A stretch of 64,000 bases of DNA. Source: Henricia sp. BOLD:AAB3569. Taxonomy: Eukaryota; Echinodermata; Asteroidea; Spinulosida; Echinasteridae. The position numbers and the translations under genes are program-made. This document shows, one piece after another, positions 1-64,000 of the stretch (positions are counted from its first letter, which is position 1; each line of letters opens with the position of its first letter). The DNA lies in assembly GCA_037783545.1 (NCBI GenBank), contig JBBELK010000306.1, positions 310,001 to 374,000 on the forward strand. The letters run 5' to 3'. The notes below the pieces were generated by a model that worked only from the letters and a program-made list of their open reading frames with translations, had not been told where the DNA came from and ran no database searches.

Positions 1-293
1 TGGGGCCCTGCAAACACTCATAAAACAAATATTATTATAATAATATTAAATTAAACAACTTCACAATCACAAACAAACTGAAATAAGATACAACAACTAC
101 AACATCAACAATTTACAAAAACATCAACACATTATACATGCACGTGACACTGAAATTTACGCTAATTACGGGGAGGCCTAAAAACTCGCAAACAAACTGG
201 TAAAATTCCCCTCCGGCTCCATTATTAAAGTTTAATTTTATGGCAACCAAGTCATACGACTCCGTCAATTAGTATTTCTCCCTTGAAGTTGAT
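1..293 (-). mobile_element. LINE 3' UTR (CR1/L2-like), runs off window edge
   Basis: AT-rich stretch directly downstream (minus strand) of the LINE ORF2 stop near position 294. It contains no open frame of note. On the minus strand it ends with a tract containing GCAGGGCCCC at the window edge, which resembles the 3' tails of invertebrate CR1/L2-type LINEs. The assignment as 3' UTR rests on position and this resemblance only. Confidence 0.5.
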
Positions 294-758
294 CATGTGA
301 ATATTATGTATGTTTGGCGTTGTGCCGATTTAAATGAGCTCAAAGAAGACATAGTTCTAATGTGTGCACTAAGGCTGTTCCAAATTGCGGCGCCAGTTAC
401 AGCAAAAAACTTGAGGCGTAAGACTCCTTTCTTGAAAAGGGAATTTTCAGTGTCTTTTCGGCAGATTGACGAGTTTCTCGAGTTTGTACGTGTGGTGTAA
501 ATATACTTGCCATATACTGCGGGGCCAAGGAATTGATGCTTTTAAAGACAAATATAGCTTTCTTGTATTTAACTCTCTCTTTATAGGCAAGCCAGTCGAG
601 CTTTTTAAACATGTCAACTGATGGAGTTAGAAAATCGCATTTCAGTATTATTATGGCTGCACGTCTGAGGCATTTGTTCAAGACAGTGTTATGAGATGCG
701 TAACGGTCAACCCGTACTGTGCAACACTAATCTAGACTAGGCATGACTAAACTTAACA
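294..758 (-). pseudogene. LINE ORF2, reverse transcriptase C-terminal part (broken)
   Basis: Minus-strand translation shows the conserved end of a CR1/L2-type non-LTR retrotransposon ORF2. In order it has LSLVMPSLD followed by a stop where the family has Tyr-Cys, then CLRRAAIIILKCDF, MFKKLDWLAYKERVKYKKA, INSLAPQYM and, after a frameshift near 396-405, VTGAAIWNSLS. The last part is the usual C-terminal block 'Gxxx WNsLp'. The frame ends at a TGA near 294-296. The segment is cut at its upstream side by the TIR element beginning at 762; the same ORF resumes at 2187. At least one nonsense codon (near 727) and one frameshift make it non-functional. The family assignment is by motif recognition; the exact clade (CR1, L2, other Jockey-superfamily) is not resolved. 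Confidence 0.85.
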
Positions 759-761
759 TAA

Positions 762-835
762 GGCATAACACAAAAAATGTTATGTTGGCGTAACCCGACC
801 GACCCTAAAAATACGGCCGACCCTGGATATTTTTA
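762..835 (+). repeat. Left terminal inverted repeat of the TIR element
   Basis: Starts GGCATAACAC and contains ATGTTATGTTGGCGTAAC. It pairs with the reverse complement of the right end at 2110-2186. The outer 33 bp match best; the inner part is an imperfect match ending in a T-rich tract. Confidence 0.75.
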
Positions 836-963
836 TTTTTTTCAAGGGAAGAAATTTAATGATTAAAATCTATATAAATGAGTTATAAATACGTTTGAAA
901 CCATTTCTGACCGTTTCTCGTTGTTGTATTGACTTGTCTGACGCTGGCGCGCGTGGAACTTTG

Positions 964-1409
964 GGCTGCGTTCGGGCGTGCAGTTCTCGTTACTCGGGAG
1001 TAATGCGTGCGCATTGCACTCGGGTCACATCACGCGAACGGCAAGTCGGCATTACGCATGCGCGAATGGCAATCACTGCACACAAAAACGCCGTTTTACT
1101 GCTCAAAAGAAACTGAGGAAATACAGGCCGTAAGTCGTGGGAACCTTTGATGCCGTCCAAAACAAACATTAGTGAGTTGTTGTTTCAGTTATCCAGTTGA
1201 CACGTTTAACAAATTCACCAAAAATCCAACCTATATCCCGCCATCTTTGTACTAATCACATGGCATTCGTCGGGAGTAAGAGCACACTCCCCATTTGTTG
1301 GGGAGTACCGAGAGCATACTCTCACTGACCCGGGTGTCGTTATTCTTGCCGTTCACGCGCGCAGGAGTATATAACTCGTGTTAACACGAGTACACGCCCG
1401 AACGCAGCC
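964..1409. repeat. Internal inverted repeat inside the TIR element
   Basis: GGCTGCGTTCGGGCGTG at 964-980 is the exact reverse complement of 1393-1409. Weaker matching blocks lie between the arms (an AACGGCAAG tract near 1040 and its complement near 1348). This could be a second, older palindromic insertion or part of the element's own architecture. Confidence 0.55.
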
Positions 1410-1826
1410 TATGAGTGCACATTGTTGCACCAACGATCGAACATATGCAGCAGAAGATTGCGCAGGCTCTACAACAATGTACATGTACATGTACAGGTGT
1501 GATATCGATACGGAGATAGATGCACCAAGTATACATTGTACATGTATAGTCGCGTCCCCGACTCCCACTCAGAGAGCAGCCTCACGCTCGCTGAACCGAA
1601 GGAGCTCTACATGAAAAATATGGTAGTCTCGTTCTAGACTGTTGCACGGCGCGGACAGCTACATACAATATTTAAAATATTTGGCTATTTATTTTGTGTT
1701 TAAAAAATAGTTTGTTACAATATAAATTATTTTAATTATTTTTTCAGCATTTTACACAATAAAAACTGATATATATATACATTCTAAAAATTGTAAACTA
1801 TTTTGTGACCCCGGCGACCCGGCTCC

Positions 1827-2168
1827 GTGTTTTACACAGTCGCATCAACATGGCGTCCGGTTCCGAAGCGTACAGTGTTTCCATCTGCGGTAATTTTTGA
1901 TCGCTTAAAACGGATATTGAGTCAACAGCTGAGGTTAATCGCCCAGAGCTGCGCCGACGATGTCAAGGTGGGGTACACGGTGCTGAAAATACAATCGTCA
2001 AAGGAAGAAGCGGGTCCATACAAAGATGTGGAATCAGATGAAACGGCCAGCATTTTGTCTGATTTTGGTTTCCACTTTTTCATGTCATTTTCGTTGCTGG
2101 GAGAAAAAAAAAAAAAAAATATCCCTACCTACCTACCCTATTTTTGGGGGCCCGTTACGCCAACATAA
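1827..2168 (+). other. Unrecognised 113-residue open frame within the TIR element
   Basis: An open frame inside the TIR element; its last codons run into the right inverted repeat. I do not recognise the product. An ATG in good Kozak-like context (CAACATGGCG, near 1848) begins a different short frame that stops at a TGA soon after a GGTAAT donor-like sequence. The GC-rich stretch could therefore be a captured exon or promoter fragment. There is no domain, signal peptide or membrane segment to support either idea, and the frame may be chance. Confidence 0.2.
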
Positions 2169-2186
2169 CATTTTGTTTTTTATGCC
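2110..2186 (-). repeat. Right terminal inverted repeat of the TIR element
   Basis: Reverse complement of this end begins GGCATAAAAAAC and then matches the left end. It includes a 16-A run (2104-2119, partly just outside this span) and a short CCTA repeat (about 2124-2138), both within the degenerate inner part of the TIR. Confidence 0.7.
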
Positions 2187-2375
2187 TAAGGGTGTGCATG
2201 TGCTTTTGAGTTACACAGTCCCGAAATCTGTTTAACATAGCTAATTTCGAGAAAACTTTCTTCTTTACATATTCGACATGTTGGTTCCACCTGTGACATG
2301 CTAAACAACTTTGTGCCTAAGCTTTGCTTCATAATGACGGATTACTTGTTCAGCAAGACGTACTATTGTTCGTTT
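2187..2375 (-). pseudogene. LINE ORF2, late RT region upstream of the TIR insertion
   Basis: Minus-strand translation immediately upstream of the TIR element reads WNQHVEYVKKKVFSKLAML followed by NRFRDCVTQKHMHTL. This matches the conserved 'W..Hi..v.kKvs.kLg.L.R.R' block that follows the RT catalytic domain in CR1/L2-type LINEs. Across the TIR insertion it joins in frame to the C-terminal block at 758. Further upstream, SLGTKLFSM (another frame) looks like the preceding 'LGvklD' motif, so a frameshift lies near 2290-2300. The match fades beyond about 2375, where LILHPNEQ may be a last remnant. The RT catalytic core (Y/FADD box) was not found nearby. Confidence 0.7.
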
Positions 2376-3377
2376 GGATGTAAAATCAATAAAAGGTGGC
2401 CTTTTTCAACTTTGAAGATTTCATTGCAATAAATCACAGACAGAGGGTGCTGTTTTGAGTGCATCACATAAAGAAGACAGAAGGGAAAATTTAAGAAAAA
2501 ACATAAGACTTCAAGTTGGACTTGTGGCAAATTGCTTGCAGTTTCTACCCCAGTTTTGTCATGGCTTACAGCAGGCAACATGTAAAACAAACTCAAACAT
2601 CCATGGATTACAAAAGTTTCAGGAAAATTGAGAAAAAAGTGGAATCTTTTGTGCACAGTTAAATGTGATTTTCCTGTGTTTGCCTCTTGTGACATCGTGA
2701 CGTTGGTCATGAATATGCATATTCGCATTAGCATAAAAACTAAAAACCTTTGTTTTAACCCCCAAAGCCAGCTCCAAATAGGATTATTATGACTTTAACT
2801 GAGTAGAGTGGTTTTAAAGCATAGATTTCATTGATACAAATCCTAAATAAGGGCCCTTTAAGGTTTCGTAAATAATAACACCCAAGCGTTTAAACGATTT
2901 AACGTTATGCACTTGAATATAGTTTCGTTTGTTTGGTCCACCAAGCGTGCAACAATTTACATATTCATTGTCCCATGGAATTTCACTCATAGACCTGGTG
3001 TACATTCCTGCTTTGTATCGCGGTTACCCATGCGTGCCCTTATAGTGCTTAGCGCACGTTGTCTCCCCATTCAGCTTGAACGCACACACGCCGAGTGAAA
3101 CACGTCTCGTGTACCCTGTCATTGTTGCGCTTATCGCCTATTCTTGATAAGTACCCACCCACCCATCCACCCACCCCATAAAAAAGAACAAAGTGTGACG
3201 TGTTGCTATGGCAATTGGCTCTAAACATGATGGCCTTTGGAAAGTGCCATTGCAAAGCACATACACGGTTCAGTGAGTTTTAGTGTAGACCCATTGCCTT
3301 TAGGTAACTAACAAAAGATGACGTTATTCTCTTGGAATTCTTTCTCTTGGCTCTGGTTTTTGTTTTCTTTACATACA
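2376..3377. other. Unassigned repeat-like intergenic DNA
   Basis: No gene is recognised here. A 123-residue minus-strand frame (2363-2734) and several shorter frames lack any family motif. A (CCCA)n microsatellite lies at about 3153-3177. The segment falls between the late LINE RT fragment and the first DIRS-like coding block. It should contain the 5' end of the DIRS-like element, but no terminal repeat could be identified by eye. Confidence 0.4.
3153..3177 (+). repeat. (CCCA)n microsatellite
   Basis: Six or so CCCA/CCAC-type tetranucleotide units with one interruption (CCAT). Confidence 0.75.
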
Positions 3378-3378
3378 G
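3361..3378 (+). promoter_or_regulatory. Splice-acceptor-like site before the zinc-knuckle block
   Basis: A long T-rich tract (about 3338-3370) ends in ACATACAG at 3371-3378, directly before the frame that encodes the zinc knuckle. The form (polypyrimidine tract, then CAG) fits a 3' splice site. A donor was not identified. Confidence 0.35.
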
Positions 3379-3665
3379 GCATGTCATATGTTGACTCCAC
3401 GTGTTTCTCCTGCGGCATAGCAGGGCATTGGTCCAGGAATTGCCCCTACTCCTTCACCTCTAGCAACTACTCCCGGTTCCGCGGCCGAGCTAGAGCCAGC
3501 GCCAACAACGCTTTCCCACTGTCCAGCTTCAGACAGCCCACCCCGTGGCCAGTTCCAGCCTCTCAAAGAGCACTGTTTTCTTCGGACCAACCCGCAATCT
3601 CCGCTTCGCAGCAGATTGATGCCAGCGGGCACTCCGGTACCCCAAGCTCAGCCAAGTCTCAGTAG
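3379..3665 (+). pseudogene. DIRS-like Gag-type fragment with CCHC zinc knuckle
   Basis: The frame contains CFSCGIAGHWSRNC (about 3402-3443), a C-x2-C-x4-H-x4-C zinc knuckle as found in retroelement nucleic-acid-binding proteins. It is followed by a Ser/Pro/Arg-rich low-complexity stretch, typical of the Gag-like region upstream of RT in DIRS elements. An upstream ATG at 3318 is in the same frame, but the T-rich tract and CAG at 3378 suggest the coding part starts after a splice acceptor. The frame ends at 3665; homologous coding continues in the +1 frame from about 3616, so a frameshift lies at 3600-3665. The N-terminal part of Gag is not seen. Confidence 0.65.
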
Positions 3666-4017
3666 CAATGACATATGCAACAAGTTTGACGATGTTCTAG
3701 AGGTACATTGTCCTAGTAAATTGCCTTTGTTACAATCTGATGGTATACAAGTTAAAGGCAGACTGAATGAAAATGTGCAATTCTGGCGTGACATGGGGGC
3801 TCCTAATATGGTCATTTCAATTATCGAGAACGGTTACATGATCCCCTTCACTGAACACCCGCCTCGGATGTTTTTTCCCAACAACAAATCGGCTATGCGC
3901 GAAAGAGAATTTGTGACTAAATCTGTTCTGGAGCTTTTGGCCTCTTCTAGGATTACGGAAAAATGTCAGCCTTCTTACGTTGTTGTGGAAGACGGCCCTT
4001 CAATTCATTTCGCCTAA
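3616..4017 (+). pseudogene. DIRS-like reverse transcriptase, N-terminal part
   Basis: Encodes VKGRLNENVQFWRDMGAP, then IIENGYMIPF, NNKSAMREREFV and VLELLASSRITE. These blocks precede and begin the RT domain in DIRS elements (connector, 'GY.lPF', 'NN.SA', 'ell..g.I.e'). It ends in QPSYVVVEDGP, where the family normally continues with the RT motif containing K-R-L-I-L-D-L-R and V-N. That motif is absent: the next frame (from 3980) starts directly at the later FDLK motif. I infer a deletion of a few tens of codons plus a frameshift around 3985-4015. Confidence 0.75.
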
Positions 4018-5512
4018 TGCTCTTTTGATATATTTTGATTTAAAATTGGGTTATCATCATGTCGACATTGCCCCAGTTTCTCATCAATTTTTGGGGTTTT
4101 CATGGTGCATCGACGGTGTCGAAAGATATTTCGAATTTAATGTCCTTCCCTTTGGACTGACCTCTGCGCCATACGTTTTCACAAAATTGCTAAAACCTTT
4201 AGTTAGGCACTGGAGATCTTGTGGAATTCTCGACGATGGTTTCGTGTCTGTTCCTCAACCCGAACACGCTTCGTCACATGCGAAACTTGCTAGGGATACA
4301 TTTCTCCATATCCGCTCGGATCTCCTCGGAGCTGGTTGGGTTTATAACATTGCTAAGAGTAATTGGGATCCCGTACATTCTACCGATTGGCTGGGTATGA
4401 GATGGGACACCGCCCACGGTACTCTCAAAGTTCTCGATCGTAGGATTAATAAGATATCCAAAACGATTGGATTTCTTATTCGCCAACCTCCATTTCTTAC
4501 CATCAGGGATTTGCATTATTTCGTCGGACAAATCATTTCACTATCTCCTGTTGTAGGAAACGTCACCAGACTTATGACTCGACAGTGTCAAATTACTATA
4601 GCTATGGCCACGCATGAAGACGATCCTCTGACAATTAATAATGCATGCTTATCGGAGATTAAGTTCGTGCGATTTCATTTTGCTCACCAAGTCATTAACA
4701 AGATCATCTGCTCTGACGTTAGCTCCACCGGTGCGGGCGCCATAATATGCAACGATATCCACACTACTCACAAACTTTGGTCTAATCATGAGTCTAGTCA
4801 GAATTCTACTTGGCGTGAACTGGAAGCTATCCGTTTTGTCCTTTCGTCCTTTGCTCCACTTATTCGTCAGTCGGCTTTGAAACTATTAACTGACAGTCAA
4901 AGCGCTACAAAAATTATTGAATCAGGTAGTATGAAGCCCGATTTACAGACCCTGGCTATCGAAATTTTTCGTATTTGTTTGCGTCATTCTATTCGATTAG
5001 ATGTAGATTGGGTTCCTAAAGCAGAGAACGAACAAGCCGATTTCGTGAGCAGATTAATCGATACAGATGATTGGTGTCTTTCAAGTCAATTTTTTTCAAC
5101 TATCAGTGGTTCATGGGGTCCATTCACTATCGATTGCTTCGCTACATTCTACAATGCAAAATTGCCCCGTTTTTATTCTCGCCTGTGGAATCCCGGCTCC
5201 TTGGGGGTTGACGCTTTTGCTCATAACTGGCATGGGGAAAACGTTCTTTTCGTTCCGCCTGTTGTTATAATCCCTTCTACCCTTAAGCACATGCAACTTT
5301 GTAAATGTCGAGGAGTACTCGTATTTCCTTGGTGGCCTTCTCAACCGTTTTGGCCTTTGCTTTGGTCTTTTTACCGATCTTGGATCAAAGATATAATTAC
5401 TGAAGTAGGTTCTCTTGCCCTTAATCACGGAAGGAACAAAAATTCTCTTCTTGGTTCCAGTAATTTTGTTGGTCACGTGGCTGCTGCCTTTTTGGATTCC
5501 AGAAGTTCCTGA
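3980..5512 (+). pseudogene. DIRS-like RT core, RNase H and post-RNase H domain
   Basis: A 510-residue frame. RT: FDLKLGYHHVDI (residues 19-30, catalytic D20), LPFGLTSAPYVF (56-67) and the catalytic Asp pair in GILDDGFV (D85, D86). RNase H: SDVSSTGAGAII (D246), WRELEAI (278-284, acidic residue of the active site), LLTDSQSA (D305) and EQADFVSR (D354), so the DEDD set is present. C-terminal part: GPFTIDCFATFYNAKLPRF (380-398), GVDAFAHNW and VFPWWPSQPFWPLL, a block found between RNase H and recombinase in DIRS-like elements. The active-site residues are intact, although the RT has lost its N-terminal motifs. The first codons (about 1-12) are probably frame noise around the deletion. It ends 48 bp before the recombinase frame, in the same phase. 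Confidence 0.88.
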
Positions 5513-5530
5513 TATTTTGATTTATTCAGA

Positions 5531-5560
5531 TACTAACTTTCTCTTTTTCTCACTGTGCAG
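5531..5560 (+). promoter_or_regulatory. Branch-point and splice-acceptor-like site before the recombinase frame
   Basis: TACTAAC at 5531-5537 matches the ideal branch-point sequence. It is followed by a pyrimidine tract and TGTGCAG ending at 5560. The recombinase frame opens exactly after this AG (Val at 5561), with no ATG nearby. This suggests that the recombinase exon is joined by splicing, which would bypass the stop at 5510-5512. A donor site was not identified. Confidence 0.4.
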
Positions 5561-6586
5561 GTTATTCGAAGGCATCCGTTTTGGCTCACGTTTCCCCAAC
5601 AATTTCAGGAAGTCAAAGGCAGAGTTCTCCTGGATGCAGTGTTTGCTAAAGCAGAGGGTACAATTGTTAGTTATTTTTACAAATGTCGTCAGTTCATTTC
5701 TTGGTTAAACTCGCAATCCATCATTCCTGCTCTGCCTAATTCCGAACAGATTATCGCCACTTACCTCTCTCACGTCAAATCCAAAGCCGGTTCCGATAGT
5801 GTTTTAATCACTACAGTTGCCGCTTTAAAATGGTTTCATTCCTTGGTTAATAGCAAGAACAACCCACTCGATGCACCTATGATCCAACACATTTTAGTCA
5901 GCGGCAAGCGACAATTGCACAATCCACCCGTCCAAAAACGTCCCCTTTCCCTCGATCAAGTAAAAGCTATCGTTGACCTTATGGCCGGTCCTCATGCCTC
6001 GCTTTTAGATTTGCGCACTGTCGTTTACGTTTCTCTGAGGTACGCTCTGTTGTTTCGTCACAACGAAATGGTAGATATCAAGGCAAATAATTTGTCGGAG
6101 CTTGATAATAATGAAGGAATTTCTGTTTTCATCCCCAGATCTAAAACTGACGTATTTAGAGACGGTAACACAACTGTTCTATGCGATCGATACAAAGGAT
6201 AAATATTCACCAGTCACACTTTTACGTCGATATTTAGACCTTGCTGGCATTTCTCTGGGTCAGGACAAGTACTTATTCACCCCCGTTTCGTTTTATTCAT
6301 CCACGAAAACTTACAAACTCGGCTCAAATAGACCTTTGAGTTACACAAGATGCAGAGAATTGTTTTTGGACGCACTCAAACGCACATGTGTAAGTAATGT
6401 TAAGGAATACGGTCTACATATATTAGCCTAAGGTCCGGGGGTGCAACTCATTTGGCGAACAAACATGCGCCAGAGGCCCTTATTATGCAACATGGTCGTT
6501 GGAAGACTCATCAGTCAAAAAACAGATATGTCAAGTGGAATTTAGAAGAAAGATTAAAAATCTCCCACTCGCTATTTGTTGAATGA
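5561..6586 (+). pseudogene. DIRS-like tyrosine recombinase (two frameshifts)
   Basis: Tyrosine recombinases integrate the circular DNA copy of DIRS elements. The first segment (5561-6202) has the core-binding region (FYKCRQFISWLN, ATYLSHVKSK) and the start of the catalytic domain: LRYALLFRHNEMVDI with catalytic Arg near 6060, and PRSKTD with the beta-hairpin Lys near 6145. The frame shifts near 6180-6200 to another phase (SPVTLLRRYLDLAG, TRCRELFLDAL), then back near 6418-6426. There, five extra bases appear to split the His-x-x-Arg motif (LRSGGATHLANKHAP). HGRWKT and NRYVKW follow, giving the second His/Trp and the nucleophilic Tyr. It ends at TGA 6584-6586. All catalytic positions can be recognised, but the two shifts make it non-functional. 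Confidence 0.85.
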
Positions 6587-6669
6587 TTAATGAGTGTAAA
6601 TGTGTCGACCATATGGCCTGGGTAATTACAGCGTTAATCTAAAGTAATGTTAATACATGTATATTGTTG
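6587..6669. other. Short AT-rich gap between the DIRS-like element and the LINE fragment
   Basis: No open frame. It presumably holds the 3' tail of the DIRS-like element and its junction with the minus-strand LINE; the exact border was not identified. Confidence 0.4.
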
Positions 6670-6890
6670 TTACAGATACGGTGAGATGATTAGTGCAGTG
6701 TTATAATTTGGTTTTACTTTTATTTGTTTTATGAAATTGTTTTCATCAAGGTACGAGTACATGTTTGAGTGTATCCAACTTTCTAGGATTTTAGAGATAA
6801 TCGGCAAGATTGATATAGGTCGGTAATTACATGCGTTGCACTTAAGAACATACTCCCATGGAGCATTGCGGAGGTTATTATGAAACCTTT
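6670..6890 (-). pseudogene. LINE ORF2, start of reverse transcriptase (CR1/L2-like)
   Basis: Minus-strand translation reads NYRPISILPIISKILESWI, then YSYLDENNFI and NYNTALI. This is the first conserved RT block of CR1/L2 and other Jockey-type LINEs ('YRPIS.Lp..sKi.E', 'fl...n.l', 'gFR..h.T..al'). Directly upstream is KDIDIERFHNNLRNAPWEYV, a linker motif that normally lies well before RT, so an internal deletion joins the two. The RT stops at about 6670, before the catalytic core. The next DNA belongs to the plus-strand DIRS-like element. Confidence 0.8.
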
Positions 6891-7361
6891 CGATATCAAT
6901 ATCCTTCAGGCGTCGAACAAATTAATTAAACAACACCCTTTGCGAGACGTTTTCCAGTTATGTATGCCGTAAATAAGAAAATGATCACTTATGAGGGTTT
7001 GCAACACGCCGCATGCGCTAACAAGATCGGGATGCGTACTAAAAATATGATCAATAGTTGTTTGGGTGAACTGCGTGACACGAGTTGGTTCTTGTATTAA
7101 CTGCTAATTAATTTGGCAGAGATTCATGTAAGAGAGTATAGGATTGTGTGCATTGACATCCGCTACATCACTGTTAAAGTCACCGAGTACAACCATTTCT
7201 TTAAATCCACAGGACGCCTTTTGAATTATATCGGTTAAGTTATCTAAAATCTCGACAGTACTCATAAGTACTCATAAATACTGGCTGTCTTTGCTTCCAC
7301 CTAATTTCGACCCAAATACCTTCGACATCATCATTTTCAAGATCACATCGGCGAGTAACAT
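6891..7361 (-). pseudogene. LINE endonuclease, C-terminal half (degenerate)
   Basis: Minus-strand translation gives EMVVLGDFNSDVADVNAHNP (the 'GDFN' endonuclease motif), RVTQFTQTTIDHIFS and LISDHFLIYGI (the closing 'SDH' motif), ending near 6900. These are the conserved C-terminal blocks of the APE-type endonuclease of non-LTR retrotransposons. At least one stop lies between the GDFN and TQFTQTTIDHIF blocks, and a frame change lies near 7260-7280. It continues the intact endonuclease segment at 7362-7691. Confidence 0.82.
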
Positions 7362-7691
7362 TTAGCGTGTCTCTATATACATGGCTACTCCGCCTCCATG
7401 GCGATTTCTGTCTTTTCTAACGATAGAATACCCAGGCAGTGCGATCTCGCCGTCAGAAATCGACATCGTGCCGTCACAGAAAGTTCCATTTAGACATATA
7501 ACATAAAATGGTTTTCCTGAGAACAGTATCTTCAATTGGTCAAACTTGTTGATGATACTTCTTACGTTAAGGTGAGCATAAGAAATGTCCCCGTCGCTAC
7601 GACTATGTATGATGCCATCTTTTAGGCTTACATTTGACCCCTTCTTTGTGGATTTAGAAGTTGTCTGACATCCTGTAGATACTGTATCCAT
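7362..7691 (-). pseudogene. LINE endonuclease, N-terminal half
   Basis: A 109-residue frame with the start of an APE-like endonuclease: AHLNVRSIINKFDQL (residues 39-53; Asn of the active site) and HGGGVAMYI (99-107). The usual catalytic Glu position ('LNETF' or 'TETWL') reads LNGTF here, with Gly at residue 69, so the nuclease would be inactive. The protein would nick target DNA to start reverse transcription. The Met at 7691 is probably not the real start; the frame belongs to ORF2, or to the ORF1/ORF2 border, of the same element whose ORF1 lies upstream. Confidence 0.8.
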
Positions 7692-8300
7692 TCCTGGTTC
7701 GGAGTGCGGTGGTGGGGAACTCTCATCCCGTGGTATGGGATGTATGGGTGGTTCCGAGTGGGTTCACGTTGTGTCTGCAGACGGTACTGGTTTGCCTTCC
7801 GAAAACTAATTTGTGTATTTTCGGAAGCCGGTTTCTTCAGGGCGTCGGAATACAATCCCCCGTCGACAGCATTCTGACGCGACTCCACGGTGGATAATTG
7901 ATGAAATCGTCACTTTCTTTGGCTGAAGCGCTTCCCCGAGAGACGTAATCTTGGCAGTCATGGTGTCGGCGTCGTCCGTTGTGTTACCTCCGGCACGCCG
8001 TATTTACACGATAACTGCTGAGTCTTGTTTAGCAAACCACCTTTGATTTCTTGCTTAGTTTTGCAAGTGTTTGATCATGGAGTCACCGATGATAAGAATG
8101 TCCGCAGACGCAGTGGCGGTCGGTGGCTCTGTCTCTTTTAGATGCAGTTCCTTGTGTCTCTCGTGGTACTTCTTCAGCTGTTCTTCGTGGGACACTTTAC
8201 TTTTCGCTATAGGCCCGATTTCTCCTTTGATGCCGATGTTTGTTTCGGACTCGAGTATTTTCCGGGACTTTTAGCGTTCAGGATGTCATAATAAATGATA
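7628..8300 (-). pseudogene. LINE ORF1-like region with SGNH-hydrolase-type motif
   Basis: In minus-strand frames, SADILIIGDSMIKHL (about 8110-8065) resembles block I (GDS) of the SGNH/esterase-like domain found in ORF1 proteins of CR1/L2 LINEs. KKVTISSIIHRG (about 7920-7885) fits its next beta-strand block. Upstream (8110-8300) is a charged stretch (KSKVSHEEQLKKYHERHKEL), suitable for the coiled or basic part of ORF1. Downstream, an 86-residue frame (7628-7888) includes GGLYSDALKKP. Stops and frame changes are frequent (for example directly after IKHLQN), so the region is dead. The ORF1 role is inferred from these motifs and its position upstream of the endonuclease. Confidence 0.6.
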
Positions 8301-8387
8301 ATACGTGTCGATCATTTCCTCTGCTTCAACAATCGAGTCACAGGGCATCGTCTCCGGTAGAATGGCTCATCAGCATATCAATAGTTC

Positions 8388-8843
8388 TTAGGCAGCGTCG
8401 GGTGTGGCTGTATAGTCGAATCCGGGAATGGCAGTCCCTTGCTCGCAGTTGGTGCAGATGAAGGTTGACGCTGGTCTGTCTGTCTTGGTCCCGGCCTTTC
8501 TCATATGTCTCTTCACCTCGGACTGCTGGACGAGTGACTCTTTAAAGTTGCTGAGGCCCTCCAAAAATACCCACAAACAAATGGTCATGATTTCCGGTGT
8601 AACGGCCCCTGGCTTTTGAACGCGAAGGTTCCGTCGAATTAACGAAAGCCGTGGTGAAAAAACTTGACGTGTTTTGTCCTTCAAAACGCTGCTGACGCCT
8701 GACTGGTGGGCTCTTACGATTGCATAAGCCAGCAGGCTAGCGACCAAGTCCCCGCGTTTGTCACGTACACGGCGAATCAACGACCGTGTACAGCTAAGGA
8801 TGTAAGTTCCTAGATAATGGTCTTCATGGAGGGCCGGCTCCAA
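8388..8843 (-). CDS. Hypothetical 151-residue frame downstream of the kinase
   Basis: I do not recognise this frame. It has no membrane segment or signal peptide. It contains a short TFICTNCEQG near its end (a lone CxxC). It overlaps the 3' end of the kinase frame by 34 bp in another phase and stops just before the LINE ORF1-like region. It could be the degraded 3' part of the kinase gene, LINE-derived, or chance. Confidence 0.25.
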   Translation of the reverse strand: MEPALHEDHYLGTYILSCTRSLIRRVRDKRGDLVASLLAYAIVRAHQSGVSSVLKDKTRQVFSPRLSLIRRNLRVQKPGAVTPEIMTICLWVFLEGLSNFKESLVQQSEVKRHMRKAGTKTDRPASTFICTNCEQGTAIPGFDYTATPDAA

Positions 8844-9540
8844 GGCATCTTGTCATGGCAGCGATCACCCAACTGCCTGACCCAGTCGCTTAAAGTTAAA
8901 GAACAAACTTTGGCGATCTCCAACAAGATATAACCTAACGAGTAAATGTCGCCCTCTACACTGTAACCTCCCGTACCGGAAAACACCTCTCGTGGGACGT
9001 GCGGGAACCATTTGAAATTGGCCCGCTGTTCCTGCCGAGACAGGCGCATGGGGCCTTCCACTGTCCTGCAGGCCTGCCCAAGGTCAATGACCTTAGCTCG
9101 CCCCATGAATCCGTTCTTGTATAAGAGGACGTTGTTTGGTTTCAGATCACAGTGCAGGAAGCCCATGGAGTGTAGATAGTGAAGACCCTTGGCAATATCG
9201 ATTGCCATCCAGAGCCAGTTCCGCAGGAACCACATGTGCTGTCCTCTCCTTATGGCATCTGCTAAGGTTAGATTTTTCATAAAAGATCGATCCCCGATGA
9301 ATTCGAGTGCAATGGCTGGCAGCTGTCCAGGATTCCTGATGATGCCGTAGAGCTTGGGGAAGGCCCAGTGCTCCTGCGCTATTTGCATGGCCTTGACCTC
9401 TCGCCACACATCACCCTCGCTCGCCGCAACTTAAGTTGCAGGACTTCACAGCCACCAAAGGGCGCCCCGAACCGCGCAGGCGCATTAGGGTCACCTGACC
9501 GAAGGTTCCTCTGCCCAGTTTGATTGGCCGTGGAAAGTCC
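8810..9540 (-). pseudogene. Protein kinase domain, frameshifted and truncated
   Basis: Minus strand. The first segment has the glycine-rich loop IKLGRGTFGQV (about 9490-9525) and VAVK with the ATP-binding Lys (about 9455). A frameshift near 9415-9450 separates it from a 199-residue frame. In that frame: REVKAM (helix C, residues 3-8), HCDLKPNNVLL (86-96; catalytic D88, Asn93), VIDLG (107-111; the DFG motif as DLG, D109), HVPREVF (the APE region as PRE), EGDIYSLGYILLEIA (helix F, D154) and RPSM. The frame stops at a TAG where helix I should continue (the next codons read ELTSL), so this is probably a nonsense mutation. HCD replaces HRD, as in some non-RD Ser/Thr or tyrosine-kinase-like kinases. 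No intron is seen inside the domain. The N-terminus is lost at the tRNA array border. Confidence 0.8.
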
Positions 9541-9577
9541 TAAACGTGTGTACGATTGTAAGATCTCGTACTCTCAC
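9529..9577. repeat. tRNA-less partial unit at the array border
   Basis: CGTGGAAAGTCC then TAAACGTGTG are array spacer sequence. They are joined directly to a GATTGTAAGAT-like piece from the other side of the tRNA, so the tRNA itself is missing. CGTGGAAAGTCC also reads as kinase coding sequence on the minus strand, so the border cannot be placed more exactly than 9529-9541. Confidence 0.7.
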
Positions 9578-9654
9578 GTGGAAAGTCCTAAACGTGTGCA
9601 ATAACTTTAATACGGTGAGTCAAAATGGCCCTCTTAAAAACAACCAGACACTTG

Positions 9655-9726
9655 TAGCAGAGCGAGGTTTCGATCCTCGGACCTCAGGGTTATGGGCCCA
9701 GCACGCTTCCGCTGCGCCACTCTGCT
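9655..9726 (-). tRNA. tRNA-iMet(CAU), copy 1 (border copy, one stem mismatch)
   Basis: The leftmost copy that still has a tRNA. It has the full 72-nt fold but an A-to-T change on the minus strand in the 3' side of the anticodon stem (CCCTG instead of CCCAG), which breaks one pair. The A and B boxes and T-run are intact. Being the border copy, it is more diverged than inner copies. Confidence 0.85.
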
Positions 9727-9833
9727 TCCGTACTGTAAGATTTTTCGTGCTCTCACGTTGAAAGTCCTAAACGTGTGCAATAACTTTAATACGGTGAGTC
9801 AAAATGGCCCTCCTAAAGACAACCAGACACTTG

Positions 9834-9905
9834 TAGCAGAGCGAGGTTTCGATCCTCGGACCTATGGGTTATGGGCCTAGCACGCTTCCGCTGCGCCACT
9901 CTGCT
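9834..9905 (-). tRNA. tRNA-iMet(CAU), copy 2
   Basis: Exactly 179 bp from copy 1. It has two anticodon-stem changes (CTAGG on the 5' side, CCCAT on the 3' side), so it is probably weakened or non-functional. The downstream T-run is interrupted (GTCTTT in place of GTTTTT), which would weaken pol III termination. Confidence 0.75.
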
Positions 9906-10012
9906 TCCGTACTGTAAGATTTCTCGTGCTCTGACGTTGAAAGTCCTAAACGTGTGCAATAACTTTAATACGGTGAGTCAAAATGGCCCTCCTAAAAACA
10001 ACCAGACACTTG

Positions 10013-10084
10013 TAGCAGAGCGAGGTTTCGATCCTCGGACCTCTGGGTTATGGGCCCAGCACGCTTCCGCTGCGCCACTCTGCT
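10013..10084 (-). tRNA. tRNA-iMet(CAU), copy 3
   Basis: Matches the canonical 72-nt sequence of the array throughout. The spacer to its right carries the border-type CGTACTCTCACGTGG variant, 2 bp shorter than inner spacers. Confidence 0.9.
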
Positions 10085-10189
10085 TCCGTACTGTAAGATT
10101 TCGTACTCTCACGTGGAAGGTCCTAAACGTGTGCAATAACTTTAATACGGTGAGTCAAAATGGCCCTCCTAAAAACAACCAGACACTTG

Positions 10190-10261
10190 TAGCAGAGCGA
10201 GGTTTCGATCCTCGGACCTCTGGGTTATGGGCCCAGCACGCTTCCGTTGCGCCACTCTGCT
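10190..10261 (-). tRNA. tRNA-iMet(CAU), copy 4
   Basis: Canonical except for one change in the A-box/D-loop (GCGCAACGG instead of GCGCAGCGG on the minus strand). That alters one of the conserved G residues of the D loop and could weaken both folding and TFIIIC binding. Confidence 0.85.
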
Positions 10262-10366
10262 TCCGTACTGTACGATTTCGTACTCTCACGTGGAAAGTCC
10301 TAAACGTGTGCAATAACTTTAATACGGTGAGTCAAAATGGCCCTCCTAAAAACAACCAGACACTTG

Positions 10367-10438
10367 TAGCAGAGCGAGGTTTCGATCCTCGGACCTCTGG
10401 GTTATGGGCCCAGCACGCTTCCGCTGCGCCACTCTGCT
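10367..10438 (-). tRNA. tRNA-iMet(CAU), copy 5
   Basis: Canonical tRNA body. It lies in a 177-bp-step border unit. Confidence 0.9.
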
Positions 10439-10544
10439 TCCGTACTGTAAGATTTCTCGTGCTCTACGTGGAAACTCCTAAACGTGTGCAATAACTTTAA
10501 TACGGTGATTCAAAATGGTACTCCTCAAAACAACCAGACACTTG

Positions 10545-10616
10545 TAGCAGAGCGAGGTTTCGATCCTCGGACCTCTGGGTTATGGGCCCAGCACGCTTCC
10601 GCTGCGCCACTCTGCT
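10545..10616 (-). tRNA. tRNA-iMet(CAU), copy 6
   Basis: Canonical tRNA body. The spacer downstream of the tRNA (10484-10544) has several private changes (GATTCAAAATGGTACTCC), including a T-run reduced to four, consistent with a less homogenised border. Confidence 0.88.
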
Positions 10617-13600
10617 TCTGTACTGTAAGATTTTTCGTGCTCTCACGTTGAAAGTCCTAAACGTGTGCAATAACTTTAATACGGTGAGTCAAAATGGTCC
10701 TCCTAAAAACAACCAGACACTTGTAGCAGAGCGAGGTTTCGATCCTCGGACCTCTGGGTTATGGGCCCAGCACGCTTCCGCTGCGCCACTCTGCTTCCGT
10801 ACTGTAAGATTTTTCGTGCTCTCACGTTGAAAGTCCTAAACGTGTGCAATAACTTTAATACGGTGAGTCAAAATGGCCCTCCTAAAAACAACCAGACACT
10901 TGTAGCAGAGCGAGGTTTCGATCCTCGGACCTCTGGGTTATGGGCCCAGCACGCTTCCGCTGCGCCACTCTGCTTCCGTACTGTAAGATTTTTCGTGCTC
11001 TCACGTTGAAAGTCCTAAACGTGTGCAATAACTTTAATACGGTGAGTCAAAATGGCCCTCCTAAAAACAACCAGACACTTGTAGCAGAGCGAGGTTTCGA
11101 TCCTCGGACCTCTGGGTTATGGGACCAGCACGCTTCCGCTGCGCCACTCTGCTTCCGTACTGTAAGATTTTTCGTGCTCTCACGTTGAAAGTCCTAAACG
11201 TGTGCAATAACTTTAATACGGTGAGTCAAAATGGCCCTCCTAAAAACAACCAGACACTTGTAGCAGAGCGAGGTTTCGATCCTCGGACCTCTGGGTTATG
11301 GGCCCAGCACGCTTCCGCTGCGCCACTCTGCTTCCGTACTGTAAGATTTTTCGTGCTCTCACGTTGAAAGTCCTAAACGTGTGCAATAACTTTAATACGG
11401 TGGGTCAAAATGGCCCTCCTAAAAACAACCAGACACTTGTAGCAGAGCGAGGTTTCGATCCTCGGACCTCTGGGTTATGGGCCCAGCACGCTTCCACTGC
11501 GCCACTCTGCTTCCGTACTGTAAGATTTTTCGTGCTCTCACGTTGAAAGTCCTTAACGTGTGCAATAACTTTAATACGGTGAGTCAAAATGGCCCTCCTA
11601 AAAACAACCAGACACTTGTAGCAGAGCGAGGTTTCGATCCTCGGACCTCTGGCTTATGGGCCCAGCACGCTTCCGCTGCGCCACTCTGCTTCCGTACTGT
11701 AAGATTTTTCGTGCTCTCACATTGAAAGTCCTAAACGTGTGCAATAACTTTAATACGGTGAGTCAAAATGGCCCTCCTAAAAACAACCAGACACTTGTAG
11801 CAGAGCGAGGTTTCGGTCCTCGGACCTCTGGGTTATGGGCCCAGCACGCTTCCGCTGCGCCACTCTGCTTCCGTACTGTAAGATTTTTCGTGCTCTCACG
11901 TTGAAAGTCCTAAACGTGTGCAATAACTTTAATACGGTGAGTCAAAATGGCCCTCCTAAAAACAACCAGACACTTGTAGCAGAGCGAGGTTTCGATCCTC
12001 GGACCTCTGGGTTATGGGCTCAGCACGCTTCCGCTGCGCCACTCTGCTTCTGTGCTGTAAGATTTTTCGTGCTCTCACGTTGAAAGTCCTAAACGTGTGC
12101 GATAACTTTAATACGGTGAGTCAAAATGGCCCTCCTAAAAACAACCAGACACTTGTAGCAGAGCGAGGTTTCGATCCTCGGACCTCTGGGTTATGGGCCC
12201 AGCACGCTTCCGCTGCGTCACTCTGCTTCCGTACTGTAAGATTTTTCGTGCTCTCACGTTGAAAGTCCTAAACGTGTGCAATAACTTTAATACGGTGAGT
12301 CAAAATGGCCCTCCTAAAAACCACCAGACACTTGTAGCAGAGCGAGGTTTCGATCCTCGGACCTCTGGGTTATGGGCCCAGCACGCTTCCGCTGCGCCAC
12401 TCTGCTTCCGTACTGTAAAATTTTTCGTACTCTCACGTTGAAAGTCCTAAACGTGTGCAATAACTTTAATACGGTGAGTCAAAATGGCCCTCCTAAAAAC
12501 AACCAGACACTTGTAGCAGAGCGAGGTTTCGATCCTCGGACCTCTGGGTTATGGGCCCAGCACGCTTCCGCTGCGCCACTCTGCTTCCGTACTGTAAGAT
12601 TTTTCGTGCTCTCACGTTGAAAGTCCTAAACGTGTGCAATAACTTTAATACGGTGAGTCAAAATGGCCCTCCTAAAAACAACCAGACACTTGTAGCAGAG
12701 CGAGGTTTCGATCCTCGGACCTCTGGGTTATGGGCCCAGCACGCTTCCGCTGCGCCACTCTGCTTCCGTACTGTAAGATTTTTTGTGCTCTCACGTTGAA
12801 AGTCCTAAACGTGTGCAATAACTTTAATACGGTGAGTCAAAATGGCCCTCCTAAAAACAACCAGACACTTGTAGCAGAGCGAGGTTTCGATCCTCGGACC
12901 TCTGGGTTATGGGCCCAGCACGCTTCCGCTGCGCCACTCTGCTTCCGTACTGTAAGATTTTTCGAGCTCTCACGTTGAAAGTCCTAAACGTGTGCAATAA
13001 CTTTAATACGGTGAGTCAAAATGGCCCTCCTAAAAACAACCAGACACTTGTAGCAGAGCGAGGTTTCGATCCTCGGACCTCTGGGTTATGGGCCCAGCAC
13101 GCTTCCGCTGCGCCACTCTGCTTCCGTACTGTAAGATTTTTCGTGCTCTCACGTTGAAAGTCCTAAACGTGTGCAATAACTTTAATACGGTGAGTCAAAA
13201 TGGCCCTCCTAAAAACAACCAGACACTTGTAGCAGAGCGAGGTTTCGATCCTCGGACCTCTGGGTTATGGGCCCAGCACGCTTCCGCTGCGCCACTCCGC
13301 TTCCGTACTGTAAGATTGTTCGTGCTCTCACGTTGAAAGTCCTAAACGTGTGCAATAACTTTAATACGGTGAGTCAAAATGGCCCTCCTAAAAACAACCA
13401 GACACTTCTAGCAGAGCGAGGTTTCGATCCTCGGACCTCTGGGTTATGGGCCCAGCACGCTTCCGCTGCGCGACTCTGCTTCCGTACTGTAAGATTTTTC
13501 GTACTCTCACGTTGAAAGTCCTAAACGTGTGCAATAACTTTAATACGGTGAGTCAAAATGGCCCTCCTAAAAACAACCAGACACTTGTAGCAGAGCGAGG

Positions 13601-14124
13601 TTTCGATCCTCGGACCTCTGGGTTATGGGCCCAGCACGCTTCCGCTGCGCCACTCTGCTTCCGTACTGTAAGATTTTTCGTGCTCTCACGTTGAAAGTCC
13701 TAAACGTGTGCAATAACTTTAATACGGTGAGTCAAAATGGCCCTCCTAAAAACAACCAGACACTTGTAGCAGACCGAGGTTTCGATCCTCGGACCTCTGG
13801 GTTATGGGCCCAGCACGCTTCCGCTGCGCCACTCTGCTTCCGTACTGTAAGATTTTTCGTGCTCTCACGTTGAAAGTCCTAAACGTGTGCAATAACTTTA
13901 ATACGGTGAGTCAAAATGGCCCTCCTAAAAACAACCAGACACTTGTAGCAGAGCGAAGTTTCGATCCTCGGACCTCTGGGTTATGGGCCCAGCACGCTTC
14001 CGCTGCGCCACTCTGCTTCCGTACTGTAAGATTTTTCGTGCTCTCACGTTGAAAGTCCTAAACGTGTGCAATAACTTTAATACGGTGAGTCAAAATGGCC
14101 CTCCTAAAAACAACCAGACACTTG

Positions 14125-14196
14125 TAGCAGAGCGAGGTTTCGATCCTCGGACCTCTGGGTTATTGGCCCAGCACGCTTCCGCTGCGCCACTCTGCT
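14125..14196 (-). tRNA. Initiator-type tRNA with anticodon changed to AAU
   Basis: The plus strand reads TTATTGGCCC where other copies read TTATGGGCCC. On the tRNA the loop is CCAAUAA instead of CCCAUAA, giving anticodon AAU (Ile) on an initiator body. The rest is canonical. Confidence 0.8.
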
Positions 14197-14463
14197 TCCG
14201 TACTGTAAGATTTTTCGTGCTCTCACGTTGAAAGTCCTAAACGTGTGCAATAACTTTAATACGGTGAGTCAAAATGGCCCTCCTAAAAACAACCAGACAC
14301 TTGTAGCAGAGCGAGGTTTCGATCCTCGGACCTCTGGGTTATGGGCCCAGCACGCTTCCGCTGCGCCACTCTGCTTCCGTACTGTAAGATTGTTCGTGCT
14401 CTCACGTTGAAAGTCCTAAACGTGTGCAATAACTTTAATACGGTGAGTCAAAATGGCCCTCCT

Positions 14464-14468
14464 AAAAA
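14464..14468 (-). terminator. Pol III terminator T5 (representative, one per unit)
   Basis: On the minus strand the trailer CAAGTGTCTGGTTG is followed by TTTTT 15-19 nt after the tRNA 3' end. A second TTTT (in CCATTTTGAC) lies about 12 nt further on. The same arrangement occurs in nearly every unit of the array, so each copy looks like an independent transcription unit with a 14-19 nt trailer. Confidence 0.85.
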
Positions 14469-14482
14469 CAACCAGACACTTG

Positions 14483-14554
14483 TAGCAGAGCGAGGTTTCG
14501 ATCCTCGGACCTCTGGGTTATGGGCCCAGCACGCTTCCGCTGCGCCACTCTGCT
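14483..14554 (-). tRNA. tRNA-iMet(CAU), canonical reference copy
   Basis: Initiator methionine tRNA delivers Met to the start codon with eIF2. Fold read on the minus strand: acceptor stem AGCAGAG/CTCTGCT, a perfect 7 bp with A1:U72, discriminator A; D stem GCGC/GCGT; anticodon stem CTGGG/CCCAG with loop CCCATAA, anticodon CAT and C33; variable loop AGGTC; T stem CGAGG/CCTCG with loop ATCGAAA. A1:U72, three G:C pairs next to the anticodon loop, and A54/A60 in the T loop (no ribothymidine site) are initiator hallmarks and exclude elongator Met. C33 is usual for animal initiators. The A box (TGGCGCAGCGG) and B box (GGATCGAAACC) are intact, there is no intron, and CCA is not encoded, as expected for a nuclear gene. 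The body equals vertebrate initiators as I recall them, except for the T stem and neighbouring bases. Confidence 0.97.
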
Positions 14555-15197
14555 TCCGTACTGTAAGATTTTTCGTGCTCTCACGTTGAAAGTCCTAAAC
14601 GTGTGCAATAACTTTAATACGGTGAGTCAAAATGGCCCTCCTAAAAACAACCAGACACTTGTAGCAGAGCGAGGTTTCGATCCTCGGACCTCTGGGTTAT
14701 GGGCCCAGCACGCTTCCGCTGCGCCACTCTGCTTCCGTACTGTAAGATTTTTCGTGCTCTCACGTTGAAAGTCCTAAACGTGTGCAATAACTTTAATACG
14801 GTGAGTCAAAATGGCCCTCCTAAAAACAACCAGACACTTGTAGCAGAGCGAGGTTTCGATCCTCGGACCTCTGGGTTATGGGCCCAGCACGCTTCCGCTG
14901 CGCCACTCTGCTTCCGTACTGTAAGATTTTTCGTGCTCTCACGTTGAAAGTCCTAAACGTGTGCAATAACTTTAATACGGTGAGTCAAAATGGCCCTCCT
15001 AAAAACAACCAGACACTTGTAGCAGAGCGAGGTTTCGATCCTCGGACCTCTGGGTTATGGGCCCAGCACGCTTCCGCTGCGCCCTCTGCTTCCGTACTGT
15101 AAGATTTTTCGTGCTCTCACGTTTAAAGTCCTAAACGTGTGCAATAACTTTAATACGGTGAGTCAAAATGGCCCTCCTAAAAACAACCAGACACTTG

Positions 15198-18100
15198 TAG
15201 CAGAGCGAGGTTTCGATCCTCGGACCTCTAGGTTATGGGCCCAGCACGCTTCCGCTGCGCCACTCTGCTTCCGTACTGTAAGATTTTTCGTGCTCTCACG
15301 TTGAAAGTCCTAAACGTGTGCAATAACTTTAATACGGTGAGTCAAAATGGCCCTCCTAAAAACAACCAGACACTTGTAGCAGAGCGAGGTTTCGATCCTC
15401 GGACCTCTGGGTTATGGGCCCAGAACGCTTCCGCTGCGCCACTCTGCTTCCGTACTGTAAGATTTGTCGTGCTCTCACGTTGAAAGTCCTAAACGTGTGC
15501 AATAACTTTAATACGGTGAGTCAAAATGGCCCTCCTAAAAACAACCAGACACTTGTAGCAGAGCGAGGTTTCGATTCTTCGGACCTCTGGGCCCAGCACG
15601 CTTCCGCTGCGCCACTATGCTTCCGTACTGTAAGATTTTTCGTGCTCTCACGTTGAAAGTCCTAAACGTGTGCAATAACTTTAATACGGTGGGTCAAAAT
15701 GGCCCTCCTAAAAACAACCAGACACTTGTAGCAGAGCGAGGTTTCGATCCTCGGACCTCTGGGTTATGGGCCCAGCACGCTTCCGCTGCGCCACTCTGCT
15801 TCCGTACTGTAAGATTTTTCGGGCTCTCACGTTGAAAGTCCTAAACGTGTGCAATAACTTTAATACGGTGAGTCAAAATGGCCCTCCTAAAAACAACCAG
15901 ACACTTGTAGCAGAGCGAGGTTTCGATCCTCGGACCTCTGGGTTATGGGCCCAGCACGCTTCCGCTGCGCCACTCTGCTTCCGTACTGTAAGATTTTTCG
16001 TGCTCTCACGTTGAAAGTCCTAAACGTGTGCAATAACTTTAATACGGTGAGTCAAAATGGCCCTCCTAAAAACAACCAGACACTTGTAGCAGAGCGAGGT
16101 TTCGATCCTCGGACCTCTGGGCCCAGCACGCTTCCGCTGCGCCACTCTGCTTCCGTACTGTAAGATTTTTCGTGCTCTCACGTTGAAAGTCCTAAACGTG
16201 TGCAATAACTTTAATACGGTGAGTCAAAATGGCCCTCCTAAAAACAACCAGACACTTGTAGCAGAGCGAGGATTCGATCATCGGACCTCTGGGTTATGGG
16301 CCCAGCACGCTTCCGCTGCGCCACTCTGCTTCCGTACTGTAAGATTTTTCGTGCTCTCACGTTGAAAGTCCTAAACGTGTGCAATAACTTTAATACGGTG
16401 AGTCAAAATGGCCCTCCTAAAAACAACTAGACACTTGTAGCAGAGCGAGGTTTTGATTCTCGGACCTCTGGGTTATGGGCCCAGCACGCTTCCGCTGCGC
16501 CACTCTGCTTCCGTACTGTAAGATTTTTCGTGCTCTCACGTTAAAAGTCCTAAACGTGTGCAATAACTTTAATACGGTGGGTCAAAATGGACCTCCTAAA
16601 AACAACCAGACACTTGTAGCAGAGCGAGGTTTCGATCCTCGGACCTCTGGGTTATGGGCCCAGCACGCTTCCGCTGCGCAACTCTGCTTCCGTACTGTAA
16701 GATTTTTCGTGCTCTCACGTTGAAAGTCCTAAACGTGTGCAATAACTTTAATACGGTGAGTCAAAATGGCCCTCCTAAAAACAACCAGACACTTGTAGCA
16801 GAGCGAGGTTTCGATCCTCGGACCTCTGGGTTATGGGCCCAGCACGCTTCCGCTGCGCCACTCTGCTTCCGTACTGTAAGATTTTTCGTGCTCTCACGTT
16901 GAAAGTCCAAAACGTGTGCAATAACTTTAATACGGTGAGTCAAAATGGCCCTCCTAAAAACAACCAGACACTTGTAGCAGAGCGAGGTTTCGATCCTCGG
17001 ACCTCTGGGTTATGGGCCCAGCACGCTTCCGCTGCGCCACTCTGCTTCCGTACTGTAAGATTTTTCGTGCTCTCACGTTGAAAGTCCTAAACGTGTGCAA
17101 TAACTTTAATACGGTGAGTCAAAGTGGCCCTCCTAAAAACAACCAGACACTTGTAGCAGAGCGAGGTTTCGATCCTCGGACCTCTGGGTTATGGGCCCAG
17201 CACGCTTCCGCTGCGCCACTCTGCTTCCGTACTGTAAGATTTTTCGTGCTCTCACGTTGAAAGTCCTAAACGTGTGCAATAACTTTAATACGGTGAGTCA
17301 AAATGGCCCTCCTAAAAACAACCAGACACTTGTAGCAGAGCAAGGTTTCGATCCTCGGACCTCTGGGTTATGGGCCCAGCACGCTTCCGCTGCGCCACTC
17401 TGCTTCCGTACTGTAAGATTTTTCGTGCTCTCACGTTAAAGTCCTAAACGTGTGCAATAACTTTAATACGGTGGGTCAAAATGGCCCTCCTAAAAACAAC
17501 CAGACACTTGTAGCAGAGCGAGGTTTCGATCCTCGGACCTCTGGGTTATGGGCCCAGCACGCTTCCGCTGCGCCACTCTGCTTCCGTACTGTAAGATTTT
17601 TCGTGCTCTCACGTTGAAAGTCCTAAACGTGTGCAATAACTTTAATACGGTGAGTCAAAATGGCCCTCCTAAAAACAACCAGACACTTGTAGCAGAGCGA
17701 GGTTTCGATCCTCGGACCTCTGGGTTATGGGCCCAGCACGCTTCCGCTGCGCCACTCTGCTTCCGTACTGTAAGATTTTTCGTGCTCTCACGTTGAAAGT
17801 CCTAAACGTGTGCAATAACTTTAATACGGTGAGTCAAAATGGCCCTCCTAAAAACAACCAGACACTTGTAGCAGAGCGAGGTTTCGATCCTCGGACCTCT
17901 GGGTTATGGGCCCAGCACGCTTCCGCTGCGCCACTCTGCTTCCGTACTGTAAGATTTTTCGTGCTCTCACGTTGAAAGTCCTAAACGTGTGCAATAACTT
18001 TAATACGGTGAGTCAAAATGGCCCTCCTAAAAACAACCAGACACTTGTAGCAGAGCGAGGTTTCGATCCTCGGACCTCTGGGTTATGGGCCCAGCACGCG

Positions 18101-21100
18101 TCCGCTGCGCCACTCTGCTTCCGTACTGTAAGATTTTTCGTGCTCTCACGTTTAAAGTCCTAAACGTGTGCAATAACTTTAATACGGTGAGTCAAAATGG
18201 CCCTCCTAAAAACAACCAGACACTTGTAGCAGAGCGAGGTTTCGATCCTCGGACCTCTAGGTTATGGGCCCAGCACGCTTCCGCTGCGCCACTCTGCTTC
18301 CGTACTGTAAGATTTTTCGTGCTCTCACGTTGAAAGTCCTAAACGTGTGCAATAACTTTAATACGGTGAGTCAAAATGGCCCTCCTAAAAACAACCAGAC
18401 ACTTGTAGCAGAGCGAGGTTTCGATCCTCGGACCTCTGGGTTATGGGCCCAGAACGCTTCCGCTGCGCCACTCTGCTTCCGTACTGTAAGATTTGTCGTG
18501 CTCTCACGTTGAAAGTCCTAAACGTGTGCAATAACTTTAATACGGTGAGTCAAAATGGCCCTCCTAAAAACAACCAGACACTTGTAGCAGAGCGAGGTTT
18601 CGATTCTTCGGACCTCTGGGCCCAGCACGCTTCCGCTGCGCCACTATGCTTCCGTACTGTAAGATTTTTCGTGCTCTCACGTTGAAAGTCCTAAACGTGT
18701 GCAATAACTTTAATACGGTGGGTCAAAATGGCCCTCCTAAAAACAACCAGACACTTGTAGCAGAGCGAGGTTTCGATCCTCGGACCTCTGGGTTATGGGC
18801 CCAGCACGCTTCCGCTGCGCCACTCTGCTTCCGTACTGTAAGATTTTTCGGGCTCTCACGTTGAAAGTCCTAAACGTGTGCAATAACTTTAATACGGTGA
18901 GTCAAAATGGCCCTCCTAAAAACAACCAGACACTTGTAGCAGAGCGAGGTTTCGATCCTCGGACCTCTGGGTTATGGGCCCAGCACGCTTCCGCTGCGCC
19001 ACTCTGCTTCCGTACTGTAAGATTTTTCGTGCTCTCACGTTGAAAGTCCTAAACGTGTGCAATAACTTTAATACGGTGAGTCAAAATGGCCCTCCTAAAA
19101 ACAACCAGACACTTGTAGCAGAGCGAGGTTTCGATCCTCGGACCTCTGGGTTATGGGCCCAGCACGCTTCCGCTGCGCCACTCTGCTTCCGTACTGTAAG
19201 ATTTTTCGTGCTCTCACGTTGAAAGTCCTAAACGTGTGCAATAACTTTAATACGGTGAGTCAAAATGGCCCTCCTAAAAACAACCAGACACTTGTAGCAG
19301 AGCGAGGTTTCGATCCTCGGACCTCTGGGTTATGGGCCCAGCACGCGTCCGCTGCGCCACTCTGCTTCCGTACTGTAAGATTTTTCGTGCTCTCACGTTT
19401 AAAGTCCTAAACGTGTGCAAAAACTTTAATACGGTGAGTCAAAATGGCCCTCCTAAAAACAACCAGACACTTGTAGCAGAGCGAGGTTTCGATCCTCGGA
19501 CCTCTAGGTTATGGGCCCAGCACGCTTCCGCTGCGCCACTCTGCTTCCGTACTGTAAGATTTTTCGTGCTCTCACGTTGAAAGTCCTAAACGTGTGCAAT
19601 AACTTTAATACGGTGAGTCAAAATGGCCCTCCTAAAAACAACCAGACACTTGTAGCAGAGCGAGGTTTCGATCCTCGGACCTCTGGGTTATGGGCCCAGA
19701 ACGCTTCCGCTGCGCCACTCTGCTTCCGTACTGTAAGATTTGTCGTGCTCTCACGTTGAAAGTCCTAAACGTGTGCAATAACTTTAATACGGTGAGTCAA
19801 AATGGCCCTCCTAAAAACAACCAGACACTTGTAGCAGAGCGAGGTTTCGATTCTTCGGACCTCTGGGCCCAGCACGCTTCCGCTGCGCCACTATGCTTCC
19901 GTACTGTAAGATTTTTCGTGCTCTCACGTTGAAAGTCCTAAACGTGTGCAATAACTTTAATACGGTGGGTCAAAATGGCCCTCCTAAAAACAACCAGACA
20001 CTTGTAGCAGAGCGAGGTTTCGATCCTCGGACCTCTGGGTTATGGGCCCAGCACGCTTCCGCTGCGCCACTCTGCTTCCGTACTGTAAGATTTTTCGGGC
20101 TCTCACGTTGAAAGTCCTAAACGTGTGCAATAACTTTAATACGGTGAGTCAAAATGGCCCTCCTAAAAACAACCAGACACTTGTAGCAGAGCGAGGTTTC
20201 GATCCTCGGACCTCTGGGTTATGGGCCCAGCACGCTTCCGCTGCGCCACTCTGCTTCCGTACTGTAAGATTTTTCGTGCTCTCACGTTGAAAGTCCTAAA
20301 CGTGTGCAATAACTTTAATACGGTGAGTCAAAATGGCCCTCCTAAAAACAACCAGACACTTGTAGCAGAGCGAGGTTTCGATCCTCGGACCTCTGGGCCC
20401 AGCACGCTTCCGCTGCGCCACTCTGCTTCCGTACTGTAAGATTTTTCGTGCTCTCACGTTGAAAGTCCTAAACGTGTGCAATAACTTTAATACGGTGAGT
20501 CAAAATGGCCCTCCTAAAAACAACCAGACACTTGTAGCAGAGCGAGGTTTCGATTCTCGGACCTCTGGGTTATGGGCCCAGCACGCTTCCGCTGCGCCAC
20601 TCTGCTTCCGTACTGTAAGATTTTTCGTGCTCTCACGTTAAAAGTCCTAAACGTGTGCAATAACTTTAATACGGTGGGTCAAAATGGACCTCCTAAAAAT
20701 AACCAGACACTTGTAGCAGAGCGAGGTTTCGATCCTCGGACCTCTGGGTTATGGGCCCAGCACGCTTCCGCTGCGCAACTCTGCTTCCGTACTGTAAGAT
20801 TTTTCGTGCTCTCACGTTGAAAGTCCTAAACGTGTGCAATAACTTTAATACGGTGAGTCAAAATGGCCCTCCTAAAAACAACCAGACACTTGTAGCAGAG
20901 CGAGGTTTCGATCCTCGGACCTCTGGGTTATGGGCCCAGCACGCTTCCGCTGCGCCACTCTGCTTCCGTACTGTAAGATTTTTCGTGCTCTCACGTTGAA
21001 AGTCCAAAACGTGTGCAATAACTTTAATACGGTGAGTCAAAATGGCCCTCCTAAAAACAACCAGACACTTGTAGCAGAGCGAGGTTTCGATCCTCGGACC

Positions 21101-24100
21101 TCTGGGTTATGGGCCCAGCACGCTTCCGCTGCGCCACTCTGCTTCCGTACTGTAAGATTTTTCGTGCTCTCACGTTGAAAGTCCTAAACGTGTGCAATAA
21201 CTTTAATACGGTGAGTCAAAATGGCCCTCCTAAAAACAACCAGACACTTGTAGCAGAGCGAGGTTTCGATCCTCGGACCTCTGGGTTATGGGCCCAGCAC
21301 GCTTCCGCTGCGCCCTCTGCTTCCGTACTGTAAGATTTTTCGTGCTCTCACGTTTAAAGTCCTAAACGTGTGCAATAACTTTAATACGGTGAGTCAAAAT
21401 GGCCCTCCTAAAAACAACCAGACACTTGTAGCAGAGCGAGGTTTCGATCCTCGGACCTCTAGGTTATGGGCCCAGCACGCTTCCGCTGCGCCACTCTGCT
21501 TCCGTACTGTAAGATTTTTCGTGCTCTCACGTTGAAAGTCCTAAACGTGTGCAATAACTTTAATACGGTGAGTCAAAATGGCCCTCCTAAAAACAACCAG
21601 ACACTTGTAGCAGAGCGAGGTTTCGATCCTCGGACCTCTGGGTTATGGGCCCAGAACGCTTCCGCTGCGCCACTCTGCTTCCGTACTGTAAGATTTGTCG
21701 TGCTCTCACGTTGAAAGTCCTAAACGTGTGCAATAACTTTAATACGGTGAGTCAAAATGGCCCTCCTAAAAACAACCAGACACTTGTAGCAGAGCGAGGT
21801 TTCGATTCTTCGGACCTCTGGGCCCAGCACGCTTCCGCTGCGCCACTATGCTTCCGTACTGTAAGATTTTTCGTGCTCTCACGTTGAAAGTCCTAAACGT
21901 GTGCAATAACTTTAATACGGTGGGTCAAAATGGCCCTCCTAAAAACAACCAGACACTTGTAGCAGAGCGAGGTTTCGATCCTCGGACCTCTGGGTTATGG
22001 GCCCAGCACGCTTCCGCTGCGCCACTCTGCTTCGGTACTGTAAGATTTTTCGGGCTCTCACGTTGAAAGTCCTAAACGTGTGCAATAACTTTAATACGGT
22101 GAGTCAAAATGGCCCTCCTAAAAACAACCAGACACTTGTAGCAGAGCGAGGTTTCGATCCTCGGACCTCTGGGTTATGGGCCCAGCACGCTTCCGCTGCG
22201 CCACTCTGCTTCCGTACTGTAAGATTTTTCGTGCTCTCACGTTGAAAGTCCTAAACGTGTGCAATAACTTTAATACGGTGAGTCAAAATGGCCCTCCTAA
22301 AAACAACCAGACACTTGTAGCAGAGCGAGGTTTCGATCCTCGGACCTCTGGGCCCAGCACGCTTCCGCTGCGCCACTCTGCTTCCGTACTGTAAGATTTT
22401 TCGTGCTCTCACGTTGAAAGTCCTAAACGTGTGCAATAACTTTAATACGGTGAGTCAAAATGGCCCTCCTAAAAACAACCAGACACTTGTAGCAGAGCGA
22501 GGATTCGATCATCGGACCTCTGGGTTATGGGCCCAGCACGCTTCCGCTGCGCCACTCTGCTTCCGTACTGTAAGATTTTTCGTGCTCTCACGTTGAAAGT
22601 CCTAAACGTGTGCAATAACTTTAATACGGTGAGTCAAAATGGCCCTCCTAAAAACAACTAGACACTTGTAGCAGAGCGAGGTTTTGATTCTCGGACCTCT
22701 GGGTTATGGGCCCAGCACGCTTCCGCTGCGCCACTCTGCTTCCGTACTGTAAGATTTTTCGTGCTCTCACGTTAAAAGTCCTAAACGTGTGCAATAACTT
22801 TAATACGGTGGGTCAAAATGGACCTCCTAAAAACAACCAGACACTTGTAGCAGAGCGAGGTTTCGATCCTCGGACCTCTGGGTTATGGGCCCAGCACGCT
22901 TCCGCTGCGCAACTCTGCTTCCGTACTGTAAGATTTTTCGTGCTCTCACGTTGAAAGTCCTAAACGTGTGCAATAACTTTAATACGGTGAGTCAAAATGG
23001 CCCTCCTAAAAACAACCAGACACTTGTAGCAGAGCGAGGTTTCGATCCTCGGACCTCTGGGTTATGGGCCCAGCACGCTTCCGCTGCGCCACTCTGCTTC
23101 CGTACTGTAAGATTTTTCGTGCTCTCACGTTGAAAGTCCAAAACGTGTGCAATAACTTTAATACGGTGAGTCAAAATGGCCCTCCTAAAAACAACCAGAC
23201 ACTTGTAGCAGAGCGAGGTTTCGATCCTCGGACCTCTGGGTTATGGGCCCAGCACGCTTCCGCTGCGCCACTCTGCTTCCGTACTGTAAGATTTTTCGTG
23301 CTCTCACGTTGAAAGTCCTAAACGTGTGCAATAACTTTAATACGGTGAGTCAAAATGGCCCTCCTAAAAACAACCAGACACTTGTAGCAGAGCGAGGTTT
23401 CGATCCTCGGACCTCTGGGTTATGGGCCCAGCACGCTTCCGCTGCGCCACTCTGCTTCCGTACTGTAAGATTTTTCGTGCTCTCACGTTGAAAGTCCTAA
23501 ACGTGTGCAATAACTTTAATACGGTGAGTCAAAATGGCCCTCCTAAAAACAACCAGACACTTGTAGCAGAGCAAGGTTTCGATCCTCGGACCTCTGGGTT
23601 ATGGGCCCAGCACGCTTCCGCTGCGCCACTCTGCTTCCGTACTGTAAGATTTTTCGTGCTCTCACGTTAAAGTCCTAAACGTGTGCAATAACTTTAATAC
23701 GGTGGGTCAAAATGGCCCTCCTAAAAACAACCAGACACTTGTAGCAGAGCGAGGTTTCGATCCTCGGACCTCTGGGTTATGGGCCCAGCACGCTTCCGCT
23801 GCGCCACTCTGCTTCCGTACTGTAAGATTTTTCGTGCTCTCACGTTGAAAGTCCTAAACGTGTGCAATAACTTTAATACGGTGAGTCAAAATGGCCCTCC
23901 TAAAAACAACCAGACACTTGTAGCAGAGCGAGGTTTCGATCCTCGGACCTCTGGGTTATGGGCCCAGCACGCTTCCGCTGCGCCACTCTGCTTCCGTACT
24001 GTAAGATTTTTCGTGCTCTCACGTTGAAAGTCCTAAACGTGTGCAATAACTTTAATACGGTGAGTCAAAATGGCCCTCCTAAAAACAACCAGACACTTGT

Positions 24101-26495
24101 AGCAGAGCGAGGTTTCGATCCTCGGACCTCTGGGTTATGGGCCCAGCACGCTTCCGCTGCGCCACTCTGCTTCCGTACTGTAAGATTTTTCGTGCTCTCA
24201 CGTTGAAAGTCCTAAACGTGTGCAATAACTTTAATACGGTGAGTCAAAATGGCCCTCCTAAAAACAACCAGACACTTGTAGCAGAGCGAGGTTTCGATCC
24301 TCGGACCTCTGGGTTATGGGCCCAGCACGCTTCCGCTGCGCCACTCTGCTTCCGTACTGTAAGATTTTTCGTGCTCTCACGTTTAAAGTCCTAAACGTGT
24401 GCAATAACTTTAATACGGTGAGTCAAAATGGCCCTCCTAAAAACAACCAGACACTTGTAGCAGAGCGAGGTTTCGATCCTCGGACCTCTAGGTTATGGGC
24501 CCAGCACGCTTCCGCTGCGCCACTCTGCTTCCGTACTGTAAGATTTTTCGTGCTCTCACGTTGAAAGTCCTAAACGTGTGCAATAACTTTAATACGGTGA
24601 GTCAAAATGGCCCTCCTAAAAACAACCAGACACTTGTAGCAGAGCGAGGTTTCGATCCTCGGACCTCTGGGTTATGGGCCCAGAACGCTTCCGCTGCGCC
24701 ACTCTGCTTCCGTACTGTAAGATTTGTCGTGCTCTCACGTTGAAAGTCCTAAACGTGTGCAATAACTTTAATACGGTGATTCAAAATGGCCCTCCTAAAA
24801 ACAACCAGACACTTGTAGCAGAGCGAGGTTTCGATTCTTCGGACCTCTGGGCCCAGCACGCTTCCGCTGCGCCACTATGCTTCCGTACTGTAAGATTTTT
24901 CGTGCTCTCACGTTGAAAGTCCTAAACGTGTGCAATAACTTTAATACGGTGGGTCAAAATGGCCCTCCTAAAAACAACCAGACACTTGTAGCAGAGCGAG
25001 GTTTCGATCCTCGGACCTCTGGGTTATGGGCCCAGCACGCTTCCGCTGCGCCACTCTGCTTCCGTACTGTAAGATTTTTCGGGCTCTCACGTTGAAAGTC
25101 CTAAACGTGTGCAATAACTTTAATACGGTGAGTCAAAATGGCCCTCCTAAAAACAACCAGACACTTGTAGCAGAGCGAGGTTTCGATCCTCGGACCTCTG
25201 GGTTATGGGCCCAGCACGCTTCCGCTGCGCCACTCTGCTTCCGTACTGTAAGATTTTTCGTGCTCTCACGTTGAAAGTCCTAAACGTGTGCAATAACTTT
25301 AATACGGTGAGTCAAAATGGCCCTCCTAAAAACAACCAGACACTTGTAGCAGAGCGAGGTTTCGATCCTCGGACCTCTGGGCCCAGCACGCTTCCGCTGC
25401 GCCACTCTGCTTCCGTACTGTAAGATTTTTCGTGCTCTCACGTTGAAAGTCCTAAACGTGTGCAATAACTTTAATACGGTGAGTCAAAATGGCCCTCCTA
25501 AAAACAACCAGACACTTGTAGCAGAGCGAGGATTCGATCATCGGACCTCTGGGTTATGGGCCCAGCACGCTTCCGCTGCGCCACTCTGCTTCCGTACTGT
25601 AAGATTTTTCGTGCTCTCACGTTGAAAGTCCTAAACGTGTGCAATAACTTTAATACGGTGAGTCAAAATGGCCCTCCTAAAAACAACCAGACACTTGTAG
25701 CAGAGCGAGGTTTCGATTCTCGGACCTCTGGGTTATGGGCCCAGCACGCTTCCGCTGCGCCACTCTGCTTCCGTACTGTAAGATTTTTCGTGCTCTCACG
25801 TTAAAAGTCCTAAACGTGTGCAATAACTTTAATACGGTGGGTCAAAATGGACCTCCTAAAAACAACCAGACACTTGTAGCAGAGCGAGGTTTCGATCCTC
25901 GGACCTCTGGGTTATGGGCCCAGCACGCTTCCGCTGCGCAACTCTGCTTCCGTACTGTAAGATTTTTCGTGCTCTCACGTTGAAAGTCCTAAACGTGTGC
26001 AATAACTTTAATACGGTGAGTCAAAATGGCCCTCCTAAAAACAACCAGACACTTGTAGCAGAGCGAGGTTTCGATCCTCGGACCTCTGGGTTATGGGCCC
26101 AGCACGCTTCCGCTGCGCCACTCTGCTTCCGTACTGTAAGATTTTTCGTGCTCTCACGTTGAAAGTCCAAAACGTGTGCAATAACTTTAATACGGTGAGT
26201 CAAAATGGCCCTCCTAAAAACAACCAGACACTTGTAGCAGAGCGAGGTTTCGATCCTCGGACCTCTGGGTTATGGGCCCAGCACGCTTCCGCTGCGCCAC
26301 TCTGCGCCACTCTGCTTCCGTACTGTAAGATTTTTCGTGCTCTCACGTTGAAAGTCCTAAACGTGTGCAATAACTTTAATACGGTGAGTCAAAATGGCCC
26401 TCCTAAAAACAACCAGACACTTGTAGCAGAGCGAGGTTTCGATCCTCGGACCTCTGGGTTATGGGCCCAGCACGCTTCCGCTGCGCCACTCTGCT
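15198..26495 (-). tRNA. 64 tRNA-iMet copies, higher-order repeat family A
   Basis: Copies 32-95. Five copies have an extra base in the T arm (ATTCTTCGG on the plus strand) together with a lost anticodon loop (near 15587, 18616, 19863, 21818, 24847). Four more have only the 7-bp loss (near 16117, 20393, 22348, 25379). These nine are pseudogenes. Other shared markers are CCAGAACGC with GATTTGTCG, TTTTTCGGGC, TGCGCAACTC (acceptor/A-box change), AGTCCAAAACG and ACGTTAAAGTCC. The copy starting at 26235 carries a 10-bp duplication (CGCCACTCTG twice) at its 5' end. The remaining copies are canonical or near-canonical. Confidence 0.92.
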
Positions 26496-27700
26496 TCCGT
26501 ACTGTAAGATTTTTCGTGCTCTCACGTTGAAAGTCCTAAACGTGTGCAATAACTTTAATACGGTGAGTCAAAATGGCCCTCCTAAAAACAACCAGACACT
26601 TGTAGCAGAGCAAGGTTTCGATCCTCGGACCTCTGGGTTATGGGCCCAGCACGCTTCCGCTGCGCCACTCTGCTTCCGTACTGTAAGATTTTTCGTGCTC
26701 TCACGTTAAAGTCCTAAACGTGTGCAATAACTTTAATACGGTGGGTCAAAATGGCCCTCCTAAAAACAACCAGACACTTGTAGCAGAGCGAGGTTTCGAT
26801 CCTCGGACCTCTGGGTTATGGGCCCAGCACGCTTCCGCTGCGCCACTCTGCTTCCGTACTGTAAGATTTTTCGTGCTCTCACGTTGAAAGTCCTAAACGT
26901 GTGCAATAACTTTAATACGGTGAGTCAAAATGGCCCTCCTAAAAACAACCAGACACTTGTAGCAGAGCGAGGTTTCGATCCTCGGACCTCTGGGTTATGG
27001 GCCCAGCACGCTTCCGCTGCGCCACTCTGCTTCCGTACTGTAAGATTTTTCGTGCTCTCACGTTGAAAGTCCTAAACGTGTGCAATAACTTTAATACGGT
27101 GAGTCAAAATGGCCCTCCTAAAAACAACCAGACACTTGTAGCATAGCGAGGTTTCGATCCTCGGACCTCTGGGTTATGGGCCCAGCACGCTTCCGCTGCG
27201 CCACTCTGCTTCCGTACTGTAAGATTTTTCGTGCTCTCACGTTGAAAGTCCTAAACGTATGCAATAACTTTAATACGGTGAGTCAAAATGGCCCTCCTAA
27301 AAACAACCAGACACTTGTAGCAGAGCGAGGTTTCGATCCTCGGACCTCTGGGTTATGGGCCCAGCACGCTTCCGCTGCGCCACTCTGCTTCCGTACTGTA
27401 AGATTTTTCGTGCTCTCACGTTGAAAGTCCTAAACGTGTGCAATAACTTTAATACGGTGAGTCAAAATGGCCCTCCTAAAAACAACCAGACACTTGTAGC
27501 AGAGCGAGGTTTCGATCCTCGGACCTCTGGGTTATGGGCCCAGAACGCTTCCGCTGCGCCACTCTGCTTCCGTACTGTAAGATTTTTCGTGCTCTCACGT
27601 TGAAAGTCCTAAACGTGTGCAATAACTTTAATACAGTGAGTCAAAATGGCCCTCCTAAAAACAACCAGACACTTGTAGCAGAGCGAGGTTTCGATCCTCG
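15414..27700. repeat. Higher-order repeat family A (17-, 7-, 11- and 35-monomer duplications)
   Basis: The marker unit CCAGAACGC/GATTTGTCG occurs with its anticodon triplet at 15414, 18443, 19690, 21645 and 24674. The distances are 3029 (17 monomers), 1247 (7), 1955 (11) and 3029 bp. Independent markers agree. The CGCCCTCTG unit occurs at 15057 and 21288, and the ACGTTAAAGTCC unit at about 17434 and 23665: 6231 bp (35 monomers) in both cases. The AGTCCAAAACG unit recurs near 16908, 21005, 23139 and 26168. Several rounds of block duplication are therefore superimposed. Confidence 0.9.
16087..16151 (-). pseudogene. tRNA-iMet pseudogene lacking the anticodon loop
   Basis: Representative of nine copies. 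The plus strand reads CTCTGGGCCCAGC, so seven bases (TTATGGG or equivalent) are gone and the whole anticodon loop is lost. The stem arms now abut as a GC palindrome (TGGGCCCA), which suggests deletion by slippage between the two GGG runs. The A box, B box and terminator remain, so it could still recruit pol III factors without giving a usable tRNA. Confidence 0.9.
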
Positions 27701-29895
27701 GACATCTGGGTTATGGGCCCAGCACGCTTCCGCTGCGCCACTCTGCTTCCGTACTGTAAGATTTTTCGTGCTCTCACGTTGAAAGTCCTAAACGTGTGCA
27801 ATAACTTTAATACGGTGAGTCAAAATGGCCCTCCTAAAAACAACCAGACACTTGTAGCAGAGCGAGGTTTCGATCCTCGGACCTCTGGGTTATGGGCCTA
27901 GCACGCTTCCGCTGCGCCACTCTGCTTCCGTACTGTAAGATTTTTCGTGCTCTCACGTTGAAAGTCCTAAACGTGTGCAATAACTTTAATACGGTGAGTC
28001 AAAATGGCCCTCCTAAAAACAACCAGACACTTGTAGCATAGCGAGGTTTCGATCCTCGGACCTCTGGGTTATGGGCCCAGCACGCTTCCGCTGCGCCACT
28101 CTGCTTCCGTACTGTAAGATTTTTCGTGCTCTCACGTTGAAAGTCCTAAACGTATGCAATAACTTTAATACGGTGAGTCAAAATGGCCCTCCTAAAAACA
28201 ACCAGACACTTGTAGCAGAGCGAGGTTTCGATCCTCGGACCTCTGGGTTATGGGCCCAGCACGCTTCCGCTGCGCCACTCTGCTTCCGTACTGTAAGATT
28301 TTTCGTGCTCTCACGTTGAAAGTCGTAAACGTGTGCAATAACTTTAATACGGTGAGTCAAAATGGCCCTCCTAAAAACAACCAGACACTTGTAGCAGAGC
28401 GAGGTTTCGATCCTCGGACCTCTGGGTTATGGGCCCAGAACGCTTCCGCTGCGCCACTCTGCTTCCGTACTGTAAGATTTTTCGTGCTCTCACGTTGAAA
28501 GTCCTAAACGTGTGCAATAACTTTAATACGGTGAGTCAAAATGGCCCTCCTAAAAACAACCAGACACTTGTAGCAGAGCGAGGTTTCGATCCTCGGACCT
28601 CTGGGTTATGGGCCCAGCACGCTTCCGCTGCGCCACTCTGCTTCCGTACTGTAAGATTTTTCGTGCTCTCACGTTGAAAGTCCTAAACGTGTGCAATAAC
28701 TTTAATACGGTGAGTCAAAATGGCCCTCCTAAAAACAACCAGACACTTGTAGCATAGCGAGGTTTCGATCCTCGGACCTCTGGGTTATGGGCCCAGCACG
28801 CTTCCGCTGCGCCACTCTGCTTCCGTACTGTAAGATTTTTCGTGCTCTCACGTTGAAAGTCCTAAACGTATGCAATAACTTTAATACGGTGAGTCAAAAT
28901 GGCCCTCCTAAAAACAACCAGACACTTGTAGCAGAGCGAGGTTTCGATCCTCGGACCTCTGGGTTATGGGCCCAGCACGCTTCCGCTGCGCCACTCTGCT
29001 TCCGTACTGTAAGATTTTTCGTGCTCTCACGTTGAAAGTCCTAAACGTGTGCAATAACTTTAATACGGTGAGTCAAAATGGCCCTCCTAAAAACAACCAG
29101 ACACTTGTAGCAGAGCGAGGTTTCGATCCTCGGACCTCTGGGTTATGGGCCCAGAACGCTTCCGCTGCGCCACTCTGCTTCCGTACTGTAAGATTTTTCG
29201 TGCTCTCACGTTGAAAGTCCTAAACGTGTGCAATAACTTTAATACAGTGAGTCAAAATGGCCCTCCTAAAAACAACCAGACACTTGTAGCAGAGCGAGGT
29301 TTCGATCCTCGGACATCTGGGTTATGGGCCCAGCACGCTTCCGCTGCGCCACTCTGCTTCCGTACTGTAAGATTTTTCGTGCTCTCACGTTGAAAGTCCT
29401 AAACGTGTGCAATAACTTTAATACGGTGAGTCAAAATGGCCCTCCTAAAAACAACCAGACACTTGTAGTAGAGCGAGGTTTCGATCCTCGGACCTCTGGG
29501 TTATGGGCCCAGCACGCTTCCGCTGCGCCACTCTGCTTCCGTACTGTAAGATTTTTCGTGCTCTCACGTTGAAAGTCCTAAACGTGTGCAATAACTTTAA
29601 TACGGTGAGTCAAAATGGCCCTCCTAAAAACAACCAGACACTTGTAGTAGAGCGAGGTTTCGATCCTCGGACCTCTGGGTTATGGGCCCAGCACGCTTCC
29701 GCTGCGCCACTCTGCTTCCGTACTGTAAGATTTTTCGTGCTCTCACGTTGAAAGTCCTAAACGTGTGCAATAACTTTAATACGGTGAGTCAAAATGGCCC
29801 TCCTAAAAACAACCAGACACTTGTAGCAGAGCGAGGTTTCGATCCTCGGACCTCTGGGTTATGGGCCCAGCACGCTTCCGCTGCGCCACTCTGCT
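26603..29895 (-). tRNA. 19 tRNA-iMet(CAU) copies with a small 5/4-monomer repeat
   Basis: Copies 96-114, all on a 179-bp step except one -1 step. A marker unit with GTAGCATAGCG (acceptor-stem mismatch) followed by ACGTATGC occurs with its anticodon at 27176, 28071 and 28787, distances of 895 (5 monomers) and 716 bp (4 monomers). Other copies are close to canonical. Confidence 0.9.
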
Positions 29896-30002
29896 TCCGT
29901 ACTGTAAGATTTTTCGTGCTCTCACGTTGAAAGTCCTAAACGTGTGCAATAACTTTAATCCGGTGAGTCAAAATGGCCCTCCTAAAAACAACCAGACACT
30001 TG

Positions 30003-33000
30003 TAGCACAGCGAGGTTTCGATCCTCGGACCTCTGGGTTATGGGCCCAGCACGCTTCCGCTGCGCCACTCTGCTTCCGTAGTGTAAGATTTTTCGTGCTC
30101 TCACGTTGAAAGTCCTAAACGTGTGCAATAACTTTAATACGGTGAGTCAAAATGGCCCTCCTAAAAACAACCAGACACTTGTAGCAGAGCGAGGTTTCGA
30201 TCCTCGGACCTCTGGGTTATGGGCCCAGCACGCGCGCTTCCGCTGCGCCACTCTGCTTCCGTACTGTAAGATTTTTCGTGCTCTCACGTTGAAAGTCCTA
30301 AACGTGTGCAATAACTTTAATACGGTGATTCAAAATGGCCCTCCTAAAAACAACCAGACACTTGTAGCAGAGCGAGGTTTCGATCCTCGGACCTCTGGGT
30401 TATGGGCCCAGCACGCTTCCGCTGCGCCACTCTGCTTCCGTACTGTAAGATTTTTCGTGCTCTCACGTTGAAAGTCCTAAACGTGTGCAATAACTTTAAT
30501 ACGGTGAGTCAAAATGGCCCTCCTAAAAACAACCAGACACTTGTAGCAGAGCGAGGTTTCGATCCTCGAACCTCTGGGTTATGGGCCCAGCACGCTTCCG
30601 CTGCGCCACTCTGCTTCCGTACTGTAATATTTTTCGTGCTCTCACGTTGAAAGTCCTAAACGTGTGCAATAACTTTAATACAGTGAGTCAAAATGGCCCT
30701 CCTAAAAACAACCAGACACTTGTAGCAGAGCGAGGTTTCGATCCTCGGACATCTGGGTTATGGGCCCAGCACGCTTCCGCTGCGCCACTCTGCTTCCGTA
30801 CTGTAAGATTTTTCGTGCTCTCACGTTGAAAGTCCTAAACGTGTGCAATAACTTTAATACGGTGAGTCAAAATGGCCCTCCTAAAAACAACCAGACACTT
30901 GTAGTAGAGCGAGGTTTCGATCCTCGGACCTCTGGGTTATGGGCCCAGCACGCTTCCGCTGCGCCACTCTGCTTCCGTACTGTAAGATTTTTCGTGCTCT
31001 CACGTTGAAAGTCCTAAACGTGTGCAATAACTTTAATACGGTGAGTCAAAATGGCCCTCCTAAAAACAACCAGACACTTGTAGTAGAGCGAGGTTTCGAT
31101 CCTCGGACCTCTGGGTTATGGGCCCAGCACGCTTCCGCTGCGCCACTCTGCTTCCGTACTGTAAGATTTTTCGTGCTCTCACGTTAAAAGTCCTAAACGT
31201 GTGCAATAACTTTAATACGGTGAGTCAAAATGGCCCTCCTAAAAACAACCAGACACTTGTAGCAGAGCGAGGTTTCGATCCTCGGACCTCTGGGTTATGG
31301 GCCCAGCACGCTTCCGCTGCGCCACTCTGCTTCCGTACTGTAAGATTTTTCGTGCTCTCACGTTGAAAGTCCTAAACGTGTGCAATAACTTTAATACGGT
31401 GAGTCAAAATGGCCCTCCTAAAAACAACCAGACACTTGTAGCACAGCGAGGTTTCGATCCTCGGACCTCTGGGTTATGGGCCCAGCACGCTTCCGCTGCG
31501 CCACTCTGCTTCCGTAGTGTAAGATTTTTCGTCCTCTCACGTTGAAAGTCCTAAACGTGTGCAATAACTTTAATACGGTGAGTCAAAATGGCCCTCCTAA
31601 AAACAACCAGACACTTGTAGCAGAGCGAGGTTTCGATCCTCGGACCTCTGGGTTATGGGCCCAGCACGCGCGCTTCCGCTGCGCCACTCTGCTTCCGTAC
31701 TGTAAGATTTTTCGTGCTCTCACGTTGAAAGTCCTAAACGTGTGCAATAACTTTAATCCGGTGAGTCAAAATGGCCCTCCTAAAAACAACCAGACACTTG
31801 TAGCACAGCGAGGTTTCGATCCTCGGACCTCTGGGTTATGGGCCCAGCACGCTTCCGCTGCGCCACTCTGCTTCCGTAGTGTAAGATTTTTCGTGCTCTC
31901 ACGTTGAAAGTCCTAAACGTGTGCAATAACTTTAATACGGTGAGTCAAAATGGCCCTCCTAAAAACAACCAGACACTTGTAGCAGAGCGAGGTTTCGATC
32001 CTCGGACCTCTGGGTTATGGGCCCAGCACGCGCGCTTCCGCTGCGCCACTCTGCTTCCGTACTGTAAGATTTTTCGTGCTCTCACGTTGAAAGTCCTAAA
32101 CGTGTGCAATAACTTTAATACGGTGATTCAAAATGGCCCTCCTAAAAACAACCAGACACTTGTAGCAGAGCGAGGTTTCGATCCTCGGACCTCTGGGTTA
32201 TGGGCCCAGCACGCTTCCGCTGCGCCACTCTGCTTCCGTACTGTAAGATTTTTCGTGCTCTCACGTTGAAAGTCCTAAACGTGTGCAATAACTTTAATAC
32301 GGTGAGTCAAAATGGCCCTCCTAAAAACAACCAGACACTTGTAGCAGAGCGAGGTTTCGATCCTCGAACCTCTGGGTTATGGGCCCAGCACGCTTCCGCT
32401 GCGCCACTCTGCTTCCGTACTGTAATATTTTTCGTGCTCTCACGTTGAAAGTCCTAAACGTCTGCAATAACTTTAATACAGTGAGTCAAAATGGCCCTCC
32501 TAAAAACAACCAGACACTGGTAGCAGAGCGAGGTTTCGATCCTCGGACATCTGGGTTATGGGCCCAGCACGCTTCCGCTGCGCCACTCTGCTTCCGTACT
32601 GTAAGATTTTTCGTGCTCTCACGTTGAAAGTCCTAAACGTGTGCAATAACTTTAATACGGTGAGTCAAAATGGCCCTCCTAAAAACAACCAGACACCTGT
32701 AGTAGAGCGAGGTTTCGATCCTCGGACCTCTGGGTTATGGGCCCAGCACGCTTCCGCTGCGCCACTCTGCTTCCGTACTGTAAGATTTTTCGTGCTCTCA
32801 CGTTGAAAGTCCTAAACGTGTGCAATAACTTTAATACGGTGAGTCAAAATGGCCCTCCTAAAAACAACCAGACACTTGTAGTAGAGCGAGGTTTCGATCC
32901 TCGGACCTCTGGGTTATGGGCCCAGCACGCTTCCGCTGCGCCACTCTGCTTCCGTACTGTAAGATTTTTCGTGCTCTCACGTTAAAAGTCCTAAACGTGT

Positions 33001-36000
33001 GCAATAACTTTAATACGGTGAGTCAAAATGGCCCTCCTAAAAACAACCAGACACTTGTAGCAGAGCGAGGTTTCGATCCTCGGACCTCTGGGTTATGGGC
33101 CCAGCACGCTTCCGCTGCGCCACTCTGCTTCCGTACTGTAAGATTTTTCGTGCTCTCACGTTGAAAGTCCTAAACGTGTGCAATAACTTTAATACGGTGA
33201 GTCAAAATGGCCCTCCTAAAAACAACCAGACACTTGTAGCACAGCGAGGTTTCGATCCTCGGACCTCTGGGTTATGGGCCCAGCACGCTTCCGCTGCGCC
33301 ACTCTGCTTCCGTAGTGTAAGATTTTTCGTCCTCTCACGTTGAAAGTCCTAAACGTGTGCAATAACTTTAATACGGTGAGTCAAAATGGCCCTCCTAAAA
33401 ACAACCAGACACTTGTAGCAGAGCGAGGTTTCGATCCTCGGACCTCTGGGTTATGGGCCCAGCACGCGCGCTTCCGCTGCGCCACTCTGCTTCCGTACTG
33501 TAAGATTTTTCGTGCTCTCACGTTGAAAGTCCTAAACGTGTGCAATAACTTTAATACGGTGATTCAAAATGGCCCTCCTAAAAACAACCAGACACTTGTA
33601 GCAGAGCGAGGTTTCGATCCTCGGACCTCTGGGTTATGGGCCCAGCACGCTTCCGCTGCGCCACTCTGCTTCCGTACTGTAAGATTTTTCGTGCTCTCAC
33701 GTTGAAAGTCCTAAACGTGTGCAATAACTTTAATACGGTGAGTCAAAATGGCCCTCCTAAAAACAACCAGACACTTGTAGCAGAGCGAGGTTTCGATCCT
33801 CGAACCTCTGGGTTATGGGCCCAGCACGCTTCCGCTGCGCCACTCTGCTTCCGTACTGTAATATTTTTCGTGCTCTCACGTTGAAAGTCCTAAACGTGTG
33901 CAATAACTTTAATACAGTGAGTCAAAATGGCCCTCCTAAAAACAACCAGACACTTGTAGCAGAGCGAGGTTTCGATCCTCGGACATCTGGGTTATGGGCC
34001 CAGCACGCTTCCGCTGCGCCACTCTGCTTCCGTACTGTAAGATTTTTCGTGCTCTCACGTTGAAAGTCCTAAACGTGTGCAATAACTTTAATACGGTGAG
34101 TCAAAATGGCCCTCCTAAAAACCACCAGACACTTGTAGTAGAGCGAGGTTTCGATCCTCGGACCTCTGGGTTATGGGCCCAGCACGCTTCCGCTGCGCCA
34201 CTCTGCTTCCGTACTGTAAGATTTTTCGTGCTCTCACGTTGAAAGTCCTAAACGTGTGCAATAACTTTAATACGGTGAGTCAAAATGGCCCTCCTAAAAA
34301 CAACCAGACACTTGTAGTAGAGCGAGGTTTCGATCCTCGGACCTCTGGGTTATGGGCCCAGCACGCTTCCGCTGCGCCACTCTGCTTCCGTACTGTAAGA
34401 TTTTTCGTGCTCTCACGTTAAAAGTCCTAAACGTGTGCAATAACTTTAATACGGTGAGTCAAAATGGCCCTCCTAAAAACAACCAGACACTTGTAGCAGA
34501 GCGAGGTTTCGATCCTCGGACCTCTGGGTTATGGGCCCAGCACGCTTCCGCTGCGCCACTCTGCTTCCGTACTGTAAGATTTTTCGTGCTCTCACGTTGA
34601 AAGTCCTAAACGTGTGCAATAACTTTAATACGGTGAGTCAAAATGGCCCTCCTAAAAACAACCAGACACTTGTAGCACAGCGAGGTTTCGATCCTCGGAC
34701 CTCTGGGTTATGGGCCCAGCACGCTTCCGCTGCGCCACTCTGCTTCCGTAGTGTAAGATTTTTCGTCCTCTCACGTTGAAAGTCCTAAACGTGTGCAATA
34801 ACTTTAATACGGTGAGTAAAAATGGCCCTCCTAAAAACAACCAGACACTTGTAGCAGAGCGAGGTTTCGATCCTCGGACCTCTGGGTTATGGGCCCAGCA
34901 CGCGCGCTTCCGCTGCGCCACTCTGCTTCCGTACTGTAAGATTTTTCGTGCTCTCACGTTGAAAGTCCTAAACGTGTGCAATAACTTTAATACGGTGATT
35001 CAAAATGGCCCTCCTAAAAACAACCAGACACTTGTAGCAGAGCGAGGTTTCGATCCTCGGACCTCTGGGTTATGGGCCCAGCACGCTTCCGCTGCGCCAC
35101 TCTGCTTCCGTACTGTAAGATTTTTCGTGCTCTCACGTTGAAAGTCCTAAACGTGTGCAATAACTTTAATACGGTGAGTCAAAATGGCCCTCCTAAAAAC
35201 AACCAGACACTTGTAGCAGAGCGAGGTTTCGATCCTCGAACCTCTGGGTTATGGGCCCAGCACGCTTCCGCTGCGCCACTCTGCTTCCGTACTGTAAGAT
35301 TTTTCGTGCTCTCACGTTGAAAGTCCTAAACGTGTGCAATAACTTTAATACGGTGAGTCAAAATGGCCCTCCTAAAAACAACCAGACACTTGTAGCAGAG
35401 CGAGGTTTCGATCCTCGGACCTCTGGGTTATGGGCCCAGCACGCTTCCGCTGCGCCACTCTGCTTCCGTACTGTAAGATTTTTCGTGCTCTCACGTTGAA
35501 AGTCCTAAACGTGTGCAATAACTTTAATACGGTGAGTCAAAATGGCCCTCCTAAAAACAACCAGACACTTGTAGCACAGCGAGGTTTCGATCCTCGGACC
35601 TCTGGGTTATGGGCCCAGCACGCTTCCGCTGCGCCACTCTGCTTCCGTAGTGTAAGATTTTTCGTCCTCTCACGTTGAAAGTCCTAAACGTGTGCAATAA
35701 CTTTAATACGGTGAGTCAAAATGGCCCTCCTAAAAACAACCAGACACTTGTAGCAGAGCGAGGTTTCGATCCTCCGACCTCTGGGTTATGGGCCCAGCAC
35801 GCGCGCTTCCGCTGCGCCACTCTGCTTCCGTACTGTAAGATTTTTCGTGCTCTCACGTTGAAAGTCCTAAACGTGTGCAATAACTTTAATACGGTGATTC
35901 AAAATGGCCCTCCTAAAAACAACCAGACACTTGTAGCAGAGCGAGGTTTCGATCCTCGGACCTCTGGGTTATGGGCCCAGCACGCTTCCGCTGCGCCACT

Positions 36001-39000
36001 CTGCTTCCGTACTGTAAGATTTTTCGTGCTCTCACGTTGAAAGTCCTAAACGTGTGCAATAACTTTAATACAGTGAGTCAAAATGGCCCTCCTAAAAACA
36101 ACCAGACACTTGTAGCAGAGCGAGGTTTCGATCCTCGGACATCTGGGTTATGGGCCCAGCACGCTTCCGCTGCGCCACTCTGCTTCCGTACTGTAAGATT
36201 TTTCGTGCTCTCACGTTGAAAGTCCTAAACGTGTGCAATAACTTTAATACGGTGAGTCAAAATGGCCCTCCTAAAAACAACCAGACACTTGTAGTAGAGC
36301 GAGGTTTCGATCCTCGGACCTCTGGGTTATGGGCCCAGCACGCTTCCGCTGCGCCACTCTGCTTCCGTACTGTAAGATTTTTCGTGCTCTCACGTTGAAA
36401 GTCCTAAACGTGTGCAATAATTTTAATACGGTGAGTCAAAATGGCCCTCCTAAAAACAACCAGACACTTGTAGTAGAGCGAGGTTTCGATCCTCGGACCT
36501 CTGGGTTATGGGCCCAGCACGCTTCCGCTGCGCCACTCTGCTTCCGTAGTGTAAGATTTTTCGTGCTCTCACGTTGAAAGTCCTAAACGTGTGCAATAAC
36601 TTTAATACGGTGAGTCAAAATGGCCCTCCTAAAAACAACCAGACACTTGTAGCAGAGCGAGGTTTCGATCCTCGGACCTCTGGGTTATTGGCCCAGCACG
36701 CGCGCTTCCGCTGCGCCACTCTGCTTCCGTACTGTAAGATTTTTCGTGCTCTCACGTTGAAAGTCCTAAACGTGTGCAATAACTTTAATACGGTGATTCA
36801 AAATGGCCCTCCTAAAAACAACCAGACACTTGTAGCAGAGCGAGGTTTCGATCCTCGGACCTCTGGGTTATGGGCCCAGCACGCTTCCGCTGCGCCACTC
36901 TGCTTCCGTACTGTAAGATTTTTCGTGCTCTCACGTTGAAAGTCCTAAACGTGTGCAATAACTTTAATACGGTGAGTCAAAATGGCCCTCCTAAAAACAA
37001 CCAGACACTTGTAGCAGAGCGAGGTTTCGATCCTCGAACCTCTGGGTTATGGGCCCAGCACGCTTCCGCTGCGCCACTCTGCTTCCGTACTGTAATATTT
37101 TTCGTGCTCTCACGTTGAAAGTCCTAAACGTGTGCAATAACTTTAATACAGTGAGTCAAAATGGCCCTCCTAAAAACAACCAGACACTGGTAGCAGAGCG
37201 AGGTTTCGATCCTCGGACATCTGGGTTATGGGCCCAGCACGCTTCCGCTGCGCCACTCTGCTTCCGTACTGTAAGATTTTTCGTGCTCTCACGTTGAAAG
37301 TCCTAAACGTGTGCAATAACTTTAATACGGTGAGTCAAAATGGCCCTCCTAAAAACAACCAGACACTTGTAGTAGAGCGAGGTTTCGATCCTCGGACCTC
37401 TGGGTTATGGGCCCAGCACGCTTCCGCTGCGCCACTCTGCTTCCGTACTGTAAGATTTTTCGTGCTCTCACGTTGAAAGTCCTAAACGTGTGCAATAACT
37501 TTAATACGGTGAGTCAAAATGGCCCTCCTAAAAACAACCAGACACTTGTAGTAGAGCGAGGTTTCGATCCTCGGACCTCTGGGTTATGGGCCCAGCACGC
37601 TTCCGCTGCGCCACTCTGCTTCCGTACTGTAAGATTTTTCGTGCTCTCACGTTAAAAGTCCTAAACGTGTGCAATAACTTTAATACGGTGAGTCAAAATG
37701 GCCCTCCTAAAAACAACCAGACACTTGTAGCAGAGCGAGGTTTCGATCCTCGGACCTCTGGGTTATGGGCCCAGCACGCTTCCGCTGCGCCACTCTGCTT
37801 CCGTACTGTAAGATTTTTCGTGCTCTCACGTTGAAAGTCCTAAACGTGTGCAATAACTTTAATACGGTGAGTCAAAATGGCCCTCCTAAAAACAACCAGA
37901 CACTTGTAGCACAGCGAGGTTTCGATCCTCGGACCTCTGGGTTATGGGCCCAGCACGCTTCCGCTGCGCCACTCTGCTTCCGTAGTGTAAGATTTTTCGT
38001 CCTCTCACGTTGAAAGTCCTAAACGTGTGCAATAACTTTAATACGGTGAGTCAAAATGGCCCTCCTAAAAACAACCAGACACTTGTAGCAGAGCGAGGTT
38101 TCGATCCTCGGACCTCTGGGTTATGGGCCCAGCACGCGCGCTTCCGCTGCGCCACTCTGCTTCCGTACTGTAAGATTTTTCGTGCTCTCACGTTGAAAGT
38201 CCTAAACGTGTGCAATAACTTTAATACGGTGATTCAAAATGGCCCTCCTAAAAACAACCAGACACTTGTAGCAGAGCGAGGTTTCGATCCTCGGACCTCT
38301 GGGTTATGGGCCCAGCACGCTTCCGCTGCGCCACTCTGCTTCCGTACTGTAAGATTTTTCGTGCTCTCACGTTGAAAGTCCTAAACGTGTGCAATAACTT
38401 TAATACGGTGAGTCAAAATGGCCCTCCTAAAAACAACCAGACACTTGTAGCAGAGCGAGGTTTCGATCCTCGAACCTCTGGGTTATGGGCCCAGCACGCT
38501 TCCGCTGCGCCACTCTGCTTCCGTACTGTAATATTTTTCGTGCTCTCACGTTGAAAGTCCTAAACGTGTGCAATAACTTTAATACAGTGAGTCAAAATGG
38601 CCCTCCTAAAAACAACCAGACACTTGTAGCAGAGCGAGGTTTCGATCCTCGGACATCTGGGTTATGGGCCCAGCACGCTTCCGCTGCGCCACTCTGCTTC
38701 CGTACTGTAAGATTTTTCGTGCTCTCACGTTGAAAGTCCTAAACGTGTGCAATAACTTTAATACGGTGAGTCAAAATGGCCCTCCTAAAAACAACCAGAC
38801 ACTTGTAGTAGAGCGAGGTTTCGATCCTCGGACCTCTGGGTTATGGGCCCAGCACGCTTCCGCTGCGCCACTCTGCTTCCGTACTGTAAGATTTTTCGTG
38901 CTCTCACGTTGAAAGTCCTAAACGTGTGCAATAACTTTAATACGGTGAGTCAAAATGGCCCTCCTAAAAACAACCAGACACTTGTAGTAGAGCGAGGTTT

Positions 39001-40675
39001 CGATCCTCGGACCTCTGGGTTATGGGCCCAGCACGCTTCCGCTGCGCCACTCTGCTTCCGTACTGTAAGATTTTTCGTGCTCTCACGTTAAAAGTCCTAA
39101 ACGTGTGCAATAACTTTAATACGGTGAGTCAAAATGGCCCTCCTAAAAACAACCAGACACTTGTAGCAGAGCGAGGTTTCGATCCTCGGACCTCTGGGTT
39201 ATGGGCCCAGCACGCTTCCGCTGCGCCACTCTGCTTCCGTACTGTAAGATTTTTCGTGCTCTCACGTTGAAAGTCCTAAACGTGTGCAATAACTTTAATA
39301 CGGTGAGTCAAAATGGCCCTCCTAAAAACAACCAGACACTTGTAGCACAGCGAGGTTTCGATCCTCGGACCTCTGGGTTATGGGCCCAGCACGCTTCCGC
39401 TGCGCCACTCTGCTTCCGTAGTGTAAGATTTTTCGTCCTCTCACGTTGAAAGTCCTAAACGTGTGCAATAACTTTAATACGGTGAGTAAAAATGGCCCTC
39501 CTAAAAACAACCAGACACTTGTAGCAGAGCGAGGTTTCGATCCTCGGACCTCTGGGTTATGGGCCCAGCACGCGCGCTTCCGCTGCGCCACTCTGCTTCC
39601 GTACTGTAAGATTTTTCGTGCTCTCACGTTGAAAGTCCTAAACGTGTGCAATAACTTTAATACGGTGATTCAAAATGGCCCTCCTAAAAACAACCAGACA
39701 CTTGTAGCAGAGCGAGGTTTCGATCCTCGGACCTCTGGGTTATGGGCCCAGCACGCTTCCGCTGCGCCACTCTGCTTCCGTACTGTAAGATTTTTCGTGC
39801 TCTCACGTTGAAAGTCCTAAACGTGTGCAATAACTTTAATACGGTGAGTCAAAATGGCCCTCCTAAAAACAACCAGACACTTGTAGCAGAGCGAGGTTTC
39901 GATCCTCGAACCTCTGGGTTATGGGCCCAGCACGCTTCCGCTGCGCCACTCTGCTTCCGTACTGTAAGATTTTTCGTGCTCTCACGTTGAAAGTCCTAAA
40001 CGTGTGCAATAACTTTAATACGGTGAGTCAAAATGGCCCTCCTAAAAACAACCAGACACTTGTAGCAGAGCGAGGTTTCGATCCTCGGACCTCTGGGTTA
40101 TGGGCCCAGCACGCTTCCGCTGCGCCACTCTGCTTCCGTACTGTAAGATTTTTCGTGCTCTCACGTTGAAAGTCCTAAACGTGTGCAATAACTTTAATAC
40201 GGTGAGTCAAAATGGCCCTCCTAAAAACAACCAGACACTTGTAGCACAGCGAGGTTTCGATCCTCGGACCTCTGGGTTATGGGCCCAGCACGCTTCCGCT
40301 GCGCCACTCTGCTTCCGTAGTGTAAGATTTTTCGTCCTCTCACGTTGAAAGTCCTAAACGTGTGCAATAACTTTAATACGGTGAGTCAAAATGGCCCTCC
40401 TAAAAACAACCAGACACTTGTAGCAGAGCGAGGTTTCGATCCTCGGACCTCTGGGTTATGGGCCCAGCACGCGCGCTTCCGCTGCGCCACTCTGCTTCCG
40501 TACTGTAAGATTTTTCGTGCTCTCACGTTGAAAGTCCTAAACGTGTGCAATAACTTTAATACGGTGATTCAAAATGGCCCTCCTAAAAACAACCAGACAC
40601 TTGTAGCAGAGCGAGGTTTCGATCCTCGGACCTCTGGGTTATGGGCCCAGCACGCTTCCGCTGCGCCACTCTGCT
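30003..40675 (-). tRNA. 60 tRNA-iMet copies, higher-order repeat family B
   Basis: Copies 115-174. Ten copies have a 4-nt insertion (GCGC) in the D arm, making 76-nt genes. Shared acceptor changes are frequent: GTAGCACAGCG (a stem mismatch) and GTAGTAGAGCG (a G-to-A change giving CTCTACT, a stem mismatch). Other shared markers are CCTCGAACC (variable loop), GTAATATTTTTC, TACAGTGAG and GGACATCTGG. Roughly half of the copies look canonical in the tRNA body. Confidence 0.9.
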
Positions 40676-40820
40676 TCCGTACTGTAAGATTTTTCGTGCT
40701 CTCACGTTGAAAGTCCTAAACGTGTGCAATAACTTTAATACGGTGAGTCAAAATGGCCCTCCTAAAAACAACCAGACACTTGTAGCAGAGCGAGGTTTCG
40801 ATCCTCGAACCTCTGGGTTA
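30040..40820. repeat. Higher-order repeat family B (8- and 5-monomer units)
   Basis: The D-arm insertion marker recurs ten times; successive spacings are 1436, 362, 1436, 1436, 899, 899, 1436, 1436 and 899 bp. 1436 = 8 monomers + 4, 899 = 5 monomers + 4, 362 = 2 monomers + 4. A private marker (GAGTAAAAATGG near 34815 and 39485) lies 4670 bp apart, i.e. 26 monomers + 16, so several of these blocks were later copied together. Confidence 0.92.
36650..36725 (-). tRNA. 76-nt initiator-type copy with D-arm insertion and AAU anticodon
   Basis: Carries the 4-nt GCGC insertion of family B between the D stem and anticodon stem. It also has the plus-strand TTATTGGCCC change (anticodon AAU on the tRNA), as in the copy at 14125. 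The latter arose independently or by exchange. It is the only one of the ten insertion copies with the anticodon change. Probably a pseudogene. Confidence 0.75.
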
Positions 40821-43800
40821 TGGGCCCAGCACGCTTCCGCTGCGCCACTCTGCTTCCGTACTGTAAGATTTTTCGTGCTCTCACGTTGAAAGTCCTAAAC
40901 GTGTGCAATAACTTTAATACGGTGAGTCAAAATGGCCCTCCTAAAAACAACCAGACACTTGTAGCAGAGCGAGGTTTCGATCCTCGGACCTCTGGGTTAT
41001 GGGCCCAGCACGCTTCCGCTGCGCCACTCTGCTTCCGTACTGTAAGATTTTTCGTGCTCTTACGTTGAAAGTCCTAAACGTGTGCAATAACTTTAATACG
41101 GTGGGTCAAAATGGCCCTCCTAAAAACAACCAGACACTTGTAGCAGAGCGAGGTTTCGATCCTCGGACCTCTGGGTTATGGGCCCAGCACGCTTCCGCTG
41201 CGCCACTCTGCTTCCGTACTGTAAGATTTTTCGTGCTCTCACGTTGAAAGTCCTAAACGTGTGCAATAACTTTAATACGGTGAGTCAAAATGGCCCTCCT
41301 AAAAACAACCAGACACTTGTAGCAGAGCGAGGTTTCGATCCTCGGACCTCTGGGTTATGGGCCCAGCACGCTTCCGCTGCGCCACTCTGCTTCCGTACTG
41401 TAAGATTTTTCGTGCTCTCACGTTGAAAGTCCTAAACGTGTGCAATAACTTTAATACGGTGAGTCAAAATGGCCCTCCTAAAAACAACCAGACACTTGTA
41501 GCAGAGCGAGGTTTCGATCCTCGGACCTCTGGGTTATGGGCCCAGCACGCTTCCGCTGCGCCACTCTGCTTCCGTACTGTAAGATTTTTCGTGCTCTCAC
41601 GTTGAAAGTCCTAAACGTGTGCAATAACTTTAATACGGTGAGTCAAAATGGCCCTCCTAAAAACAACCAGACACTTGTAGCAGAGCGATGTTTCGATCCT
41701 CGGACCTCTGGGTTATGGGCCCAGCACGCTTCCGCTGCGCCACTCTGCTTCCGTACTGTAAGATTTTTCGTGCTCTCACGTTGAAAGTCCTAAACGTGTG
41801 CAATAACTTTAATACGGTGGGTCAAAATGGCCCTCCTAAAAACAACCAGACACTTGTAGCAGAGCGGGTTTCGATCCTCGGACCTCTGGGTTATGGGCCC
41901 AGCACGCTTCCGCTACGCCACTCTGCTTCCGTACTGTAAGATTTTTCGTGCTCTCACGTTGAAAGTCCTAAACGTGTGCAATAACTTTAATACGGTGAGT
42001 CAAAATGGCCCTCCTAAAAACAACCAGACACTTGTAGCAGAGCGAGGTTTCGATCCTCGGACCTCTGGGTTATGGGCCCAGCACGCTTCCGCTGCGCCAC
42101 TCTGCTTCCGTACTGTAAGATTTTTCGTGCTCTCACGTTGAAAGTCCTAAACGTGTGCAATAACTTTAATACGGTGAGTCAAAATGGCCCTCCTAAAAAC
42201 AACCAGACACTTGTAGCAGAGCGAGGTTTCGATCCTCGGACCTCTGGGTTATGGGCCCAGCACGCTTCCGCTGCGCCACTCTGCTTCCGTACTGTAAGAT
42301 TTTTCGTGCTCTCACGTTGAAAGTCCTAAACGTGTGCAATAACTTTAATACGGTGAGTCAAAATGGCCCTCCTAAAAACAACCAGACACTTGTAGCAGAG
42401 CGAGGTTTCGATCCTCGGACCTCTGGGTTATGGGCCCAGCACGCTTCCGCTGCGCCACTCTGCTTCCGTACTGTAAGATTTTTCGTGCTCTCACGTTGAA
42501 AGTCCTAAACGTGTGCAATAACTTTAATACGGAGAGTCAAAATGGCCCTCCTAAAAACAACCAGACACTTGTAGCAGAGCGAGGTTTCGATCCTCGGACC
42601 TCTGGGTTATGGGCCCAGCACGCTTCCGCTGCGCCACTCTGCTTCCGTACTGTAAGATTTTTCGTGCTCTCACGTTGAAAGTCCTAAACGTGTGCAATAA
42701 CTTTAATACGGTGAGTCAAAATGGCCCTCCTAAAAACAACCAGACACTTGTAGCAGAGCGAGGTTTCGATCCTCGGACCTCTGGGTTATGGGCCCAGCAC
42801 GCTTCCGCTGCGCCACTCTGCTTCCGTACTGTAAGATTTTTCGTGCTCTCACGTTGAAAGTCCTAAACGTGTGCAATAACTTTAATACGGTGAGTCAAAA
42901 TGGCCCTCCTAAAAACAACCAGACACTTGTAGCAGAGCGAGGTTTCGATCCTCGGACCTCTGGGTTATGGGCCCAGCACGCTTCCGCTGCGCCACTCTGC
43001 TTCCGTACTGTAAGATTTTTCGTGCTCTCACGTTGAAAGTCCTAAACGTGTGCAATAACTTTAATACGGAGAGTCAAAATGGCCCTCCTAAAAACAACCA
43101 GACACTTGTAGCAGAGCGAGGTTTCGATCCTCGGACCTCTGGGTTATGGGCCCAGCACGCTTCCGCTGCGCCACTCTGCTTCCGTACTGTAAGATTTTTC
43201 GTGCTCTCACGTTGAAAGTCCTAAACGTGTGCAATAACTTTAATACGGTGAGTCAAAATGGCCCTCCTAAAAACAACCAGACACTTGTAGCAGAGCGAGG
43301 TTTCGATCCTCGGACCTCTGGGTTATGGGCCCAGCACGCTTCCGCTGCGCCACTCTGCTTCCGTACTGTAAGATTTTTCGTGCTCTCACGTTGAAAGTCC
43401 TAAACGTGTGCAATAACTTTAATACGGTGAGTCAAAATGGCCCTCCTAAAAACAACCAGACACTTGTAGCAGAGCGAGGTTTCGATCCTCGGACCTCTGG
43501 GTTATGGGCCCAGCACGCTTCCGCTGCGCCACTCTGCTTCCGTACTGTAAGATTTTTCGTGCTCTCACGTTGAAAGTCCTAAACGTGTGCAATAACTTTA
43601 ATACGGTGAGTCAAAATGGCCCTCCTAAAAACAACCAGACACTTGTAGCAGAGCGAGGTTTCGATCCTCGGACCTCTGGGTTATGGGCACAGCACGCTTC
43701 CGCTGCGCCACTCTGCTTCCGTACTGTAAGATTTTTCGTGCTCTCACGTTGAAAGTCCTAAACGTGTGCAATAACTTTAATACGGTGAGTCAAAATGGCC

Positions 43801-46800
43801 CTCCTAAAAACAACCAGACACTTGTAGCAGAGCGAGGTTTCGATCCTCGGACCTCTGGGTTATGGGCCCAGCACGCTTCCGCTGCGCCACTCTGCTTCCG
43901 TACTGTAAGATTTTTCGTGCTCTCACGTTGAAAGTCCTAAACGTGTGCAATAACTTTAATACGGTGAGTCAAAATGGCCCTCCTAAAAACAACCAGACAC
44001 TTGTAGCAGAGCGAGGTTTCGATCCTCGGACCTCTGGGTTATGGGCCCAGCACGCTTCCGCTGCGCCACTCTGCTTCCGTACTGTAAGATTTTTCGTGCT
44101 CTCACGTTGAAAGTCCTAAACGTGTGCAATAACTTTAATACGGTGAGTCAAAATGGCCCTTCTAAAAACAACCAGACACTTGTAGCAGAGCGAGGTTTCG
44201 ATCCTCGGACCTCTGGGTTATGGGCACAGCACGCTTCTGCTGCGCCACTCTGCTTCCGTACTGTAAGATTTTTCGTGCTCTCACGTTGAAAGTCCTAAAC
44301 GTGTGCAATAACTCTAATACGGTGAGTCAAAATGGCCCTCCTAAAAACAACCAGACACTTGTAGCAGAGCGAGGTTTCGATCCTCGGACCTCTGGGTTAT
44401 GGGCCCAGCACGCTTCCGCTGCGCCACTCTGCTTCCGTACTGTAAGATTTTTCGTGCTCTCACGTTGAAAGTCCTAAAAGTGTGCAATAACTTTAATACG
44501 GTGAGTCAAAATGGCCCTCCTAAAAACAACCAGACACTTGTAGCAGAGCGAGGTTTCGATCCTCGGACCTCTGGGTTATGGACCCAGCACGCTTTCGCTG
44601 CGCCACTCTGCTTCCGTACTGTAAGATTTTTCGTGCTCTCACGTTGAAAGTCCTAAACGTGTGCAATAACTTTAATACGGTGAGTCAAAATGGCCCTCCT
44701 AAAAACAACCAGACACTTGTAGCAGAGCGAGGTTTCGATCCTCGGACCTCTGGGTTATGGGCCCAGCACGCTTCGACTGCGCCACTCTGCTTCCGTACTG
44801 TAAGATTTTTCGTGCTCTCACGTTGAAAGTCCTAAACGTGTGCAATAACTTTAATACGGTGAGTCAAAATGGCCCTCCTAAAAACAACCAGACACTTGTA
44901 GCAGAGCGAGGTTTCGATCCTCGGACCTCTGGGTTATGGGCCCAGCACGCTTCCGCTGCGCCACTCTGCTTCCGTACTGTAAGATTTTCCGTGCTCTCAC
45001 GTTGAAAGTCCTAAACGTGTGCAATAACTTTAATACGGTGAGTCAAAATGGCCCTCCTAAAAACAACCAGACACTTGTAGCAGAGCGAAGTTTCGATCCT
45101 CGGACCTCTGGGTTATGGGCCCAGCACGCTTCCGCTGCGCCACTCTGCTTCCGTACTGTAAGATTTTTCGTGCTCTCACGTTGAAAGTCCTAAACGTGTG
45201 CAATAACTTTAATACGGTGAGTCAAAATGGCCCTCCTAAAAACAACCAGACACTTGTAGCAGAGCGAGGTTTCGATCCTCGGACCTCTGGGTTATGGGCC
45301 CAGCACGCTTCCGCTGCGCCACTCTGCTTCCGTACTGTAAGATTTTTCGTGCTCTCACGTTGAAAGTCCTAAACGTGTGCAATAACTTTAATACGGTGAG
45401 TCAAAATGGCCCTCCTAAAAACAACCAGACACTTGTAGCAGAGCGAGGTTTCGATCCTCGGACCTCTGGGTTATGGGCCCAGCACGCTTCCGCTGCGCCA
45501 CTCTGCTTCCGTACTGTAAGATTTTTCGTGCTCTCACGTTGAAAGTCCTAAACGTGTGCAATAACTTTAATACGGTGAGTCAAAATGGCCCTCCTAAAAA
45601 CAACCAGACACTTGTAGCAGAGCGAGGTTTCGATCCTCGGACCTCTGGGTTATGGGCCCAGCACGCTTCCGCTGCGCCACTCTGCTTCCGTACTGTAAGA
45701 TTTGTCGTGCTCTCACGTTGAAAGTCCTAAACGTGTGCAATAACTTTAATACGGTGAGTCAAAATGGCCCTCCTAAAAACAACCAGACACTTGTGGCAGA
45801 GCGAGGTTTCGATCCTCGGACCTCTGGGTTATGGGCCCAGCACGCTTCCGCTGCGCCACTCTGCTTCCGTACTGTAAGATTTTTCGTGCTCTCACGTTGA
45901 AAGTCCTAAACGTGTGCAATAACTTTAATACAGTGAGTCAAAATGGCCCTCCTAAAAACAACCAGACACTTGTAGCAGAGCGAGGTTTCGATCCTCGGAC
46001 CTCTGGGTTATGGGCCCAGCACGCTTCCGCTGCGCCACTCGGCTTCCGTACTGTAAGATTTTTCGTGCTCTCACGTTGAAAGTCCTAAACGTGTGCAATA
46101 ACTTTAATACGGTGAGTCAAAATGGCCCTCCTAAAAACAACCAGACACTTGTAGCAGAGCGAGGTTTCGATCCTCGGACCTCTGGGTTATGGGCCCAGCA
46201 CGCTTCCGCTGCGCCACTCTGCTTCCGTACTGTAAGATTTTTCGTGCTCTCACGTTGAAAGTCCTAAACGTGTGCAATAACTTTAATACGGTGAGTCAAA
46301 ATGGCCCTCCTAAAAACAACCAGACACTTGTAGCAGAGCGAGGTTTCGATCCTCGGACCTCTGGGTTATGGCCCAGCACGCTTCCGCTGCGCCACTCTGC
46401 TTCCGTACTGTAAGATTTGTCGTGCTCTCACGTTGAAAGTCCTAAACGTGTGCAATAACTTTAATACAGTGAGTCAAAATGGCCCTCCTAAAAACAACCA
46501 GACACTTGTAGCAGAGCGAGGTTTCGATCCTCGGACCTCTGGGTTATGGGCCCAGCCGCTTCCGCTGCGCCACTCGGCTTCCGTACTGTAAGATTGTTCG
46601 TGCTCTCACGTTGAAAGTCCTAAACGTGTGCAATAACTTTAATACAGTGAGTCAAAATGGCCCTCCTAAAAACAACCAGACACTTGTAGCAGAGCGAGGT
46701 TTCGATCCTCGGACCTCTGGGTTATGGGCCCAGCACGCTTCCGCTGCGCCACTCTGCTTCCGTACTGTAAGATTTTTCGTGCTCTCACGTTGAAAGTCCT

Positions 46801-48011
46801 AAACGTGTGCAATAACTTTAATACAGTGAGTCAAAATGGCCCTCCTAAAAACAACCAGACACTTGTAGCAGAGCGAGGTTTCGATCCTCGGACCTCTGGG
46901 TTATGGGCCCAGCACGCTTCCGCTGCGCCACTCTGCTTCCGTACTGTAAGATTTTTCGTGCTCTCACGTTGAAAGTCCTAAACGTGTGCAATAACTTTAA
47001 TACGGTGAGTCAAAATGGCCCTCCTAAAAACAACCAGACACTTGTAGCAGAGCGAGGTTTCGATCCTCGGACCTCTGGGTTATGGGCCCAGCACGCTTCC
47101 GCTGCGCCACTCTGCTTCCGTACTGTAAGATTTTTCGTGCTCTCAGGTTGAAAGTCCTAAACGTGTGCAATAACTTTAATACGGTGAGTCAAAATGGCCC
47201 TCCTAAAAACAACCAGACACTTGTAGCAGAGCGAGGTTTCGATCCTCGGACCTCTGGGTTATGGGCACAGCACGCTTCCGCTGCGCCACTCTGCTTCCGT
47301 ACTGTAAGATTTTTCGTGCTCTCACGTTGAAAGTCCTAAACGTGTGCAATAACTTTAATACGGTGAGTCAAAATGGCCCTCCTAAAAACAACCAGACACT
47401 TGTAGCAGAGCGAGGTTTCGATCCTCGGACCTCTGGGTTATGGGCCCAGCACGCTTCCGCTGCGCCACTCTGCTTCCGTACTGTAAGATTTTTCGTGCTC
47501 TCACGTTGAAAGTCCTAAACGTGTGCAATAACTTTAATACGGTGAGTCAAAATGGCCCTCCTAAAAACAACCAGACACTTGTAGCAGAGCGAGGTTTCGA
47601 TCCTCGGACCTCTGGGTTATGGGCACAGCACGCTTCCGCTGCGCCACTCTGCTTCCGTACTGTAAGATTTTTCGTGCTCTCACGTTGAAAGTCCTAAACG
47701 TGTGCAATAACTTTAATACAGTGAGTCAAAATGGCCCTCCTAAAAACAACCAGACACTTGTAGCAGAGCGAGGTTTCGATCCTCGGACCTCTGGGTTATG
47801 GGCCCAGCACGCTTCCGCTGCGCCACTCGGCTTCCGTACTGTAAGATTTTTCGTGCTCTCACGTTGAAAGTCCTAAACGTGTGCAATAACTTTAATACGG
47901 TGAGTCAAAATGGCCCTCCTAAAAACAACCAGACACTTGTAGCAGAGCGAGGTTTCGATCCTCGGACCTCTGGGTTATGGGCCCAGCACGCTTCCGCTGC
48001 GCCACTCTGCT
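40783..48011 (-). tRNA. 41 tRNA-iMet(CAU) copies, mostly canonical
   Basis: Copies 175-215. Mostly exact 179-bp steps. Variants: GGGCACAGC (anticodon-stem mismatch, e.g. near 43687, 44224, 47265, 47623), a one-base loss in the anticodon loop near 46370, a one-base loss near 46548, and TACGGAGAG at about 42530 and 43067 (3 monomers apart). The copy at 45794-45865 has TGTGGCAG, which changes U72 to C. This is among the most homogeneous parts of the array. Confidence 0.92.
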
Positions 48012-48118
48012 TCCGTACTGTAAGATTTTTCGTGCTCTCACGTTGAAAGTCCTAAACGTGTGCAATAACTTTAATACGGTGAGTCAAAATGGCCCTCCTA
48101 AAAACAACCAGACACTTG

Positions 48119-51100
48119 TAGCAGAGCGAGGTTTCGATCCTCGGACCTCTGGGTTATGGGCCCAGCACGCTTCCGCTGCGCCACTCTGCTTCCGTACTGT
48201 AAGATTTTTCGTGCTCTCACGTTGAAAGTCCTAAACGTGTGCAATAACTTTAATACAGTGAGTCAAAATGGCCTCCTAAAAACAATCAGACACTTGTAGC
48301 AGAGCGAGGTTTCGATCCTCGGACCTCTGGGTTATGGGCCCAGCCGCTTCCGCTGCGCCACTCGGCTTCCGTACTGTAAGATTTTTCGTGCTCTCACGTT
48401 GAAAGTCCTAAACGTGTGCAATAACTTTAATACGGTGAGTCAAAATGGCCCTCCTAAAAACAACCAGACACTTGTAGCAGAGCGAGGTTTCGATCCTCGG
48501 ACCTCTGGGTTATGGGCCCAGCACGCTTCCGCTGCGCCACTCTGCTTCCGTACTGTAAGATTTTTCGTGCTCTCACGTTGAAAGTCCTAAACGTGTGCAA
48601 TAACTTTAATACGGTGAGTCAAAATGGCCCTCCTAAAAACAACCAGACACTTGTAGCAGAGCGAGGTTTCGCTCCTCGGACCTCTGGGTTATGGGCCCAG
48701 CACGCTTCCGCTGCGCCACTCTGCTTCCGTACTGTAAGATTTTTCGTGCTCTCACGTTGAAAGTCCTAAACGTGTGCAATAACTTTAATACGGTGAGTCA
48801 AAATGGCCCTCCTAAAAACAACCAGACACTTGTAGCAGAGCGAGGTTTCGATCCTCGGACCTCTGGGTTATGGGCCCAGCACGCTTCCGCTGCGCCACTC
48901 TGCTTCCGTACTGTAAGATTTTTCGTGCTCTCACGTTGAAAGTCCTAAACGTGTGCAATAACCTTAATACGGTGAGTCAAAATGGCCCTCCTAAAAACAA
49001 CCAGACACTTGTAGCAGAGCGAGGTTTCGATCCTCGGACCTCTGGGTTATGGGCCCAGCACGCTTCCGCTGCGCCACTCTGCTTCCGTACTGTAAGATTT
49101 TTCGTGCTCTCACGTTGAAAGTCCTAAACGTGTGCAATAACTTTAATACGGTGAGTCAAAATGGCCCTCCTAAAAACAACCAGACACTTGTAGCAGAGCG
49201 AGGTTTCGATCCTCGGACCTCTGGGTTATGGGCCCAGCACGCTTCCGCTGCGCCACTCTGCTTCCGTACTGTAAGATTTTTCGTGCTCTCACGTTGAAAG
49301 TCCTAAACGTGTGCAATAACTTTAATACGGTGAGTCAAAATGGCCCTCCTAAAAACAACCAGACACTTGTAGCAGAGCGAGGTTTCGATCCTCGGACCTC
49401 TGGGTTATGGGCCCAGCACGCTTCCGCTGCGCCACTCTGCTTCCGTACTGTAAGATTTTTCGTGCTCTCACGTTGAAAGTCCTAAACGTGTGCAATAACT
49501 TTAATACGGTGAGTCAAAATGGCCCTCCTAAAAACAACCAGACACTTGTAGCAGAGCGAGGTTTCGATCCTCGGACCTCTGGGTTATGGGCCCAGCACGC
49601 TTCCGCTGCGCCACTCTGCTTTCGTACTGTAAGATTTTTCGTGCTCTCACGTTGAAAGTCCTAAACGTGTGCAATAACTTTAATACGGTGAGTCAAAATG
49701 GCCCTCCTAAAAACAACCAGACACTTGTGGCAGAGCGAGGTTTCGATCCTCGGACCTCTGGGTTATGGGCCCAGCACGCTTCCGCTGCGCCACTCTGCTT
49801 CCGTACTGTAAGATTTTTCGTGCTCTCACGTTGAAAGTCCTAAACGTGTGCAATAACTTTAATACAGTGAGTCAAAATGGCCCTCCTAAAAACAACCAGA
49901 CACTTCTAGCAGAGCGAGGTTTCGATCCTCGGACCTCTGGGTTATGGGCCCAGCACGCTTCCGCTGCGCCACTCTGCTTCCGTACTGTAAGATTTTTCGT
50001 GCTCTCACGTTGAAAGTCCTAAACGTGTGCAATAACTTTAATACGGTGAGTCAAAATGGCCCTCCTAAAAACAACCAGACACTTGTAGCAGAGCGAGGTT
50101 TCGATCCTCGGACCTCTGGGTTATGGGCCCAGCACGCTTCCGCTGCGCCACTCTGCTTCCGTACTGTAAGATTTTTCGTGCTCTCACGTTGAAAGTCCTA
50201 AACGTGTGCAATAACTTTAATACGGTGAGTCAAAATGGCCCTCCTAAAAACAACCAGACACTTGTAGCAGAGCGAGGTTTCGATCCTCGGACCTCTGGGT
50301 TATGGGCACAGCACGCTTCCGCTGCGCCACTCTGCTTCCGTACTGTAAGATTTTTCGTGCTCTCACGTTGAAAGTCCTAAACGTGTGCAATAACTTTAAT
50401 ACGGTGAGTCAAAATGGCCCTCCTAAAAACAACCAGACACTTGTAGCAGAGCGAGGTTTCGATCCTCGGACCTCTGGGTTATGGGCCCAGCACGCTTCCG
50501 CTGCGCCACTCTGCTTCCGTACTGTAAGATTTTTCGTGCTCTCACGTTGAAAGTCCTAAACGTGTGCAATAACTTTAATACAGTGAGTCAAAATGGCCTC
50601 CTAAAAACAATCAGACACTTGTAGCAGAGCGAGGTTTCGATCCTCGGACCTCTGGGTTATGGGCCCAGCCGCTTCCGCTGCGCCACTCGGCTTCCGTACT
50701 GTAAGATTTTTCGTGCTCTCACGTTGAAAGTCCTAAACGTGTGCAATAACTTTAATACGGTGAGTCAAAATGGCCCTCCTAAAAACAACCAGACACTTGT
50801 AGCAGAGCGAGGTTTCGATCCTCGGACCTCTGGGTTATGGGCCCAGCACGCTTCCGCTGCGCCACTCTGCTTCCGTACTGTAAGATTTTTCGTGCTCTCA
50901 CGTTGAAAGTCCTAAACGTGTGCAATAACTTTAATACGGTGAGTCAAAATGGCCCTCCTAAAAACAACCAGACACTTGTAGCAGAGCGAGGTTTCGCTCC
51001 TCGGACCTCTGGGTTATGGGCCCAGCACGCTTCCGCTGCGCCACTCTGCTTCCGTACTGTAAGATTTTTCGTGCTCTCACGTTGAAAGTCCTAAACGTGT

Positions 51101-54100
51101 GCAATAACTTTAATACGGTGAGTCAAAATGGCCCTCCTAAAAACAACCAGACACTTGTAGCAGAGCGAGGTTTCGATCCTCGGACCTCTGGGTTATGGGC
51201 CCAGCACGCTTCCGCTGCGCCACTCTGCTTCCGTACTGTAAGATTTTTCGTGCTCTCACGTTGAAAGTCCTAAACGTGTGCAATAACTTTAATACGGTGA
51301 GTCAAAATGGCCCTCCTAAAAACAACCAGACACTTGTAGCAGAGCGAGGTTTCGATCCTCGGACCTCTGGGTTATGGGCCCAGCACGCTTCCGCTGCGCC
51401 ACTCTGCTTCCGTACTGTAAGATTTTTCGTGCTCTCACGTTGAAAGTCCTAAACGTGTCAATAACTTTAATACGGTGAGTCAAAATGGCCCTCCTAAAAA
51501 CAACCAGACACTTGTAGCAGAGCGAGGTTTCGATCCTCGGACCTCTGGGTTATGGGCCCAGCACGCTTCCGCTGCGCCACTCTGCTTTCGTACTGTAAGA
51601 TTTTTCGTGCTCTCACGTTGAAAGTCCTAAACGTGTGCAATAACTTTAATACGGTGAGTCAAAATGGCCCTCCTAAAAACAACCAGACACTTGTGGCAGA
51701 GCGAGGTTTCGATCCTCGGACCTCTGGGTTATGGGCCCAGCACGCTTCCGCTGCGCCACTCTGCTTCCGTACTGTAAGATTTTTCGTGCTCTCACGTTGA
51801 AAGTCCTAAACGTGTGCAATAACTTTAATACAGTGAGTCAAAATGGCCCTCCTAAAAACAACCAGACACTTCTAGCAGAGCGAGGTTTCGATCCTCGGAC
51901 CTCTGGGTTATGGGCCCAGCACGCTTCCGCTGCGCCACTCTGCTTCCGTACTGTAAGATTTTTCGTGCTCTCACGTTGAAAGTCCTAAACGTGTGCAATA
52001 ACTTTAATACGGTGAGTCAAAATGGCCCTCCTAAAAACAACCAGACACTTGTAGCAGAGCGAGGTTTCGATCCTCGGACCTCTGGGTTATGGGCCCAGCA
52101 CGCTTCCGCTGCGCCACTCTGCTTCCGTACTGTAAGATTTTTCGTGCTCTCACGTTGAAAGTCCTAAACGTGTGCAATAACTTTAATACGGTGAGTCAAA
52201 ATGGCCCTCCTAAAAACAACCAGACACTTGTAGCAGAGCGAGGTTTCGATCCTCGGACCTCTGGGTTATGGGCACAGCACGCTTCCGCTGCGCCACTCTG
52301 CTTCCGTACTGTAAGATTTTTCGTGCTCTCACGTTGAAAGTCCTAAACGTGTGCAATAACTTTAATACGGTGAGTCAAAATGGCCCTCCTAAAAACAACC
52401 AGACACTTGTAGCAGAGCGAGGTTTCGATCCTCGGACCTCTGGGTTATGGGCCCAGCACGCTTCCGCTGCGCCACTCTGCTTCCGTACTGTAAGATTTTT
52501 CGTGCTCTCACGTTGAAAGTCCTAAACGTGTGCAATAACTTTAATACAGTGAGTCAAAATGGCCTCCTAAAAACAATCAGACACTTGTAGCAGAGCGAGG
52601 TTTCGATCCTCGGACCTCTGGGTTATGGGCCCAGCCGCTTCCGCTGCGCCACTCGGCTTCCGTACTGTAAGATTTTTCGTGCTCTCACGTTGAAAGTCCT
52701 AAACGTGTGCAATAACTTTAATACGGTGAGTCAAAATGGCCCTCCTAAAAACAACCAGACACTTGTAGCAGAGCGAGGTTTCGATCCTCGGACCTCTGGG
52801 TTATGGGCCCAGCACGCTTCCGCTGCGCCACTCTGCTTCCGTACTGTAAGATTTTTCGTGCTCTCACGTTGAAAGTCCTAAACGTGTGCAATAACTTTAA
52901 TACGGTGAGTCAAAATGGCCCTCCTAAAAACAACCAGACACTTGTAGCAGAGCGAGGTTTCGCTCCTCGGACCTCTGGGTTATGGGCCCAGCACGCTTCC
53001 GCTGCGCCACTCTGCTTCCGTACTGTAAGATTTTTCGTGCTCTCACGTTGAAAGTCCTAAACGTGTGCAATAACTTTAATACGGTGAGTCAAAATGGCCC
53101 TCCTAAAAACAACCAGACACTTGTAGCAGAGCGAGGTTTCGATCCTCGGACCTCTGGGTTATGGGCCCAGCACGCTTCCGCTGCGCCACTCTGCTTCCGT
53201 ACTGTAAGATTTTTCGTGCTCTCACGTTGAAAGTCCTAAACGTGTGCAATAACTTTAATACGGTGAGTCAAAATGGCCCTCCTAAAAACAACCAGACACT
53301 TGTAGCAGAGCGAGGTTTCGATCCTCGGACCTCTGGGTTATGGGCCCAGCACGCTTCCGCTGCGCCACTCTGCTTCCGTACTGTAAGATTTTTCGTGCTC
53401 TCACGTTGAAAGTCCTAAACGTGTCAATAACTTTAATACGGTGAGTCAAAATGGCCCTCCTAAAAACAACCAGACACTTGTAGCAGAGCGAGGTTTCGAT
53501 CCTCGGACCTCTGGGTTATGGGCCCAGCACGCTTCCGCTGCGCCACTCTGCTTCCGTACTGTAAGATTTTTCGTGCTCTCACGTTGAAAGTCCTAAACGT
53601 GTGCAATAACTTTAATACGGTGAGTCAAAATGGCCCTCCTAAAAACAACCAGACACTTGTAGCAGAGCGAGGTTTCGATCCTCGGACCTCTGGGTTATGG
53701 GCCCAGCACGCTTCCGCTGCGCCACTCTGCTTCCGTACTGTAAGATTTTTCGTGCTCTCACGTTGAAAGTCCTAAACGTGTGCAATAACTTTAATACAGT
53801 GAGTCAAAATGGCCTCCTAAAAACAATCAGACACTTGTAGCAGAGCGAGGTTTCGATCCTCGGACCTCTGGGTTATGGGCCCAGCCGCTTCCGCTGCGCC
53901 ACTCGGCTTCCGTACTGTAAGATTTTTCGTGCTCTCACGTTGAAAGTCCTAAACGTGTGCAATAACTTTAATACGGTGAGTCAAAATGGCCCTCCTAAAA
54001 ACAACCAGACACTTGTAGCAGAGCGAGGTTTCGATCCTCGGACCTCTGGGTTATGGGCCCAGCACGCTTCCGCTGCGCCACTCTGCTTCCGTACTGTAAG

Positions 54101-54623
54101 ATTTTTCGTGCTCTCACGTTGAAAGTCCTAAACGTGTGCAATAACTTTAATACGGTGAGTCAAAATGGCCCTCCTAAAAACAACCAGACACTTGTAGCAG
54201 AGCGAGGTTTCGCTCCTCGGACCTCTGGGTTATGGGCCCAGCACGCTTCCGCTGCGCCACTCTGCTTCCGTACTGTAAGATTTTTCGTGCTCTCACGTTG
54301 AAAGTCCTAAACGTGTGCAATAACTTTAATACGGTGAGTCAAAATGGCCCTCCTAAAAACAACCAGACACTTGTAGCAGAGCGAGGTTTCGATCCTCGGA
54401 CCTCTGGGTTATGGGCCCAGCACGCTTCCGCTGCGCCACTCTGCTTCCGTACTGTAAGATTTTTCGTGCTCTCACGTTGAAAGTCCTAAACGTGTGCAAT
54501 AACTTTAATACGGTGAGTCAAATGGCCCTCCTAAAAACAACCAGACACTTGTAGCAGAGCGAGGTTTCGATCCTCGGACCTCTGGGTTATGGGCCCAGCA
54601 CGCTTCCGCTGCGCCACTCTGCT
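48119..54623 (-). tRNA. 37 tRNA-iMet copies, higher-order repeat family C
   Basis: Copies 216-252. A marker unit with GGCCTCCTAAAAACAATC, CAGCCGCTTCC (one base lost in the tRNA) and CACTCGGCTTCC recurs near 48240, 50580, 52546 and 53796. The unit following it by two carries TTTCGCTCCTC (T-loop change). Copies at 49728 and 51694 carry the U72-to-C change. The remaining copies are canonical in the tRNA body. Confidence 0.91.
48240..54590. repeat. Higher-order repeat family C (13-, 11- and 7-monomer spacing)
   Basis: The spacing of the compound marker unit is 2325 (13 monomers - 2), 1966 (11 monomers - 3) and 1250 bp (7 monomers - 3). The blocks share the same ordered series of variants but get shorter from left to right, as expected from unequal exchange that removed inner monomers. 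Confidence 0.9.
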
Positions 54624-54730
54624 TCCGTACTGTAAGATTTTTCGTGCTCTCACGTTGAAAGTCCTAAACGTGTCCAATAACTTTAATACGGTGAGTCAAA
54701 ATGGCCCTCCTAAAAACAACCAGACACTTG

Positions 54731-57700
54731 TAGCAGAGCGAGGTTTCGATCCTCGGACCTCTGGGTTATGGGCCCAGCACGCTTCCGCTGCGCCACTCTG
54801 CTTCCGTACTGTAAGATTTTTCGTGCTCTCACGTTGAAAGTCCTAAACGTGTGCAATAACTTTAATACGGTGAGTCAAAATGGCCCTCCTAAAAACAACC
54901 AGACACTTGTAGCAGAGCGAGGTTTCGATCCTCGGACCTCTGGGTTATGGGCCCAGCACGCTTCCGCTGCGCCACTCTGCTTCCGTACTGTAAGATTTTT
55001 CGTGCTCTCACGTTGAAAGTCCTAAACGTGTGCAATAACTTTAATACGGTGAGTCAAAATGGCCCTCCTAAAAACAACCAGACACTTGTAGCAGAGCGAG
55101 GTTTCGATCCTCGGACCTCTGGGTTATGGGCCCAGCACGCTTCCGCTGCGCCACTCTGCTTCCGTACTGTAAGATTGTTCGTGCTCTCACGTTGAAAGTC
55201 CTAAACGTGTGCAATAACTTTAATACGGTGAGTCAAAATGGCCCTCCTAAAAACAACCAGACACTTGTAGCAGAGCGAGGTTTCGATCCTCGGACCTCTG
55301 GGTTATGGGCCCAGCACGCTTCCGCTGCGCCACTCTGCTTCCGTACTGTAAGATTGTTCGTGCTCTCACGTTGAAAGTCCTAAACGTGTGCAATAACTTT
55401 AATACGGTGAGTCAAAATGGCCCTCCTAAAAACAACCAGACACTTGTAGCAGAGCGAGGTTTCGATCCTCGGACCTCTGGGTTATGGGCCCAGCACGCTT
55501 CCGCTGCGCCACTCTGCTTCCGTACTGTAAGATTTTTCGTGCTCTCACGTTGAAAGTCCTAAACGTGTGCAATAACTTTAATACGGTGAGTCAAAATGGC
55601 CCTCCTAAAAACAACCAGACACTTGTAGCAGAGCGAGGTTTCGATCCTCGGACCTCTGGGTTATGGGCCCAGCACGCTTCCGCTGCGCCACTCTGCTTCC
55701 GTACTGTAAGATTTTTCGTGCTCTCACGTTGAAAGTCCTAAACGTGTGCAATAACTTTAATACGGTGAGTCAAAATGGCCCTCCTAAAAACAACCAGACA
55801 CTTGTAGCAGAGCGAGGTTTCGATCCTCGGACCTCTGGGTTATGGGCCCAGCACGCTTCCGCTGCGCCACTCTGCTTCCGTACTGTAAGATTTTTCGTGC
55901 TCTCACGTTGAAAGTCCTAAACGTGTGCAATAACTTTAATACGGTGAGTCAAAATGGCCCTCCTAAAAACAACCAGACACTTGTAGCAGAGCGAGGTTTC
56001 GATCCTCGGACCTCTGGGTTATGGGCCCAGCACGCTTCCGCTGCGCCACTCTGCTTCCGTACTGTAAGATTTTTCGTGCTCTCACGTTGAAAGTCCTAAA
56101 CGTGTGCAATAACTTTAATACGGTGAGTCAAAATGGCCCTCCTAAAAACAACCAGACACTTGTAGCAGAGCGAGGTTTCGATCCTCGGACCTCTGGGTTA
56201 TGGGCCCAGCACGCTTCCGCTGCGCCACTCTGCTTCCGTACTGTAAGATTTTTCGTGCTCTCACGTTGAAAGTCCTAAACGTGTGCAATAACTTTAATAC
56301 GGTGAGTCAAAATGGCCCTCCTAAAAACAACCAGACACTTGTAGCAGAGCGAGGTTTCGATCCTTGGACCTCTGGGTTATGGGCCCAGCACGCTTCCGCT
56401 GCGCCACTCTGCTTCCGTACTGTAAGATTTTTCGTGCTCTCACGTTGAAAGTCCTAAACGTGTGCAATAACTTTAATACGGTGAGTCAAAATGGCCCTCC
56501 TAAAAACAACCAGACACTTGTAGCAGAGCGAGGTTTCGATCCTCGGACCTCTGGGTTATGGGCCCAGCACGCTTCCGCTGCGCCACTCTGCTTCCGTACT
56601 GTAAGATTGTTCGTGCTCTCACGTTGAAAGTCCTAAACGTGTGCAATAACTTTAATACGGTGAGTCAAAATGGCCCTCCTAAAAACAACCAGACACTTGT
56701 AGCAGAGCGAGGTTTCGATCCTAGGACCTCTGGGTTATGGGCCCAGCACGCTTCCGCTGCGCCACTCTGCTTCCGTACTGTAATATTGTTCGTGCTCTCA
56801 CGTTGAAAGTCCTAAACGTGTGCAATAACTTTAATACGGTGAGTCAAAATGGCCCTCCTAAAAACAACCAGACACTTGTAGCAGAGCGAGGTTTCGATCC
56901 TCGGACCTCTGGGTTATGGGCCCAGCACGCTTCCGCTGCGCCACTCTGCTTCCGTACTGTAAAATTTTTCGTGCTCTTACGTTGAAAGTCCTAAACGTGT
57001 GCAATAACTTTAATACGGTGAGTCAAAATGGCCCTCCTAAAAACAACCAGACACTTGTAGCAGAGCGAGGTTTCGATCCTCGGACATCTGGGTTATGGGC
57101 CCAGCACGCTTCCGCTGCGCCACTCTGCTTCCGTACTGTAAGATTTGTCGTGCTCTCACGTTGAAAGTCCTAAACGTGTGCAATAACTTTAATACGGTGA
57201 GTCAAAATGGCCCTCCTAAAAACAACCAGACACTTGTAGCAGAGCGAGGTTTCGATCCTCGGACCTCTGGGTTATGGGCCCAGCAGGCTTCCGCTGCGCC
57301 ACTCTGCTTCCGTACTGTAAGATTTTTCGTGCTCTCACGTTGAAAGTCCTAAACGTGTGCAATAACTTTAATACGGTGAGTCAAAATGGCCCTCCTAAAA
57401 ACAACCAGACACTTGTAGCAGAGCGAGGTTTCGATCCTCGGACCTCTGGGTTATGGGCCCAGCACGCTTCCGCTGCGCCACTCTGCTTCCGTACTGTAAG
57501 ATTTTTCGTGCTCTCACGTTGAAAGTCCTAAACGTGTGCAATAAGTTTAATACGGTGAGTCAAAATGGCCCTCCTAAAAACAACCAGACACTTGTAGCAG
57601 AGCGAGGTTTCGATCCTCGGACCTCTGGGTTATGGGCCCAGCACGCTTCCGCTGCGCCACTCTGCTTCCGTACTGTAAGATTTTTCGTGCTCTCACGTTG

Positions 57701-58919
57701 AAAGTCCTAAACGTGTGCAATAACTTTAATACGGTGAGTCAAAATGGCCCTCCTAAAAACAACCAGACACTTGTAGCAGAGCGAGGTTTCGATCCTCGGA
57801 CCTCTGGGTTATGGGCCCAGCACGCTTCCGCTGCGCCACTCTGCTTCCGTACTGTAAGATTTTTCGTGCTCTCACGTTGAAAGTCCTAAACGTGTGCAAT
57901 AACTTTAATACGGTGAGTCAAAATGGCCCTCCTAAAAACAACCAGACACTTGTAGCAGAGCGAGGTTTCGATCCTCGGACCTCTGGGTTATGGGCCCAGC
58001 ACGCTTCCGCTGCGCCACTCTGCTTCCGTACTGTAAGATTTTTCGTGCTCTCACGTTGAAAGTCCTAAACGTGTGCAATAACTTTAATACGGTGAGTCAA
58101 AATGGCCCTCCTAAAAACAACCAGACACTTGTAGCAGAGCGAGGTTTCGATCCTCGGACCTCTGGGTTATGGGCCCAGCACGCTTCCGCTGCGCCACTCT
58201 GCTTCCGTACTGTAAGATTTTTCGTGCTCTCACGTTGAAAGTCCTAAACGTGTGCAATAACTTTTATACGGTGAGTCAAAATGGCCCTCCTAAAAACAAC
58301 CAGACACTTGTAGCAGAGCGAGGTTTCGATCCTCGGACCTCTGGGTTATGGGCCCAGCACGCTTCCGCTGCGCCACTCTGCTTCCGTACTGTAAGATTTT
58401 TCGTGCTCTCACGTTGAAAGTCCTAAACGTGTGCAATAACTTTAATACGGTGAGTCAAAATGGCCCTCCTAAAAACAACCAGACACTTGTAGCAGAGCGA
58501 GGTTTCGATCCTCGGACCTCTGGGTTATGGGCCCAGCACGCTTCCGCTGCGCCACTCTGCTTCCGTACTGTAAGATTTTTCGTGCTCTCACGTTGAAAGT
58601 CCTAAACGTGTGCAATAACTTTAATACGGTGAGTCAAAATGGCCCTCCTAAAAACAACCAGACACTTGTAGCAGAGCGAGGTTTCGATCCTCGGACCTCT
58701 GGGTTATGGGCCCAGCACGCTTCCGCTGCGCCACTCTGCTTCCGTACTGTAAGATTTTTCGTGCTCTCACGTTGAAAGTCCTAAACGTGTGCAATAACTT
58801 TAATACGGTGAGTCAAAATGGCCCTCCTAAAAACAACCAGACACTTGTAGCAGAGCGAGGTTTCGATCCTCGGACCTCTGGGTTGTGGGCCCAGCACGCT
58901 TCCGCTGCGCCACTCTGCT
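54731..58919 (-). tRNA. 24 tRNA-iMet copies, regular block
   Basis: Copies 253-276, all on exact 179-bp steps from 54731 to 58848. Variation is light: ATTGTTCG in the 5' flank of several units, a T-arm change near 56364, a change near 56723, and a changed D-arm base near 57286. The last copy has an altered anticodon and is listed separately. Confidence 0.93.
58848..58919 (-). tRNA. Initiator-type tRNA with anticodon changed to CAC
   Basis: The plus strand reads GGTTGTGGGCCC where other copies read GGTTATGGGCCC. The anticodon on the tRNA is CAC (Val) rather than CAU, in an otherwise intact initiator body. Confidence 0.85.
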
Positions 58920-59026
58920 TCCGTACTGTAAGATTGTTCGTGCTCTCACGTTGAAAGTCCTAAACGTGTGCAATAACTTTAATACGGTGAGTCAAAATGG
59001 GCCTCCTAAAAACAACCAGACACTTG

Positions 59027-62000
59027 TAGCAGAGCGAGGTTTCGATCCTCGGACCTCTGGGTTATGGGACCAGCACGATTCCGCTGCGCCACTCTGCTTC
59101 CGTACTGTAAGATTTTTCGTGCTCTCACGTTGAAAGTCTTAAACATGTGCAAAAACTTTAATACGGTGAGTCAAAATGGCCCTCCTAAAAACAACCAGAC
59201 ACTTGTAGCAGAGCGAGGTTTCGATCCTCAGACCTCTGGGTTATGGGCCCAGCACGCTTCCGCTGCGCCACTCTGCTTCCGTACTGTAAGATTTTTCGTG
59301 CTCTCACGTTGAAAGTCCTAAACGTGTGCAATAACTTTAATACGGTGAGTCAAAATGGCCCTCCTAAAAACAACCAGACACTTGTAGCAGAGCGAGGTTT
59401 CGATCCTCGGACCTCTGGGTTATGGGCCCAGCACGCTTCCGCTGCGCCACTCTGCTTCCGTACTGTAAGATTTTTCGTGCTCTCACGTTGAAAGTCCTAA
59501 ACGTGTGCAATAACTTTAATACGGTGAGTCAAAATGGCCCTCCTAAAAACAACCAGACACTTGTAGCAGAGCGAGGTTACAATCCTCGGACCTCTGGGTT
59601 ATGGGCCCAGCACGCTTCCGCTGCGCCACTCTGCTTCCGTACTGTAAGATTTTTCGTGCTCTCACGTTGAAAGTCCTAAACGTGTGCAATAACTTTAATA
59701 CGGTGAGTCAAAATGGCCCTCCTAAAAACAACCAGACACTTGTAGCAGAGCGAGGTTTCGATCCTCGGACCTCTGGGTTATGGGCCCAGCACGCTTCGAC
59801 TGCGCCACTCTGCTTCCGTACTGTAAGATTTTTCGTGCTCTCACGATGAAAGTCCTAAACGTGTGCAATAACTTTAATACGGTGAGTCAAAATGGCCCTC
59901 CTAAAAACAACCAGACACTTGTAGCAGAGCGAGGTTTCGATCCTCGGACCTCTGGGTTATGGGCCCAGCACGCTTCCGCTGCGCCACTCTACTTTCGTAC
60001 TGTAAGATTGTTCGTGCTCTCACGTTGAAAGTCCTAAACGTGTGCAATAACTTTAATACGGTGAGTCAAAATGGCCCTCCTAAAAACAACCAGACACTTG
60101 TAGCAGAGCGAGGTTTCGATGCTCGGACCTCTGGGTGGGCCCAGCACGCTTCCGCTGCGCCACTCTGCTTCCGTACTGTAAGATTTTTCGTGCTCTCACG
60201 TTGAAAGTCCTAAACGTGTGCAATAACTTTAATACGGTGAGTCAAAATGGCCCTCCTAAAAACAACCAGACACTTGTAGCAGAGCGAGGTTTCGATCCTC
60301 GGACCTCTGGGTTATGGGCCCAGCACGCTTCCGCTGCGCCACTCTGCTTCCGTACTGTAAGATTTTTCGTGCTCTCACGTTGAAAGTCCTAAACGTGTGC
60401 AATAACTTTAATACGGTGAGTCAAAATGGCCCTCCTAAAAACAACCAGACACTTGTAGCAGAGCGAGGTTTCGATCCTCGGACCTCTGGGTTATGGGCCC
60501 AGCACGCTTCCGCTGCGCCACTCTGCTTCCGTACTGTAAGATTGTTCGTGCTCTCACGTTGAAAGTCCTAAACGTGTGCAATAACTTTAATACGGTGAGT
60601 CAAAATGGCCCTCCTAAAAACAACCAGACACTTGTAGCAGAGCGAGGTTTCGATCCTCGGACCTCTGGGTTATGGGCCCAGCACGCTTCCGCTGCGCCAC
60701 TCTGCTTCCGTACTGTAAGATTTTTCGTGCTCTCACGTTGAAAGTCCTAAACGTGTGCAATAACTTTAATACGGTGAGTCAAAATGGCCCTCCTAAAAAC
60801 AACCAGACACTTGTAGCAGAGCGAGGTTTCGATCCTCGGACCTCTGGGTTATGGGCCCAGCACGCTTCCGCTGCGCCACTCTGCTTCCGTACTGTAAGAT
60901 TTTTCGTGCTCTCACGTTGAAAGTCCTAAACGTGTGCAATAACTTTAATACGGTGAGTCAAAATGGCCCTCCTAAAAACAACCAGACACTTGTAGCAGAG
61001 CGAGGTTTCGATCCTCGGACCTCTGGGTTATGGGCCCAGCACGCTTCCGCTGCGCCACTCTGCTTCCGTACTGTAAGATTGTTCGTGCTCTCACGTTGAA
61101 AGTCCTAAACGTGTGCAATAACTTTAATACGGTGAGTCAAAATGGCCCTCCTAAAAACAACCAGACACTTGTAGCAGAGCGAGGTTTCGATCCTCGGACC
61201 TCTGGGTTATGGGACCAGCACGCTTCCGCTGCGCCACTCTGCTTCCGTACTGTAAGATTTTTCGTGCTCTCACGTTGAAAGTCTTAAACATGTGCAAAAA
61301 CTTTAATACGGTGAGTCAAAATGGCCCTCCTAAAAACAACCAGACACTTGTAGCAGAGCGAGGTTTCGATCCTCGGACCTCTGGGTTATGGGCCCAGCAC
61401 GCTTCCGCTGCGCCACTCTGCTTCCGTACTGTAAGATTTTTCGTGCTCTCACGTTGAAAGTCCTAAACGTGTGCAATAACTTTAATACGGTGAGTCAAAA
61501 TGGCCCTCCTAAAAACAACCAGACACTTGTAGCAGAGCGAGGTTTCGATCCTCGGACCTCTGGGTTATGGGCCCAGCACGCTTCCGCTGCGCCACTCTGC
61601 TTCCGTACTGTAAGATTTTTCGTGCTCTCACGTTGAAAGTCCTAAACGTGTGCAATAACTTTAATACGGTGAGTCAAAATGGCCCTCCTAAAAACAACCA
61701 GACACTTGTAGCAGAGCGAGGTTACAATCCTCGGACCTCTGGGTTATGGGCCCAGCACGCTTCCGCTGCGCCACTCTGCTTCCGTACTGTAAGATTTTTC
61801 GTGCTCTCACGTTGAAAGTCCTAAACGTGTGCAATAACTTTAATACGGTGAGTCAAAATGGCCCTCCTAAAAACAACCAGACACTTGTAGCAGAGCGAGG
61901 TTTCGATCCTCGGACCTCTGGGTTATGGGCCCAGCACGCTTCGACTGCGCCACTCTGCTTCCGTACTGTAAGATTTTTCGTGCTCTCACGTTGAAAGTCC

Positions 62001-63033
62001 TAAACGTGTGCAATAACTTTAATACGGTGAGTCAAAATGGCCCTCCTAAAAACAACCAGACACTTGTAGCAGAGCGAGGTTTCGATCCTCGGACTTCTGG
62101 GTTATGGGCCCAGCACGCTTCCGCTGCGCCACTCTGCTTCCGTACTGTAAGATTTTTCGTGCTCTCACGTTGAAAGTCCTAAACGTGTGCAATAACTTTA
62201 ATACGGTGAGTCAAAATGGCCCTCCTAAAAACAACCAGACACTTGTAGCAGAGCGAGGTTTCGATCCTCGGACCTCTGGGTTATGGGCCCAGCACGCTTC
62301 CGCTGCGCCACTCTGCTTCCGTACTGTAAGATTTTTCGTGCTCTCACGTTGAAAGTCCTAAACGTGTGCAATAACTTGTATACGGTGAGTCAAAATGGCC
62401 CTCCTAAAAACAACCAGACACTTGTAGCAGAGCGAGGTTTCGATCCTCGGACCTCTGGGTTATGGGCCCAGCACGCTTCCGCTGCGCCACTCTGCTTCCG
62501 TACTGTAAGATTTTTCGTGCTCTCACGTTGAAAGTCCTAAACGTGTGCAATAACTTTAATACGGTGAGTCAAAATGGCCCTCCTAAAAACAACCAGACAC
62601 TTGTAGCAGAGCGAGGTTTCGATCCTCGGACCTCTGGGTTATGGGCCCAGCACGCTTCCGCTGCGCCACTCTGCTTCCGTACTGTAAGATTTTTCGTGCT
62701 CTCACGTTGAAAGTCCTAAACGTGTGCAATAAATTTAATACGGTGAGTCAAAATGGACCTCCTAAAAACAACCAGACACTTGTAGCAGAGCGAGGTTTCG
62801 ATCCTCGGACCTCTGGGTTATGGGCCCAGCACGCTTCCGCTGCGCCACTCTACTTTCGTACTGTAAGATTGTTCGTGCTCTCACGTTGAAAGTCCTAAAC
62901 GTGTGCAATAACTTTAATACGGTGAGTCAAAATGGCCCTCCTAAAAACAACCAGACACTTGTAGCAGAGCGAGGTTTCGATGCTCGGACCTCTGGGTTAT
63001 GGGCCCAGCACGCTTCCGCTGCGCCACTCTGCT
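59027..63033 (-). tRNA. 23 tRNA-iMet copies, higher-order repeat family D
   Basis: Copies 277-299. Shared markers: GGGACCAGC (anticodon-stem mismatch), AGTCTTAAACATGTGCAAAAAC (spacer), GGTTACAATCC (T-arm change), GCTTCGACTGCG (D-arm change) and TCTACTTTCGTAC (acceptor/5' flank change). The copy near 60098 has lost three bases of the anticodon loop (CTGGGTGGGCCC) and is a pseudogene. Confidence 0.9.
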
Positions 63034-63100
63034 TCCGTACTGTAAGATTTTTCGTGCTCTCACGTTGAAAGTCTTAAACATGTGCAAAAACTTTAATATG
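59064..63100. repeat. Higher-order repeat family D (12- and 10-monomer spacing)
   Basis: The AAACATGTGCAAAAAC marker follows the units with anticodon at 59064, 61209 and 62999, distances of 2145 (12 monomers - 3) and 1790 bp (10 monomers). The TACAATCC and CTTCGACTG markers repeat with the same 2145-bp offset. The TCTACTTTCG marker at 59959 and 62820 is 2861 bp apart (16 monomers - 3). Confidence 0.88.
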
Positions 63101-63140
63101 GTGAGTCAAAATGGCCCTCCTAAAAACAACCAGACACTTG

Positions 63141-63928
63141 TAGCAGAGCGAGGTTTCGATCCTCGGACCTCTGGGTTATGGGCCCAGCACGCTTCCGCTG
63201 TGCCACTCTGCTTCCGTACTGTAAGATTTTTCGTGCTCTCACGTTGAAAGTCCTAAACGTGTGCAATAACTTTAATACGGTGAGTCAAAATGGCCCTCCT
63301 AAAAACAACCAGACACTTGTAGCAGAGCGAGGTTTCGATCCTCGGACCTCTGGGTTATGGGCCCAGCACGCTTCCGCTGCGCCACTCTGCTTCCGTACTG
63401 TAAGATTTTTCGTGCTCTCACGTTGAAAGTCCTAAACGTGTGCAATAACTTTAATACGGTGAGTCAAAATGGCCCTCCTAAAAACAACCAGACACTTGTA
63501 GCAGAGCGAGGTTTCGATCCTCGGACCTCTGGGTTATGGGCCCAGCACGCTTCCGCTGCGCCACTCTGCTTCCGTACTGTAAGATTTTTCGTGCTCTCAC
63601 GTTGAAAGTCCTAAACGTGTGCAATAACTTTAATACGGTGAGTCAAAATGGCCCTCCTAAAAACAACCAGACACTTGTAGCAGAGCGAGGTTTCGATCCT
63701 CGGACCTCTGGGTTATGGGCCCAGCACGCTTCCGCTGCGCCACTCTGCTTCCGTACTGTAAGATTTTTCGTGCTCTCACGTTGAAAGTCCTAAACGTGTG
63801 CAATAACTTTAATACGGTGAGTCAAAATGGCCCTCCTAAAAACAACCAGACACTTGTAGCAGAGCGAGGTTTCGATCCTCGGACCTCTGGGTTATGGGCC
63901 CAGCACGCTTCCGCTGCGCCACTCTGCT
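63141..63928 (-). tRNA. Last 5 tRNA-iMet(CAU) copies in the window
   Basis: Copies 300-304, at 63141, 63320, 63499, 63678 and 63857. The first has one change in the A box (CTGTGCC on the plus strand); the others are canonical. The sequence continues as spacer to 64000, so the array extends beyond the window. Confidence 0.95.
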
Positions 63929-64000
63929 TCCGTACTGTAAGATTGTTCGTGCTCTCACGTTGAAAGTCCTAAACGTGTGCAATGACTTTAATACGGTGAG

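Follow-up and report, generated by a model that had tools for sequence, protein, structure and literature searches.

The window analyzed here, a whole stretch of 64,000 nucleotides (positions 310001-374000 of contig C306 in an assembly of 740.7 Mb and 2,104 contigs), runs into a tandem array in which, to judge from the sequence, a complete initiator tRNA-Met unit has been amplified and homogenised. We see an even chance that this is a satellite-like array of initiator genes that are used conditionally and mainly by the maternal side. The array, its edge, and one example unit are located as follows.

9529..64000, minus strand: array of initiator tRNA-Met genes in 179-bp units, of which the window contains 304 and the contig, up to its end, 604 (TRF and step-wise alignment)
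9529..9726, minus strand: array edge, made up of part of a spacer and of the unit at 9547-9726, which is the outermost and the most diverged one
9906..10084, minus strand: example unit, with the tRNA 5' end at 10084 and the next unit starting from 9905
10013..10084, minus strand: initiator tRNA-Met(CAU) of 72 nt in the example unit (Rfam RF00005, 57.1 bits; ARAGORN; stems and loops)
9994..9998, minus strand: T5 run of the example unit (AAAAA on the plus strand), a pol III-type terminator 14 nt past the tRNA end

TRF detected a single array over the window (positions 9566-64000; period of 179; 304.3 copies; 98% matches), and the similarity to the spacer already starts at 9529-9550. Step-wise alignment recovered 304 units with the tRNA 5' end inside the window, the same number as in the original prediction, of which the 179-bp unit and the uniform orientation also agree with the TRF period and with ARAGORN, placing the tRNAs on the minus strand throughout. 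The claim that the array leaves the window proved to be an understatement. By walking along C306 unit by unit, we found 604 head-to-tail copies of the tRNA-bearing unit (108 kb) up to the contig end, and the contig stops at position 427579 with the array not yet over. All of the 604 units share one orientation, with the tRNA genes on the minus strand and nothing intervening. The unit length is exactly 179 bp in 544 of them and ranges from 170 to 189 bp overall, none being 190 bp or longer. There are 201 distinct unit sequences, and 204 of the 604 units match the consensus exactly.

Each unit carries a single tRNA, on which ARAGORN, the unit walk, and Rfam agree. The 287 tRNAs that ARAGORN called in the window lie without exception on the minus strand (283 Met(cat), 2 Ile(aat), 1 Val(cac), and 1 unresolved), while 285 tRNAs between positions 9500 and 64000 scored over the Rfam gathering threshold. 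The 72-nt consensus tRNA has the acceptor pair A1:T72 and discriminator A, an anticodon stem of CTGGG/CCCAG with three closing G:C pairs, an anticodon loop of CCCATAA (C33), and a T loop of ATCGAAA (A54 and A60). We take the A1:T72 pair, the three closing G:C pairs, the C33-containing loop, A54/A60, and discriminator A to be hallmarks of initiators. Furthermore, the Northern probe for zebrafish iMet, parsed as TCTGGGTTATGGGCCCA from an excerpt of PMC11417395, was found to match the anticodon arm of the unit exactly. By these features, the array tRNA is a genuine initiator tRNA-Met, and the identity originally proposed for it holds. The T5 run is intact in 602 of the 604 units, so that nearly every unit has the pol III-type arrangement of at least four T residues downstream of the tRNA. 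When the tRNA alone was folded as RNA, the minimum was not a full cloverleaf.

A 32-base signature, allowing up to two mismatches, matched the genome 812 times (split between the strands as 565 and 247), and C306 accounts for 563 of the matches. C250 and C450 each carry one lone gene, the two sharing an identical 72-nt sequence with no differences from the array consensus (0/72). T runs are present downstream of both lone genes, and their flanks bear no similarity beyond chance to the array spacer. The 3' trailers read CAAGTGTCTGG... in the array but AAATTTTT... and ATGTTTTT... in the lone genes, making the array transcripts distinguishable from those of both.

A second array occupies C992 from position ~1228719 to the contig end at 1254311 (~26 kb; at most 143 units). 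The spacer on C992 has T, not G, at unit position 97, and its 100 exact copies are all on C992, with no exact copy on C306; the C306-type spacer has 85 exact copies outside C306. As far as a sample of eight complete C992 units, five of them at the edge, can tell, the consensus sequences of the two arrays differ at only three of the 179 positions. As the array is cut off by the end of each contig and the tRNAs are oriented as expected for opposite edges, we infer that C306 and C992 may represent the two sides of a single array, the middle of which is unassembled, two separate arrays being possible as well. At least 103 further signature copies (the 247 minus that of C250 and the 143) are located elsewhere, plus one further forward copy. 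On C992, eight copies with G for A before the tRNA are spaced by multiples of 179 bp; for several of them the distance is 12 or 24 units, which hints at duplicated blocks in this array as well.

The array appears to evolve as a satellite by unequal exchange, to which block duplications, divergence at the edge, and the lack of detectable selection on single copies all point. Among the 25 longest repeated runs of units listed, the runs are up to 12 units long with lags of 7-52 units, and 226 of the 604 units lie within repeated runs that hold at least four variant units. The identity between units is ~98.4% at every lag tried, as in a homogenised satellite array. The mean number of differences from the consensus per unit is 0.8-2.2 in blocks of 50 units but rises to 5.0 in the outermost four units at the edge. 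The original prediction considered a satellite that captured a tRNA. While satellite-like evolution is supported here, the order of events was likely the reverse. Because the repeat unit already amounts to a whole gene of the pol III type, with a tRNA and a T5 terminator, it is more likely, on the sequence, that a tRNA gene turned into a satellite than that a satellite captured a tRNA. A tRNA-derived SINE was also considered and rejected, as the unit has no A-rich tail and keeps a fixed 179-bp head-to-tail register, and the two lone genes have no common spacer, although the positions of the 85 exact spacer copies outside C306 do not enter into this comparison. The edges at position 9529 of the window and, for the C992 array, at L038:1520 both break in the same short stretch of the spacer, GTTTAGGACTTTCCACG or a close variant of it, and the first duplication may have had its breakpoint there.

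The tandem copy numbers in this assembly need to be treated with caution, as one of the other contigs appears to be a concatemer. We found COX1 on C2104, a contig of 16,221 bp, and the gene was best read under the echinoderm code (AAA = Asn), the AAA-coded residues matching conserved Asn in named sea-star sequences. Its best match was Meridiastra gunnii (433 of 447 residues), with further sea stars at 96%, so that the source of the DNA is identified as a sea star. In C955:7592-41374, there are three copies of COX1 with a spacing of exactly 16,221 bases, and C955 is thus probably a concatemer of mitochondrial genomes produced in the assembly. Together with the presence of array sequence at the ends of two contigs (C306 and C992), this concatemer could be taken to indicate that the assembler inflated a few real copies of the initiator unit. 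We nevertheless hold such an artefact to be highly improbable in light of the 201 distinct unit sequences, the duplicated blocks at irregular lags, the divergence climbing at the edge, and the spacer base that the second array has of its own. The worry about an artefact that accompanied the original prediction is answered in part: distinct units and multi-unit blocks are at odds with a simple artefact, while the copy number is assembly-based.

We then classified the individual tRNA copies. The tRNA matches the consensus exactly in 323 of the 604 units (152 of the 304 in the window). The remaining copies comprise 123 with pair-keeping substitutions, 109 with a broken pair (the acceptor, anticodon, and T stems were checked), 45 with an indel, and 4 with a changed anticodon; the corresponding numbers in the window, in the order of exact, pair-keeping, broken, indel, and changed anticodon, are 152, 63, 57, 30, and 2 of 304. 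The anticodon is CAT in 576 of the 604 copies and entirely missing in 22. An allele lacking seven bases, and with them the whole anticodon loop, was found in 16 of the 604 units, nine of which are in the window, for instance:

15550..15621, minus strand: copy with the 7-base deletion of the anticodon loop (tRNA 5' end at 15621; the other end is approximate)

Slippage at the CCC...CCC direct repeat flanking the loop would account for this allele. Seven of the 24 distinct length alleles fall in the anticodon loop (columns 29-41 of the tRNA), which makes up 13 of the 179 columns (p = 0.0012, post hoc). A deletion hotspot at the loop was set aside, as it had been noticed post hoc.

No constraint was detectable on single tRNA copies, as is the case for satellites. 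With base composition held, the number of distinct substitution variants over the 72 tRNA sites was 77, against 76.7 expected (sd 5.1), when 603 of the 604 units were analyzed with the outermost one dropped. When the observed variants were thinned in a simulation, the power was 0.96 for the removal of 30% of variants and 0.24 for the removal of 20%. Weak selection on single copies is therefore possible, since a removal of 20% or less would escape detection. A per-site table was drawn up from all 604 units. In the set of 603 units, variant cells per site are slightly more frequent in the tRNA (0.0076) than in the spacer (0.0056), and singletons are fewer among the tRNA variants (22 of 77) than among those of the spacer (48 of 99; p = 0.008). 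Both of these differences are contrary to selection on single copies.

The absence of any sign of selection on single copies and the 22 copies without an anticodon speak against use of the array. They lead to a reading in which the array is a passive product of unequal exchange and drift, its tRNAs being silent or their output irrelevant, and the cell is supplied by the lone genes. That the tRNA varies as much as the spacer with base composition held, that some anticodon-less copies have been multiplied within duplicated blocks, and that the lone genes yield the same product are all in line with this reading. On the other hand, the consensus remains a complete gene identical to the lone genes, and more than half of the tRNAs are exact. 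Recent amplification could also account for both of the latter observations, given the small number of differences between the C306 and C992 consensus sequences in the eight-unit sample. Altogether, we regard passive evolution as a real possibility, if one that falls short of being probable.

In the reading that we favor, a satellite-like array with conditional and mainly maternal use, a complete initiator unit (a 72-nt tRNA with its internal promoter, a T5 terminator, and a short spacer) has, as the sequence shows, multiplied head to tail to over 600 copies, which unequal exchange and the duplication of unit runs keep alike. Each of the intact copies would be transcribable by RNA polymerase III, and single copies would be dispensable because the same tRNA is also encoded by two or more lone genes. 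By analogy with zebrafish, the array may provide a surplus of initiator once its chromatin opens, above all in growing oocytes or early embryos, and the block may be largely silent in the soma. The supply of initiator in oocytes is plausible on this analogy. According to excerpts of the published work, the isodecoders of zebrafish eggs and early embryos stem from highly repetitive regions and the late ones from scattered genes (PMC11417395), which favors a maternal role, and such a role has been put forward as a hypothesis for the clustered tRNAs of zebrafish chr4 (PMC11075544). By contrast, silence is favored by the absence of accessible chromatin at most predicted tRNA genes in zebrafish embryos (PMC11574265) and by the Ser/Tyr (SYY) cluster of Arabidopsis, which is silent in most tissues and switched on in special cells (PMC12308677).

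We consider it unlikely that the array is a germline bank, in which hundreds of soma-silent initiator genes would open together in growing oocytes and load the egg, with copy number, not copy quality, under selection. Such a bank would be the counterpart of the oocyte 5S rRNA gene arrays. Nucleosome spacing is close to the 179-bp period, and units of the pol III type are densely packed in the array, as would suit a structural domain that acts via bound TFIIIC/Pol III, or as a pericentromeric or centromeric repeat, rather than via the tRNA. A tRNA repeat at human 1q23.3 binds CTCF and bears both active and silent marks, as described in part of PMC4041453, and this likeness also counts for a structural role, which we nonetheless hold to be very improbable.

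The array was originally called unusual. Its size, single isotype, and short unit do stand out, and the feature is striking, but arrays of tRNA genes are of a known kind, as indicated by Lys arrays in the same genome, tRNA counts in sea stars, and published clusters, and the initiator array is less isolated than it seemed. On C109, Lys(TTT) and Tyr(GTA) genes form an array whose main unit is 593 bp (34 Lys, 33 Tyr, and 2 His-like calls by ARAGORN in the stretches examined), and on C837, Lys(TTT) genes are arrayed in units of 584 bp (13 Lys calls by ARAGORN in the stretch examined). One Lys tRNA of C109 is identical to one of C837. These arrays come from 30 tRNA loci, 63 of 135,043 first-look candidates having been scored, which amounts to no census. 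Some of the Tyr copies in the C109 array (L036 and L037) were called His(gtg) by ARAGORN, representing a changed anticodon. For Asterias amurensis, 14,926 (PMC10625585) and 6,779 (PMC11090083) tRNAs were predicted in two assemblies, as stated in excerpts of the two papers; tRNA goes unmentioned in the excerpt of the Zoroaster assembly paper. The initiator array suggests that tandem arrays may be part of the reason why tRNA predictions for sea stars run into the thousands.

The tDNA of Xenopus laevis is a high-copy tandem repeat whose unit of ~3 kb has an initiator gene among several isotypes. In contrast, the sea-star unit holds the initiator only, and a multi-tRNA repeat of the Xenopus type was rejected on the ground that the sea-star unit holds one tRNA only. 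Entamoeba has many types of arrays, which together contain a large part of its tRNA genes. The Entamoeba arrays, named in the portion of PMC2888827 considered here, resemble the sea-star array in being long tandem arrays of tRNA genes but belong to a protist. In the same paper, tRNA gene clusters of at least 50 are described for Nematostella and teleosts, but neighboring pairs in Nematostella and zebrafish are mostly heterogeneous, and the clusters are smaller as far as described. Zebrafish chr4 shares with the sea star abundant tRNA genes in repetitive clusters plus lone genes for the same product (PMC11417395 and PMC11075544, excerpts), in contrast to which the sea star has one isotype and one 179-bp unit repeated 604 times in a row instead of mostly heterogeneous neighboring pairs (PMC2888827, excerpt). 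The human repeat at 1q23.3 is likewise tandem and variable in copy number but has a 7.3-kb unit with five tRNA genes and 9-43 units per allele (PMC4041453, excerpt). The SYY cluster of Arabidopsis also comprises tandem tRNA units expanded by duplication but is from a plant, carries elongator tRNAs, and has a far lower copy number (PMC12308677, excerpt). No pure initiator array of comparable size was found in the open-licence literature, and the 604 contiguous units exceed any homogeneous tRNA array that we found described in the parts of that literature covered here.

The level of initiator tRNA can limit translation initiation, and sea-star oocytes are easily obtained. More than 600 initiator genes in one block thus offer a direct test of maternal supply versus chromatin structure versus passive repeats. 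The array also indicates that a satellite can arise from a gene with no selection visible on each copy.

The sequence adjoining the array in the window contains an open frame that lies outside the array:

8813..9430, minus strand: protein-kinase-like open frame (Pfam PF00069, E 4.5e-19)

Farther from the array, an open frame for reverse transcriptase (RVT_1, E 6.2e-8) was found in the element at 3421-6428, with more open frames downstream, and we take this element to be DIRS-like in appearance. At ~790-2185, similar inverted ends, GTTGGCGTAACCCGACCGACC... and ...GGCCCGTTACGCCAACATAAC, were recognized by eye, and this region is probably a DNA transposon. The flank of the C992 array (L038:1-1300) is unique sequence and, by eye, has the look of a Tc1/mariner-type element.
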